From Loxodes magnus (Eukaryota; Ciliophora; Karyorelictea; Loxodida; Loxodidae), in contig CAMPDV010000152.1 of NCBI GenBank assembly GCA_946699065.1, forward strand, positions 62,001 to 126,000: a stretch of DNA of 64,000 nt, written 5' to 3'. Of the stretch, positions 1 through 64,000 are shown one piece after another. The translations under genes were made by a program, and so were the position numbers. Position 1 is the stretch's first letter. Each line of letters opens with the position of its first letter. Below the pieces are notes generated by a model. That model ran no database searches. It saw nothing but the letters and a program-made list of their open reading frames with translations, and had not been told where the DNA came from.

Positions 1-2064
1 TAAACCCAACAAACTGTGATCAGCTTTTCTAAAAATGTCTTTAATAAGACAATCTTAAGTTAACAAAGTCAGAGCCTGAAAATATTTAGCAAATAAAGAA
101 AGTAGAAATATAAAAAAATTTGATTAAAAATAGAATTACCTCTGTTAAAAGCACCTAACCCTAGCAAAGACAGTAATAAGAAGGTTTAAAATAAGCAAAT
201 GAATTATAAAAATACTTAGTAGTAAGAAGTAAGCCGAAAGTCGAAAGAAGCGAAATAAGTAAGTAATATAATAAAGATCTTTTAGTGGATACTTTAAAGG
301 TATAAAATAATCCTGAAACAATTGATAAGCCTTTAAAGAAATAAAGGTCTAAATCTTTTAATATTAGAATCCTGTAAGAAGATTAAAATGATGTCTAAAA
401 CTTTTAGTAATAGTACCAAGCTAATATTGAGCAGACATAATTATCTCCATCTTAGGAGGTTAAAAAAGTAAATGAAGTAAAGCACTATAAAGTTAGAAAA
501 ATGATTAAATAGAGAATATAAACTTAAGATGATAATTCTCAAAAAGAAAACAAAAACAAAAACAAAATTTAAAACTTATTCAACATAGGAGTAATTGAAG
601 CAGATAGTTCCCCTTTTTAAGCTCTAACTCCTTAAAATCCGTTACATTGTCATTAATTTTCTTCTTCTCAAACTCCTTCATCTTAAGAAGAGTAATAGAC
701 ACAAGGCAAAAGATTAAATAGAACAATAACTTCTGTTCATTAGGCTTTTAAAGAAAGATGAAAATTCTATAATTAATAGAAAAATGAAAATTAAGAAAAG
801 CAGTCTAGTCCTACAAGCTCTAATGACAGCCAAAATTTATTTTAGAAATTTTAGCATAAAAAGCAAAATTTAAAAACTAAGTTCAAATCTACTAATGAAA
901 ATAAAAAACATTTTCAAGCTGAAAAAGAAAAATTCAAGTCAAATCAAGCTTCGAATTAGAAATTAGCTAAAAATGTCCAAAACGAACTCAAAAAGTGCTT
1001 TAATCAAAATAACTTCAATAAATAAGCTTATCTTCAAAAGAAAAACTTAGCTAGTATAATTTTATAAACCATTTAAAGTAAAGCATCTTAAGAAATATCC
1101 GATGATGAAAAATATTAACAAACCTTAGCTGATAAAATTAATGAAAAAAATAAATAACAGAAGTCTCCAGGTCAGATATTAGTTTAAAGTAGGCAAGAAG
1201 ATTAGGAGAATGTTTAAGAAACAAATTAAGAACGACTATAATAAGCTAAAAAATTAACTAAGACATAAATTTTTCAATTGAACTAAAAGATTATACTCAA
1301 ATGACTAAGAAAATACTCAAAACCAACCATTGAAACTCTTTGCTACGATAAATTAGTAGATCTTAAATATTTATTATAGAACGAAGAATTACCTCAAAGA
1401 AGACTAAATCATCAAAATTTCGAAAGACAGCATAAATATTTTTTGGAAATTTTCAATGAGTGAATACAGAATCTCTAATATAATTTAGAGCAAATTCCTG
1501 AAGAATTCAAAAAATGGTTTTCAAAAAACTTGGATGACTTATATTAGTGGAAATAAATAGATAGTTTTACAAGGTTTGAAATAAACAGAATATAAAATAT
1601 ATCATAGTCCACAACAAAAGAAAAAAAGTAAGTTTTTAAATTAGATTAATCTATATCATGCTTACTGTTTTTTTTATTTTATCCAAGCATTTCATTCGAA
1701 TAATTTGCTTAAGTCCTTAGAATTGCAAAATAAAGGTTAGCGAAGAAGCTAATTAGAGAAATCTACTTATATTTGGTAGTATTTTGTAGTTTAATATCCT
1801 TCAACGTTTTTTAGCAGTGGGAAGAAATGCAAATGATTATTTTATTATAAAGCAGGATATCATGAACTGAAATTATATCAAGTAATTTAGTGTAAGTTAT
1901 CTTATATTTAGAAGAATAATGATGGAATATCTCATAAGCTAATAACTTGCGAAAAAATGCAAAAAATAGTAGAGAGTGGAGAGCTTAGCAACTAAGTAGA
2001 AAAAGGAATTTATGATTTTGGAAAAAAATTAGTTTCTATCTTTAAGATAGAGTAAAAGGAATGA
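1..2064 (+). CDS. RasGAP-like family protein, member 1 (5' end outside window)
   Basis: Exons run to 1627, then 1645-1891 and 1912-2064. The frame in the first exon begins at base 3, and 674 residues are visible. Introns are 1628-1644 (17 nt) and 1892-1911 (20 nt), both GTAAG...AG. They are placed by alignment with the other four members, and removing them joins the frames. TAA/TAG are Gln and TGA is Trp, for example at 1302-1304 where other members have TGG. The last TGA (2062-2064) is the stop. The N-terminal part is low-complexity, rich in Gln, Lys and Ser. The C-terminal part carries the motifs LKWLRKYSK, CYDKLVDLKYLL, FNEWIQNLQ and, in exon 2, SKHFIRIICLSPQ and NLLIFGSILQ. These weakly resemble the C-lobe of RasGAP/IQGAP domains; that is inference only. 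It is almost identical to the member at 13565 over its GAP-like part. Confidence 0.9.
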
Positions 2065-4601
2065 ACTGTTTACTTTTATACTAATCTTAGCTTATTCAAA
2101 GTAATTAATAATTTTAAAGATAAATCTTTATCTTGAACTATACATGAATTATTTATGATAAATTTACTTATCATTTCTCTTTTTACTTTCGTTTATTCAT
2201 ATTTTATTGAGTAATTGGGTTTCTTTATAATTTAAAAACCAATTATCTTATGATTAATTCTTTATAATCTTTCAATTATATACATAAATAATTTTTTGTA
2301 ATATAGAGTCTCATTTATTACATGCATCTCATATTTATTCTATTTCTAAGAACTTAAGTACTTATTTAAAATTTCATCTTGCTTATAATATTTTTAATTT
2401 AATATATATTTATCAATTTATCTATAATCATTTATTATTATTAATAGTTTTAAAAATAATCAATTTATTTATCACAGAAGATCTCAATTATTATCAAGTG
2501 GCTCGCTTCTGAATTTACTCCTTTTATTTGTTGTACTAAAGTTATTAAACTAAGATTTATTTTAGTTTAGTAGTTAATAAATCTACATATTAATAAGCTT
2601 TCTTTTATTTATGTAGAAAGACTAAGCAAATCTTTCTTAATTGGAGTATATAGCTTGTATATTGTTTCTATAAGCAACCTTTTTATTTATTATTTACTAT
2701 TTACTTTTTTTAATTTCTCCTTAGCTCAAATTAATCCCTTGCTTCGAATATTTATTATGCCAAAGAAGTATCTATGAGTATTATCTTAATCCTGCTGATA
2801 GAACTAATCATTCAATTTTTCTTAATTAACTTTTCTTTTCCTTTCTTACATCTATTTTGGATGTAACTTAGCGAAGACTTTTATCTCATAATTTTTATTT
2901 ATCGTTGCTTTAGTAATTGAGAAAATTAAAGAGTTTTGAAATTAAGCTTTTATTATATTATAAGTTGATGAAGTTATAAAAAATAGGGATATTAATAAGT
3001 GGATTTTTTTACAAATAGCTAATAGTGGCCTATGATAAAACTACCTAAAGCAAGTAATTGAATCACGTTATCTAGATTATGTAAGCAATCAATAAGATAA
3101 AAGTATCAAGTAACGAGTTAAACGTTAAAAGAGAACCTCAAATATATTAGTATTCAAAGTTTAGTACTTAAGATAAAATTTTTTGTAGATAATTTTTTAA
3201 AAAGAGACTATTCAATTTGAAGGTTGCTTATAAAGCTAGATATTTTTTAATTTAATCACAACATAAATTATTATAAAACTTATCTAAAGATAAAATATAA
3301 CATCAGATTCAATTAGTCTCCAAAATTTTAGACAATAGAAGTTAATAAAAAAGAAATATACTTAAATAGATTTTAAAGTTTAATTCCTTTTTTATTTATA
3401 GCAAAGAAATCCTTTCTAGAGCCTTAATAATAAAAATTTATGATAAAACTTAATAAAAAGTCCTTTTATATAGATTGAATAAATCTAAATCATTTTATTA
3501 TACTTTAAATAAGCCTACTATAAATAAAAATGCTCTTACTATAGTTCATCTTTTATCTTTTTACTCTTATATTTTTGTCTATTTATTAATGCTTTATATA
3601 TTAAAGTTTTCTCTTAGATAAAGAATAAATATCATTGTATCTAGTAAGTTTATCCGATTATTAAGATAGTAAAACTAAAAATTAGCATTTCTCTCATTTT
3701 TTTTTATTGAAGATAGCTATAATACTATAAGGCAATAATTTTAAACTTAATTTAGTCTTGGGTTGTTCTTTATTTATAGAGTGAAAATTAGAAGATTTCT
3801 AATTATTTAATAAGCTAAATTAAGAGTTTTAGAGTTCTCAGTTGATGATTTTATGACGAATAAACTCTTTTTAATTGAAGATTCATGAGACTGTTCCAAT
3901 TATCAAAATTTAGCTAGAAATATAAAATTCTAATTATTTTATATAAGCTTAAGCATAATTATTTCTCCTTTAATAATTATAGTAAAACTTTTATTTTAGT
4001 AAATTTATTATTAAGTGATATCTCATAATATATGTTATTTGAATCTTTCTAAACTTATTTTTCAACAATTTTACTATTCTATCTTTCCTTAATTTCCTAA
4101 ATTGAAACTACCTTTTATTTTAAGATTTTTAGCTATAATATGCTTGTTCTTTCTTAACCTTTTTTTTAACTTGATAAAAAGTTGGAAATTGAGTCTTAAT
4201 TATTATATTAGTATACTTAAATGCATCTTAAATGTTTACTCAAATTAAGTTTTAATGCTTATATTAGATATCTAGCATTATACTTTTATATATGTTTTCT
4301 AATTAATTTGAGTTTAATGAAATTATTAAGATAATCATATATAACTTATAACATAACCTAATTTTTATTGGATGCTTTCTTTATTTGGTTTATCACATAT
4401 TAATTTGTTGTTTGAAAATTTGTGCTATTCTAAAACTTGCTTGAATCTTCACTGTTATGAATCTTGATAACTTTAGATAATTTTTTATTAATTTATTCAG
4501 ATAGGTCAAATTCCAATCATTTTCTATTTAATTCATTGACTATTATAAAATATAGGGAACTTATTTGTTTAGTTGGAGTTTTTTTCTTATATAGTTAATC
4601 T
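2065..4601. other. Low-GC stretch with homology to 16640-18840
   Basis: No gene is assigned here beyond the relic listed at 2735-3300. The stretch is the counterpart of 16640-18840 in the second copy of the segmental duplication, and scattered blocks can still be aligned. The rest is very AT-rich with mixed strand skew, and I see nothing definite in it. Confidence 0.5.
2735..3300 (+). pseudogene. Diverged homologue of the gene at 16861-18066
   Basis: Blocks align with 17240-17800. Around 3060-3100 the frame reading RYLDYVSN corresponds to SYLDFVNN near 17580. Neighbouring blocks need indels that change the frame between the copies, and no continuous shared reading frame could be followed. 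It is called a relic because the matching frame breaks, but unseen tiny introns could also explain the shifts. Confidence 0.35.
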
Positions 4602-6304
4602 TCACTTGTACAGTATATTTTAAACATTTTTACCATAGTTTTTCATTATTTTCTTTTATTTTTATTAAAATTTTGATAACTCCGTATTTTATGCCACCTA
4701 GTCGCTTTCAGTATCAACATACCATTACTCTTCGATAGTGAATCTCTTATGCAGTGACTATTGTTCTATATCAATTAGGTTGTTAAGTTATTAGAATTTT
4801 TCTGGGTTATTGTTTTCAGAATTTTAAATTTCCTTTAAGATCTATTCTGTCCAAGAGATTCTTCCTTTAATTTGCTACAGAGACGGGTTTATGGCTGTTT
4901 TTTATTGTAATATTGAGTTTTCAGATTTTATAATTTCCATAATGTTTCTCAGTTCTTAAGTTTGTTTATAAAACTCGGTAATTACCTTTGTTAAATTTGA
5001 TTCTCCATTTAAAGAAGGTAGAGATTGTTGGTGACATCTTACTAAGAGTTTTTAGATTTTGCTGGAGAAGTCTGCTATTTCTTAAGTGCCATTTCATACA
5101 TATAACAAACTAATAGTAAGAAGTATTTATAGGATTTTTAGTAAACGTGATCTTACTTCCTCTCAATAATCTATTTTGTCTATATTTTTATATTCTTTGA
5201 AAATATTATGAACATCATTTGCTTTTTCTAAGACTTATTAAAAATTTGGAGTTTTCTAATTTCTTTAAAATTATAATTCTATTTCTTGATAAGTAGGGAC
5301 CTAAAAAAATTAAATTTAATGGTCTGTTTAGTATAAAGTTAATAGTTTAGAATCATGTACATTTTATAATATCTAATTTATTTAGGGAAGATATCTTAAA
5401 AACCTTATTATATTTTTTTAACTTTTTCGTTAGCTTTACATAAATTTCTCACCTTTTTTTCAATTGATCAATATTCTGATTTATATCTGCAGTTTTATTT
5501 TCTCATTATTTTAAATCATTCAGACTCTTCAAGCTTCACTAGATAAAAGGCCACAAGCATAAAAATAAGTTATTTTCCTTCTAAATGATTGTATTTAATA
5601 ATTCCCCTAAATAGTAACCTTTTCTCCACTCAGCTTTCGGGAAATTAGCTCATAATTTAATGTTCTGAACTTAATGTGGAAGTATACAAATTTGTTTACT
5701 TTATACCTTTTATTATCTATTTGATTGACTTCCTCAGATTCACTTTAGTTTGATAATTCATAAAGCTTAGATATATCATTATAAATAGATACCATAATAT
5801 ACTATTTCAATAGGTCCCTTCACTCTATTATTCATAACTCTTTAGCTTACTAAAAAGCATTATAATTAAAATAACCTTAAAAGGTAAAGCTTGACAAGGT
5901 AATTTATCTTTTTATTATTTGATTATCTTTTATAGCATCAACTCCTTTATTAGGAGCATTACTCCTTTCTAATTGAAGAAAAAATAAAGTCTAGCTTTTG
6001 CTACAATATAGATATAATTGAGTTTTATGCTAGTGAAAGCATGTATAATAAGGCTGACTGATAGTTGTAATTTTAGCTTTATTTAGCCTTTATTTCTTGA
6101 TTTTTGTTTATTGTTAGTTTTTCAGTATGTCTTCCATCATTTTCTTCTGAGATTATAAACATAAACTAAAGGAAATTTGTCTTACCATATCTGATATAGT
6201 TTTTAATCTTGAAGGCCTGCTAAGGTACTAAATACTTTCTCGTTAATACCATATTCTTTAAGAAAATCCCACAAGGTATTTTATATCAATAAACTAGCAA
6301 ACAT
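4602..6304 (-). CDS. Probable coiled-coil protein, exon structure partly unresolved
   Basis: The frame starts at ATG 6304 (MFASLLIQNTLWDFLKEYG), passes a 20-nt GTAAG...TTTAG intron at 6166-6185 that joins the frames, and ends at TGA 4602-4604. That gives 560 residues if no other intron exists. The last 180 residues read as a Gln/Glu/Lys-rich coiled coil with few TGA codons and carry most of the support. In the middle (about 5330-5560) a different frame looks better (for example SLNDLKQWENKTADINQNI), so further tiny introns are likely and the model there is provisional. A diverged counterpart lies at 18838-19790. No function is recognised. Confidence 0.42.
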
Positions 6305-7061
6305 TTATTAAAGCTACTTACATATAAATTAAAGCCTTTACTATCTATTAAGTATATATAAACCGTAAATATCCTAATATATCTATATAACCTTTCTATT
6401 CTAACACTTTATTATCTATATTAGTTTAAAATTTAGACCTGAATATAAAAGGCAATCTCTTTCCATCAAACTAATTTGTTCTTTAGCATTTAAAAATAAT
6501 AAATAGCTTTAAAAGTTTTATATTAGTATAATTTAATAGTTATAGACTAATTAATACTCATACTATTATTAAGATGCTTAATCTGTTTGCTTATATTATG
6601 AATGCGATTTTTTGGATTAGTTAATGATTTATGTAAAAGCTTTAAAATGCTTTTTGGTACTCCTTAAAGTTTTTTTTGTTATTAGACTAAAATTTATCTT
6701 ATCTGAAATTTATAATCGCTTTGTTTAAATAAAAAAAGTCAGAAAAATTCAAAGTATTGTAAATTTAATGTTTTTAAAGATTCAATAAGGAGATTTCAGA
6801 CGCATTAATAAGCCATCCTATCAATTTTAGCATACTGAAACTTGTTTAGATGCTAATTTAGAGAATCGCTTTATTTCCTTTAAGAACTAATATTCACATT
6901 ACAAAAATATAACCTTACTGATTGTTCTAAATTAATATAACTTTATCTAGCTATTGTTTAATATTAATCCTTAACTAAATTCTAAATAATAGATGACCAA
7001 ACTCATAAAATGATGCAAGGCCCATTTTCATGCCTTTTTATAAAAATTGCAGAAATCTACT
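6305..7061. other. Intergenic, with a block conserved in both segment copies
   Basis: No gene was identified. Bases 6860-6990 are unusually similar to 20590-20710, much more than the surrounding DNA, as is the stretch near 6700. This may be regulatory sequence or the flank of the small gene at 7062/21180. Confidence 0.5.
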
Positions 7062-7455
7062 ATGAAGTCAAAAATACTAGATTACGATATGTATCTAATC
7101 ATCTTTAAAATGCAAGATAAGCAAAAAGACCTAAATTCATATATAAAAAGAGAAAGCATAAAAGCAGATATACTAAAGAATTAAATAGTTATAAAATAGG
7201 AAAGCTAAATATAAATTTTTAAGCTATAAGATTATCTTATAACACCATTATTATATCTATTTAAGGAAAAGAACAAATCATACTTTAGAAAAAAATTTGA
7301 AGTTGTTAATTATTTTTAGGATAGAAGCTATATAATTAATTGTTGAGAGATGCTTATAAATTAGTTTCATTAAAGATATTGAAGTGAATAACTTAGAATT
7401 AATAATATGAATTAAATAAGCATATAAAACGTGTAAGATTAAAAGGAAATAGAAA
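7062..7455 (+). pseudogene. Frameshifted copy of the small gene at 21180-21668
   Basis: Starts ATG AAG TCA AAA ATA against ATG AAA TCA AAA ATA in the intact copy. Four of the first twelve codons differ only in the third base. A one-base length difference near 7175 (in the run before GGAAAGC) shifts the frame, and later homology (GAACAAATC...TTTAG near 7270) is in a different phase. The family reading is therefore broken, most simply by mutation after duplication. Confidence 0.5.
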
Positions 7456-7472
7456 AGATGAAAATCATTCAA

Positions 7473-7618
7473 TCATTTATTTTAGAAATTTTTCAGAATA
7501 GTAAGAACAAGTTTGCGATAATCAGTAATTTTCGATTCTACTTCTTATCTAAGTTATTCATTTTCAGCTATTTTTGCATTTGTTCTCCAGTTACAAGTTG
7601 TGAGATATTCCATCATTA
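7473..7618 (-). pseudogene. Relic last exon of a RasGAP-like family member
   Basis: The minus strand matches the third exon of the member at 21711-24868 (NDGISHKLVTGEQMQKIAEN). It has one-base deletions after CACAA and in the A-run before TAGC, so the frame is broken. Homology stops at about 7618, just inside the intron 2 border, and nothing of exons 1 and 2 follows. It occupies the same place relative to its neighbours as the intact member in the second segment copy, so it marks where this copy of the duplication was cut. Confidence 0.8.
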
Positions 7619-7710
7619 AAAAATGGATTTAGTCAAAGTAAATGACTAGGAGTATATTAACAAAAAGAGGCGTATAATGAGAAATAAAATAGGGAGTTTA
7701 AATTAAATTG

Positions 7711-8034
7711 ATGAAAAGAAAATTAGAAGTAAAATGATTCGGATTATCTGGTAAAAAGTATACCAGCAGAGTATCGTTGGATTACTAAAAATCTCTATAG
7801 CTTCCACTTGATTCTATTAATTAGTTAAGTGATTTCGATATTTAAGATTTATAAGGAGATAAATAATAAGAAATTAAAGAGCTTTGAAATAATTTACACG
7901 ATAATAGATATTAGAAAAGAAGTTGTTTGCACCATATTTTTCTTTCTACTAACACTGAACTTAAAATCAATATAAAAAGCTATCAAAGAGCAGAGCATAT
8001 TTAAAAAACTGAGATTACAAAGGCTCATAAGTGA
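7711..8034 (+). CDS. Possible small protein, 107 residues
   Basis: The frame from ATG 7711 to TGA 8032-8034 reads as a charged protein (SDFDIQDLQGDKQQEIKELW...). It is on the purine-rich strand and has two internal TGA codons. It begins less than 100 bases beyond the breakpoint of the segmental duplication and has no counterpart in the second copy. Support is composition only, and I do not recognise it. Confidence 0.3.
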
Positions 8035-11000
8035 TAAATGATTTTAATATCTTAAATCTTAACTCTTAATATTAGAGAAAAAGCTAAACACTAAAAAATT
8101 TAATTATCATATAAAGATCTAGGAAATATTTTTTACAAAAGCAGATTTTCACTCCAAAATTTAAATTAAATAAAGCTAATTTCATCATAGCAATAAAAAA
8201 ACCTTCTAATAAAATCTAAATGAATTTTTTTAATTCTTGCTTTAAATACAAAAAAAATAAGCTAATTAATTCATAAGATGCTTATTCAATTTATAAAAAG
8301 AGTATTAATTAGTTTTTAAGAGTATAAAAACTAGAATGAAGGTAGATCTTAAAAGTAAAACTAAACAGAATTACAGATTGTAGGATCGAAATACAGACAA
8401 ACTTGAATTTGTTAATCCAGATAATCAAAATTTAGTAAAAAATTAAAATAAAGTTGATTCATTGTACCATTGCTTAACTTTAATTAAAAAAAAATTCTAA
8501 TTTTATAATAGTTATACAAAAGTTACCTTAAAATAGCTTTTTCAATAGATTGTTTAAATTTTGCTTTAAACTTGGTTAAATTAAAAAAAAATTGCTCTAT
8601 ATGCAATAATTTTTTACCTTTTATTCATAATTATTTTCATATCTTCACTATAAACTATAAATCCATCGCTTTTTAAAGTTAATCAACAATTTTAACCTAT
8701 TAATTAATCCATAAATTTTAATAACTTTTTTACAATTTTTTATAATTATTCAGTTCCTCTCCTTATATTCATTATTTTTAAGTTCGTATTTTCATCTCTA
8801 ATTTTTATTTTCACTCTTATATTCTTCTTTGGAAGCTAATTTTAACTTTTATTAATAAAGTTCCTTCAATTTTTTAGGCTTATTTTACAATTTAACTTTT
8901 CAAAACTAAAAAAAGCTTCAGGTTTCTTTTTTTCTCTAATTTTTAGTTTATTTTATCTTTCTCTTTAACGTTTTTTAATAATTTGCATATCTCTTATATC
9001 ACAGAAATTCATAATGAATCCTAACAATTTAAATATTTTATCTTTCACCTAATTCAGATAGACACTAGACTAACGATTTCTTTTTATCTTCCAATTTTTT
9101 GAGTTATAAACAAAATAAAATTTTAATTTGCCTAAAGTTAAACCTTACATTTAGATTTTTTTGTCTGAATATCAAAATAAAAGTAAGCTAAAAGCTAAAT
9201 CTTTCTCATTAACTAAAATCGCGTTCCTATTTTATTGCTTAAAAATAGTTTTTAATAACTTTTAAAATATTAAAATGCTTCTAAGAAGATGCTTTAAGAT
9301 ATAACCCTTATTATAAAAAATTTATATACAGAGAATTGTTTCGAAAGATAAGGAAGATTTCAAACTGATTATAAAACTACCTGAATATTAAAAAAATCCT
9401 AAATCCTTAGAATCATTTAAACTTAAGAAAGACTAACATGAGATAGACTATTAAGAGATTAATATATTTGATTAGAAACTTTTTTACTTATATCAACCTT
9501 ATTTTAATTCTCCTTAACTTAAGAAATTTAAATTTGAAAAGCTCTTTATACAACTATCATTTTAGTAGCTTGCTTGCATAAAGATCCGTTAAAAGCATAT
9601 ATTAAAATTAATTTTTCTTAGTTTGCTAGTGAGTTAAAATCATTTCTAAAGCAAACCTTTATTTTAATTTTTAGCAAATAGAAATACAATCTTAATATAG
9701 TTCTAATGTAAATCCTTAGGTTTTCTTAGATATTTATTAAAGCTGAAATTTTTATTTATATTTAGTTTTAATTTCTTTAATTTAAACCAAGATTCAATAC
9801 CAAAAGTCTCTTATTATACTTAAAGAGCTTTTATTGATCTAGTTCGTCTTAAAAAGGAAAGAATATTTATCAAAGGTAGTAAGACTTAGGATCGAATTGC
9901 TTGATTTATTGCTTTAGTTATGGATATAAGCCCTATTTCATTGTAATCAATTGAAAGCTTTAATTTTATTTTTATCACTATACATTTAAAATCCTTATTT
10001 GACTCTCATTCAAATTAATACAAAAGCAATCTTAAAATTAATAAGTTACACAACTTAGGCTACTGAGAGTTTGAAGTACTAAGATCCTAGAGTATATTAA
10101 ATAATAATGAAAGAAGCTATCATTTTTAGACGTTTAATAGCTTAGCTCTTATATAGTTGTCAGTGAAATAGATGAAAGGTATGATATGTATAAGCTTAAG
10201 TAAAATGAAGCATCTTATTTAAATCAGACTCTTCATACAATAACTTGTTATAAAAGGGAACTAAATAGATGGAAAAATTCTATGAGATTTGCTTAATAAT
10301 TTAGTAGGCTAAAATATCAAATTATTAGAGCAGTCTAGCTTTGAATTTGGAAAGCTTAATGTCTAGATTTTAAGATAAATGTTCAATTAAATTCCTTTTT
10401 TATAGTTTTTTGCTTTAGATATTAACAATAATCAATATTAATACTCAGAAGATCAAAGGCAAAAGTAATCCTTATCTTGGTTAATGACTTAGGGTAAAAA
10501 GCTACTCTGAGATAAAAAGCTTCAGCCAATGTTTAAAATAAGAATAAATCTTGAACTTTAATATAAAGATAGATTTATCTCTTTAACTACATTCTATTTA
10601 TAATTTAATAATTTAAGCAATGCTAATGAAAATTATTCTAACTATTTACTAATTATTTAAGACTAATATGCAATTTTTATAGTTATAAGCAAGGATTAAG
10701 TTTTATTAAAGCCAGTCAAACTTCTACTTTAACTAATTTATTACATATAAGAATAAAAATAAGCATTCAAAAAGCTTTTTGGCTTTTTCTGATAGAACTA
10801 GATAAGTTAAAAGTCATCTGGGAGATTTTTAATATAGCCTTTTAACATTTCCTATATATATTTTTCGTTCTTTTACCTTTTTTAATTGAGTTATTTAAAG
10901 AAATTATTTTAAACCAGACAAATAATTACATGATGCTGTTCTTAGTTTGATAAATAAGAACTACATAAATATCTCAAATTTAAAAATTCTATTAGATGTC

Positions 11001-13564
11001 AATTTTATATTGTCTTTATTCTAAATACATAGTTATGTAGTTTCATACTCATTTTCTTAACTGAGGAAAAATTTAAGTTTAAGAAACAAAATAGAGATAA
11101 TTTATTGAATGGATTGTAGCATTTTATTGGCTCTTAATTTAAAAATCGATAAAGTTAAGTTTAATGCATATAATCTAAAATTATATTTACTTTTAATTAT
11201 CTAAAGCTATATTTGATCAAATTAAGCTCTGAGATTAATTAAGCTATTTAACTCCATAATTGTGTATCTTTCAATTTGTTTTAATTTAATAAAAATTAAA
11301 ACTTCAAAGTTTTGCAGATCATTTAATCTAAGCTTTTTTCTTTAACCGATTTCTAATTTATGTTGTTAGGAATGAATTGGGTAAAATAGACAATTATTTA
11401 TTTAATTATTTCTGAGTCAAGGTATAAATAGAATTATTTGTTGATTATGAAGAATAACTAAAAAATTAGCCAAAAGGGAAAGGAAAAATTTAGAATTTAT
11501 ATAAAGAAAATATTAAGAAGAATAAGTTTGCCTAGAACCAACCTAAATTAGAATTTTATATCTTAATGAGTCATTAAAATTATAACCAGCCTCATCATTA
11601 CATCACAAAAAAATAGATGAAAGTTTTAAGAATCTTTTGAAACATTTAATCTTAGCTTTAGTTATTAACTTAAACTTCATTTTAATTTCTTATTTTGCTT
11701 ACAATCCACTTAACTAAGGAAATATGAATTCTTGCTCAGACTTATTGAAATAATAAATTATTTTAATTTTGTAAGGCTTTATGCATTGCTTTTAGTCTTA
11801 TATTTCTTAATATTTTAAAGTCCCTAAATTATCTTTTGTTGCTTTCATTTACTTATTTTAATTTAGTAGCCATTGATTTAATAACACTTAAGCTTTTTCC
11901 ACCCACAATAATAAAATTTATTTTATTAATTTTATAGTATGTTATCTGAAAATGACCATCATATATCTCATTTCTAATAACTTGTTCATAAAATATTTTA
12001 TTGAAATACAACTCTTTAACTTAGTAAACTATTTCAAGCTTTAAATTCTCACTTCTTATTTAAATGAAATTTCAAAACAGCAGAGTTTATCTTTATTTAC
12101 AAAAGACTTTAAAAATTATTGGATCCCTCTTAAATATTTTTGCCTTGATAAAGCAAAATTGAAAAAAATTCTCAAAATTATGAGAAAACAAATAGCATCT
12201 ATAAAAAATCAATTTACTCTAGTCTTTAGATATTTCGACACTTTTCAAGACTTAATTTTTTTAATATTGGCTAATATCTAACTTCCATCACATGCTTATA
12301 TTCATATTTATTGCTAAATAATTCTTTTATTACCTTCTTATAATTCTAGTTTTCCTTGGTTGCTACTAATAATAGAAATAATATTAATAAGAGCTTATTT
12401 ATAGATTCTCCTTTTAGTCTATTAAGAGACTCTTATAAATATATCATATAATAGTCAATCTGCTTTTATGAAGACTCATCTAATAGAGTGTTTGATTGCT
12501 AAAAGAAAATTATTTTAAATTTCATTTTTAATTAAAAAATGATGAAGAACACAAAAGCTTCAATATCCATTTATTTGCATTGCAAAATTAAGGGATATCT
12601 CACCATGAGCTCTAAGAAATTAAGCAAATTTACTTGTATTGTCTGCATTCTTATATTTATAACTTTAGACTTTGAGCCTTAACTTGGCTTTATCTTAAGA
12701 TAATAACTCTCTACTCCACTCAATTCCTAAATTAATCTCCCTATAATTCTCTATATTTCTCTGATGTAGTTAGTTTTAAATAAAAGTAGACTTTTAATTT
12801 TCCCGAAGAAAAGCCTCAGAAAATCTTTCAAATTTCAAAAATTTTGCAAAAATTGTTAATAAATCAGACTAGAAAGCTCTAGGTTTCTACAATGTTATCT
12901 ATTTAAACTTCTTCTGATTTAGTAGTTAAATACTAAGAATGGAAAATAAGCATTTAGATTTAAAAAAAGCCAAATTTCATAAATAGGTATTAATAGAGAA
13001 GGGGATAAATGTAGATATGGCATTTGATTAGAATACTTAACTATTATACTCATAAATATACAAACTTAGCAAATGTAGAAATTGATATTGAATCTAATTT
13101 AATAGACTTTTAAATATCAATTTTCAAGAGTCTTAATATAAGAAGATATAATACCATATACTTATATCAAAAGTAAATAAATTAACTATATCTCATAAAA
13201 GCAAAGAAGGGTTTATCGTATTGTTGGATGGAAAAATGAATAAGCTTTTTATTAATTAGATAGAGAGATTCAAAGGGAAAAATGTAAACGCTATTCCTTT
13301 CTAGTTATAATTGTGAAAATATTAGCGTATAAATATAAAACATTTAGATAAAATAGTTAAAATATCCCAGAAATTAAATCAAACTATTATAGTAAAGTGA
13401 GATAGTGACGAGGTATAATAGTTAGATGGACTAATAAAGCCAGTAAATAATTTTAATTTTGCTAGTTTGTGAAGAGGATTAGAGAAGAATCATATTTATT
13501 TTTATTTAAAACTTATCATTTTGAGAATTTTGTCTTTGAGTAAATATACCTCCATTTATATAAA
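8035..13564. other. Unresolved 5.5-kb stretch
   Basis: No paralogue or known domain was found. Bases 8500-9012 are purine-rich on the minus strand and read well from an ATG at 9012, but two frames look equally good. On the plus strand a frame from ATG 9274 (SKDKEDFKLIIKLPEYQKN...) is acceptable for well over 1 kb. It stays 'open' for more than 3 kb, including parts that look noncoding, which shows how weak openness is in this code. One or more genes probably lie here. Bases 13000-13560 are the upstream flank of the member at 13565. Confidence 0.4.
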
Positions 13565-16500
13565 ATGAAAGAAAATCAAAAGTTCAGGTAGCAAGCTAAA
13601 TTAATACCTAATATTTTATCTAAACAAAGAACAATAAAGAAGTAGAATGCATAAAAAGGCTAGTTAAAGCTTCATAAACTCACTGATAGTGAAAATTAGC
13701 TTCTACAGGCTGTTTCCACTTCTTTAGTGACAAAGCATTTTGTTTAGAAAAATTAATCTTAAAAACAGCTACAGGTAGCAAGCAGTTCGGTTCCTAAATA
13801 AAACGAATTAAATAAGAGTTATGATAGAGTTCTTAATTGGCAATAAGCGTAATAGTTTAAACTTGAATCCAGAGTTTAAATTCCCATTTTCTCTGAAAAT
13901 CTTCAATTACATAAGCAGAACATGATATTTAACGAAAGATAAAGTCTAAACAAGTCTGTTGATATAATATTATAGTAATAGAAAAACTGCAATGAATAAA
14001 ATGATTATTCTAATAATAATATTTAGCTGCCTAGTCTAAATTAAAGCTACTAGAAAATCCATAGTCGACCAACTTCTGACTTTTTGAGCTAGAGCACAAA
14101 AAATATTAGTACAGGCTAAAAGAAAAAAACTCATAAACCTCATGACTTAAACATATCCAATGCTCAAGAAATTACAAGTTTATCCACATATGAAAGAGAT
14201 AAAAGTCCTTAAACCTGTTAGCTTAATCCAAGTTCAAGTAAAATCGCAACTAGTTTTTCTAATTACGTTTTAAACAAAATGAAACATAAAAAAATCTAAG
14301 GCTTTTAGAAAGCTTCAGAAACTCAATAAGACTAGAGCAAGTAAAAGGATTAAAACTACAATTGAGAAGTCTAAAGTCCTTTGGATTCAAGTTAGAATTT
14401 TAATATTATTGGAAGCCAATAAAATGTTAAAGTCTTTTAGCTTAATTTTTCTAAATAGCGATCTAAGACTCCAGACTTCGCCTAGATTGAAGACTCAGAC
14501 ACATCAGGAAGTTCTTAAAATATTTTCTAACTTCAGACTCACACCAAATTTACAAAAATTCCAAACCCAACAAACTGTGATCAGATTTTCTAAAAAAGTC
14601 CTTAATAAGACAATCTGAAGCTAGCGAAATCAGAAATAGAAAACAATTAGTAAGTAAATAAAATAGAAAAATAAAGAAGAACAAACTAGATCAAAAATAA
14701 AATTAACTCTACTATAACTACTAAATTCTAGCAACGAAAGTAATAAGAAGGCTTAAAATAAGCAAATGAATTATAAAAATACTTAGTAGTAAAAAGTAAG
14801 CCGAAAGTCGAAAGAAAAGAAATTATTAAATAATAGAAGAAAGATCTTAAAGTGGATACTTTAAAGGTATAAAATAATCCTGAAACAATTGACAAGCCTT
14901 TAAAAAAGTAAAGATCTAAATCTTTTAATATTAGAATCCTGTAAGAAGATTAAAATGATATCTAAAACTTTTAGTAATAGCACCAAGCAAATATTGAGCA
15001 GACATAATTATCTCCATCTTAGGAGGTTAAAAAAGTAAATGAAGTAAAGCACTATAAAGTTAGAAAAATGATTAAATAGATAATATAAACTTAAGATGAT
15101 AATTCTCAAAAAGAAAACAAAAGCAGAGTTGAAAACATTGAAAACTTGTCTAGTATAGGTGCTGCTGAAGTTGGTAGTTCCCCTTTCTAAGCTTTAACTC
15201 CTTAGAACTAGTTACCTTGTCAATAATTTTCTTCTTCTCAAACTCCTTCATCCTAAGAAGTGTAATAGACATATGCAAGAAAGTTCAATAGAGCAATAAC
15301 TACGGTTCATTCGGCTTTTAAAGAAAGATGAAAATTTTATAATTAATAGAATAATGAAAACTAAGAAAACTAGATGCCTAGTCCTAAAAGTGCTTGTGGC
15401 AATCCAAATTTATTTAAAAATTTAGAGCATACAAAGCAAAATTTAAAAGAATAGTTTAAATCTACTAATGAAAATAAAAAGCATTTTCAAGCTGAAAAAG
15501 AAAAGTTCAATCCAGATCAAACTTAAAATTAAAAGCTAGTACAAAATGTCCAAAATGTACTTAGAAAGTGCTTTAATCAAAACAATTTTAATAAATAAGC
15601 TTATTTTTAAAAGAAAAACTTAGCTAGCATACTTTTAAAAACTATTAAAAGTAAAGCATCTTAAGAAATATCCGATGATGAAAAAAATTAGCAAACTTTA
15701 GCTAATCAAACTATTGAAGAAAATAAAGAAGATAAATCTCCTGATCAGATTTTAGATGAAAGTATGTAGTAGGAAGATTAGGAGAACGTTTAAGAAACAA
15801 ATTAAGAACGACTATAATAAGCTAAAAAATTAACTAAGACATAAATTTTTCAATTGAACTAAAAGATTATACTCAAATGACTAAGAAAATACTCAAAACC
15901 AACCATTGAAACTCTTTGCTACGATAAATTAGTAGATCTTAAATATTTATTATAGAACGAAGAATTACCTCAAAGAAGACTAAATCATCAAAATTTCGAA
16001 AGGCAACACAAATATTTTTTGGAAATTTTCAATGAGTGAATACAGAATCTCTAATATAATTTAGAGTAAATTCCTGAAGAATTCAAAAAATGGTTTTCAA
16101 AAAACTTGGATGACTTATATTAGTGGAAATAAGTAGATAGTTTTACAAGGTTTGAAATAAACAGAATATAAAATATATCATAGTCCACAACAGAATAAAG
16201 AAAGTAAGTTTTTAAATTAGATTAATCTATATCATGCTTACTGTTTTTTTTATTTTATCCAAGCATTTCATTCGAATAATTTGCTTAAGTCCTTAGAAGT
16301 GCAAAATAAATCTTAGCGAAGAAGCTAATTAGAGAAATCTACTTATATTTGGTAGTATTTTGTAGTTTAATATCCTTCAACGTTTTTTAGCAGTGGGAAG
16401 AAATGCAAATGATTTTTTTGTTATAAAGCAGGATATCATGAAGTGAAATCATGTCAAGTAATTAAGCGTAAGTTATCTTATATTTAGAAGAATAATGATG

Positions 16501-16640
16501 GAATATCACATAAGCTAATAACTGGTGAAAAAATGCAAAAAATAGTAGAGAGTGAAGAGCTTAGCAGCTAAGTAGAAAAAAGAATATATGATTTCGGGAA
16601 AAAATTGCTTTCTATTCTCAAGATAGTGGAAGAGAAATGA
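13565..16640 (+). CDS. RasGAP-like family protein, member 2 (complete)
   Basis: Exons 13565-16203, 16221-16467 and 16488-16640 give 1012 residues. Introns are 17 and 20 nt (GTAAG...TTAG and GTAAG...TTTAG). The start is chosen because three other members begin with a similar Met-Lys-rich leader at the same distance. Residues 1-750 are Gln/Ser/Lys/Asn-rich and probably disordered, with the short motif KQRSKTPDF shared with the member at 24868. The conserved part covers about 755-1012. Trp772 and Trp825 are TGA codons and Trp843 is TGG. Exon 2 (residues 880-962) holds SKHFIRIICLSPQ and NLLIFGSILQ, and exon 3 is the family's 50-residue tail (NNDGISHKLITGEKMQKI). The likeness to RasGAP/IQGAP C-lobes is tentative. 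The catalytic Arg-finger region is not recognisable, so it may be a non-catalytic scaffold. Confidence 0.95.
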
Positions 16641-16860
16641 AATGTTTACTTTTATACTCTTTTTAGGTTATATAAAATAAAAAATAACTCAATATATTTC
16701 AACGTAAAAATTAATTTTTAAATGAATGTATCATAATAAAATGCTTTACCATATCTACATTTTTTACTTATTCTTGTACATTTATTAAATAAGCGACAGA
16801 GTTTCGTTATGATCCCAAAAAAATGAATTTTATGATTCTTCTATAAATAATATTTCTATT

Positions 16861-18066
16861 ATGCTTGCTAAATCTTTATCTTTTATCAATATGTATCGTT
16901 TAATCTTTTCATCGCTCACTTATTTATTTCTTAAAATCATTTAAATTTAAAATTACAACTAACTTGATTATTTCCTTTTAAGCTACATTAAAAAGGAATT
17001 TAAATCCTTTTTACTAAGGTTTTAGACTATTTCTTAATTAAATATCTCAAAAGATATAAACTATTACCAAGCATATTAGCTTCTTAGTTTACTTATCTAA
17101 TTACTTTAATTAAGGTTTTTAAACTAAGATGTCTTTGTATTTTATAATAAATCAAAATGATTCCTAAATTTAGTTTTCTCTAAATGTAAATAAGGAAATT
17201 AAAGCAACCTTTGATTAAATTAATCTCCATAATAAGAATGCTTATTATGTGAAAGAAAGTACCCATTAGTATAATCTTAACTCTATTAGGCAGATCTTAT
17301 CCCTGCTTATTTCTTAATCAACTATTTTTTTTCTTTCTTGCAACTATTTTACAAATGTTCCAATAAAGAACTTTACATTTAGTTTTTCTATTTCATTTGA
17401 AGTTAATTTTACTTAGAAATAGTTTGAACATAAGAACCTAAAATGAAGGTTTTTATATTTGCTGATAAAATGAAGAAGTGAAAAGAGAATATTTATAGAA
17501 AGGTAAAGCTTTATTTAAGAAATTATTAATACAATAGAGATCCCAACTTAAAATAAAGCAGTGCAGGGGAAGTAAAAGAAGCAAGTTATCTAGATTTTGT
17601 AAACAACCATTTAAATAAATATATCCTACATAGAGAAAACATAATAAAAGAAACTAAATCTAAAAATTAAACTAACTCTCAAAAAGAATATATTCAATAC
17701 AAGTTTTATTTTTATTAGTTTATCAACAGAGGCTAGTTATTCAAAAGGCGTATATAAAACTTTAGACTTTTAATATGCTATGAAGTTTTATTATAAGGAA
17801 TTGAAGGAATGAATATTAAGCTTGATCCAGATATAAAAATTGAAAATTATTCTATCTGGCATGTATTTATATATCATGATAAAATACCAACACCAATTAA
17901 AATATGTCTTCAATATTTTGCACATAAAGGCTGTGAAATGTAACTTGCAGTAGTAGTTTTAAAGTTCAATCCCGATTAACTTGTAAAAAAGGATCTCAAC
18001 CTTGGTCATTAACAATAAAAATTATAGTTAAAGATTTGAATTAAAATATTAAAAATTCATCAATGA
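16861..18066 (+). CDS. Probable protein of unknown function, about 401 residues
   Basis: The frame runs from ATG 16861 to TGA 18064-18066. The first half is hydrophobic and basic. The second half is more typical of a folded protein (SYLDFVNNHLNKYILHREN; KLDPDIKIENYSIWHVF). A shorter version could start at ATG 17443. In-frame TGA at 18037 would be Trp or the true stop. A diverged homologue lies at 2735-3300, where the SYLDFVNN region is recognisable. It lies 220 bases downstream of the family member ending at 16640 on the same strand. No family is recognised. Confidence 0.4.
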
Positions 18067-18837
18067 TTCCTTTAATAAAACTTACTAAGAATCTAAATAA
18101 TAAGTTGGATACTAAGATAAATGTTTATAATAAAAAGGTCTCTATTTAATAAAACCTTCTATCCCTTTTACTTTACATAGATGATTTTTCCCTTTTTTAT
18201 ATATAAATTTAACTATTTTAGTTATAGCTTATCAATTATTTTTCTCACTTATAAAATTTGCGGATTTACTTAGAATAATTGGCTATTATATCTAAAAAGC
18301 TTTATCATTGCCAAGAAAATTTATTATTTCCAAATTTATCCAAAAATGAAGAAAAGATATTGGCTTTTTTAATTTGCTTTATTCAATTGATTGCTAATCT
18401 ACTCATTTTATATGAGTGATCTTTATATCTTCGACTGGAAAAATTATCTATTTTATAGACGAAATCCAAATGTTAATTTTTTTCTAAAGACCTCAAATGT
18501 AAATTAAAATAGAGGGAAATACTTTTTAACCTTTAGTGATTATTTTAATTAAATGTTTACTAATCTACCTTTATCTTATTTCCTTTAATTAAAGCACTAT
18601 TTATTTAAAATTTTTGGCTAGAGTGTATCTTCTCTTTTTTAACCCTCATGCTTTTAGGTTAATATAAAAAATTGGAGGATTAAATTTAAATTATTTACTT
18701 TAAGTTACTTTAATTTTTCTTAATTATGTGCTCAAAAAGATTTAAGTTGCATTAGATATCTAAAGTTATACTCTTATATATGTTTCTTAATTAACTTGAT
18801 GATTCTGTTATTATTAAGATAATCATATATGATAAGC
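18067..18837. other. Intergenic between convergent candidates
   Basis: Very AT-rich, with no assigned gene. Parts align loosely with 3500-4600 of the first segment copy, for example the AATTTGAGTTTAATGAAA-type block near 4310 and 18790. Confidence 0.4.
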
Positions 18838-19790
18838 TCAAAGTTAGAAATTACTTTGAGCTTTTAGTTACTATAAAATCAGACTTTCACTTTGTAGTCC
18901 ATTCCATCTTTTTTGATTTTTTTAAGATAGTTATAATTATTATTTTTTCTATCTAGGATTTACATTAAAAATCAGAATTTACAAATATTTTTCATAACGA
19001 AAATTTATATTCTTGATATATGGAATCCTGAATGAGCTGAAATGAAATCTTTTTTAAGAATTTCTTAAGCAGATTGAATCTATTAAGTACTCAGTTTACT
19101 ACTTTATTTAGGTGATATTTCAAAATTAGTGAAGTTCTTCCTAACTTGTTCGTGTATTTGCATACGTTTTATCGACTCTATTTTTCAAATAAATCAATTT
19201 TTCTAGTTTTAACTATATTTTGTATATTTTCATATGGATATAAAGCATATTTCAGCTACTTCTAACTTCAATATTAAAAAACCCATATATTTGAAAATCA
19301 TTTATGTCTCCTAATATTTAAATTTAATAGCCCTTCTACTATATTATACTCTTACATCATCTATCTTCATTTCAACTTCAATAATATCTACTCATAAGCG
19401 AATGATTGAACTAAAGGCTTAAATTTAGAAAAAGATAACTTTTTTCTTTCTTAATAAATAGCTTCCATTGAAGTATTTGCTTTTCACTCTCAATTAACCC
19501 TAGATATATAATTATCTATAGCCATCATATTATTATTCCAAAGATACCTTTTCTCTTTTGATCCTATTCTCTAGCCAACTAAAAGTTATCATGTTTTAAA
19601 TAGTTACGAGTATTCAAATAAGAAGAAGGAATCGTTCTTTTGCTATTAAATTAGAACTTAAAGTTACAACTACTTTATTATCCCTAGTCCTTTCTTATTG
19701 AAACTTATCGTGGTCTAGTTTTTACTACAGAATAGTGATTATTAGGTGATATACTAATAAAAGTGTGCAATCTAATTCTTGCTTGAAGGA
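18838..19790 (-). pseudogene. Diverged counterpart of the gene at 4602-6304
   Basis: The minus strand aligns in patches with 4602-6150, best near 19700-19790 against 5980-6050 and near 19570-19620 against 5830-5880 (NFQLARE against AFQQAKE). The frame slips between patches. A TGA at 18838-18840 could end a residual frame. It is probably decayed, but unmodelled tiny introns could mimic this. Confidence 0.3.
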
Positions 19791-21179
19791 TTTTAGATTA
19801 TAACTTTATAAAAATTAGAATCTTGCTTTTTGCAGTTAGCTATTAAAAGATATAAAAAGAGGAAATTTATCTTAGCATAAGTATCAAAATTAATAACCTT
19901 TTACTACAAAAAAAGGAACTAACTATTCCTCCATTAGTAGCAATATCAGTAAGAAAGTTGTGCATAAGACTTTGAATCTAATAAGATAATAGCAACTATA
20001 AGAGATACTAGTGAGTAAAAGGTATAAATAAGGAATTTAGGAATTAATAAATAGCTACCATTAATCTTTTAGATTATTATACTATGCTCCTTTTTTCATT
20101 CTAAACTTTAGCTTTAGATCAGTATATTGCTAATACCCTATTTTATTCATATAAATTGCTTCTTTAGCAGCATATTAAAATATATAAGCTTTTAGAATTA
20201 TGGTGCCATAATATAATGTAATGTCTCTTTAGTTTAAATCAGAGGTTATTATAATTAAAATTTTGATATAGAAGCTAAAACAGTCTGTTTATCTACGAAC
20301 GTGGATGGTTTTGGGTATTTTAACTATAAATAAATATCTTAAATGCTTGTTGGTGCTAACTTTGAAGTATCCTTTGGTATTTGAAAAAAATTAAATCTTA
20401 CCTGAAATTTATACCTCTATGCTTAAATCGAAAAAGTATATGAAAAAATTTAAATTAAGGTAGTATAAATAATATTTGAAGATAACGATACCTAAATTTC
20501 CATTGCATTAGTTAGCAATCCTATCAATTACATTTAATGTACCCTAATCTCAGTCACTAAGACTATATAAATTTAATTATACAGAATTATTTTATTTCCT
20601 TTAGGAACTAATATTCACACTACAAAGATACAAGCATACTTATAGTTCTAAATTAAAATAACAATTTTCTAGCTTTTTTTTAATATTAATCCTTAATTAA
20701 ATTCTAAATAATAACGTATGATTTAGATGGTTTGTAATACTTTACATTGTAAGAGTAAGTCAATCAAATACTAACCAATTTTATTATTCTAAGAGTTTGA
20801 TTAAACTCACATGTAGATATAAAGTTACTATTTCCTGTATATTTCTTTGATTCCTTTTTATTTATAACATTTAGGACTATATTTCAACTGATTCTTACCA
20901 AGAATGAAATAGTTTTATAAGCTTAATTAGAGCTATATTTTCATATTATCAAGTGTCTGATATTTAGATATTCAAATTAGAATCCTTTTAAAGGTTGAGA
21001 GTCTTGATATATTAAAATATCCTAAGTTTTAGTTAGTTCCTTTAAGATGTAAATTCTAATTATTTAACTCACTTTATTAAATCTAAAATATTAAGAATTA
21101 AGTAATTAATAAGCCAAGCAGATGTAATGCTTGAAGGTTCATTTTAATTTTTCTCAGATAATTATAGCAGGATAACACT
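19791..21179. other. Intergenic, counterpart of 6305-7061 plus inserted DNA
   Basis: Bases 20340-20710 align with 6650-6980. The block 20590-20710 is strongly conserved. From 20711 to 21100 there is about 400 bases with no counterpart in the first copy, an insertion here or a deletion there. No gene was identified. Confidence 0.45.
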
Positions 21180-21668
21180 ATGAAATCAAAAATACCTGAT
21201 TATGACATTTATAATCGTTTCTAAAAGGAAAGAAAAGCAAATAGACCTAAATTTAATATTTAGAAATAAAGAGAAGAAGAGAGCAAAGCATTTATACTAA
21301 AGAGCTAAAAGTTTCAAAAAGGGAAAGCAATATATAATTATTTAGCTTTAAGATAAGTTTAGGATAATTTTTTAAATCAATGGTATTTCTTTTTTAAGGT
21401 TGAAGAACAAATCGTATTTTAGAAATCTACTTAGAAGCTGCTAAATAATTCTCTAACATTGCTAAGTATTAAATACCGTTAATAAGAGACAGATTATAGT
21501 ACTTCTTCCTTTTGAAAAATGAATTGGATAGCTTAGAGCAAGGATGGCTATTTTCAATAAGCATATAAAACGCATATTAATAAAAGGGATATAAAAGACT
21601 AAAAATAAGTTTTACATCTTAAGGATAGATGTTCCTAAGCAAAAAAATAGAATTAAACATTATTATGA
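21180..21668 (+). CDS. Small basic protein, 162 residues, conserved in the duplication
   Basis: ATG 21180 to TGA 21666-21668. It opens with MKSKIPDYDIYNRFQKE and is Lys/Gln/Glu-rich throughout. One in-frame TGA (just before KMNW) would be Trp. The strongest support is comparison with 7062-7455: the first twelve codons differ mainly in third bases, which is expected of protein-coding sequence. It is convergent with the family member on the other strand, and the two stop codons are only 42 bases apart, so 3' ends must be short. Function is unknown. Confidence 0.6.
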
Positions 21669-21710
21669 GTATAATAAAAGTAACTTAGAATGAAAAAATA
21701 AATCAATTAG

Positions 21711-24700
21711 TCATTGCTTTAAGGAACTCTTCAGAATAGTAAGAGCATTTTTGCCGAAATCAGTAATTTTCGAATCTATTTCTTATCTAAGTTATTCATT
21801 TTCAGCTATTTTTTACATTTGCTCTCCAGTTACAAGCTTGTGAGATATTCCATCGTTGTTTCTCTATATTAAACATTACACTAAATTCATTCAAATAGTT
21901 TCATTTCAAGATATCTTCTTTAATTACTATTTCTTCACTTTTATCTCTTCCAGCTGATGAAAAACTTAGAAGTATATAAATTTGTAAAATACTTCCGAAA
22001 ATAAGCAAATTTTTTAAATTAGCTTCCTATGTAAGTTTTATCTTGATCTACTAAGGACTTACGCATAAGATTCTAATAAAGTGCTTAGATATAATAAAAA
22101 ATATCAGAAGCATTAAATTAATTTTTCTGTATCATAGTAGCTTACTTTTTTTCCTAGGCAAAGGCTGCTGCTACATTTTGAATCCTATTTTATTCGTATC
22201 GTGATACTTTTCATAGTTATCGTTAATCTTCTATATTTACGAATATTTTAGCTAGTCATATTTTAACCTCTTCTGGTAATATCTCGAAGCTATTTTGTAG
22301 ACTCTATATTCACTAGTTAAAAATTTCTTAGAAATACTTAAGTTACATTTCCTAATTTTGGTGGTTATACTTCGTTTGAAGTTAATCTTAATTAAGAAGC
22401 AAGTATTTAAAATCTACCAGCTTGTCATAACAAACAGTTTCGATTGTTTACTTAGAATATTTCCTAAGCCATTTGAGGAGAATTTTCTAGTTCTATAAGA
22501 AAATTTGTTCCTTTGATAGAATTTAAATTTGTTATTAAGGATGTTAAGATGATTCTATTTCTTATTCTTAAGTGGACTCTGAATTTTCCGTAACTATTTT
22601 GATTTTTAAATTATTTTTTAGCTAATTTGTCTCGATAATTTCTTCTTATTTAGTTTATTCTTTCTTTTCAGATTTTTCAGCTGTTGTATTTTATTCTGCT
22701 GATCCTTGTAATTACTTAGCTTCTTATTCATTTGGAAGTTCTTTCGAAGATTATTTTTTAATAGCATTTATTAGAACATGAGTAAAGCTAGTTTTTTATA
22801 AAAATTCCTGCTTATTAAAGTTGTTTTTATTGAATTCCTTTTTTAGGATATTTTGAACGCTTTGAACTAATGATTTATTTTGCTATTTTTATGGATTAGT
22901 GGCTTCATCTAGTTTTTCTTCTTAGTCTTTTTCGTTTTTTGATTATAAAAATGGAATTTTATTACTTTATCCTTTCTAATTCAAGCCAGATATAAAGTTT
23001 TTTAAAGTGAACTTACTTTAAGTGCTTTATTGCTAATTTTCCGAAGCTTATTCAGTTTTTTCTTATTATGATGTCTCTTAAGTTTGCTTAGGAATCTAAG
23101 TAGATGTTCTGGTAATTTTCTTTATGTTATGCTAAATTTAGGCTTAATCATTCAAAGTCTATAATTTTTACGGAGGTTTCTTCTATTAAAACTAATTTTT
23201 AGCTGGAGTCTTTTATTTTACTGGTGGGCAATAACTTGTGATTTTTTCAATGTTTCCCACAACATTTTTTGGTATATTTCTGTTTTCAGTAACTATTAGC
23301 TAAGGTTCATTCTCTGTATGGTTTTTTAACTTTCTCATAAACTGTTTTAGAAATTAAGCTTCCTCTTTTTATTTTAAAGGAGAGAGTTGTACTTGCTTAA
23401 GAGTATCTTTCTTTTATAAAGTTTTATTCGTGCTACTATCTCATCTTTCTTCCAAAACTATCAAGTTTTAGGATTTAGATCTATTATCATTTAAAGATGA
23501 CATCAGACTATCCGGATTGTTAATTTAGTTACCTGAGCTAGCCTGAGATTCACAGCTATCTTGTTAGCTTGTTGAAGTTGAAGTATTCTTTAAGAACTCA
23601 GGACTTAGCATTAGCTATTTGAATTCTTCAACTCTCTCTTAGAATTACTGAATTGTTTTTCTTTAATTTTAGTTGCTTATAGAGACTAAAGTTTTATTCC
23701 TTCTTATTTTATTCTTTGAATCATTTTATTCCTTTTTTTATATGGCATTTTGTTGTTGTTCCTGTCCATTTATCGGCTAAGGACTTAAACCTTCAATATT
23801 GTTTTTAAATTGTATATTAATGATTTAATTAGAACTGAAAGTTACCCTTCCTCTAGGTTTCCTTTGATATGTTCTTTAAGGACTTGGTGAAATATCTCTT
23901 TAATTCTCACAAATGAAATCTGGAGTTTTAGATCTTTGCTTTTCCAGAACTTAAGGGTTTACTTCATCGTCTTCATTAATAGTAATTTTATAAGAGCACT
24001 ATTCAGTCTCTTTTTGATTCTAGTTTTCTTATACGGAAGGTTAAATACACTTGACGTTAGTTAATTATTCTGAAATCTTCAAAGTCTTCTAGACATCTTT
24101 TATCTTTTTTAGATGTACTTGCTACACTGCAATTTTTGAAAACGGCGAAGATGTTGTATTTATGTTCTACTTTGGCTAGTATGTTTAAGGACTTCTATCC
24201 AGATGTTAAGAAGAACTATTAGATGAATCTTTAAAATTTGGACTGTTTTAGGAGTTTTAGAAGTTTCTGCTTTTGCTAGTTGTAATTCCAAAATGACTAA
24301 AGCTTATACTTAAATTATTTAAATCTTATCTACTTTAGACACTTGGAACGCTACTTGTAATACTAGGAAGAGAAATATCACTATTCTATATCTCTTTCTA
24401 TTATTTGAATTTTGGACTTCTTTCTATAATTGAGCTTTTTTTATTTTTAGGCCTTTATAAAATATCAAATGACTTATTTAAGCTTTACATTTCTTGGTTA
24501 CCCTAGATAATAAGTTTAGTATCTTAGCTATTTTCGGATATAATAGGTATGAAAGAATTTGTTTCGAATCTAATTAGATTCACTTACTACTTATACTAGT
24601 TTAGATCAAAGCTTTTAGTTAAGGTATTTGCCTTTGGAATTAGTTAATTGCTAACATTGGTTGGTTGCTTTTTCAATTTACTTGAGAGGTTTATTTCTTT

Positions 24701-24868
24701 ATGGATTTTAAAACTTTAAATACTCTACAAAAGTTCAGTTTCCCCTTCAGTGAGTTTATAGAGTTTAAGCTAAGATCTATTCATCTATTTCTTTACTTTT
24801 TTCTACTTCAAAGGGTCTACTTATACCCATTTGGTTTGTAGCTTGAGATTTAGATCACTCTCTTTCAT
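21711..24868 (-). CDS. RasGAP-like family protein, member 3 (complete)
   Basis: Exons on the minus strand are 24868-22146, 22126-21880 and 21863-21711, giving 1040 residues. Introns are 19 nt (22127-22145) and 16 nt (21864-21879). Exon 2 is 247 nt and exon 3 153 nt, exactly as in members 1, 2 and 4. The N-terminal region is rich in Ser, Gln and Asn, with repeated Ser-Pro-Gln-type sites and KQRSKTPDF. The C-terminal domain has LKWLRKYSK with TGG (22469-22471) where members 1 and 2 use TGA. It has TGA (22256-22258) where members 1 and 2 use TGG. Exon 2 reads SKHFIRILCVSPQ and NLLIFGSILQ. The stop TGA (21711-21713) is at the family position. Confidence 0.95.
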
Positions 24869-25677
24869 ATTTAATATTTATAATAAAGTTTAAAAATTTA
24901 GAGTTTAATAGCTAACTAAATAAGCTTATAACTATATAGTCACTAACTTTTATCTACCCCAATTATTTTAAGTTTTTGAGTATTTATTTAGTTATTTAAT
25001 CTCCTTCCTTTATTTAATTTAATATCAATTTTATGATATTATTTATCTTTTTTAGTTTATCTTGGCTATCTAATTTACTTCTTAGATACTCCTGCTTATT
25101 CTAGCGTTAACATTCCATTGATATATTAAATAAATATACTATATGTTCTAAGATTATTCTTTTATATTATTCATTCTAACTATTCAGACTTACTATATTT
25201 TAAATTCTTATTTTAGATATCAGTATTAGCTTTATTTAAAATTTTGCTATAGAGCAAGACTCCAGATTTTTAGAGTTTTATTACTTGCGACTATTTTACT
25301 TGTATATTCAGCAAGCATATGATTTAATTTCTTTTCTCTCCTTTAAAAACTCTTATTATTATACTCCATTTACTTTAAAGCCAGCCTCATTTAACATTAT
25401 CAGTCTTAAATGAAAATAAATTTAGCTTTAGCTATTAATTTAAAAGTCTGGTTAATACTGAAAAAATTAAGAATTTAATGACTGCTACTTTTAGCATCTT
25501 GGTACATTCTTATCCTATTACTTGAATATCTACTTTTAATACCTCTTTAAATCTAATCACTCTATCTACTCCTTTCTTATGCTTTAAGTTGGTATACTAA
25601 TAGTTACTTTTTTGTGCTTGCTTAAATTGCTAAAATTTTGTTATCTGATATTTCTAACTTTGAGCTAGTTCTTGCAT
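24865..25677 (-). CDS. Possible basic protein, 270 residues, uncertain
   Basis: The frame runs from ATG 25677 (MQELAQSQKYQITKFQQ) to a TGA overlapping the start codon of member 3. Codons have more G in the first base than in the others, as real genes here do. Three in-frame TGA would be Trp. The overlap with the next start makes it doubtful that this is the true end, and part of the frame may be the upstream region of member 3. No family is recognised. Confidence 0.3.
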
Positions 25678-26901
25678 TAGGAAAAATAGAGTAAGAGGAG
25701 AAGCTTATTGAGCTGTAAGATTTATAGAAGACTAGACATTTAAATGGTTAAAATCTAGCTTAAATGAAATAAGACATCACTATCTAAATTCTTGCTTATA
25801 AGCACCTAAATTACCTATCATTATAGTTCCCTAAAATAGATTAAGATCTAATAAATATCCTTTCTTATCTTATATAAATACAGTCTAAGTTTATAAAATA
25901 AAAGCATATAAAATTGATTTTTACTACTGTTATATCATCCAAGGCTTTACACTCTATTACTAAATATAAAAACAGTAAAGAGACTAAGAGTAGTTAGTTA
26001 GTGTATATAGAATAGCTATTATATACATTAAGAACTATAGTAGACTAGTAGTCTTCATTTCTAGTATGGTTTAGGGATACTAGCTGGCTAATTAGATTAT
26101 CTGAAGTTATTAAAATTAGTATGCTTTTAAGCCTTTTTTTAGATTTTGGTAGTTAGATTATTTAATCTATCCATGTTAAGATTAGCAGGCAATAGGTTGA
26201 CTAAGGAGTATAAGGGTTGTGAAGATAGAAAGATTGAGTAAAGGCAGATATTTTGGATATAATGAAGCATCTAGCATTTAATTTTAATCTTAAACTTAGG
26301 ATAAAATTAAGGTGAAGGAGAAGACTTATAAAGTGAGCTACTTATTATATAGAAGCTTAAATCAGAAAATCACCCAAAAGCTTATATTAATACTTAAATC
26401 AGTAATCTAGTATACTATGAATAGCCTTAATACCTTTTAATTTAAAACCTAGGAGTCTAGTTTAAAAAATAGAATGAAGTGAATAAATTTAGGAGAATTA
26501 GGCTAACTTTTATAGGATAAAATGGTAAAGTGCTTGATAGCTCTTATTATAAATATTAACTAAGCAACACTTAATAAGTTAATTAACAAAGTAATTAAAC
26601 TCTTTGTGTGCACTTTTATAAGGATAATTAACGGGGATGGCAATATTAATTATCATAGCTTATTGAAGCTAACCACCTATAAATAAATTTAAAGCTTAAA
26701 TTTCTATTTAAAGCAAGCTTTTAAAAGGTTTTATTATATGATAAAAGCTCATAAGAGTTCGTCAGAACGAATCGAAAGTTTGTTAACTCTTACTCCCTTT
26801 ATAGAAGCTCATTAATCAAGTATAATACATAATCTACTGCTATAAAATAAAAAATAATGATTATTAACTAAAATGATATCTAATTTAGCTTAAATTTAAA
26901 C
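25678..26901. other. Unresolved, about 1.2 kb
   Basis: A plus-strand frame from ATG 26173 to TGA 27127-27129 has only one internal TGA and reads reasonably. It overlaps a competing minus-strand candidate at 26902-27369, and I could not decide between them. No domain or repeat is seen. Confidence 0.35.
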
Positions 26902-27369
26902 TCAACAACAGAGTAAATACACTTTATGAAATATACATATATTGCTAATTTAAAATTTTATCTTATTTGCAAAAAGTTTGGTATGAGTAAATTTCTTGGT
27001 TATAAGATAATCTTAGCAAAAACTAATTTTGCACAATAATGTTTTTATCGTTTTTAATGCAATCGAATTAAAAAAGTTATTTTATTAATTGATATTTGCA
27101 CTCACAGTTCTCCTGTTATAAGCAATTGAATTTTCTCTGGCTATTTTCTTTTAGATTTTAATTTAAGGATAAATTTTTTTTAATATTTGCTAGCTTTTAT
27201 TTTATTTGGATTTATTCTCTATTTTTATGTTCTCATGAAGAAAAACTTCAGATTATTTTTATTTCAAAACCATTTTAATTATAGGGAATTTATTAAAAGT
27301 CTTCTGAGATATTTCGTATATCCTTTCTTTGTTTTTATATATCTATTTTATATTGATGCTTTCACTCAT
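26902..27369 (-). CDS. Possible small Lys/Asn/Gln-rich protein
   Basis: The frame runs from ATG 27369 (MSESINIKQIYKNKERIYE) to TGA 26902-26904, 155 residues. In the first 67 codons there are no TTA, CTA or TCA codons, so the codon-aligned opposite strand is free of standard stops. The same signature is seen opposite the kinase gene and members 4 and 5. The C-terminal third is less convincing. It lies head to head with the plus-strand candidate at 27422. Function is unknown. Confidence 0.35.
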
Positions 27370-27421
27370 TTTGTGGAAGAAGATTAGGTTTATCTAAGTA
27401 ATATAATTGCGTGTTTTGGAA

Positions 27422-29845
27422 ATGTTAATATTAGCCTTTGCAGAATTCTTGTAGTATGTATTGTATGAACTCTAAATGAAATAATAAGTATTGCCAACTC
27501 TTTTCTCACAAGCTTTTTAATAATCAAAGATAAAACCTTTGGATATTACTTATTTCTAACTCTTTCATAGCTACAGAGTTTTAATATTATTACCAGGCTT
27601 TTGTTATTAGAGGTTTTTAAAGCAAATCCTTCGATTTACATTTATACTTTTTCTAAATTATATATGGATCAGTTATAGTCCACATTATGCAGTTGGAACT
27701 CTTTAAGCAATAGAATTTAACTACATCGTTTAAAAGAATTTCTATGAGGATAAATTTGACTATCTTGATCTTAGTATTAAGCATTTGAAGCTGCTTTATT
27801 CATAGTAATGTTTTTATACCCCTGTTTCAGATCTAGAAATGTCTAATAGCATATTCTAAATAACTATATAAGAAAGAAGACAACTTTAGAAAAAAGAAAG
27901 GCAACTACAAATATTGATAAAGGTAGACTTGTAGTTTGTATTTAAGTCTCTTATTAAAATATAATAATTGACTAATTTTCTCTCTTCACTTGCTTAATAA
28001 TCAAATATAAGAAAATAGCGTTGCTAACTAGATATCAAAGATAGCATATTTAGCAGTAATGAAATATTTTACTATCTTATTATACAAGCAAGCTTAGCAA
28101 TATTAATCTAACTATATTTTAAATACCCTAAGATTAACACTTTTGTAGTAAAAGGTATATTTAATGGAAATACCATTACAATTAATATTTATTTTATCTT
28201 CGTATGCTTAACTAAACATAATTTAGATATATCCTCTTACTTTTAAATTTCAATCCAGTTTTATATATCTTCATCTTTATCGCTCTCTGTATAATATGAT
28301 TCTCTCTAGCTCGTTTATTTCATTAATAGATTTGATTTATTAATAAGATAAAAATATTTCAGAACCCTTATAATTTTCCTTTAGTGGTAAAAGTTAACTA
28401 ATTGATCGGCTATAAATAGAGACTCGTACTTCATTGGAATGATGGTTTATAGTGTTTCTAATTATTCTAGTTTCATTTCAATTTTTGAATGAGATTCCAT
28501 TAACCTATATAAAAGCTGTTTCCTTAGATCTTTTTATATATATAGTTTGGAGTAAGCTCTTAAAGGTAATAGTTTATCGATCTCAAAATAGATATAAATA
28601 GTTAGCTTATTGCTTTTAACTGTAGACATATTAAATAACTAGCCTTGATTATCTACAGATACTCACCTTCTTTTATTATTTCTTTTGATTGCAATTAATA
28701 TAAAGAAAGGTATAGCTATTTAGTTATTATTGTATTATTCAGAGTATTAAAAAGGAAAATGTGCTTAGTCTGTTAATAGTATTAAGTCAAAAGCCAGAGG
28801 ACTAATTTGGAACTTTAAATTAGTGCTTTTTAAAAGGAAGCTTAATTTAGCATAATGTCTTAAGTCTTTTCATTTTAGGAGCTTTTTATCTCTTGAACTG
28901 AAGGTAAATTATTTATATATTATAAAAAAAGCTTCTGGGTAATGAAAGTATGAAAGTGCTCCTAATACAAATATTTTCATTTTCTGGTATTTAGACATAA
29001 AAAAGGCAATTAAAAAGAGTAAGTTTTACCTTTTATCTATAAAAGTTCCTCTGAAAAAGGATGAATCTTAGGTAAACATTAATAAGCATATATGAGCAGA
29101 ATCAGGTATATTAAAGCTTATAGTTCTCTAATATATTTGCATACAAAAAATCTCAACTTAGATAACTTAAATCCTTCATTCCTATATTTAAAGGAAGAGA
29201 AATAATTTAAATATTACGCTTATAAAAAAGTGTAGATATCGAGTATGCATAGCAATATAAGCTTATATTGAAGACATTTTATAAATAAAATTATTTAAGT
29301 TAGGATTTCTTTCCGTTACAAAAATGAAGACTCTAATCTTATAGCTTTTAAAGATAATTTCTATCTTTTGTTATACCTATTTTATTAAAGATAGGCTTAT
29401 AAATAAACTGAGTCTTAAATTAATGTATTTTAAAATAAGCTTAAATGGCGTGATCAAACTAAAAATATTGTAAATCGTAATTTTTAAGTAAGTTAGGGAT
29501 TTTTTGTTTGGAAAGATGAATATGTAAAGACACTACGAAGTTAAAAGAATGCTTTATTAAGTATCAAGTAAAGAAAGATCCAAATTCATTGATCTATCCT
29601 TTAAAGAAGAATGTTATTTAACTACCTAGCGATAATTAAAAAGATTAAAGTTTGAGAGCATATATAGTTATTAAATGCTTTTCGATTTATAAAAAGAATT
29701 AACTAAGATCTAATCCTTCAAGCAGTAAGCAATTCTTCATAAAAGACTTCTTCAATCATATACAATAATAGCTATATATAATTATTCATCACTATTGGTT
29801 TATATTATCCCAATATAAAAATGCTTAATTGGTTATTTGATATGA
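27422..29845 (+). CDS. Possible large membrane-associated protein, ends uncertain
   Basis: The frame from ATG 27422 reads for about 800 codons, with few in-frame TGA, to TGA 29843-29845. Hydrophobic stretches near the start and middle could be membrane segments. They alternate with charged stretches (SDLEMSNSIFQITIQERRQ; HYEVKRMLYQVSSKERS). The frame continues past the chosen stop, so the 3' end is a guess, and tiny introns may have been missed. No domain is recognised. Support is composition only. Confidence 0.3.
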
Positions 29846-30663
29846 TAAAGTCTGCTCTCTTATCTGTTTAAACATACTTTATTCTCTTTTAAAATATTGG
29901 TCCTCAAGTACTTTTATTAGCAATATGATAAAATTTTATAAAACCTCCATATTTATATTTAAGCATTAGACTTATCTTCGAGATCTTTAATAAACTAACT
30001 ATAAAATAGATGAGATAATACAGCTTTAAATTTACAGTCAATCCTATATATTTTCTTTAAAACAATAAGGAAGTTTTTCTGGCCAGTCAAATTGATCTTC
30101 TCATTAATAAAACTTGCTTCATACCATTGATACAACTTACTCATTTCTATCACCTAAGATTTTAGAAAACATAACCAAGATAAAATTTTAATTTTTGCCT
30201 AATAAAATTAGAGACATTTTACCTTAGCATTAAAAAGAAGATAAAATCTAGACATAGTGAATTAAATCTATAATATGAACTTATTAATTATACATTCAAT
30301 ATGAAACATTTTAAATAGGTTAAGAGAAAATAGATTAAACTAAGCTTAATTTAATTTCTTGGCTTCTTCATAATGGAATATCATATAAATTTAACTTTGA
30401 AAGCTTTTTTTGAGTTATATTCTTAATGATTTGCTAAATCATTAATTAAAGCTAGCTTCTTGGTATTTTACCTCTTATATGATATGTTAAATATTTGATA
30501 ACTGAATGCTTTGAGTTATAGTCATTTGCTAAACTCAAAAGTCATATTATTCTAATTCTTTATTATCTTAGCCTCTTAATAGTTTATAATTAATGAACTG
30601 ATTTAGATTTTAAAAGTAGATCTAATAAACAAATTAATTAGAGAACTTTTAAACAATTATTGG
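29846..30663. other. Intergenic, downstream of member 4
   Basis: No gene is assigned. The plus frame of the candidate at 27422 can be read to a TGA at 30128-30130. The remainder is AT-rich without visible structure. Confidence 0.35.
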
Positions 30664-33600
30664 TCACTTATTTCCCATACTTTTCAGTTTGCTAATTATA
30701 TGGCTGCCGAAGTTGTAAATCCTTTGTTTTACTTCCTAACTAAGCTACTCGTTTTCCATTATATTTTGCATCCTATCTCCTGTTATAAGCTAATGAGATA
30801 TTCCATCATTATCTCTCTAAAATATTAGACTAACTTACATTCTATTCCGTTAAATGGCACCAGTTCATTATATCTTATCTAATAGAACATACTTCGCTTT
30901 GCTCTCTTCCAACTGCTAAAAAACGCAGGAGAATTTGTTGTTGTATAATGCTGCCAAAAGTTAGTAAATTGCTTACATTAGCCTTTTCGGTAAACTTCAG
31001 CTTGCACCTTTAAGGGTTCACACATAATATATTAACAAATTGCTTTGATATAATGAAAAATATGATCAGCATGATTTGTATTTGCCTATATCATTAAAAC
31101 TTACTTTTTTTCTGTTTCAGAGCTTTAGTTCCACTTCTAAATTCTATTTTACTCGTAACATGACAAGTTATTCAATTTTCTGCAATTATCTACATTCAGG
31201 AAATATTTTGCCAGTCAATTCTTTTATTTCTCTGGAAGTTTCTGAAATTTGATTTGCAGTTTTGAGACTCACTCGTTAAAAATTTGCTGAAAGTATTTGC
31301 ACTGCATTTCATGGTCTTAGCGATCCTATTCTTTCTATAATTCCGCTTCGTTTAGCAGTAAGTACCTAAAATCAACCATTTTATCGTAAAAAAGTGTTTT
31401 TATTGTCGCTTTTGAGTACTTCAATAGCCATTTTTAGAAATTTTTCGAATTTCATTCTAAAATCAATTTCAAGGATATTTTGCTTTCATCCTGATTGCTT
31501 CAATGGCTTTCTTAATTTTTTTTTTCCTCATCCATTTTCTTTTTAATTCTTATCAACTACTATCTTTATCAATCAATAGACTAATCTTATTTAATTTATA
31601 TTAAACTTTCTGATTTTTCTCCTTATTATTCATCTGACTTATTTTCTAAGCACTCTATCTGACTAGTGTCTAAAACTATTTCAACTGATTTATTATTTTC
31701 ATGTCCCTTTGATTGTTTTTAAGTTAGATTTCTTCTTAGAACACTAGAGGCTTTATTTCGAAATTTTTCTATGTTTTTATCTGTTTTTTTGGCGATTTGT
31801 TCTAATAGCTAATCTTCCTTAGTAGCTACTTACTTTTCTTTATTTTTATTAATTACTTAATTAGCCTCCTCGCTGTATTTTCGTATGTTTAATTCGCTAG
31901 TTGAGCTCTATATCTCTTCTGAGCTGTTTTTTTATTCTTTATTATTAGCTTAGTATTTATACTTGATGCTTTATGGTATTTTAATAGCATTTTTATTTAA
32001 TGCTTTTAGCTCTTGCTGATGCTTTATATTATTTGAAGCAGGAATCTCTGGAATGTGGTCTTGCAAGGTCTAATTTAAATTCTTTATTTGGTTATTTCTA
32101 GGAAGTTTGTGCTGCTATTCTATTTTCTCTATTGTATTGTTTGCTCTTATTTTGCTTTTTAATATCTTGGATTATACTTTATTCTAGCCTTCCTCATTAT
32201 TATTTTACATCTTATACTTAATGATTTAGATATTGCTTTGATCCTATCTTAAAGGAGGTTACTTTTAGTTATTATTCTATTTGTTATTGAGATTTAGGGA
32301 AGTATTTCCTGGATCTTCTACATTTCCAAATTTTTGTGATTTAGATCTTTTTCTTGTAATAGGTTTTAAAGTCTGTTTTATTCTTGGCATTTATTGGGCT
32401 TGATATTTAATAAGATTTTGATTAGTAATCTAGCTCTCATTCAACTATTCGCTTCATCTTTTTTTGGGTATATTTTATTAGGTCTAATTACTGTTAATTT
32501 AGTTCTAAGGAGATTTTTCTTTTGTTTGCTGTATTTCGCTTTTGTTCAAAAGTTCCTTTTTCGCTATTTTTTTCCGTGTAGCACCTTCTACCAATGTTTG
32601 CTACTAAGATAAATCTGATTCAAGCCCTGATATGCCAACTTAATTTTCTTAATTATTCACCAAGTATTAATATTGGCTATTCTAAGGACTTGGATCTTTC
32701 TCAGCTTTAATTTAAACTTGTAATTGATTTTTGCATACAGAGTTCCCAGTTGTATCCGTAATTTCTATATAAAGAAAGTCAGGAGTTAAGGATCGTCTTT
32801 TAACGAACAACTTGTTATCTATTCTCAGGTTTTAATTTAAGATAACTTCGTTAGAATCTGGACTATAGCGGCTATGCTCGTAATTTTATATGCTCTTTCT
32901 TTCTTTTTTCTTCTATAAAACTTCATCCTAGACATTTGAAGCTTTTTAAGCCTTTTTAAAAGCTTAATGATCGATTATTTAATTTTCTTAGATTTATTCT
33001 TGAGATGGTTAGATACTTATTTTAGAGATAACCCAATTTTTTTCTTATCCATTTGAAGAAGGACTTATCGACTCCTTCAAAAACATTCCGTTTTACTTCA
33101 TAAGCTTTAAATTTTACTTAGACTATGAATTCATTAGTTTGCTTCTCTGCTATGCATTTATACTGTTTTTCATGCTCTAAGTGCTTGGTGTTAGTAACGG
33201 CAGCTGAACATGAGTTCTGTGCTTTTCTAAATTTGTATTGTTAAGTGCTTCAATCTGTAATTATAGCATTTATTTCTTAGAGTTGAACTCTGCTGATGAA
33301 TATAATTAATTTGTAAAATTGTTTGAAAATCTCTTCTTGGAATCTTTGTCTTTTTCAGTTAGAGAAGGAATCTGAAAGCTTTAGTCAAGCTTAATCTAGC
33401 TTTGTATTATATTAGGATTGATATCATAGCTTTAATTCAGATCCACTTGCTTATCATATCTGGCTTTAGTATTGAAAGCTTGCTTTTTAAAACTATTGTT
33501 TTTAGTGGAGTAGCATTTAGTTCCTAACCCTGTAAAGCTACTCTACGATGCATCGCTTTAGCTATCATTCAGCTATTGTAACTTAATCTAAGGCTTGGAA

Positions 33601-33680
33601 GATAGCTTCTTTTACATGGCTCTTTGCTTTGTAAATACATCAGGTTTAAACTTAGTTTGACTCTAGCTGTTTTCTTTCAT
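30664..33680 (-). CDS. RasGAP-like family protein, member 4 (complete)
   Basis: Exons on the minus strand are 33680-31105, 31085-30839 and 30816-30664, giving 991 residues. Introns are 19 nt (31086-31104, GTAAG...TATAG) and 22 nt (30817-30838, GTAAG...TTTAG). The start MKENSQSQTKFKPDVFTKQ resembles members 2 and 5. The first 700 residues are Gln/Asn/Lys-rich and probably disordered. The conserved domain has KWLLKYSK (TGG, 31428-31430), FNEW (TGA), KNWLAKYF (TGA, 31215-31217), and in exon 2 SKQFVNILCVNPQ and NLLTFGSIIQ. The Asn in QFVN matches the Asn of the RasGAP FxNPA motif, but the Pro-Ala does not. The tail is RDNDGISHQLITGDRMQNI with the stop at the family position. Confidence 0.95.
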
Positions 33681-35340
33681 TTTTATACTTAATTTAATTT
33701 AGATTCTCTCTATGATATTAATAAATAAAGCATCTGGTAAAATAGTTATTTTCTTCCTTAAGCAAATAAAACGATAAATGTTTTCAAAAGGAAATTATTA
33801 AACCATATTTATATAAAATAGGTAGGTTATGAATGAATCCAAGCAACATTTAATGATTATTAATAGTGTTATCAAAATTTCTCTGGGTTCACTTAGAGAT
33901 TAAGAGAGAAAGAAAAATCATTCCTTGCTCAAATTTGTAAGCTAGAGAAGGTTTAAGGGCTAGAAGGGCTAAATTAGTGTATGGAGTCTTGGAAAACGAG
34001 ATTTCGACTTTTCCAAAGAGGTAATACCTGTATTTTTGATAATAACTATAGCATTTAGTTATTTCATCTAGATTGTACTCTCTTATTTTCTTACTTAATA
34101 GCTAAGAAATTAATGATTAGACTTGTAATTTTTTTTTCAACTCATATAAGCAAGGGTATTAATTATATATAACTAAGTAGCTTAAAAACTATCTATAAAG
34201 AAACTCTAAAAAGAGTAATTGCATGAAGTTATAAAATGCGGAATCTGTTATATAAAGAAATGCAGTCAAGCAATTCTTATTTTACTTGTATTTCATACTT
34301 GATATTTATTATATCCCTAGCATATAAAAAGATGCTATGTGGTATCATCTAAGCTTAATTTTATTATTAGATGATATATGAATCAGTATAGCTTGATATG
34401 TTTTATTCTATGTTTCCTTTATTTATTCTAAGCTGATAGATCAGATTGGAAAAATTAAAAAAATCATCTAACTATTTAGATTTGGAATAGATTGCAAAGG
34501 TAATAAAGAGCATTTGCTAAAATAAAATTTCCTTCTTCTATATTTTCGATTAAAAACTGAGTTAGTTAACTCAAAGGGGGAAAGTGATATAGAATCATTC
34601 TTTATTGTAATTATGTGAGAATTTTTGTTTAAGCATTTGATTTGAGTATGTATACTAAAGGTTAACAAGATAGTAAGATAATTTATTACTTATATGAGAT
34701 TATTAAATTTAAACATCGAATGACTATTAGACTAGGAGAGATAGATTGAATCTTAAATAATATAGTGATAGAACTTATTTCAGACTTATAGAGATTAGCA
34801 ATTTCTTTTCATTGATAAATCTATTTATTTAAGACAAACTCCATGAGAATTATAAATACTCTTGATTTAATTAATTATTAGATATGCATATTAGCTCTGA
34901 TTATTCATTCAATTAGATCTAAGTGGTATTTTGGTACTTTCTGTTTCTCTAAATTAAGTTAATTTTTGTGAAAGGAAGATGCTATAAAAATCCTGGTAGT
35001 TCTGCTAATAGAATGAATAACTCTTTATATGATGAATTGGAGCCCCACGTTATGTGTTTTGTTTCTCTTATCAATTTTTACTACATAAGGTTTAATAATC
35101 CCGAAACTAATTTTAAAGTTTTTCCCTATATTTATAAATAATTCCTTTCCCCCATTTAATAGTTCTAATCCTTATATTCTTATATTAGTTCTTAACTTCT
35201 TATTTATCTTTATTATGTTCTTCTATTTTTGCCTAATCTAATTTCCTATAATTGAAAGCTTTACTTATATAAAAGATTTAGAAATCAATTTTATATTCTT
35301 AAATAAATAGTTAAAAAGAAACTTTTACTTATATAAATGT
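33681..35340. other. Upstream region of member 4 with a probable coding patch
   Basis: Bases 33900-34020 are GC-richer and purine-rich (a possible exon, not framed). Bases 34398-34865 look coding on the plus strand, but two frames compete: one ends at TGA 34863-34865 (TSNDYQTRRDRLNLKQYS), the other reads LKTELVNSKGESDIESFF. No model is given. Confidence 0.35.
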
Positions 35341-38300
35341 ATAAGATCTATATGATAGCTATTTAATCCATTATATAATAGCTTTAATATAGTATATTTT
35401 TGAGTTTTACATTAAAGTATTATGAATTATGTAATTTTCTATTTAAACGTGTTTTTTTACTTTATGATACTATTTTCTTTTATGTGAGACTGATTAAAAG
35501 CGTGAAGTGAAATTGTTATGTATGATTTAATTATTTTATATCTGTATTATCTTCTTTTGATGTTTGTCTTTAGTTTCCTATCTTTCAAATCATAACGGAA
35601 TTACATCCTTTTGAGTAAAAATACTATGTTATTAGTTAATCTCATTCTAATTTACTAAATGATATATAATCAATGCTTTTAGGGTTCTAAAGCATTTTCA
35701 ACTTAATCTTTCTTTTTCTACTGGTTTTATTTTACCCTGCTAAACTAATTTAGTAATGAGGAATTACCTTTTAAACTTATATTGCTCGTTATTTGATCTA
35801 AGATTAAGTAAAAATTACTTGGTTAATCATTCGAATTAATGTTTATTTTAAGGATTAAGAAAATAAGTTATTTAAGCTAACTTCTTAATACATTTTTACA
35901 CTTGACACCTCACTATTGTGCTCTAAAGAAAATTATGAAGATTAGCTTAAAACTCGTTTTTACTAATTTAGCAACATTCCTTTTAATGACCAATTAATCC
36001 CATAATTTCTATCTCCAGCTTATTAAATTACTTTTCCCATGAAAGCCCTAGGTCTCATTTAATAATATAGAATAGTTATGGCAATAAGATTCTAGAATAT
36101 TAGTATATAGATAGATAATAATAGCTTCAATATCTAAAATGCGTTTGTTTAAATGTAGTCATATTATAACTTCACTCTTTATTCATACTATTTACACCTT
36201 TAACTTTAATAGTTAACTTAATATCTTCCTATTTTTCTTGGAAATCCCTCTATTTTTAAGTACGTTTGGAGTGGAATTAATAGCTTGATTTTCTGGTTTA
36301 GATAGCAATTTAGAAGAAGCTCATGGATACTAAGTTTGGTATGTTTCCTGCAAGAACGAGAATTGTGAAAATTAAGAAATAAACTTCCTTTATGTGGAAT
36401 CTTTTAAATATGAGGAAAATATAGCGGAGACTAAAATTATCTAGTAATAGAAGTAAAGAAGAAAGATTCAGATAGAGGACTAAATGCTAAGTTATTACAC
36501 TTTTCTTCTTTCCTTCCTTTTCTTAATTTGAGAGCTAAACTATTTAAAAAATAACTACCTTAAAGTATATTTAAAGATAATTAAAATAATATAGCTTATT
36601 CAGCCGCTTTATCTTGAGAAGCTAAATATAGATTTGAAAATAGTAGTAATACCTTTTATTAAATTATTATATTAAAAAAATGTATTAAATGGTTTCCTTA
36701 CTACAACATATTAACGTAACTTCAATTCTATAGAGATTTTAGACTTAACAAAGAAAATATATAATATTTCTTTATCTAAATGGCCTTTTTTTTCTTCCAT
36801 ATATCTACTTCATATCAGTATCTGTTTTCTTTTACATATAGCATAATAACGTTTTTCTTATATATATTGTGATGAATATTAAACTATATAAAGATTATTG
36901 ACTATATGTTACATTAGCATATTAAAGAATCAAAAAGCTTATAACACTAAAATAGAATAGACTTGATAGATATCGCTAAAATCATTATTAGCTTTACTTC
37001 CAAATTTCTTGATAATCATAATTTAAGAACCTAAGAAGTAATTACTCTACATTTTAGTTCATATTATTAAGTTATTTCCTTGCTTATCTCTATATAAGTG
37101 TAAGCTACAGTTGAATAATACCTATATTTAATACTTAAATCTGTAATAACTAGACATTTTATGAGCTAGTTAATAGATAATCCACTAAAGTTATCCAAAA
37201 TATAATAAAAGATAGGGGAATATAAACTATAAAGGGATTTTAATATTCTAAGTTAAGCAATCTTAGTAGCTTTATTTTACAACTTATTATTTAAAATTAA
37301 TTATGATACTTTATAAATAACTTATTTATAGAAGCTAAGATTCTTACTACTAATAGAGTTGTATGTTTGATAATAAAAAATAGAAGTATAAGTTAAGATA
37401 AAGAAAAATACATCAAATTATAATTCTATTTAGTTTAGTTCTTAATCGAGCTACCCTAAATATTATATTTCTATTATAATATTAAAGTTCTTTATTTATT
37501 ACAATCTTATTGACTCCTCAGTTAATATTGTCAGAATGCTTTCTAAAGTATAAGAAGATAACTTTCTTGATTATTTTACATTTTAGTTTAACTTTAAAAT
37601 TTTTTCTTTATTTTGGTATTTTTTATCTTTTAGTTACTGATTCCTTACAGTTGCTTTAAAATCCTTCTTTCAAAAGATTAAATATATTCCTTTTTTTTCT
37701 TTTAAATGAGTAAATTAAGCAAAAACATAAAATTTCTAAGTTTTATATAAGAAATTCATTATCACTTCTCTATTTATCCTTTAAAATCTTATAAACAGAA
37801 TTGACTTTATTTCAGTTGTCCCTTCTCAAGTTACTTCTTTATTCTGTTTTCTATCCTTTTAATCTCCATATTCAGTTTAATTTTTTATCAATTAATTGGT
37901 TATACGCTTGTTTTAATTTTCTAAATCTCATAGCTCTTTGTTAAGGAATAAAAAGAGAGTAAGCATTTTCCTAATAATGAAATGTTTTAAGTAGCTAGCA
38001 AAGTCATAAAGAGGAATTAATAGAATTTAGCCTTTAAAATAATAAAAACTATTAGACTTACTTAGATTGTTTGAAGCTTTTATATCCTTTTCTACATTTT
38101 AGTTCCTCTATTTCTATCATTCTAACTAAAATCCTAACTAATCTTATTAAGATAAAATGGATATGTCAATCTATTAAAATATAGCAATTAGTTAAAATAT
38201 TTGGTATTCATGAGGAATTTTCAACTCTATTCCCACCAATCTTAACTTTCTGGAGGATAAATAATAATGCTTAATGTATTTATTCATTTTCTTGCAAATT

Positions 38301-39880
38301 TTTGATGAGTAACTTCATTTAGTCTATATTTCTTTCCTTTTTTCCTTTAGTTTATTACTAAGTTATTGCAGTAGAATTACTCAATATTATTCCTGATGCT
38401 TCTTTTATAGTATTCTTTTATTTTTGCTACTTTTTTTGGTTTTTTCAGTATTTATTGCATGCAATAAACTTTAATATCCTTTGCTTAGGTTTCTTGTTGA
38501 TTTGTATTAATAGTATTGCTTCTTCTTCTGTATCCAATTTAGCATCTGAAAATGTTCAGTTTGCATTGCTCTCTCAAATATTATAATCTTATATAAATAT
38601 CCAAAACTAATAAAAAGCCTAGAGATAGAAGAAAAGCATAAAATGATTGAATTAAAAAGGAATGATAAAAGTAAATACTCTTAGATATTTTATATAAGAG
38701 AGACTATTTAAATGATTTTATCAGTATTTAATAATTACTATGCATTTATATTAAATGTATATCTTTACTAGGAATGCATAAGCATAAACCTCTATAAATT
38801 AAAATTGCATTAGTTAATTCTAGATAAAACTTCTATGGAATGGAAGTATAAAAACAAAGAGACAAATGACTGATCTATTTTTTATATTAAATAAACTAGA
38901 TGACTAATGATATGCTTAATATATTTTAATATAAGTTAGTATAATTTAAGTGATTTAGGAAGTGAAAAATATAAAACCTTTAGTATTTTTCTTAATTCTA
39001 ATTAATTTGATCATAGACTTTATAAAATGGCTTTAATTGTAGATTAAGTTTGAGATGCAAAAGAGTTAATTATAAAATTGTAGGAAGTAACAAAACCATT
39101 ATGTATTTTTATTGCTTGTATCAATATGACAAGAGGGGATATAGCATAAGATTTTATATTACATTAAATAGGTTAATGAGAGTGAAGTTTGATAAATAAT
39201 TAGCTATGATTATCATATTAAGTCCCTATATAAATTAGATTTAGACATAGAATTATCAAAACTTACTAAGAATGAAATAGTAAGGATAAATGATTTCACT
39301 TAATTAAAGATTTTAAATACATTAGTCATAAGCTACTGATGATAAGTATTAACATAGAGATTATTAATTATATAAAACTACTTATATCTTAATACGATCT
39401 ACATATAAAGAAAATATATTAGGATATATTTCTGCAAATCTTCAATAATTTATATACCAAATCTTATAAGCATGAAAAGGAAGGATAATGATCTTACAAC
39501 TTGAAGCATTTCTAAAAAATATCTAGTTAATTAGCATTTTAATTAGAGTCTAATTATATAAAGAAAAGATGATTCTTAAATACTATAACAAAAAATTTGA
39601 AATGTATTCAGTATTAAGATAAAATTTAAGTCAAAATTATAAAATTTGATTGAATTAAATAATCTTTATTTACCCTAGGATTAGTTATATTTCATATTTT
39701 CCAAATATTAAGTTCATAAATCGTTTAATAATAATATTTTTCTAAATAATTAATTCTTTATTTAGAAAAAGTTTTTTATTTTTGTAAATTTTATCAATAA
39801 ATAGGAAAGGAAGATAAACTAAGATATATCCTGATATAATAAACTGAGTGGTATATATTTAACTATATATACGTTTTTTT
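35340..39880. repeat. Left copy of a diverged tandem duplication
   Basis: Blocks here match 40080-44130 in the same order and orientation. Examples are 35400-35430 with 40100-40130, 36170-36300 with 40830-40960, 36300-36540 with 41220-41460, 38900-38970 with 43120-43190, and 39840-39870 with 44090-44120. The offset changes from about 4.7 to 4.9 to 4.25 kb, so indels have accumulated. Apart from the relic at 36285-36531 I see no gene I can frame here. Confidence 0.7.
36285..36531 (+). pseudogene. Truncated relic of the chagasin-like gene
   Basis: This corresponds to the second half of the gene at 40989-41456: GYQVWYVSCKNENCENQE against GYQVWYISCSNENCDSQE. A hydrophobic C-terminal tail and a TGA at 36529-36531 follow. 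The signal peptide and the first ~75 codons are missing. Upstream noncoding homology continues directly into the body, so about 245 bases were deleted. The part between the conserved core and the tail has changed from acidic to basic, which suggests loss of constraint. Confidence 0.75.
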
Positions 39881-40079
39881 ATTAAACTTGGCTTCTAAAT
39901 ATCTTTATTATATTTTTTTCGTCTATCGAACTTATTTCCTTATAATTAGTTTGCTTTAATTATATAGAAAATTTAAAAATCCATTATAATCTTAAGTTAA
40001 AGGGCTACTCAAAAAGGAGATATTTTTATAAAAGTATGAAGGCTACAAGATAAATGATTAGTCTACTATAAGTAAAAGA

Positions 40080-43000
40080 TACAATAGTATATATATTTTT
40101 GAGTTTTGCATTAAAGTATAAAGTTGAATTATGATATACCTTATAGTTTTTAGAATCTAATGGTTATTAGTTTATTTATGTTTTTTCATTTAAGTGAGAT
40201 AAAACAAAAATATTAAAATAGAACTCATACTGTATGATATTATTATTTCATATCAGTATGCTTTATTATTAGTTTCTTATGTTTAGTCTTTAGTTTAAAA
40301 TCCCTTAAATAATAACTGAACTAAAATCTTTTAAGTAAAAGTGCTAATTCATTCTTAATTTTCATTCTGCTTGACTAAATAGTAAACAATCTAATATTTC
40401 TAAATTATTTTTATTGTTTTTATCTTATAATTTAATATAAAGGATAATTATAAGCTTAGCTATACACTCTTTTAGTCTTAGTTTAAGTTATATGACTTTA
40501 AATTTTTAAGGATTGAGATAGTAATTCTTTATGCTAGCTACTTGATACACTTGATAATTATTTTTGAATCAAAAGATAAATATGAAGTTTAGTGTAAAAC
40601 CACTTATTACAGTTTCAAAGAATTCCTTATTAATTATGTTTATTTCTGAATTGATCTCTTAAATTCCTAGATTCTAACTTATTAAATAAATTTAAAAATC
40701 CTTTATTTTATTAATAAATTATAAACTACAATCGTTTTATATAGAGATTGGATAGTAGTAAATTACACTGTAAATAGATAAAATTAGCTTCGATCATTTA
40801 AAATGAGTTATAATATATCTCATATCATAACTAACTCTTTATTCATTCTATTTACATTTTTAACTTTATTAGTTAACTATGTTTCTTTCTCTATTTCTTG
40901 CTAAAGCTTCCATTTTAAAGTGAGTTTAGAGTTTAATTAAAGGCTTATTTTCATAGTTAATTGTTTATTTCTTTAGTTATCAAATAAAATGAAAGCTTTC
41001 TATTGCGTTGCTTTACTCTTCGCATTGTAAGCACTTGGAGATAAATAATATCAATTCGATATAGATTCCCTTGGCACTTACAATGACCCTACTAAACTCT
41101 AAACAACTCTCTCAACTAAAGAAAAGATAACTTTATACCTTGAGTTCGAGGTTGGAACCTCCTGAATATGGGTTATAGATTCTCAGACAGATGGATTAGA
41201 AATTACTGACGGGGAAGATATTTACGATGACAATATGGAAGGAGGTTATGGATATTAAGTTTGGTATATTTCTTGCTCGAATGAGAACTGCGATAGCTAA
41301 GAAGCAAAATTCATGAATGTGGATTCTACTGATTACGAGAAGGGATAGCATAACGGAAACGATAATTATTTTGTATTAGAGATAAATTAGGACGATTCAG
41401 ATAGTGGACTGATACTAAGTTTTTGTGCTCTCCTTCTTTCCTTCATTTTATTATGAGAAATAACTATCTTAAAGAAATAATTTTAGGTAAATATATTTAA
41501 ATAAGTGATATACTATTACCCATATAAAGTTTGGTAGTATTCCAAAAGTTTTGACTAAAATGCAAGCTAAATAAACTTATAAGTGTTTATTTAATAAACA
41601 GGTATATAAGTATTTCTTAGACATTTATGTATGATAAATTAAAATTAAGGAAAGTTATTATGATTTTAAAATAAGTTTATTAAGGTAAATCATATGATTA
41701 AGTAATTAATAGTTAAAGAGATTGGAAGCTAGTTATTTCTATATCTATATAGTTAAATCTAGTTTCTTTTTAGAAAATAATAGGAGTGATATAAGTTAAA
41801 TGTAACTATACAACTACTAAATGAGTACATTAAGTATGATTATTTAAAAGATAAAATAGTAAAAGTAGTTAGATCAAAATAAAGAGCATCAGTATTTATC
41901 TCTTAGATAAAAGTACTATTTAAAAGAGTATAAGTATTACTATTTTTAAGATACTTATACTTTAAATACAATTATAAAGTTATAAGGAAAATAGTTTATA
42001 AGAAGTATAGTTGTTATTCCTTTAATTCAAATACTTTATCTTAGGAAACTTAATAGAGATTATTAAGAAAGAATTAATATCTATTAACTAGTACTATGTA
42101 TATCTGAATTGGATAAAAAAGATTCTTTATTGAAGATAATTTAATTCTATTGCAGAAAAAATGTTTAATTGCTTTTCTTAGAGGATAATTGATCCTTTCT
42201 TTGTTAAAAAATTGGATTATCAAATTTAATTTTCAATAATACGCTCTTCATAAATCTAGCTTTTAAATAATAGCTTAATAATGAAAGTAGTAGCTTCTTT
42301 TTATAGATCTATTGTATAACAGTATCTATCTTCTTTTAAAAATACAGTTGTTAAACTTTGCTCATAGATACCAGCATAAAATAGCAAAAATAAACTAAGT
42401 GCTGCATTTACATTTAACAGAGTCAATTATTTTGAGAGTTAGATATTAAAGTTTAGTGAGCACTCCTTAATTTAAATAATTAATAATAAGGTTAAATTAA
42501 CTATAACTGGATCATAGATTCTTCATTAAAGTTATCAAATATATCTAATAAATATGCTTGTCGTCTGCTATAAAGCAATTTTCTATAAAATAAAGGTTTA
42601 TTTCCCTAACTTTATTCTTAGTAACTTATTTGCTAAGTTTATTTAGAAATATACTACTTCTTCTAGTAACTTAGTTATAGAAAATTAATCTTCTACTATT
42701 AATAAATTTGCTAATTAATTAAAAATAAATGTACAAGCTAAGTTAAATCCTATCAAGTTGTAAGTCTATTCAGCTCTTAATCTACCTTTTCTTAATAGTA
42801 TTATAGTTTTAAAATTTATTCCTTTACATTCATTCATATAATTAAATCAAGCAAAAAGCTCAAGTTTTTCAGTATTATAGAGAACATTCTGTATCTCTTC
42901 TAATTTAATTCTTAAGTATCATATATACTAAATAGATTTTATTAAGAAGCTACTATTTAGATCCATATCATCATTTTTAAAATAACCTGCTTAAGTGTTT

Positions 43001-44130
43001 ACACTTCTGATATCATACCTCTTTACCTAAAGAATTACCAATTTTCTATTAACTAACATTTTCTAAAAGACAAACAAAGCTATATTTATTAGATAAACTA
43101 AATTATGAGATAGTTGATGTACAATGATATGCTTAATATAACTTAGATATTTAACTTAATTTTATTTATTTTAGAAGTGAGAAAATAATTTTTTCTAGAT
43201 GCAAATAAAAATGGATCATAATACTTACGAAATGGTTGTATTTTGTAGATTAGATAATATAAAAAAGAAGGGTAGTACTCTATAGGATATATAGTATATT
43301 TATCAATCTTTCCTGTAGAAAATTAAAATTCCAATTATGATAGAGTGCTATACAGTTTATTTCAGACTTTATTTTATTAAGTAAGTTCAAGATAATGAGT
43401 AAATTATAAAATCCCAATATGATCCATTATATAAAGCACTATTTAAATAACTAGATTAAGATACTATGATATACCCAAACATTATGAGATGGTAAATTAT
43501 TATATCATGAGATTCACTTAATAATTAGAATTTCAAACGCATAATTCGTAAAATACTTATATCAAATATGTATAGTACAAAACCTATAAAAGCACAAGAA
43601 ATTAATATCATATACATAAAAGAAAAAATACTAGGTTATTTCCTGTTTATTTTCAATAAATTATAAATCAAAACTTAATAGAATAAAATGTAAGCATTAT
43701 TATCTTAAACTTTCAGCATTTCTACATAATTTCCTAGTTTATTTATATTTAAATAAGATGCTAAGTTATATAAGGAAAAAGGAATAGTTGAAAGCTGTAA
43801 CTAGAAATTTTAAAAATTATTTCAGAGCTTAAAATAAATCTTAAGCTCATAGTTATAAAACTAAAAGGGATTATATAGAAGTGGATTATAAATCTTAGTT
43901 TAAATACCTAATTTTCAAAGATTTGCTTCTAAAATATTCCTTTAGCTATTAATTGATTTTATATACTTGTTTCGTATAAAGAAAATGCTTTAAAATTGTT
44001 AATAAGATATCTAATAAAGAGAATACGAAAATAAACTCAGATCTAGTTTTATAAAATAAAACATTTTTCTGAGTAGATGAAAATTATACTGAGTGATATA
44101 TAATTAACTATCTAGTTATTGATACCAAGT
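40080..44130. repeat. Right copy of the tandem duplication
   Basis: This is the counterpart of 35340-39880. It contains the intact chagasin-like gene. From 41457 to 44130 I see no other frame I can support. The last part (43090-44130) aligns with 38870-39880 and ends about 90 bases before the tRNA gene. Confidence 0.7.
40989..41456 (+). CDS. Secreted or GPI-anchored chagasin-like protein
   Basis: ATG 40989 to TGA 41454-41456 gives 155 residues with no intron. Residues 1-17 form a signal peptide (MKAFYCVALLFALQALG). The last 14 residues are hydrophobic (LILSFCALLLSFILL), as in GPI-anchored or membrane-tethered proteins. In the core, GTSWIWVIDS (its first Trp is TGA) and the Gly-rich EGGYGYQVWYIS resemble the two Gly/Trp loops with which chagasin-family (I42) inhibitors enter the active site of papain-like proteases. 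The third loop (RPW-type) is not seen, so this function is tentative. NENC and SCSN supply two Cys that could pair. A truncated copy lies 4.9 kb upstream. Confidence 0.75.
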
Positions 44131-44220
44131 TATTTACTTTAAAGCACTGAATTATAGAACAACTTGCTAATATTAGAATTAAGTATAATATTTAATAAAT
44201 TAGGGGATATATAAATATAA

Positions 44221-44293
44221 GCCCGGCTAGCTCAGTCGGTAGAGCGTCAGACTCTTAATCTGGTGGTCGTGGGTTCGAGCCCCACGTTGGGCG
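44221..44293 (+). tRNA. tRNA-Lys (anticodon CTT)
   Basis: The complete cloverleaf is 73 nt. The acceptor stem GCCCGGC pairs with GTTGGGC (two G-T pairs) and the discriminator is G. The anticodon loop is CTCTTAA with anticodon CTT. The T arm carries GGTTCGAGCC. Box A (TAGCTCAGTCGG) and box B (GGTTCGAGC) are intact. There is no intron, and CCA is not encoded, as in eukaryotes. It is much more GC-rich than its surroundings and close to the general eukaryotic tRNA-Lys(CTT) sequence. Confidence 0.98.
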
Positions 44294-44298
44294 TTTTT
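44294..44298 (+). terminator. Pol III terminator of the tRNA gene
   Basis: A run of five T directly after the tRNA end, the standard RNA polymerase III stop signal. Confidence 0.85.
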
Positions 44299-45679
44299 AG
44301 ATAGTCTCTTTATAAAATTATTGTTAGTTTTTGAATTTAAAAATTATAAATTTTGAAGTATGTATTTCAAATATAGAAAATATATGGATCTAACCTTTTT
44401 AATATCCTAAAAATTAGCTAGTAAAGAATAAAACTGGATCCATATCTATTTATAGATCCTTAAGGCTCGAAAATAAAAGTTTAAAATATTCTTATTTTAG
44501 TTTGAAGACTTTGATCTGGATTTAATCTTCCTTTAGTACTTTAATTTTGAATTGTCTACAATATATACAATAATAACATTAAGCAAAGACAAATTTTTTT
44601 GAGTACTTCAATAGAATAAAACAATTATATCTTAGTTTTCATAAAGAAGACTGCTATTGTTCTATTTTTTTGTCTTTTAAATGCTTATTTGGCTATAAAT
44701 AGCTTATAAAGAGGCTTTACTACATGCTTCTATTATTTCCTTATATCCAAATCTTTTTTATCTTGTCTAATGAAAATATCCTTAACCACAAATTTAATTT
44801 TTATTCATTACCCATAAAATCAAAGAGCATTTGTCATTGATGGCATAACTCGATTTGGATTTGAATCTATATCAAGCTTCTCTTTAATTAAGCAAAATGA
44901 CTATGATTATTTACCTTAATCTTTTTCTCCCTTCCTCTTATTTAATTTTTTACCAACTTTCTGCTTATATCCACCTTGTAAAATTCTAAAGCTTATTTAT
45001 CCTTATTAAGCTTTTAATTTTAATACTTTTCAGAGTTAAAATAAATGCCTGATCATGCTATCAAATGATTGTAGTAAAGTATTTCCTCTCCTGAGTATTT
45101 TTATCTATCCTAGCAGAACTTTATACTTTTTATCTCTGTACAAAGTTTTGTTAGATGTATGGATTTTTTAATTACTTAAAGATACCACATTCCGCTTTAA
45201 AGTTTCAAGGAAGCCAATTACAAGAATATCACTTAGCAAATCCAAAAGAAATTGTGACAGGAATTTTTTTTCTATCTTTAGAGACTAAAAATCAAACTGA
45301 GTTAGCAAAACTCAATTAGATTGCTTCATAATGCAGTATATCAAAAAGAAAAGGGAAATTTGAATAAGAAACAGAATAAATGACAAAGGATTAATAAAAA
45401 ATAAAATGATAGTAAAAGTAATTAGAAGATAAAGGAATCAGATTAAAATAGGAGGCAACAGCTACAAGATACAAATTGCCTGTAAGATTATAACTCATGA
45501 GTTTAATAGAGAGAAACTTTGAAGTCTCTAATATCATGTCACTGCTAGCTTCAAGTTAGAATTTTTGCTTATAATTATAAATTTTTTACACTATTATAAA
45601 AATAAATTGGTGAAAGCATAACAGAATAAGAACTTAATTATAATTAATTAAGCAAATACTTTAAACAATAGTCCTATTA
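44299..45679. other. Intergenic, possibly coding in part
   Basis: A plus-strand frame from ATG 44840 or 45155 to TGA 45611-45613 contains a charged stretch (QTELAKLNQIASQ; KQLEDKGIRLKQE). However, the opposite strand reads about as well, so no gene is called. Confidence 0.3.
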
Positions 45680-46732
45680 TCATTAATACTTATATATTGT
45701 TTATTATTATGCATATGCTATTAATACTCTCTTGTTTCGATAAGATATTCTCATCTTATTACTGTCTAATTTTAAAGAAGCATTAATAAAGATCATTAAT
45801 AGTCTTGAATGAAACTTAGCTATCTCATTCAGAAAAGAAGTCTCTTCCTAAACGTATTTGAAGATATAATAATTACGACTACCTAATATAGTATAGTAGC
45901 CCAATATCGATTACATTTTGCTTCTATTACAAGAAAACATTTAATGTATCTTACTTGAAATTTACTAAACCCATACTTTTGTCAAATCACTAATGGATCT
46001 TATTTTCAAGTTTGCTCATTAAATATCAGATAAAAGAAAAGCAGGAAATAGAATATTTTCCAAGTTGCTATGCTAATTTTACGTATAGCCGAGGAATAAG
46101 AAACAATGCTTCATAAAGTGATTAAGAGATAATTTTACTACATTAGGTATTGAGCTTTCTCTTGTACTTTAGTCAAAGTATTTATCTTCCACCTTACTAG
46201 TTATTGAATCAAGACTTCCACATCTTTCTAACGATTCTTCCAATATTTTTCTGATTAGATATTAAAAGAGTTTTATCTTAATCTCCATAGTTTTCTAATT
46301 ACTACTAACAGCAAAAATTAGCATAAAAATAAGAATTTTTTCCTTTTTTCTACTATAAGAACCTTCCACTTATTTATCCTTAAGATTGAGTAGAGAATTC
46401 CTATTTAAGAAGAAACTAGGAGTTTTGCTATCCACTATCAGCATATTTTCCTCTATTTTTACTTAAAAGTTACTTTTATATTCAAGCAACTCTTATCAAC
46501 TATTTTAATCCTCAGTGAAAGGAAAAATCCGTTAAAGTTATAATTTGTATAATTAGGGAAATTTTTGATAAACACAATAGCAAACAAAATTTTACCTGCT
46601 TTATTGCTCAAAATATTCCCGTTAAAGAGTAAGAGTAAACAATGCAGAATGCTTCTATTGTAAACTTAGAAAAAAGAAACACTAAAATATTGGTAGTGTA
46701 AAATGAGTAATTGGTGATTGTATAAATGACAT
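45680..46732 (-). CDS. Probable protein of unknown function, 350 residues
   Basis: The frame runs from ATG 46732 (MSFIQSPITHFTLPIFQ) to TGA 45680-45682, with two internal TGA. Residues 90-330 are the most protein-like (KIKLFQYLIRKILEESLER; SITSKVEDKYFDQSTRES), with G enriched in first codon positions. A hydrophobic stretch (KILIFMLIFAVSSN) may span a membrane. It lies 143 bases behind the gene at 46876-48063 on the same strand. The first ~80 residues are the least certain. No domain is recognised. Confidence 0.38.
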
Positions 46733-46875
46733 TGCCAAGTTAATTTAGGAATGAGTCTAGATGAGAAAGAAGGATATTATATCTTTGTTGAAGTTGATTA
46801 ATTTAATTTATGTTGGTTTACTTGATGAAGTGTATTAGTTATTTAAATTAAAAGACATAAATTAAATCAAAAAGT

Positions 46876-48063
46876 TCAATCACGTACAGTTTCTCCAATC
46901 TTCTATAGAGTGTTATCAAATGAAGAATCAAATACACATTCTTACTCTATTGACTCTGAATCACTTGAATAAGAATCTTCATTTAAATCGAAATTTTCAG
47001 AACTTAGTTAGTCGCTTTCCTAATTAATTTTTTCAGCGATTCCTCCTAAATATTTATCAAAATCTTTATTTCTTTCCTACTAATCTAGTTTCAACGGACC
47101 AAAGCCAGTCTCTACTTATAGTTTTGAAGGAAAATATTTTTCTGTCAATCCTTGACGGGACTGATCAATAAGCATGACAAAATTATCCTAAATCTAGGGT
47201 TATTCAACCTTCTTTGTAGCTTATTCTGATTTTTTATCCTTTTAAGACACTTCATTTGCTATTTCAGAAATGTTCTTATTCAAGTCCTCATTTAGCTTTC
47301 TTTTCTTCTTTTTATTATTTTCATCCTTTATCTGCTGATCTTATAAAAAAACAGTCATATTCTGATCCTAAGTCAAGGAAAAATCCACCTAAATTTGGGG
47401 TTAACTCTCTAGCTTTATCTTTTCATTTATCTCACTTTCTCTAAAAGGAGAATCTTCACTAGTAAAGTCATTCCACTCTAGGAGTTCTTTGAACTTAAGA
47501 TTAATTTCAGTTAGCGTTATTGCAAATTGCTTCTAATCCTTCAGTTTCTTTCAATTCCCATAGATTTGCTAAAACTTGCTTATAATTAATTCTAAATAAG
47601 CTTCTATCTTTTTAAGTTGCTTCTATTTCCCACACATCAACTTGACAGTGTAGGCGCTGAAATATAAAGCAAACTAGTGATCATTTCATCCTACCCTTTC
47701 TAGCAAAATAAGTCAAGCGACTAGTTCAATATCTGACATCAGTAAATATTATCTTACATTCATCATTTCAGTCTGCAGAGGGAATTAGCACATCAAAGAA
47801 ATTTACGTTTTAAGGTTAAACTGTTCAATCAATTTTTACCCATTTACCGACATTTTCTCATTCAGATATTTTTCAAACGTTTGCTAATACTCAGGACTTA
47901 GTTACTTAACCGCAGAAAGGTGATTAGGAGAAACATAGTTAGAAAACTAGTCTTATTGGTGTTAGAAATGATTCACTGAATCAAAAGGTTATTCAACTTG
48001 GTATAAATTTTACGGTATATGATTTCTATTCATTTACTAATTCATATATTCAATTTCAGACAT
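46876..48063 (-). CDS. Acidic, probably nuclear protein of unknown function, 395 residues
   Basis: ATG 48063 to TGA 46876-46878, one exon. The N-terminal part is Gln/Asn-rich. Residues ~60-210 look folded and helical (SPEYQQTFEKYLNEKMSVN; DIELVAWLILLERVGWND). At least three internal TGA read as Trp (two in that second segment, one in GNWKKL), while TGG is used in EWNDF. Around residue 250 is a basic cluster, NNKKKKRKLNEDL, that looks like a nuclear localisation signal. The C-terminus is Ser/Asp/Glu-rich (NFDLNEDSYSSDSESIEQE). Codon composition is clearly that of a gene. No family is recognised, and a chromatin or transcription role is only a guess from composition. Confidence 0.78.
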
Positions 48064-51000
48064 TATAATTATCTTATTAACTCATTTATCGCTCAACAAA
48101 TTCAAATAGTTTAAAGAGATATCGTTATTTAACCCTTAAACTAACTTTATAATTTTTTCTCTTCTAACAAAATTTTATTAGGCTTAAAGCAGAAATTCTA
48201 TAAAGAGCTGAAAATATATTATTGCATCAAGCTTTTCTTACTTTTATAGGAGAGAATTTAATTTTAGACAGGTATATTTAGGGATAGTAAGTTTTATTTA
48301 TTTTAACTATATAGCTTGACTTAATTTTTAACTTTGGTTAAATAATTTTTTGACTTAGTGAAATGAAATTGTTTGTATAATCAAATTTGCTTTTTTGTAT
48401 TTTTTTTATTTGGTTTTTTGTTTGTAATTTAGCTAAATAAATTCGTCGTCATAGTAGGAATAAATAAAGCCGAAGATGCTTATATAAAAGACCGTCAAAT
48501 CTCTTTTCAACTTAACTTTCTTATATACTTAAATCTTGATACCTTTAAGATATTCTGAGCCATAAGTTAAATTTATCTTCCTCTTTTAAGCAATTTTCCT
48601 ACATTTCAGAAACGTCGAATGTAGCGAGGGCTAGCAAGATAGATTGAATACAAGAGAGGGTACAAAATAGAGGCTTAATGGTATTATTAAATTTATGTTT
48701 TTGCATATCACTTAAAAATTACTTTAATCGATCAACCTCTTAAAAAATCTTTTTCCGATTGAGAGTTTTTTCCCTATTTTACGATGTGTAGCTCTCTTTA
48801 AATTAAGTCTTATTTATTTTTTTATTTGGCTTTATATATAAAAAAGGACTTTCATTTTATGTTGAATATTAAGAATTTTGACCTAGAAATGAATGGAAGA
48901 TTGAGTATCATTTAGATTTAGACTCATTTGAAATTTTTTTGAGAGTGATTAGAGAAAGGATAGTTTATTTAGGACGTTATTACTCATACAGCGTGAAAAA
49001 TGATTGGAGACAGCCAACCTTTCTACCTATAATGATATTCTAATTGTTTACCATGTTAATGAAAGACTTGATTTGCTTTCCCACTTTTCGCTTTAAGGTA
49101 CTTAAGTTTTATTGTTTCTACCAAAAGCTAAATAACTTGCATCTTGCTTCGTATTTACTTTAAATTAATGCTTCGATTCCTTTAGCTTCTTAAATGATCT
49201 TAGTTTTATAATGATATTCTAGCAACTCTAAAAACGAAATGAACCTAGCTTTGGATAGCATTTATAAAGGCTCAGATCTTAAAGCTTATCCTCTGAATTT
49301 CAGTCGCAAGATAAAAATTAATTGAAGCCCTAGACTTGAACTAGATCCCCTTGCATTAGATCCACTTAAGAGTTACTCATCTAATATACTTTAAAGTATA
49401 TAAAATGCCCCACTTAAACTAAAGATAGTAGGTATTTAATACACTCAATAACTTAAAATAATAAGAAGCAATAGCCCCTAAGTAAAGAAGGGAATAACAT
49501 ATCTCTTGTTTCCAAAATAAAATAGAGTTAGTTTAAATTAAATGGAACTAAGATTTTGAAGAAATTTTAATCATCTTGATTAAGAGACAATTTTAGCTCT
49601 TATTAAAATTTTAGTTTTATTAGATTATATAATTTCAGTCTGGTCTTAAACTGAAAATGTAATTATCTTAATTAACTTAAAACTTCGTTTTTTGTTCATA
49701 AATTGAAAGATCTTTCTTGCTACTTAGACTTTCCCTTCTTATTATAATATGTAGCTCACAGAATATAAAATTTATTAACTTCTCTAGAAGCTAGTATGCT
49801 TGCTATTATAATTAGATAGCATTCTATTAATAAGATTATAACTTTTAAATTATGACTTAATTAAATGGTTCCTCATCTTTTTATTAATGGTATAATATCT
49901 TATTTTATAGACATCCTAACTAGTTTACGTTTATCATAAGCCATATTTAATCTTTTTTAGCTTCTTTAATTATTTTAATTTCTTGGTTATTATAAGTCTA
50001 TTATCATCTTGATGCAATTCTCTATTATTAAATAGCTTACTTAGTTTACAGTATCTATCCTTTATCCCTTTATACTGATACTTTATTAAATGATACTATT
50101 TCTTTCCTTTAATAATGCCTATGTATTCTATTTAATTAGCTTTATGCCTTATTAAAAATATACTGGAAGGGATTTTCAAACAAGTTGCTTTTTTTATTGT
50201 TGATATTCATTTTTCTACCTTTTTACATGTCTTTCTCTTTATCTCCCTTGTATATCTATTATTTATCCATTTATATAAACCAAGCTAAACAGTAAAGGGT
50301 TCATTATCTCACATCCTAACTAGGTTAGTTGTATACCTCATTCTCTTATTCCTATCCCTTCAGCTTTCCTTATATACAGTTATAGCTATTATTAGCTAAA
50401 TTATCATACTTTATTTAGTTCCTTTCATTTGCTATCATAGTTAGTAATATAATTATTTTTGAGTATGCAGTTTTAATGTTGATGAGGTTTGTTTAAAATG
50501 TGAAATTTAGAATAAGCTACAATAATAAAATATAAAAGCTCTTTATGAGTATTTCAACTTAGACTTCGTATATTTTTGCTTTAGTCTAGTATCCCTATTT
50601 TACTCTAGGATTTAAGGTTAAATGGCCTTATAGGGAGAATACAGTTTAAGTAGAATGCTTCTTTTATTTTTATTTGCCTTATTCATGATTCTTGGCTTGA
50701 TGTTTTTCCTTATTTTCTTAAAAATAAGATTTTCGACTCGAGAACATGAAAAACTTAAGCACTTAATTGTGCTTAAATTTTCATCTTGTCTATCTTGCTC
50801 TTATGGCTTAACTTTTTGCTTCCTTACATAAAAATCAAGAGCTTAACCATCAGAAAATGTACAAGCGAAGTTTCCTTCTTTAGTTAAAGCTTCTGATGTT
50901 TAGAAAATGCTAGCATTTAGACTATGTTTGGATTTAACTCCAGGCTTTACTTCTTCCTTTTTTATTAGCTTTCAAAGATTAAGATTTAAGCAATAGACAA

Positions 51001-54000
51001 TAAAAGAAAAAGCAAGATTGATATAAAAAGGGCATTAAGGTAGTTAACTAAGTATCTACCTTCTAAGTAGAAGCTCCTTCCTTGCAACTCCACTTTACTT
51101 ATAAATAAGATTTATGCTTTTGTCTTGCTAGTGTAGAAAAGCTCCTAAACAGCATGCTTAATATGTTCAAATACATAGTATAACTAAGTTAAACTATAAA
51201 TCCCTAATAGCATGATTTTGAATAGTTCTTATAAAGTTTAATAATTCAATGCTTCGGTCCATTTTAAGTAAGATTGTCAGGAAGTACAATAAGCTTATTC
51301 TTTTGTAGATCAGTATGGTTAAGAATAATTAGAAATAGACACAAAATATAGGATTTAATCCATTTTAGTTCTTTATATCTAGATTTCCTTACTTTTTTAA
51401 TTCTAATCATTTGAAATACGAAGACTGACTATTTTGTCAGTCTGAAGTAAAATAACCTCACAAGATCTCTTTATAAGCTAGTTTTCTGCTCAGTTTACTT
51501 TTCATATTTTAACTTTCTTTTCCGTCCTCTGCAAATAACTTTCTATTCTGGGTCTTTAACAAGAAGCTTATAAATAAATACTTTATTTTAAAATCCAAGA
51601 ACTATTAGCCTTCTGGTATATAATATAGAAGACACGCAATATATCTCAAGCATATGAATAAGAAAGCTTCATAACACCAACAAGTAGCCTTCTTTTATCC
51701 TTTCCAGCTAAATATTTTTAAAAAGGATAAACTTAAACTGTTGTTAAGGGCATAATTATATTACTAGAGGGGATTTATTTGATATCCTAGATGAATTATA
51801 AATTTAGATATATAAATTAGACTTAAATCTTTAATATGATAGTTCCTTTTAAAATATTTTCAATGCTTCCTTATAAATTTAGCTTTTAGCTATAGCTCTT
51901 CTCCTTACTATTTGATCATGCTTATTTTTGCCATTTGGAAGGATAGATCTACTCTAAATTTTTAAGCGTATCATTTTATAGGATCTTTCAAAAGCAGCGC
52001 GTCCACTTTACTTTAGCATAAAGCATTTTCAATAAAGCTTTTAAGTTGAAGCAGAACTTATTCGAGTTACTATCATTTTTCAACCATTTGATTGAATTAA
52101 AACTCTCATACATCAGCTTACTATAATCATGCGTAACTATCATACTAACTAGATAGTACATTGATAGAAGAGATTCTTTGACCGGGTATTTGACAATTCC
52201 TCAGTATGTGCAGTTTAGGATTTTTTCTCTTATTTAAACTTCTGGCTTTCAATGCCTATTTATACATTTATCTTTACCTACTGTGCTCAATATAGTAGAT
52301 GGCAATATTATAGACTCACTTTCAATCGCTATGACATATAATTGAAACTTATTTAAATTTAGTTCTTATATTATATGAGAGATACTCATTATACATAACA
52401 GCATATATATTAGGGAGCTAAGATCCTAGATAATCCATTCTCAGAACATTAAAATCTAGAGTAAGGAGCAAACAAGTATAAGTAACAAGCATAGACATGA
52501 ACAAATATACTGGTATAATAGCAACATCCTCAGTGAAAAGACTCACTAAAGAATCCTTCTCAGAGTTATTGCTGGAAAACTAACAAATGTAAATCAGTAC
52601 AATTTTGGAACTTAATGGGGCAGAAAATGATTCTAGAACTGAAAATAAAATTCAATTCTCTTTCTTTTTTCTCATACATCTTAAGAAGATATCACTTAAA
52701 ATCAAGATAATACCTAGAAATCAATAAGAATTTCCCTTTGTACACATAAAAAGAAATTAAATCAAGAAAAATGCTAGAAGTAATGAAAGCTCTCCCCTTT
52801 GTAGATTTGACTCATAAAGATATTTAATTAAAAGCAAATAGCTATGACAGCATTTCTAATCATAATGATAAGAAATATTAACTAGAAGAGTATCCTTATG
52901 AAATTACTTGACTATATACTAGGTCTATTTGTTTCTATATACAGGTACTATTATAGATATATTCCATGTGCTTTATATAATAACTAGCTTATGTTTTCAA
53001 ACTTAATATTATATACTCAACTTTTTGGTCTTATAGCCATTGATTTATATCTATCAATACCTTAATTTTTTAATTAGTTGAAGCAAGCTTTTTTGCTATT
53101 ATCGAGATTTGACTTCATTTGATATTTCTTAACTGAGAGAAATTTGATTACTCCAAAGCATTCTAATTGGTTTCCTTACTTTTTCCTAATTTAGAGTATT
53201 TATTTTTCAATCTCCTTACTTAACTCCTCAGACCATGAATTAAGTGGTATAAAGCTAGGCGAATTTTATTTATTTTGCTAATGTAAAATTACGAAATAGA
53301 CGTTTGATTCTTATCCTATACACAAACCTAATTTTTAGTATTAAATAAGCTATACATAATAGTTGATATCTAGTAGTGTCATTTCTTAGATATTAGCTAA
53401 ATTTCATGGAAGCTATAAAGTTAAGAGATTAAGATAGATAACTCTATCTAAGACTAGAAGCTTAATTTAGTTTATGCTTAGAAGTAGGTAAAGTAAAGAA
53501 GTTATAGCTGGAACTAAAATAAGCTTTAGTTATTTAAATTGCTTATCAATAAAGGGAAAATTTCTGAAAGGCAGAGTGCTACTAGTTAAATAAACCCAGG
53601 AGTAGATAATTAAATAGATGCCATTTAGAAAGGATGACTCTAACAAGCTAAATTATATCCTATTAGGATGCATTTAGATAAAGCTTCTATCTTTAACTGT
53701 AGCATATATATATATAAGGCTTTATATACTCTCATACCCTTTATATACTCCTCATAACTCTATAATAGAATTTGATGTCGTTTTACTTTATTTTTATCGT
53801 TAAATTCCTCACTCAATAAGTATAAAAGTATTGGTATGGAAAAGGGTACTAAACACTTAAATTTGAGGAATCCAAAGTCAGTATTTTCAATAAAAAAATT
53901 CCAAATAACTTATTTAAGAATAACCATCTTGTCTTGAAATAGCTCTGATCTTATCTAGGTTAGCTTGACTTAGTAAATTATAGAAGAAAGTTTTATTTTA

Positions 54001-54178
54001 GAAGGTATAATAAAAAGGCTTGAAAATAGAGTATAGCTTTTCATTAAAAGTATAATTTGATAGTTCAAAGACAAACTTAGATGCAGTTTCATTTTTAAGC
54101 TTTTTGTCTACCTTGCTTATAGAAATTCTCTCAATCGGCTATAAATGCACGAGGTAAGGAAAGATAAATCAATAACTC
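48064..54178. other. Unresolved 6-kb stretch
   Basis: No paralogue support was found. Bases 48360-48800 on the plus strand contain a frame that opens with a signal-peptide-like sequence (MKLFVQSNLLFCIFFIWFF), but a second frame is equally good. Bases 50435-50930 on the minus strand read well (NASIFQTSEALTKEGNFAC; SDGQALDFYVRKQKVKPQE) and probably include an exon. Bases 52440-52900 are purine-rich on the plus strand. The rest is AT-rich without visible features. Confidence 0.35.
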
Positions 54179-57100
54179 TCAGTTTAACTACAGAGTATTG
54201 TATAGTTCCTCTAAAAATAGATATCTAGACATTTGACCAGATAACTTAGAGTTACACTGCATTTTAAAGTTTCCCTAATATTTAAATTAAAGTTAAAAAT
54301 AAGATAATTACTATCCTTCCTTACTTTTGAGAGTATCTACCACAAATTTACCAAAGTTAAATATTTTTTGCTTCACTTCTTAAAGAATTTCTGACTCCAT
54401 TATTTTTTCCATTTTATCTCCTTTGATTAATTTATGTGATATGCTATCATTATTTTTCTGAATGCTAGTAAACTTACACTGTTCTAATATAGACTCTTTA
54501 TTATATCTTATCCAGCTAAGTTTAATTCACTTTACTCTTGCTCTATATCTAAAAAGCTGAGAAGAATTTGAAGTTACAAAATGCTTCCAAATATAATCAA
54601 GTTTTACTAGTTTGCTTCCTAGCTAAGCTTCAGCTTACATTTCCAAGGACTTATACATATCACTTTTATAAAGTTTTTTGATAAAATGAAAAAAACGATG
54701 AGCATGATTGATATTTCTCTGCATCATTCTAACTTACTTGTTTAAAGCTTCTTTAGTCGGAGATAAGAACTAAAGGCGGTATTGCTCATATCGAGATAAA
54801 TTGTCTAGTTATCTTCAGTCTTCTAGTCAAATGAAATAACTAACCATCCAATTTATTACCTCTTCAGGCAAATTCTTGAAGTTAATTATTAGATTTTCTA
54901 GCAAATCTTCCAAGATTTCTAAGAACAGCTTCAGCTAGATTTCTTATGCTTCCAATTTTTGCTCATTTTGAATTTACTTTCTATCAGACATTAGATGCTT
55001 TAATTATACTTTTCTATCATAGCAAAGTCTATCAATTGTAGTCTTTGAATACTTTCTTAACCATTTTAACAAGATTTTTCTGTTTTATTGATAGAACACA
55101 TTTTTGACTTACTCCTAGATTCTCTAGTTAATTTGAAGTTGCTTGCTTATCTTTTTATTGTTCTATATTTTCTCTTAGTTTGTGCAGATGTTTAAAATGA
55201 ATCCAAATTATGAGGGATTTATAGTATCATTTTTCTACTATCTTTTTCTCTATGATTCTTCCTCTTTTAGTTCTTCTGATGCTTTACTTTGAATAATGCT
55301 TAAAAACCCAATTGAATGATTATAGATCTTTTACTACTTGTAGCCTTTATTTTTGCATTAGATATATTTATCATTCTATTCAACGGATTCGTTGATGAAG
55401 TTTTCACTGTATGTGTCTATTCCTTATCCTTAAACTTCAAGCCCCATATCCGAGTTTCGATTTTAGATTTAAAGTTCGCTTTGATTATTATGATTAGTGT
55501 GATTTTCAGTTTTGTACTTAGTTTATTCAACAGCACTTTTAGGACTTTTCTATTCATTTTCTAGAGCTATATTATATATTCTACTGTAATATCTACATCT
55601 TTCTTTAAACTTTTAGCGGATATTAGAACGCGTTCTAATAATCTCTTACTTATTAATATTTCTCTGAATCTCTTCAGAAGAAGAAGTTTATTAGGCCGAA
55701 AAAGAGTTTTGAGGAATTAGAAATGAAGATGTACTTTCCTCAGTTGAGTATATAGTTTGATTATTTTCTGTGCTTTCAACTTGAGGCTTAACTTTGCTAT
55801 TATAGTTTTTATCTCTCATTTTTGTTTTCTGAGGTACAATAATGATTGGCTCTTACTCTGATTACTAAGTTTAATGTTCTTATTCACTTGGAAATGTTTC
55901 AATTAATTGAATTTGATATGTTTCACACTTTTTTCCAAAGCTTTCTTATTAGTTTTGTTCGTTCTGCGGAAGCTATTACTTTGAATACTTTGTCTTTAGT
56001 TTCTCCAACGGAGGTAAATTTTTTTGAAACTAAATTTTGAATTTATTCGAGCAATCAGATTGCTTCTCTGGTTTTTCTACTACTATTTTTTACTTTTGCC
56101 GTATGCTTGATTATAGTTTATCTTACTATTTGCAAACTTCATATTATGTAACCTATATTTTATTCTAATTACCTGGACTATTTTTAGCACAGTTTGTATT
56201 GTTTATTTTTATACCTTTGTCTTAGTATCTCTCATCCTTATTTTTTACCACTTAATGTCCAACATCAGGATGTTGTTAAAAGCTATCTAAATGATATTCA
56301 TTCTTTTACTTAGAGTTATTGTCTTTAAAAGGTACTTTTTCGAATATATACTGACTTTAAAACTAACTTAGATTGATAGAATTATCTGATGTATCTAGGT
56401 ATTCATTTTTCTGGAAGTTAGGAGTCATTGATCTTTAATCAACTATTTTAGTCTGAAATTTTTCCTTTTATGACTTAATCAACATGCAAGATTAAGGACT
56501 TTATTCTCGAGGACTTTAATAATGCTGCTTATAAGCATAGTTCACACTCTCATCCTAGATCTGAAGCTAATTTTATAGTTCCTAACTTTTTTTATTGCTT
56601 GCTTTACACGTATTTATCTAATTAAACTTAGGAACGCTTTAACCTATGAAGCGTACTTATTTATTATTTAAAGGGCTTTTATCTAAGGAAGATATACTTG
56701 CCGAGTCTTTGATATAGGAGGTATTTAATGGGTTTGCAGAGTTGTAGTTATGCTTAGCATGTATTTAACCTGAATTACCAAAACTCTAGTTTGATAACGT
56801 GGAATTAGTATGTTTATGTATGCTCATGATACTGTTAGTTAGACTTGGTAACGAAACTTCGCTATTTGTAAATTCAGTCATTTGCTAGTTTGCCTGCTTT
56901 TTGTATTTTACCTTTTTATCAATTTGAAGGAAATCAATTGATTTGTTCAAGTTTTATCTTGTCTTTCTAGCCTTGCTTTTAGGCTTTTATGACATAGTGC
57001 TTTCTTAGCAGATAGGAACGCTAATAGTGACGTCAATTTTTTACAGATTCTTTTAAAAAGGACATTTATCGTAACTTTTATTCAAATCACTCTATTTTTC

Positions 57101-57313
57101 AGACTTTCTAACTTATTGTTTATTAAAGCTCTTGAGGCTTTTAACTATTAAAGAGTTAGAAATATCATCTAAATGCTAATTCTAACCATCTTCTTGCTTT
57201 TGAAGCTACGCTTATATCTTTTGAGTTATTTGGGTCTTTTATAACTTTTGCTACTTGGATATACCAGGTTTTAGCTTGGTATATCTCTTGAGATTATAGC
57301 TGTTTAACTTCAT
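54179..57313 (-). CDS. RasGAP-like family protein, member 5 (displaced stop)
   Basis: Exons on the minus strand are 57313-54738, 54718-54478 and 54457-54179, 1031 residues as modelled. Introns are 19 nt (54719-54737, GTAAG...GCAG) and 20 nt (54458-54477, GTAAG...TCAG). Exon 2 is 241 nt, two codons shorter than in the others. The start MKLNSYNLKRYTKLKPGIS aligns with members 2-4. The domain has LKWLRKYSK (TGG) and NWMVSYF (TGG), but FNEW is replaced by LEDLLEN. Exon 2 reads SKNFIKVICISPW and NLIIFGSILQ. At the position where all other members stop, this one has a Leu codon, and the next in-frame TGA is 42 codons on. It is the most diverged member. Confidence 0.9.
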
Positions 57314-60201
57314 ATTTATTAATGTAATTAAAATTAATTCTCTAGCCAGAAATGTATGTAGCTAACTAAACCTTGACTACACCCTTCAAGCCTACAAAAT
57401 ACAACTTGTTTGCTTCTATAATAAACCCAAAAATCTTTCCTTTCTTTTCTTATTTTCAATTAGCTTCTTTGCTTATGAATACTAATCAAGACATATAGTT
57501 AATTAGGCTATGATTAAGCTACTAATTAGTATAGTAGTTAATTTGTGTACTTTTTCTACTTTTTTTAATAAGTCTTATTTAAACTATTCAATAGCTAAGC
57601 TTCATTTCCTTTTGCTTATATCCTTTTGCTATATGACTATATAAGTATGAATAGCTCCTAAACCTAGCTCTAGCTTTTTAAGTATGACTTATCAACTTTC
57701 TGTTTATCTTCTGAAATTCAGCAAAAGAGCTTTTCTTTTATTGAAGATGGTTAGATTTATGAAACCTAGTATCCTCATATCGCTTAAATAGCAGAGTATC
57801 TCAGATTAAGTGTAGAGAGCTTCTGGATTAATTATTTTTAAGGTATAATAAATGGAAAATTTAGTAGCTTTGTTGATAATTTACCTCATAAGGTAATGCT
57901 GTCCTTATTTAGTATATTAAGAAGCTAATTTCGTTTAACCGTCAGGCTAATATTTTATCAACACTCTCCTTCTATAAAGTTTCTTTTAGCTTACTTTCAA
58001 TAATATACCCAAGCACACTAATCTAGAAATACTAAAGCCAGTAACTAGTTCTTTATAATAGCTCTAAGTACTTAAGCATTATAGTTAATTTTAATCATAT
58101 TCAAGTAAATGAAAAGCATATGATAAGGAGATTACTGAGGGCTGTAATTTATATACTGCGCTATATCAAAAAACCCTTTAAATATCTTAACGCTATTCTC
58201 TCTTTTATTCCTACCACTCAGTCATTACTTAGTTACCTTGCTTTTCTTTCATCTTAATATATCAGTAAAATAGTCCATTCTAACCACTAGAACGTACACT
58301 TAAAGGAGATTGAATCTTTATGATTAAACTATTTATTCTAAACGAACTGACTTTAAATATAGTACAATATATAAAAAATGAGAGTTGAAACTTAATATAT
58401 CACTGTGAAAACTCCTCTAGAGCTACTTATCTTTACACTATGCTTAATTTTGTTTCTAAATATACTAGAAACGTATTAATGATTATTACTAGAGTGACTC
58501 TTCATTAACTTCTTGAATAGACAATGAAGAAAGTATCAACTTGTAATTGAGTCGTTTCATCTTTACTCTTATGGCATTTCTTTGTAAATCCCTTACGATT
58601 TAGCTATGTCTATATAAAGCACCTAATGGCAATTATAGATATCATATATTTATAAAGCTCCTTTGTATTCTCATATGCTCTTAGGTTTATATGATGTCAT
58701 CTGATCTGTTGAGATATGCCTTCTTACTCTCAAATCTAAGTTTATTACTATTCTACTCTTTTTTTTTGTCTCTAAAGAAGGAAAATTTATTCACTATCCT
58801 AGTATAATTTTTAATACATTAAGATATCTTTTTACCCATTTAGTTAACTAAATTATATTAGTATCTAAGTATCTAAGTAATGAGATAGAACTATAGTCAA
58901 AAATGATTACCAAGTATTAGAATTCTAAAATATAAGAAAATGCAGAGACTAGAACTTTCCTTTTTGAACCTGATTAAACTTTCACCCTAACGAGTATTGA
59001 TTAAGTGACTTTCTAATTTCCTTTCAACTATCTGCTTTAATACCCAAACTAGAAAACTTGAAACTGGCTAATTAATATCCAGATTCAAATATCTCAAACT
59101 ACTAATAAAGCTGCTTTCTTTACCTCTCTACTAAGTTAAAAGTTTTATAAAGCAAATTATTCCTTTAAGCTCTAACCTACTTTAGCTATATCTATCTATC
59201 TTAAGCTTCGATAGATATTTAGTACTTACAATCTAATTCTGAAATACCTTAGTTTTATTGCTTCTATCATTTAGAACTTTAAGTCAATCTGTTAGAAGTA
59301 ACACTACTTAATGATTTTGCTTTGGCTTCAGCCACAGAAGCAGCTTTTATTTTTATCTTATTAAAGTCTAATATAAACTTAATATAATCGTTCTTATAGT
59401 ACTTAAGAACTGGATTATTGAATAAGACAATAGATTAACTAGATGCCTTAGTGGTAGGAACAGAAAGAAAGAGAAAGGGAAGCTAGGAGCTAGGATATGC
59501 TTAATCTCAGATCATATCTAGGGAAAAAGAGAGGACTAGAAGTAGATAAATTTGTGAAATGCAAGGTAAAACTCAAAAGTTGAGCTTGTGCAAATCAATT
59601 TTGCTTAATGGACATATGCTACAATGATAGAGTAGATATTGGATAGAGATAAGCTAATACATTAAGTATTTCCTAAGCAAATCTAGAGTACAAAAGGGAG
59701 ATAAAGTGATGGAACTTAAAATACCAGAGATGGTAATCTCGCTAAACTTGGCTCTTATTAAAGTTTAATTGCATGCTTAATAAGCATCACTATGAAAAAA
59801 TAAGGTTTCTCAATATTTCCGTCTCTCAATTCTCAACTTAAGAGAGAATTTGTTAAGTTGAAGCTAGTTCTATTGCTAAATAATTTTAAAGAAAATACAT
59901 ACAAAAGTCTGATCAGCAAACTAAAGATAAAGTGATATTTAAGAGTAGAGAAAGCAGAAAAAAGCATCGTAAGCATTTTATTTTACGAATGCTTTTAAAG
60001 TTAAATTTATAAAGCAAATGAAGAGAAAACTTTATTACAAGATCTTAAGAATCTACAGAGATATCTATAAGTATTAGTTTTAGTTAAACATTAGGCTATA
60101 ATTACTAGTAAAGCTTTCTTTGGATGGTTTTTATAAAAGAATATACCACATTCACCCTTTTAAATAATCTTAATCAAGCTCAATTATCTTACACTACAGT
60201 T
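57314..60201. other. Upstream of member 5, unresolved
   Basis: The minus-strand frame of member 5 stays open for about 150 codons upstream of its start and even contains another ATG near 57770. Paralogue alignment argues against using it. Beyond that I see no gene that I can frame. Bases 58140-60200 are AT-rich with mixed strand skew. Confidence 0.4.
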
Positions 60202-60702
60202 TCAAAGGAGATACTAATTATTTAATATTCGTTTTCTTCTTCTTTCGTAGGCTTAATATCTATCACTCTTATTTCTTTAGTCAAACTTAGAATTTTTAAC
60301 AATACTTTTTCCGATTAAATGCGATCACATATTTATACTTTTAGCAGACTAGAAGTGACTTTAATGATTTAGTTTTTTTCCTAACTGGTTTGCTTACTTT
60401 TTTAGCTATTAGTCTGTAAAAATTGCATAGCTAGGATCTTCATCCTAATATATAATCTAAAGCTATCTTACTCTGAGCTATATAAGTCCAACGTTGTATT
60501 AATCCAGGCTTTTTTCTTCGTCAGTGTTTTTTACATTTTATAAGCATTCCAGCTTCTTCTGATCTAGTTATGAATATACCTAGGATTTGTTGACTAATTA
60601 GATCTTCAGCTCAATTTAAAGAGCAATCCATATTTCATATCCCTTCGACTTATACTAAGAAGGATACTTTATGATACTAAAATACCAATCAAACACAGGC
60701 AT
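60202..60702 (-). CDS. Possible Lys/Gln-rich protein, 166 residues
   Basis: The frame runs from ATG 60702 (MPVFDWYFSIIKYPSQYKS) to TGA 60202-60204, with one internal TGA. It reads as a charged helical protein (QVYSQLDQKKLECLQNVKN; YQDEDPSYAIFTDQQLKKQ) with a basic end (RYQAYERRRKRILNNQ). The pyrimidine-rich plus strand agrees with a minus-strand gene. An upstream exon may exist, since a GTATAAAG...AGTTAG stretch of 29 nt precedes the start. No family is recognised. Confidence 0.4.
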
Positions 60703-61362
60703 TTGAAAGCTAACTTAGATTATACTTTTGCTTTATACCAAAATCATCACTCATATCTACTTCATTGGATATAAACATGAAAAAGAATACCAAAAGATGA
60801 AGTTGGGACAATGATGCTAACTAAGAAAAAATATAAGTAAAACTGTAGTTAGCAGTACTAAGAGATGAGAGCAACTACAATGAAAATAATCCATGAGTTA
60901 ACTTAAAATCAGAGAAGATATAAAAATCTGATTTTCATCAGCAAACTAGAGATGAAAAATCCAACTAAAAAACGTATTTAAGTACAGGCAAGAAATATTA
61001 AGATAGTCTATTTCCTAAAGCTTTGGTAAGCTAGAGTTTAAAGCTTCCATTCCCTTCTTTTATTACTGAAGATATCTCTTTGTTTAGTACCTTCATACCC
61101 TTACTATAACCTCTGCGATCAACTTCATCTTTCTTTTCAATCCAGTTATAATTTTAATCCTAAGTATAGCTAATCCCACTAATACTCTTCCCTAATAATT
61201 AGTATTCTAAGATAATAAATTATTATAAAAGAACTTAAGCATTTTGATTATTAAAGCATCTAATTGAAATACCCTAAACTATAAAACTAGCAATATCCAT
61301 TGAAAGTTTATACTCAAAGCTAATTATAAAGTAACTTTATTTTAGATTATCATTAGTTTAAA
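60703..61362. other. Upstream region of the kinase gene
   Basis: Between the divergent genes at 60702 and 61363. AT-rich, with no clear promoter element that I can name and no other gene. Confidence 0.4.
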
Positions 61363-63837
61363 ATGACTTCTGAAGAAAGCTTTAAGGGAAGAATAGTGGG
61401 TAATTATCTTCTGAAGGAGAAACTAGGATAAGGCTAGTATGGTGTAGTTTACAAAGGTATAAATATAGATAAAGGCTAGCCAAATGGAGTGATAGCTATT
61501 AAGTAAATAAAGAAGGCTGATCTTAATGATTACTAGAAGAATACGTTTTACTAGGAGAAAAAGAACTTGTCTAGTCTTGCTGATCATCCAAATATAGTGT
61601 AGTTTATAGAAATGCTGCAAACATAGAATAATCTATACATAGTGATGAAGTATTGCAATGGAGGAACTTTGTACTCTTATTGCTAAAAAAATAACTACAA
61701 GGTAGAAGAAACGAAAGTTCAAGTTTTCGCTGTGTAAATTTTGAGTGGTCTGAAATATATGAGATAAAAGGGTATTATACATAGGGATTTAAAACCTGAG
61801 AACATATTGCTAAACTTTGTCTCTGATTAAATATAATTAAAGATTAGTGATTTAGGATTATCGAAAGCTTTAAAGGATGGAGATTATACATTTACCGCAT
61901 GTGGAACTCCCTTGTTTGCATCTCCTGAAATACTGAATCTAGAAAATTATGACTTTAAAGCAGATATATGGTCATTTGGTGTTATAGTCTTTGAAATGCT
62001 AACAGGATCTCTTCCTTACATAGCAAATTCAATACCTAATTTAATAAAAACGTTTGATCAATAACTTCCTTGAAAAACTCTGAAAATGTCAGAAGAAGCA
62101 AAGGATTTTTTGAAATAGATATTTATAGCAGATTAAAAGAAACGAAAGGATGTCTTTGAGATATACGAACATACCTGGATAAAGAAAGGACTTTAAATGA
62201 TGAATGCAGAATACTTAATTAAACTGAAAGAAATCGAGATGAATATTCAGTAATAGGCTATTTATGTATAGAATGAAGCTAAGAAATTATTATAAAATGC
62301 TATAGGATTCTAGGAATAAGTTCAACCTAGTTAGCAAATAGTAGGGTAGAAAGAATATCAAACATCCTAAGTTCAGAACTACCAAGCATCAGAAACTCCA
62401 AATTACCCTTAGAACTAAAATTAAGATCACATTGGTTAAGCACACTCTGTTGAACCTCAGATATCTAATGCTCAATAAGCTTAAGATAATGAGGAAATGA
62501 AGTAGAAATGGAAAGATTAGAGTTAGTAGAATTAACTCCCTAGTGTAATAAGCAATCTAAATAAATAGCAATAATTAGTGTAAGAAAGAGTTTAGAAAAA
62601 TAACTAAGAAGGAATAAGTCATACCAACAATATCCAATAAAATATGCTTAAATAAAAATACAAACAGGACGAGGAAAATTATCTTCAAGAGTGAAATTAA
62701 AAATAGATAAAATCGAAAAAAAATTCAGAAGAAACTTCTGATGTCTAAGTATATTCTAATAGCGCAATTGAGTAGTAAGTTAACACTTATTAATTAAATA
62801 CTAACGTTAAGTAAGATAAACTTAAACTAATTAGTAATAAAATCGTATATTATTAATAAATGTAGCCTAATAAATAAACTTAGGCAGTCTTATAAGAATA
62901 AGGTTACAGATAAAACTTTCAGAAAAATGAGTAGAAATAGAAACAGATCTTCAGTTATGAATAGTAAATTCCATAGAAATAGAAAATAAAACAAAGCAGT
63001 GAGATAATCTAAATACTTTAATAGAAACCATCTCTTTATAGTGGAGTGAATCAGCAAAATATAATTGAAGTTTAATCTCCTCAAGTTATTAGAAAAAATG
63101 AAAGAAATCAATAGAATTAATGAAAGGAAGGGTAAAATATAATGTTCTAGTAGAATGTTTAAGCACTCTATTAAAAAAAGGAGGTAGAAATAGCAAGCCA
63201 ATAAAATTCATATGAAATTCAATTTTTCAAGGAACAAATTTAAAAATAAATAGAAGGGTTAAAAGATTCGATATGAAAAAGCAATTTTAGACATAAGATC
63301 ATCAAGTAAATGATTAATCTGTAGAAGATTGACAAAGATTTCACATACAACATGTAGTTCGCTCTAATGATAAAATACTTTTCTGCTATTACTTTGTTGA
63401 GATAATTGCAACAAACATATATGCTCATAAGGGGATTAAAAAATAGTTTTATGATAGAAAAAGAATCAAAATAAGAGCTTTAAAAATGAATTTAAGGTAC
63501 TTTATAGAACTTTGTCGAAAACATTAAATTTGGGGGAAAATTAATTAAGGAAATTTATTTTTTTACCATCCCCAATTGAAAGAGCTATAACATATGATAA
63601 CTAGATAAACTTGTACTGACAGAAACAATTAATTTACTTCTATAAATAATAGTCAAAATTTAAAGTTATCAAAAGTTAGGTAGCAAATAGAATGAAATTA
63701 AAATTTTTTTCTTAAGCATGAAAATAATTCTAGAAGAAATAATTTACGAGTCCAATAAAGAGGAAATTAAGAAAGATATACAAAAAATTACTGATATATT
63801 GATAGAGAAATTAAGACGGAAAAATTACAAGAACTGA
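61363..63837 (+). CDS. Ser/Thr protein kinase, ULK/NEK-like, with long C-terminal region
   Basis: ATG 61363 to TGA 63835-63837 gives 824 residues with no intron. The kinase domain covers about residues 12-270: Gly loop GQGQYGVV (22-29), Lys47 in AIK, Glu65, catalytic HRDLKPEN (140-147), DLG instead of DFG (163-165), activation segment CGTPLFASPE (180-189) and DIWSFG (201-206). It should be active, phosphorylating Ser/Thr. The layout and GTPLFASPE resemble Atg1/ULK and related ciliate kinases, but the exact subfamily is not certain. In-frame TGA occurs at codon 237, inside the kinase domain (LPWKTLKMSEEAKDF), and at 444, 587, 638, 709, 739 and 745, all read as Trp. The last 79 sense codons before the stop contain none. 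Residues 290-570 are Gln/Asn-rich. Residues 640-820 form a helical, Lys-rich region without a recognised domain. Confidence 0.93.
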
Positions 63838-64000
63838 TATTCTCCTACAAGTGATATTAATTTTTTATTTAGCATTAAAATAACTAAATTTCATTAAAGC
63901 AAAATATAAATGAAACGAAAAATTTTCATCTAAGCTATCTAGTCAAAATTATTAAAAATATAATAATTAATCTTCTGAGAAAGTTTCCTTTATAAACATT
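63838..64000. other. 3' flank of the kinase gene
   Basis: AT-rich sequence after the stop codon. No feature is seen. Confidence 0.5.

Follow-up and report, generated by a model that had tools for sequence, protein, structure and literature searches.

Gene content of the locus

The window, the whole stretch analysed here, comprises 64,000 nt of Loxodes magnus DNA (assembly GCA_946699065.1, contig CAMPDV010000152.1, positions 62,001-126,000, forward strand). Its GC content is 25% (AT 74.8%). When TAA, TAG and TGA are all counted as stops, the six frames contain no stop-to-stop stretch of at least 150 codons; with TGA as the sole stop there are 185, the longest of 852 codons (runs reaching the window ends are excluded). 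Genome-wide tests were run on the window's own assembly (705,730,643 bases, 7843 contigs). The following features are distinguished:

3..2064, plus strand: family copy c1, truncated by the window at its 5′ end; exons 3-1627, 1645-1891 and 1912-2064; introns 1628-1644 (17 bases) and 1892-1911 (20 bases); stop TGA 2062-2064
4602..5030, minus strand: orphan stretch, possibly coding as judged from codon usage only; TGA 4604-4602, start not fixed
7452..7617, minus strand: c6, last-exon fragment of a further, sixth copy of the family; its TGA 7475-7473 stands at the homologous position
13565..16640, plus strand: family copy c2, 1012 aa; introns 16204-16220 (17) and 16468-16487 (20); stop TGA 16638-16640
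21711..24868, minus strand: family copy c3, 1040 aa; introns 22145-22127 (19) and 21879-21864 (16); stop TGA 21713-21711
30664..33680, minus strand: family copy c4, 991 aa; introns 31104-31086 (19) and 30838-30817 (22); stop TGA 30666-30664
36297..36531, plus strand: second copy of the gene for the small protein, decayed and carrying indels; TGA 36529-36531
40989..41456, plus strand: small protein, 155 aa; stop TGA 41454-41456
44221..44293, plus strand: tRNA-Lys (CTT), the sole tRNA detected in the window
46876..47598, minus strand: orphan stretch, probably coding as judged from codon usage only; TGA 46878-46876, start not fixed
54308..57313, minus strand: family copy c5; introns 54737-54719 (19) and 54477-54458 (20); TAG TAA 54313-54308 at the homologous end
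61363..64000, plus strand: Ser/Thr protein kinase gene, single frame to the window end; domain about 61408-62181

Rfam detects no rRNA in the window. Pfam was searched in all six frames of 2101-12000, 16701-21601, 25001-30000, 34001-54001 and 57401-61401, and in chosen frames elsewhere. Weak matches to PF03896 (E 0.0013), PF17420 (E 0.0016) and PF01407 (E 0.006) are each below their own cut-off.

The kinase domain (PF00069, 220.7 bits) spans many TAA and TAG codons and one TGA, so it is uninterrupted under the reassigned code, as the original prediction held. That prediction also placed the end of the gene on a TGA, which is uncertain within the window: nine in-frame TGA codons occur up to the window end, and the one at 63835-63837 is the best candidate. 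The small protein shows, by eye, a signal-peptide-like start and a hydrophobic end. It had been called chagasin-like and ending on TGA. The TGA end stands; the chagasin identity finds no Pfam match, as the chagasin profile PF09394 is absent from the matches to 40989-41453 listed up to E 5. The only Pfam match is PF12386 (E 0.038, below cut-off).

A five-copy gene family

Five paralogues (c1-c5) of one gene family lie in the window. They had been described as continuous, but each requires the removal of two introns of 16-22 bases, which were sought as GT..AG. The first measures 17, 17, 19, 19 and 19 bases in c1 to c5 and the second 20, 20, 16, 22 and 20. Once both are removed all five copies share one frame, with a second exon of 247 bases in four copies and 241 in one. 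Together the models hold 292 TAA, 166 TAG and 22 TGA in 4748 codons (with c5 taken as far as its next TGA). Within the conserved part, dN is 0.29-0.45 while dS exceeds 2.5 or is saturated; between c1 and c2, dN is 0.038 versus a dS of 0.100. Substitution rates thus place c1-c5 under purifying selection when TAA and TAG are read as glutamine and TGA as tryptophan.

No family homologue was found elsewhere at E 0.01 among 1273 candidates (query residues 740-1012 of c2). A c1/c2 DNA pattern gave no match in viral_contigs and genome_contigs, a search that may exclude the window's own genome.

TAA and TAG as glutamine codons

Comparison with conserved proteins identifies TAA and TAG as glutamine codons. 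In histone H4 genes of the assembly, four of four in-frame TAA/TAG sit at the two glutamines of the query. The glutamine of the GGQ motif in eRF1 is encoded by TAA, and the four TAA compared within the PF03464 domain are all opposite glutamine of human eRF1. A further seven TAA/TAG in eRF1 face human K, S, L, K, V, E and S. Across 40 kinase domains, the profile at TAA/TAG resembles that at CAA/CAG and not that at AAA/AAG or GAA/GAG; the kinase HMM by itself does not separate lysine from glutamine at TAA (0.72 versus 0.69). In the family, BLOSUM sums over the whole alignment rank lysine above glutamine (56.2 versus 16.2 for TAA, 38.5 versus 19.2 for TAG). In the conserved part glutamine scores best and glutamate second, and the conserved columns likewise support glutamine.

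An out-of-frame control could not serve as a plain negative here. CAA/CAG stood opposite TAA/TAG in 0/210 cases in frame +1 and in 46/168 in frame +2, because the first base in frame +2 is a third codon position. The CAA/CAG enrichment therefore shows that the first-base change between T and C is silent, which fits glutamine, rather than protein similarity.

Searches with a CTA anticodon pattern and with a known tRNA-Gln found no glutamine suppressor tRNA. The CTA pattern occurs at four places: at one of these ARAGORN predicts a tRNA-Arg(TCT), at the other three no tRNA, and Rfam finds a tRNA in two of the four. A search with a Tetrahymena-type tRNA-Gln, run without a positive control, gave no match.

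TGA as tryptophan

In the conserved part of the family, the sense codon opposite TGA is TGG in 17 of 33 aligned pairs, a non-independent set drawn from four columns; aspartate follows with five. Out of frame, TGG is opposite TGA in 0/35 and 1/81 pairs. The poorly conserved N-terminal part contains no TGA column opposite TGG, which brings the whole alignment to 17/54.

The genome-wide kinase comparison points the same way. Of 5592 candidates 136 were scored, and the 40 domains are those that come first in this list among the ones carrying one or more TGA. The HMM is based on 120 listed homologues, of which the named ones are nearly all ribosomal S6 kinases. At 55 aligned TGA codons tryptophan scores +3.01 bits per site and the next residue, tyrosine, 0.09. 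The conserved kinase tryptophan is encoded by TGA in 21 domains, by TGG in 16 and otherwise in three; the selection biases this TGA share upward, while the residue opposite TGA is unaffected. The kinase domain of the window cannot serve as proof, with a single site at which tryptophan, arginine and cysteine give 224.5, 224.5 and 223.7 bits. The assignment of TGA within genes to tryptophan is settled by the columns of the family alignment together with the genome-wide tests.

Termination at TGA

The position of gene ends indicates that TGA also terminates genes. All nine histone H4 genes in the assembly end YGFGG-TGA, and none on TAA or TAG. In the family, 58 of the 67 members found genome-wide end on TGA, 51 of them at the same offset. 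These 67 loci are all those listed by the search, include c1-c5 and are often near-identical: 39 distinct ends occur among the 58 and seven among the remaining nine. Five members look frame-shifted. Conservation between close copies drops at the TGA, including c1 against c2 near the c1 TGA. In the last 10 codons before the 58 TGA ends, TAA is found in six and TAG in 16. The 20 codons before these related stops contain no TGA, but no TGG either.

Base composition changes at the same places. Coding parts have a GC content of 0.25-0.35; downstream of seven TGA ends it is 0.15-0.20 over the first 60 bases. A codon-usage score was rejected as proof since the reversed window scores equally high (87.4 versus 87.3 for the window). 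Upstream of the c1, c2 and c4 stops, scores in other frames nearly equal that of the true one, so the score does not prove these ends either. As the out-of-frame score ahead of some stops comes close to the in-frame one, the fall of the score at gene ends is largely a matter of composition.

The original prediction let all five family members end on TGA and saw no gene in need of TAA or TAG as a stop. Four of c1-c5 and the H4 and family counts agree; c5 is the one possible exception. Where its relatives carry the stop TGA, c5 has TAG TAA, the one TAA candidate at the stop place among the 67 members. GC falls at this TAA and not after the next in-frame TGA (54181-54179, minus strand). A third intron bypassing TAG TAA was considered and rejected: no GT..AG of 16-22 bases that restores a nearby TGA was seen by eye. 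The score used for the c5 end was trained partly on the ends it judged; it was repeated leaving each gene out. Its fall at the TAA is mainly compositional, which lowers the odds of residual termination. We consider it unlikely that in Loxodes UAA can still terminate to some degree close to the poly(A) tail, which would make the code not purely 'UGA only'. A TAA at the stop place like that of c5 is not described for L. magnus in the available excerpt of PMC11441545.

Code and organism

The window is almost certainly Loxodes nuclear DNA, most likely macronuclear DNA of L. magnus, read with NCBI code 27: UAA and UAG as glutamine, UGA as tryptophan, probably where it lies far from the message end, and UGA also as stop. 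The karyorelicts under table 27 (Loxodes, Parduczia) have the same assignments, and no code difference was found. The L. magnus macronuclear assembly has 706 Mbp, its introns have a mean length of 19.3 and a mode of 17 with a negligible share below 16, and GC is 33.5% in coding sequence versus 18.6% after the stop (PMC11441545). Introns around 17-20 bases, the drop in GC after stops and the rounded assembly size agree with our data.

The nearest competitor is a Condylostoma-type code (table 28), in which each of the three codons is sense within genes and can also end them. In Condylostoma magnum, as here, the three codons are sense and TGA also ends genes (PMC4967479). In that species TAA and TAG serve as stops as well (PMC4967479), for which the only parallel here is the c5 TAG TAA, at the homologous end and with GC falling there. 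Such a code is nevertheless very improbable, given the TGA ends of all nine H4 genes and of 58/67 family members, and the TAA and TAG lying within the last 10 codons before family stops. Introns in heterotrichs, the class of Condylostoma, are about 95% of 15 bp and otherwise of 16 (PMC11441545); one of the ten in the window has 16 bases and the others 17-22. The assembly also has the size of L. magnus.

Less probable still is that the open frames reflect chance read-through of pseudogenes or of assembly errors. Decayed copies do exist, namely c6, the second small-protein copy at 36.3 kb and the five frame-shifted-looking family members. However, the conserved family part is under purifying selection, TAA, TAG and TGA occur 292, 166 and 22 times in the five family models, and such codons in H4 and eRF1 speak against this explanation genome-wide.

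The dinoflagellate Amoebophrya sp. ex Karlodinium veneficum shares all three sense assignments (TAA/TAG as glutamine, TGA as tryptophan; PMC6394959), but its AT content of 65.2% and genome of 127 Mbp (PMC12005148) contrast with 74.8% and 706 Mbp here, and it can hardly be the source. Weakest of all, to the point of being negligible, is a Blastocrithidia-type code (TAA/TAG as glutamate, TGA as tryptophan, TAA as stop): glutamate is second best in the conserved family part, but glutamine outscores it there and in the kinases, H4 and eRF1 carry TAA/TAG at glutamines, and H4 terminates on TGA, not TAA.

Code 27 in Loxodes was also the original prediction. Its codon assignments agree with H4, the GGQ motif of eRF1, the kinase tryptophan column and the family ends, and its preference for a karyorelict over table 28 with the introns of 16-22 bases, the nine H4 ends and the assembly size. 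According to the literature, glutamine tRNAs would read UAA and UAG, and a tryptophan tRNA would read UGA. eRF1 would win at UGA only near the poly(A) tail, proposedly because the 3′ ends are very short.

Implications

A code that does without a dedicated stop codon argues strongly against the frozen code, and it has already been published for Loxodes magnus. Copy c5 adds a natural stop-loss case, with 58 TGA-ended relatives as controls, for asking if a karyorelict can still end translation at UAA. If UAA does terminate, the same cause would account for the published depletion of UAA, and not of UAG, over the 20 codons that precede stops.

Gene family and introns

The GC content of the window is 25%. 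Under the standard code it holds no stop-to-stop stretch of 150 codons; with TGA as sole stop, 185 stretches pass that threshold, the longest of 852 codons. A codon-usage model picked nine segments: one with a kinase domain, five copies of one gene family and three others, two of which were examined as orphan genes. A small protein gene at 40989 was added by a looser score. The codon-usage score alone is little proof, since the reversed window peaks as high (87.4 versus 87.3).

Family copies shift frame close to their 3′ ends, with a GT..AG stretch at both shifts in each copy.

Family copies and lengths of their first and second GT..AG introns
3-2064, forward strand: c1, 17 and 20 bases
13565-16640, forward strand: c2, 17 and 20 bases
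24868-21711, reverse strand: c3, 19 and 16 bases
33680-30664, reverse strand: c4, 19 and 22 bases
57313-54308, reverse strand: c5, 19 and 20 bases
7452-7617, reverse strand: c6, last-exon fragment of a sixth copy

The genes had been described as continuous, which is wrong for the family given these two introns per copy. Once they are removed, c1-c5 have one phase in common and an alignable protein; the middle exon measures 247 bases in four of the five and 241 in c5. Tiny introns and a common phase after their removal identify the window as nuclear eukaryotic DNA. We take it as L. magnus, class Karyorelictea. For this species, PMC11441545 gives a MAC assembly of 706 Mbp, introns with a mean of 19.3 and a mode of 17 bases, and GC contents of 33.5% (coding) and 18.6% (3′-UTR). 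It names UGA as sole stop, before which UGA and UAA are depleted and UAG is not. The heterotrich introns in the same source (15-16 bases) differ from those of the family (16-22). The assembly containing the window (C152:62001-126000, C152 being contig CAMPDV010000152.1) comprises 705,730,643 bases in 7843 contigs.

The family has 67 matches in this assembly, and full copies in the window reach about 1000 amino acids. It has no Pfam match above cut-off. Upstream of the window, C152 carries additional copies (C152:16607, 22922, 38820). The regions 1-7617 and 14563-21857 share a series of matching pieces in a common order (c1/c2; 4070-4342; 6645-6991; 7059-7315; 7452-7617), spaced by about 14-14.6 kb, and have the look of a tandem duplication. 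A second is likely from the duplicate regions 35205-36592 and 39900-41516, 4.7-4.9 kb apart, which include the small protein gene; its copy at 36.3 kb is decayed.

The window has a single RNA gene at Rfam cut-offs, a tRNA-Lys. The TCTAAA anticodon-loop pattern occurs at four places in the assembly (L125-L128), one a good tRNA-Arg(TCT) and a second narrowly above the Rfam cut-off.

Sense codons

Four of nine histone H4 genes in the assembly carry one in-frame TAA or TAG each, all at the two glutamines of the protein: NIQGI (TAG twice, TAA once) and KRQGR (TAG once). Peptide release depends on the GGQ glutamine of eRF1, and here its codon is TAA. Four compared TAA codons in the PF03464 domain of eRF1 all lie opposite glutamine in the human protein, two of them also in eRF1 of entry 4crn; seven TAA/TAG farther upstream face human K, S, L, K, V, E and S. 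The eRF1 match read (L132) keeps NIKS and has FFLCENTF versus human LYLCDNKF, with the motif FxCxxxF in place of YxCxxxF. Two eRF1 matches lie about 35 kb apart (L132; G000:C196:20094 and 54994), with a weaker third on contig C2.

In 40 kinase domains from the assembly, tryptophan scores +3.01 bits per TGA site (runner-up tyrosine, 0.09), and the conserved tryptophan is TGA in 21, TGG in 16 and TTT or TTC in three. The profile at TAA/TAG (K 0.72/0.74, Q 0.69/0.74, E 0.43/0.44) resembles that at CAA/CAG (Q 0.71, K 0.69, E 0.46); the profiles at AAA/AAG (K 1.08) and GAA/GAG (E 1.13) differ from it. Relative to other Loxodes kinases, glutamine is enriched 4.3-fold at TAA, 4.55-fold at TAG and 4.83-fold at CAA/CAG.

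Within the window, stop codons were masked before family alignment. TGA faces TGG in 17 of 33 sense codons (four conserved C-terminal columns) and 17 of 54 overall, compared with 0/35 and 1/81 out of frame. TAA faces Q and E equally (26/113 each), TAG 16/83 and 13/83; relative to residue frequency, enrichment is 5.25-fold (Q) and 2.94-fold (E) for TAA, 4.4-fold and 2.0-fold for TAG. Weighted-pair BLOSUM sums in the conserved part rank Q first for TAA (35.0 versus E 29.2) and TAG (18.5 versus 12.0); in the poorly conserved N-terminal part K leads, not Q. The window kinase domain matches PF00069 at 220.7 bits, its best solved sequence relatives being CDPK, AMPK and ULK kinases. Pkinase bits by residue read at TAA/TAG are Q 224.5, K 221.4, E 219.6, S 216.4, Y 199.5 and L 192.2. 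The window on its own thus gives a good case for tryptophan at TGA and a fairly good one for glutamine at TAA/TAG. The kinase gene (61363-64000) has a long glutamine-rich tail encoded mostly by TAA and TAG.

Gene ends

All nine H4 genes end in YGFGG-TGA. The family last exon was located in all 67 loci; TGA lies within 13 codons of a common column in 58, at the same offset in 51. Copies c1-c4 have TGA at a common position. Identity between c1 and c2 is 520/540 over nine 60-base steps (-600 to -61), 47/60 in the last step before TGA, then 45, 36, 38 and 35 of 60; c3 and c6 share 56/58 and 52/60, then 39/60 across TGA and 23/60 beyond. Seven TGA ends are each followed by 60 bases with a GC content of 0.15-0.20. 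The coding score also drops there. Most of this drop reflects composition, because ahead of some of the stops the scores in the other reading frames are almost equal.

Copies without a terminal TGA

At the homologous stop place c5 has TAG TAA, with TAA exactly at offset 6. With c5 left out of training, its coding score falls from 17.2 to -1.0 across this TAA; across the next TGA (-0.7, then -4.6) there is no such drop. GC is 0.20 in the 60 bases past TAA and 0.33 past that TGA. That TAA still terminates translation in c5 is possible but unlikely. Counting against it, six of 58 members have TAA within the last ten codons before a retained TGA. The other eight members carry TTA, TCA, GAG, GGT (four) and GAT at this offset. 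By eye, the near-identical GGT members (L074, L081, L083, L093) have a two-base insertion versus L082 that puts the terminal TGA out of frame, and the GAT member a frame shift. A single step separates TGA from each of TAA, TTA and TCA, so c5 has the appearance of one stop loss among several in the family.

Implications

At the level of sequence, these comparisons show how the three codons are read and that TGA also ends genes. The original prediction (TAA/TAG as glutamine, TGA as tryptophan and stop) described a real reassignment and was right in kind, on H4, eRF1, kinase and family evidence. Very short 3′ ends have been described, together with a proposal that eRF1 prevails when protein bound to poly(A) is near (PMC4967479, PMC11441545); following this literature, eRF1 would win at TGA codons close to such a protein. 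The code is already known. The remaining interest lies in c5 and in the family; a search of the protein collection with c2 residues 740-1012 gave no homologue at E 0.01 among 1273 candidates.
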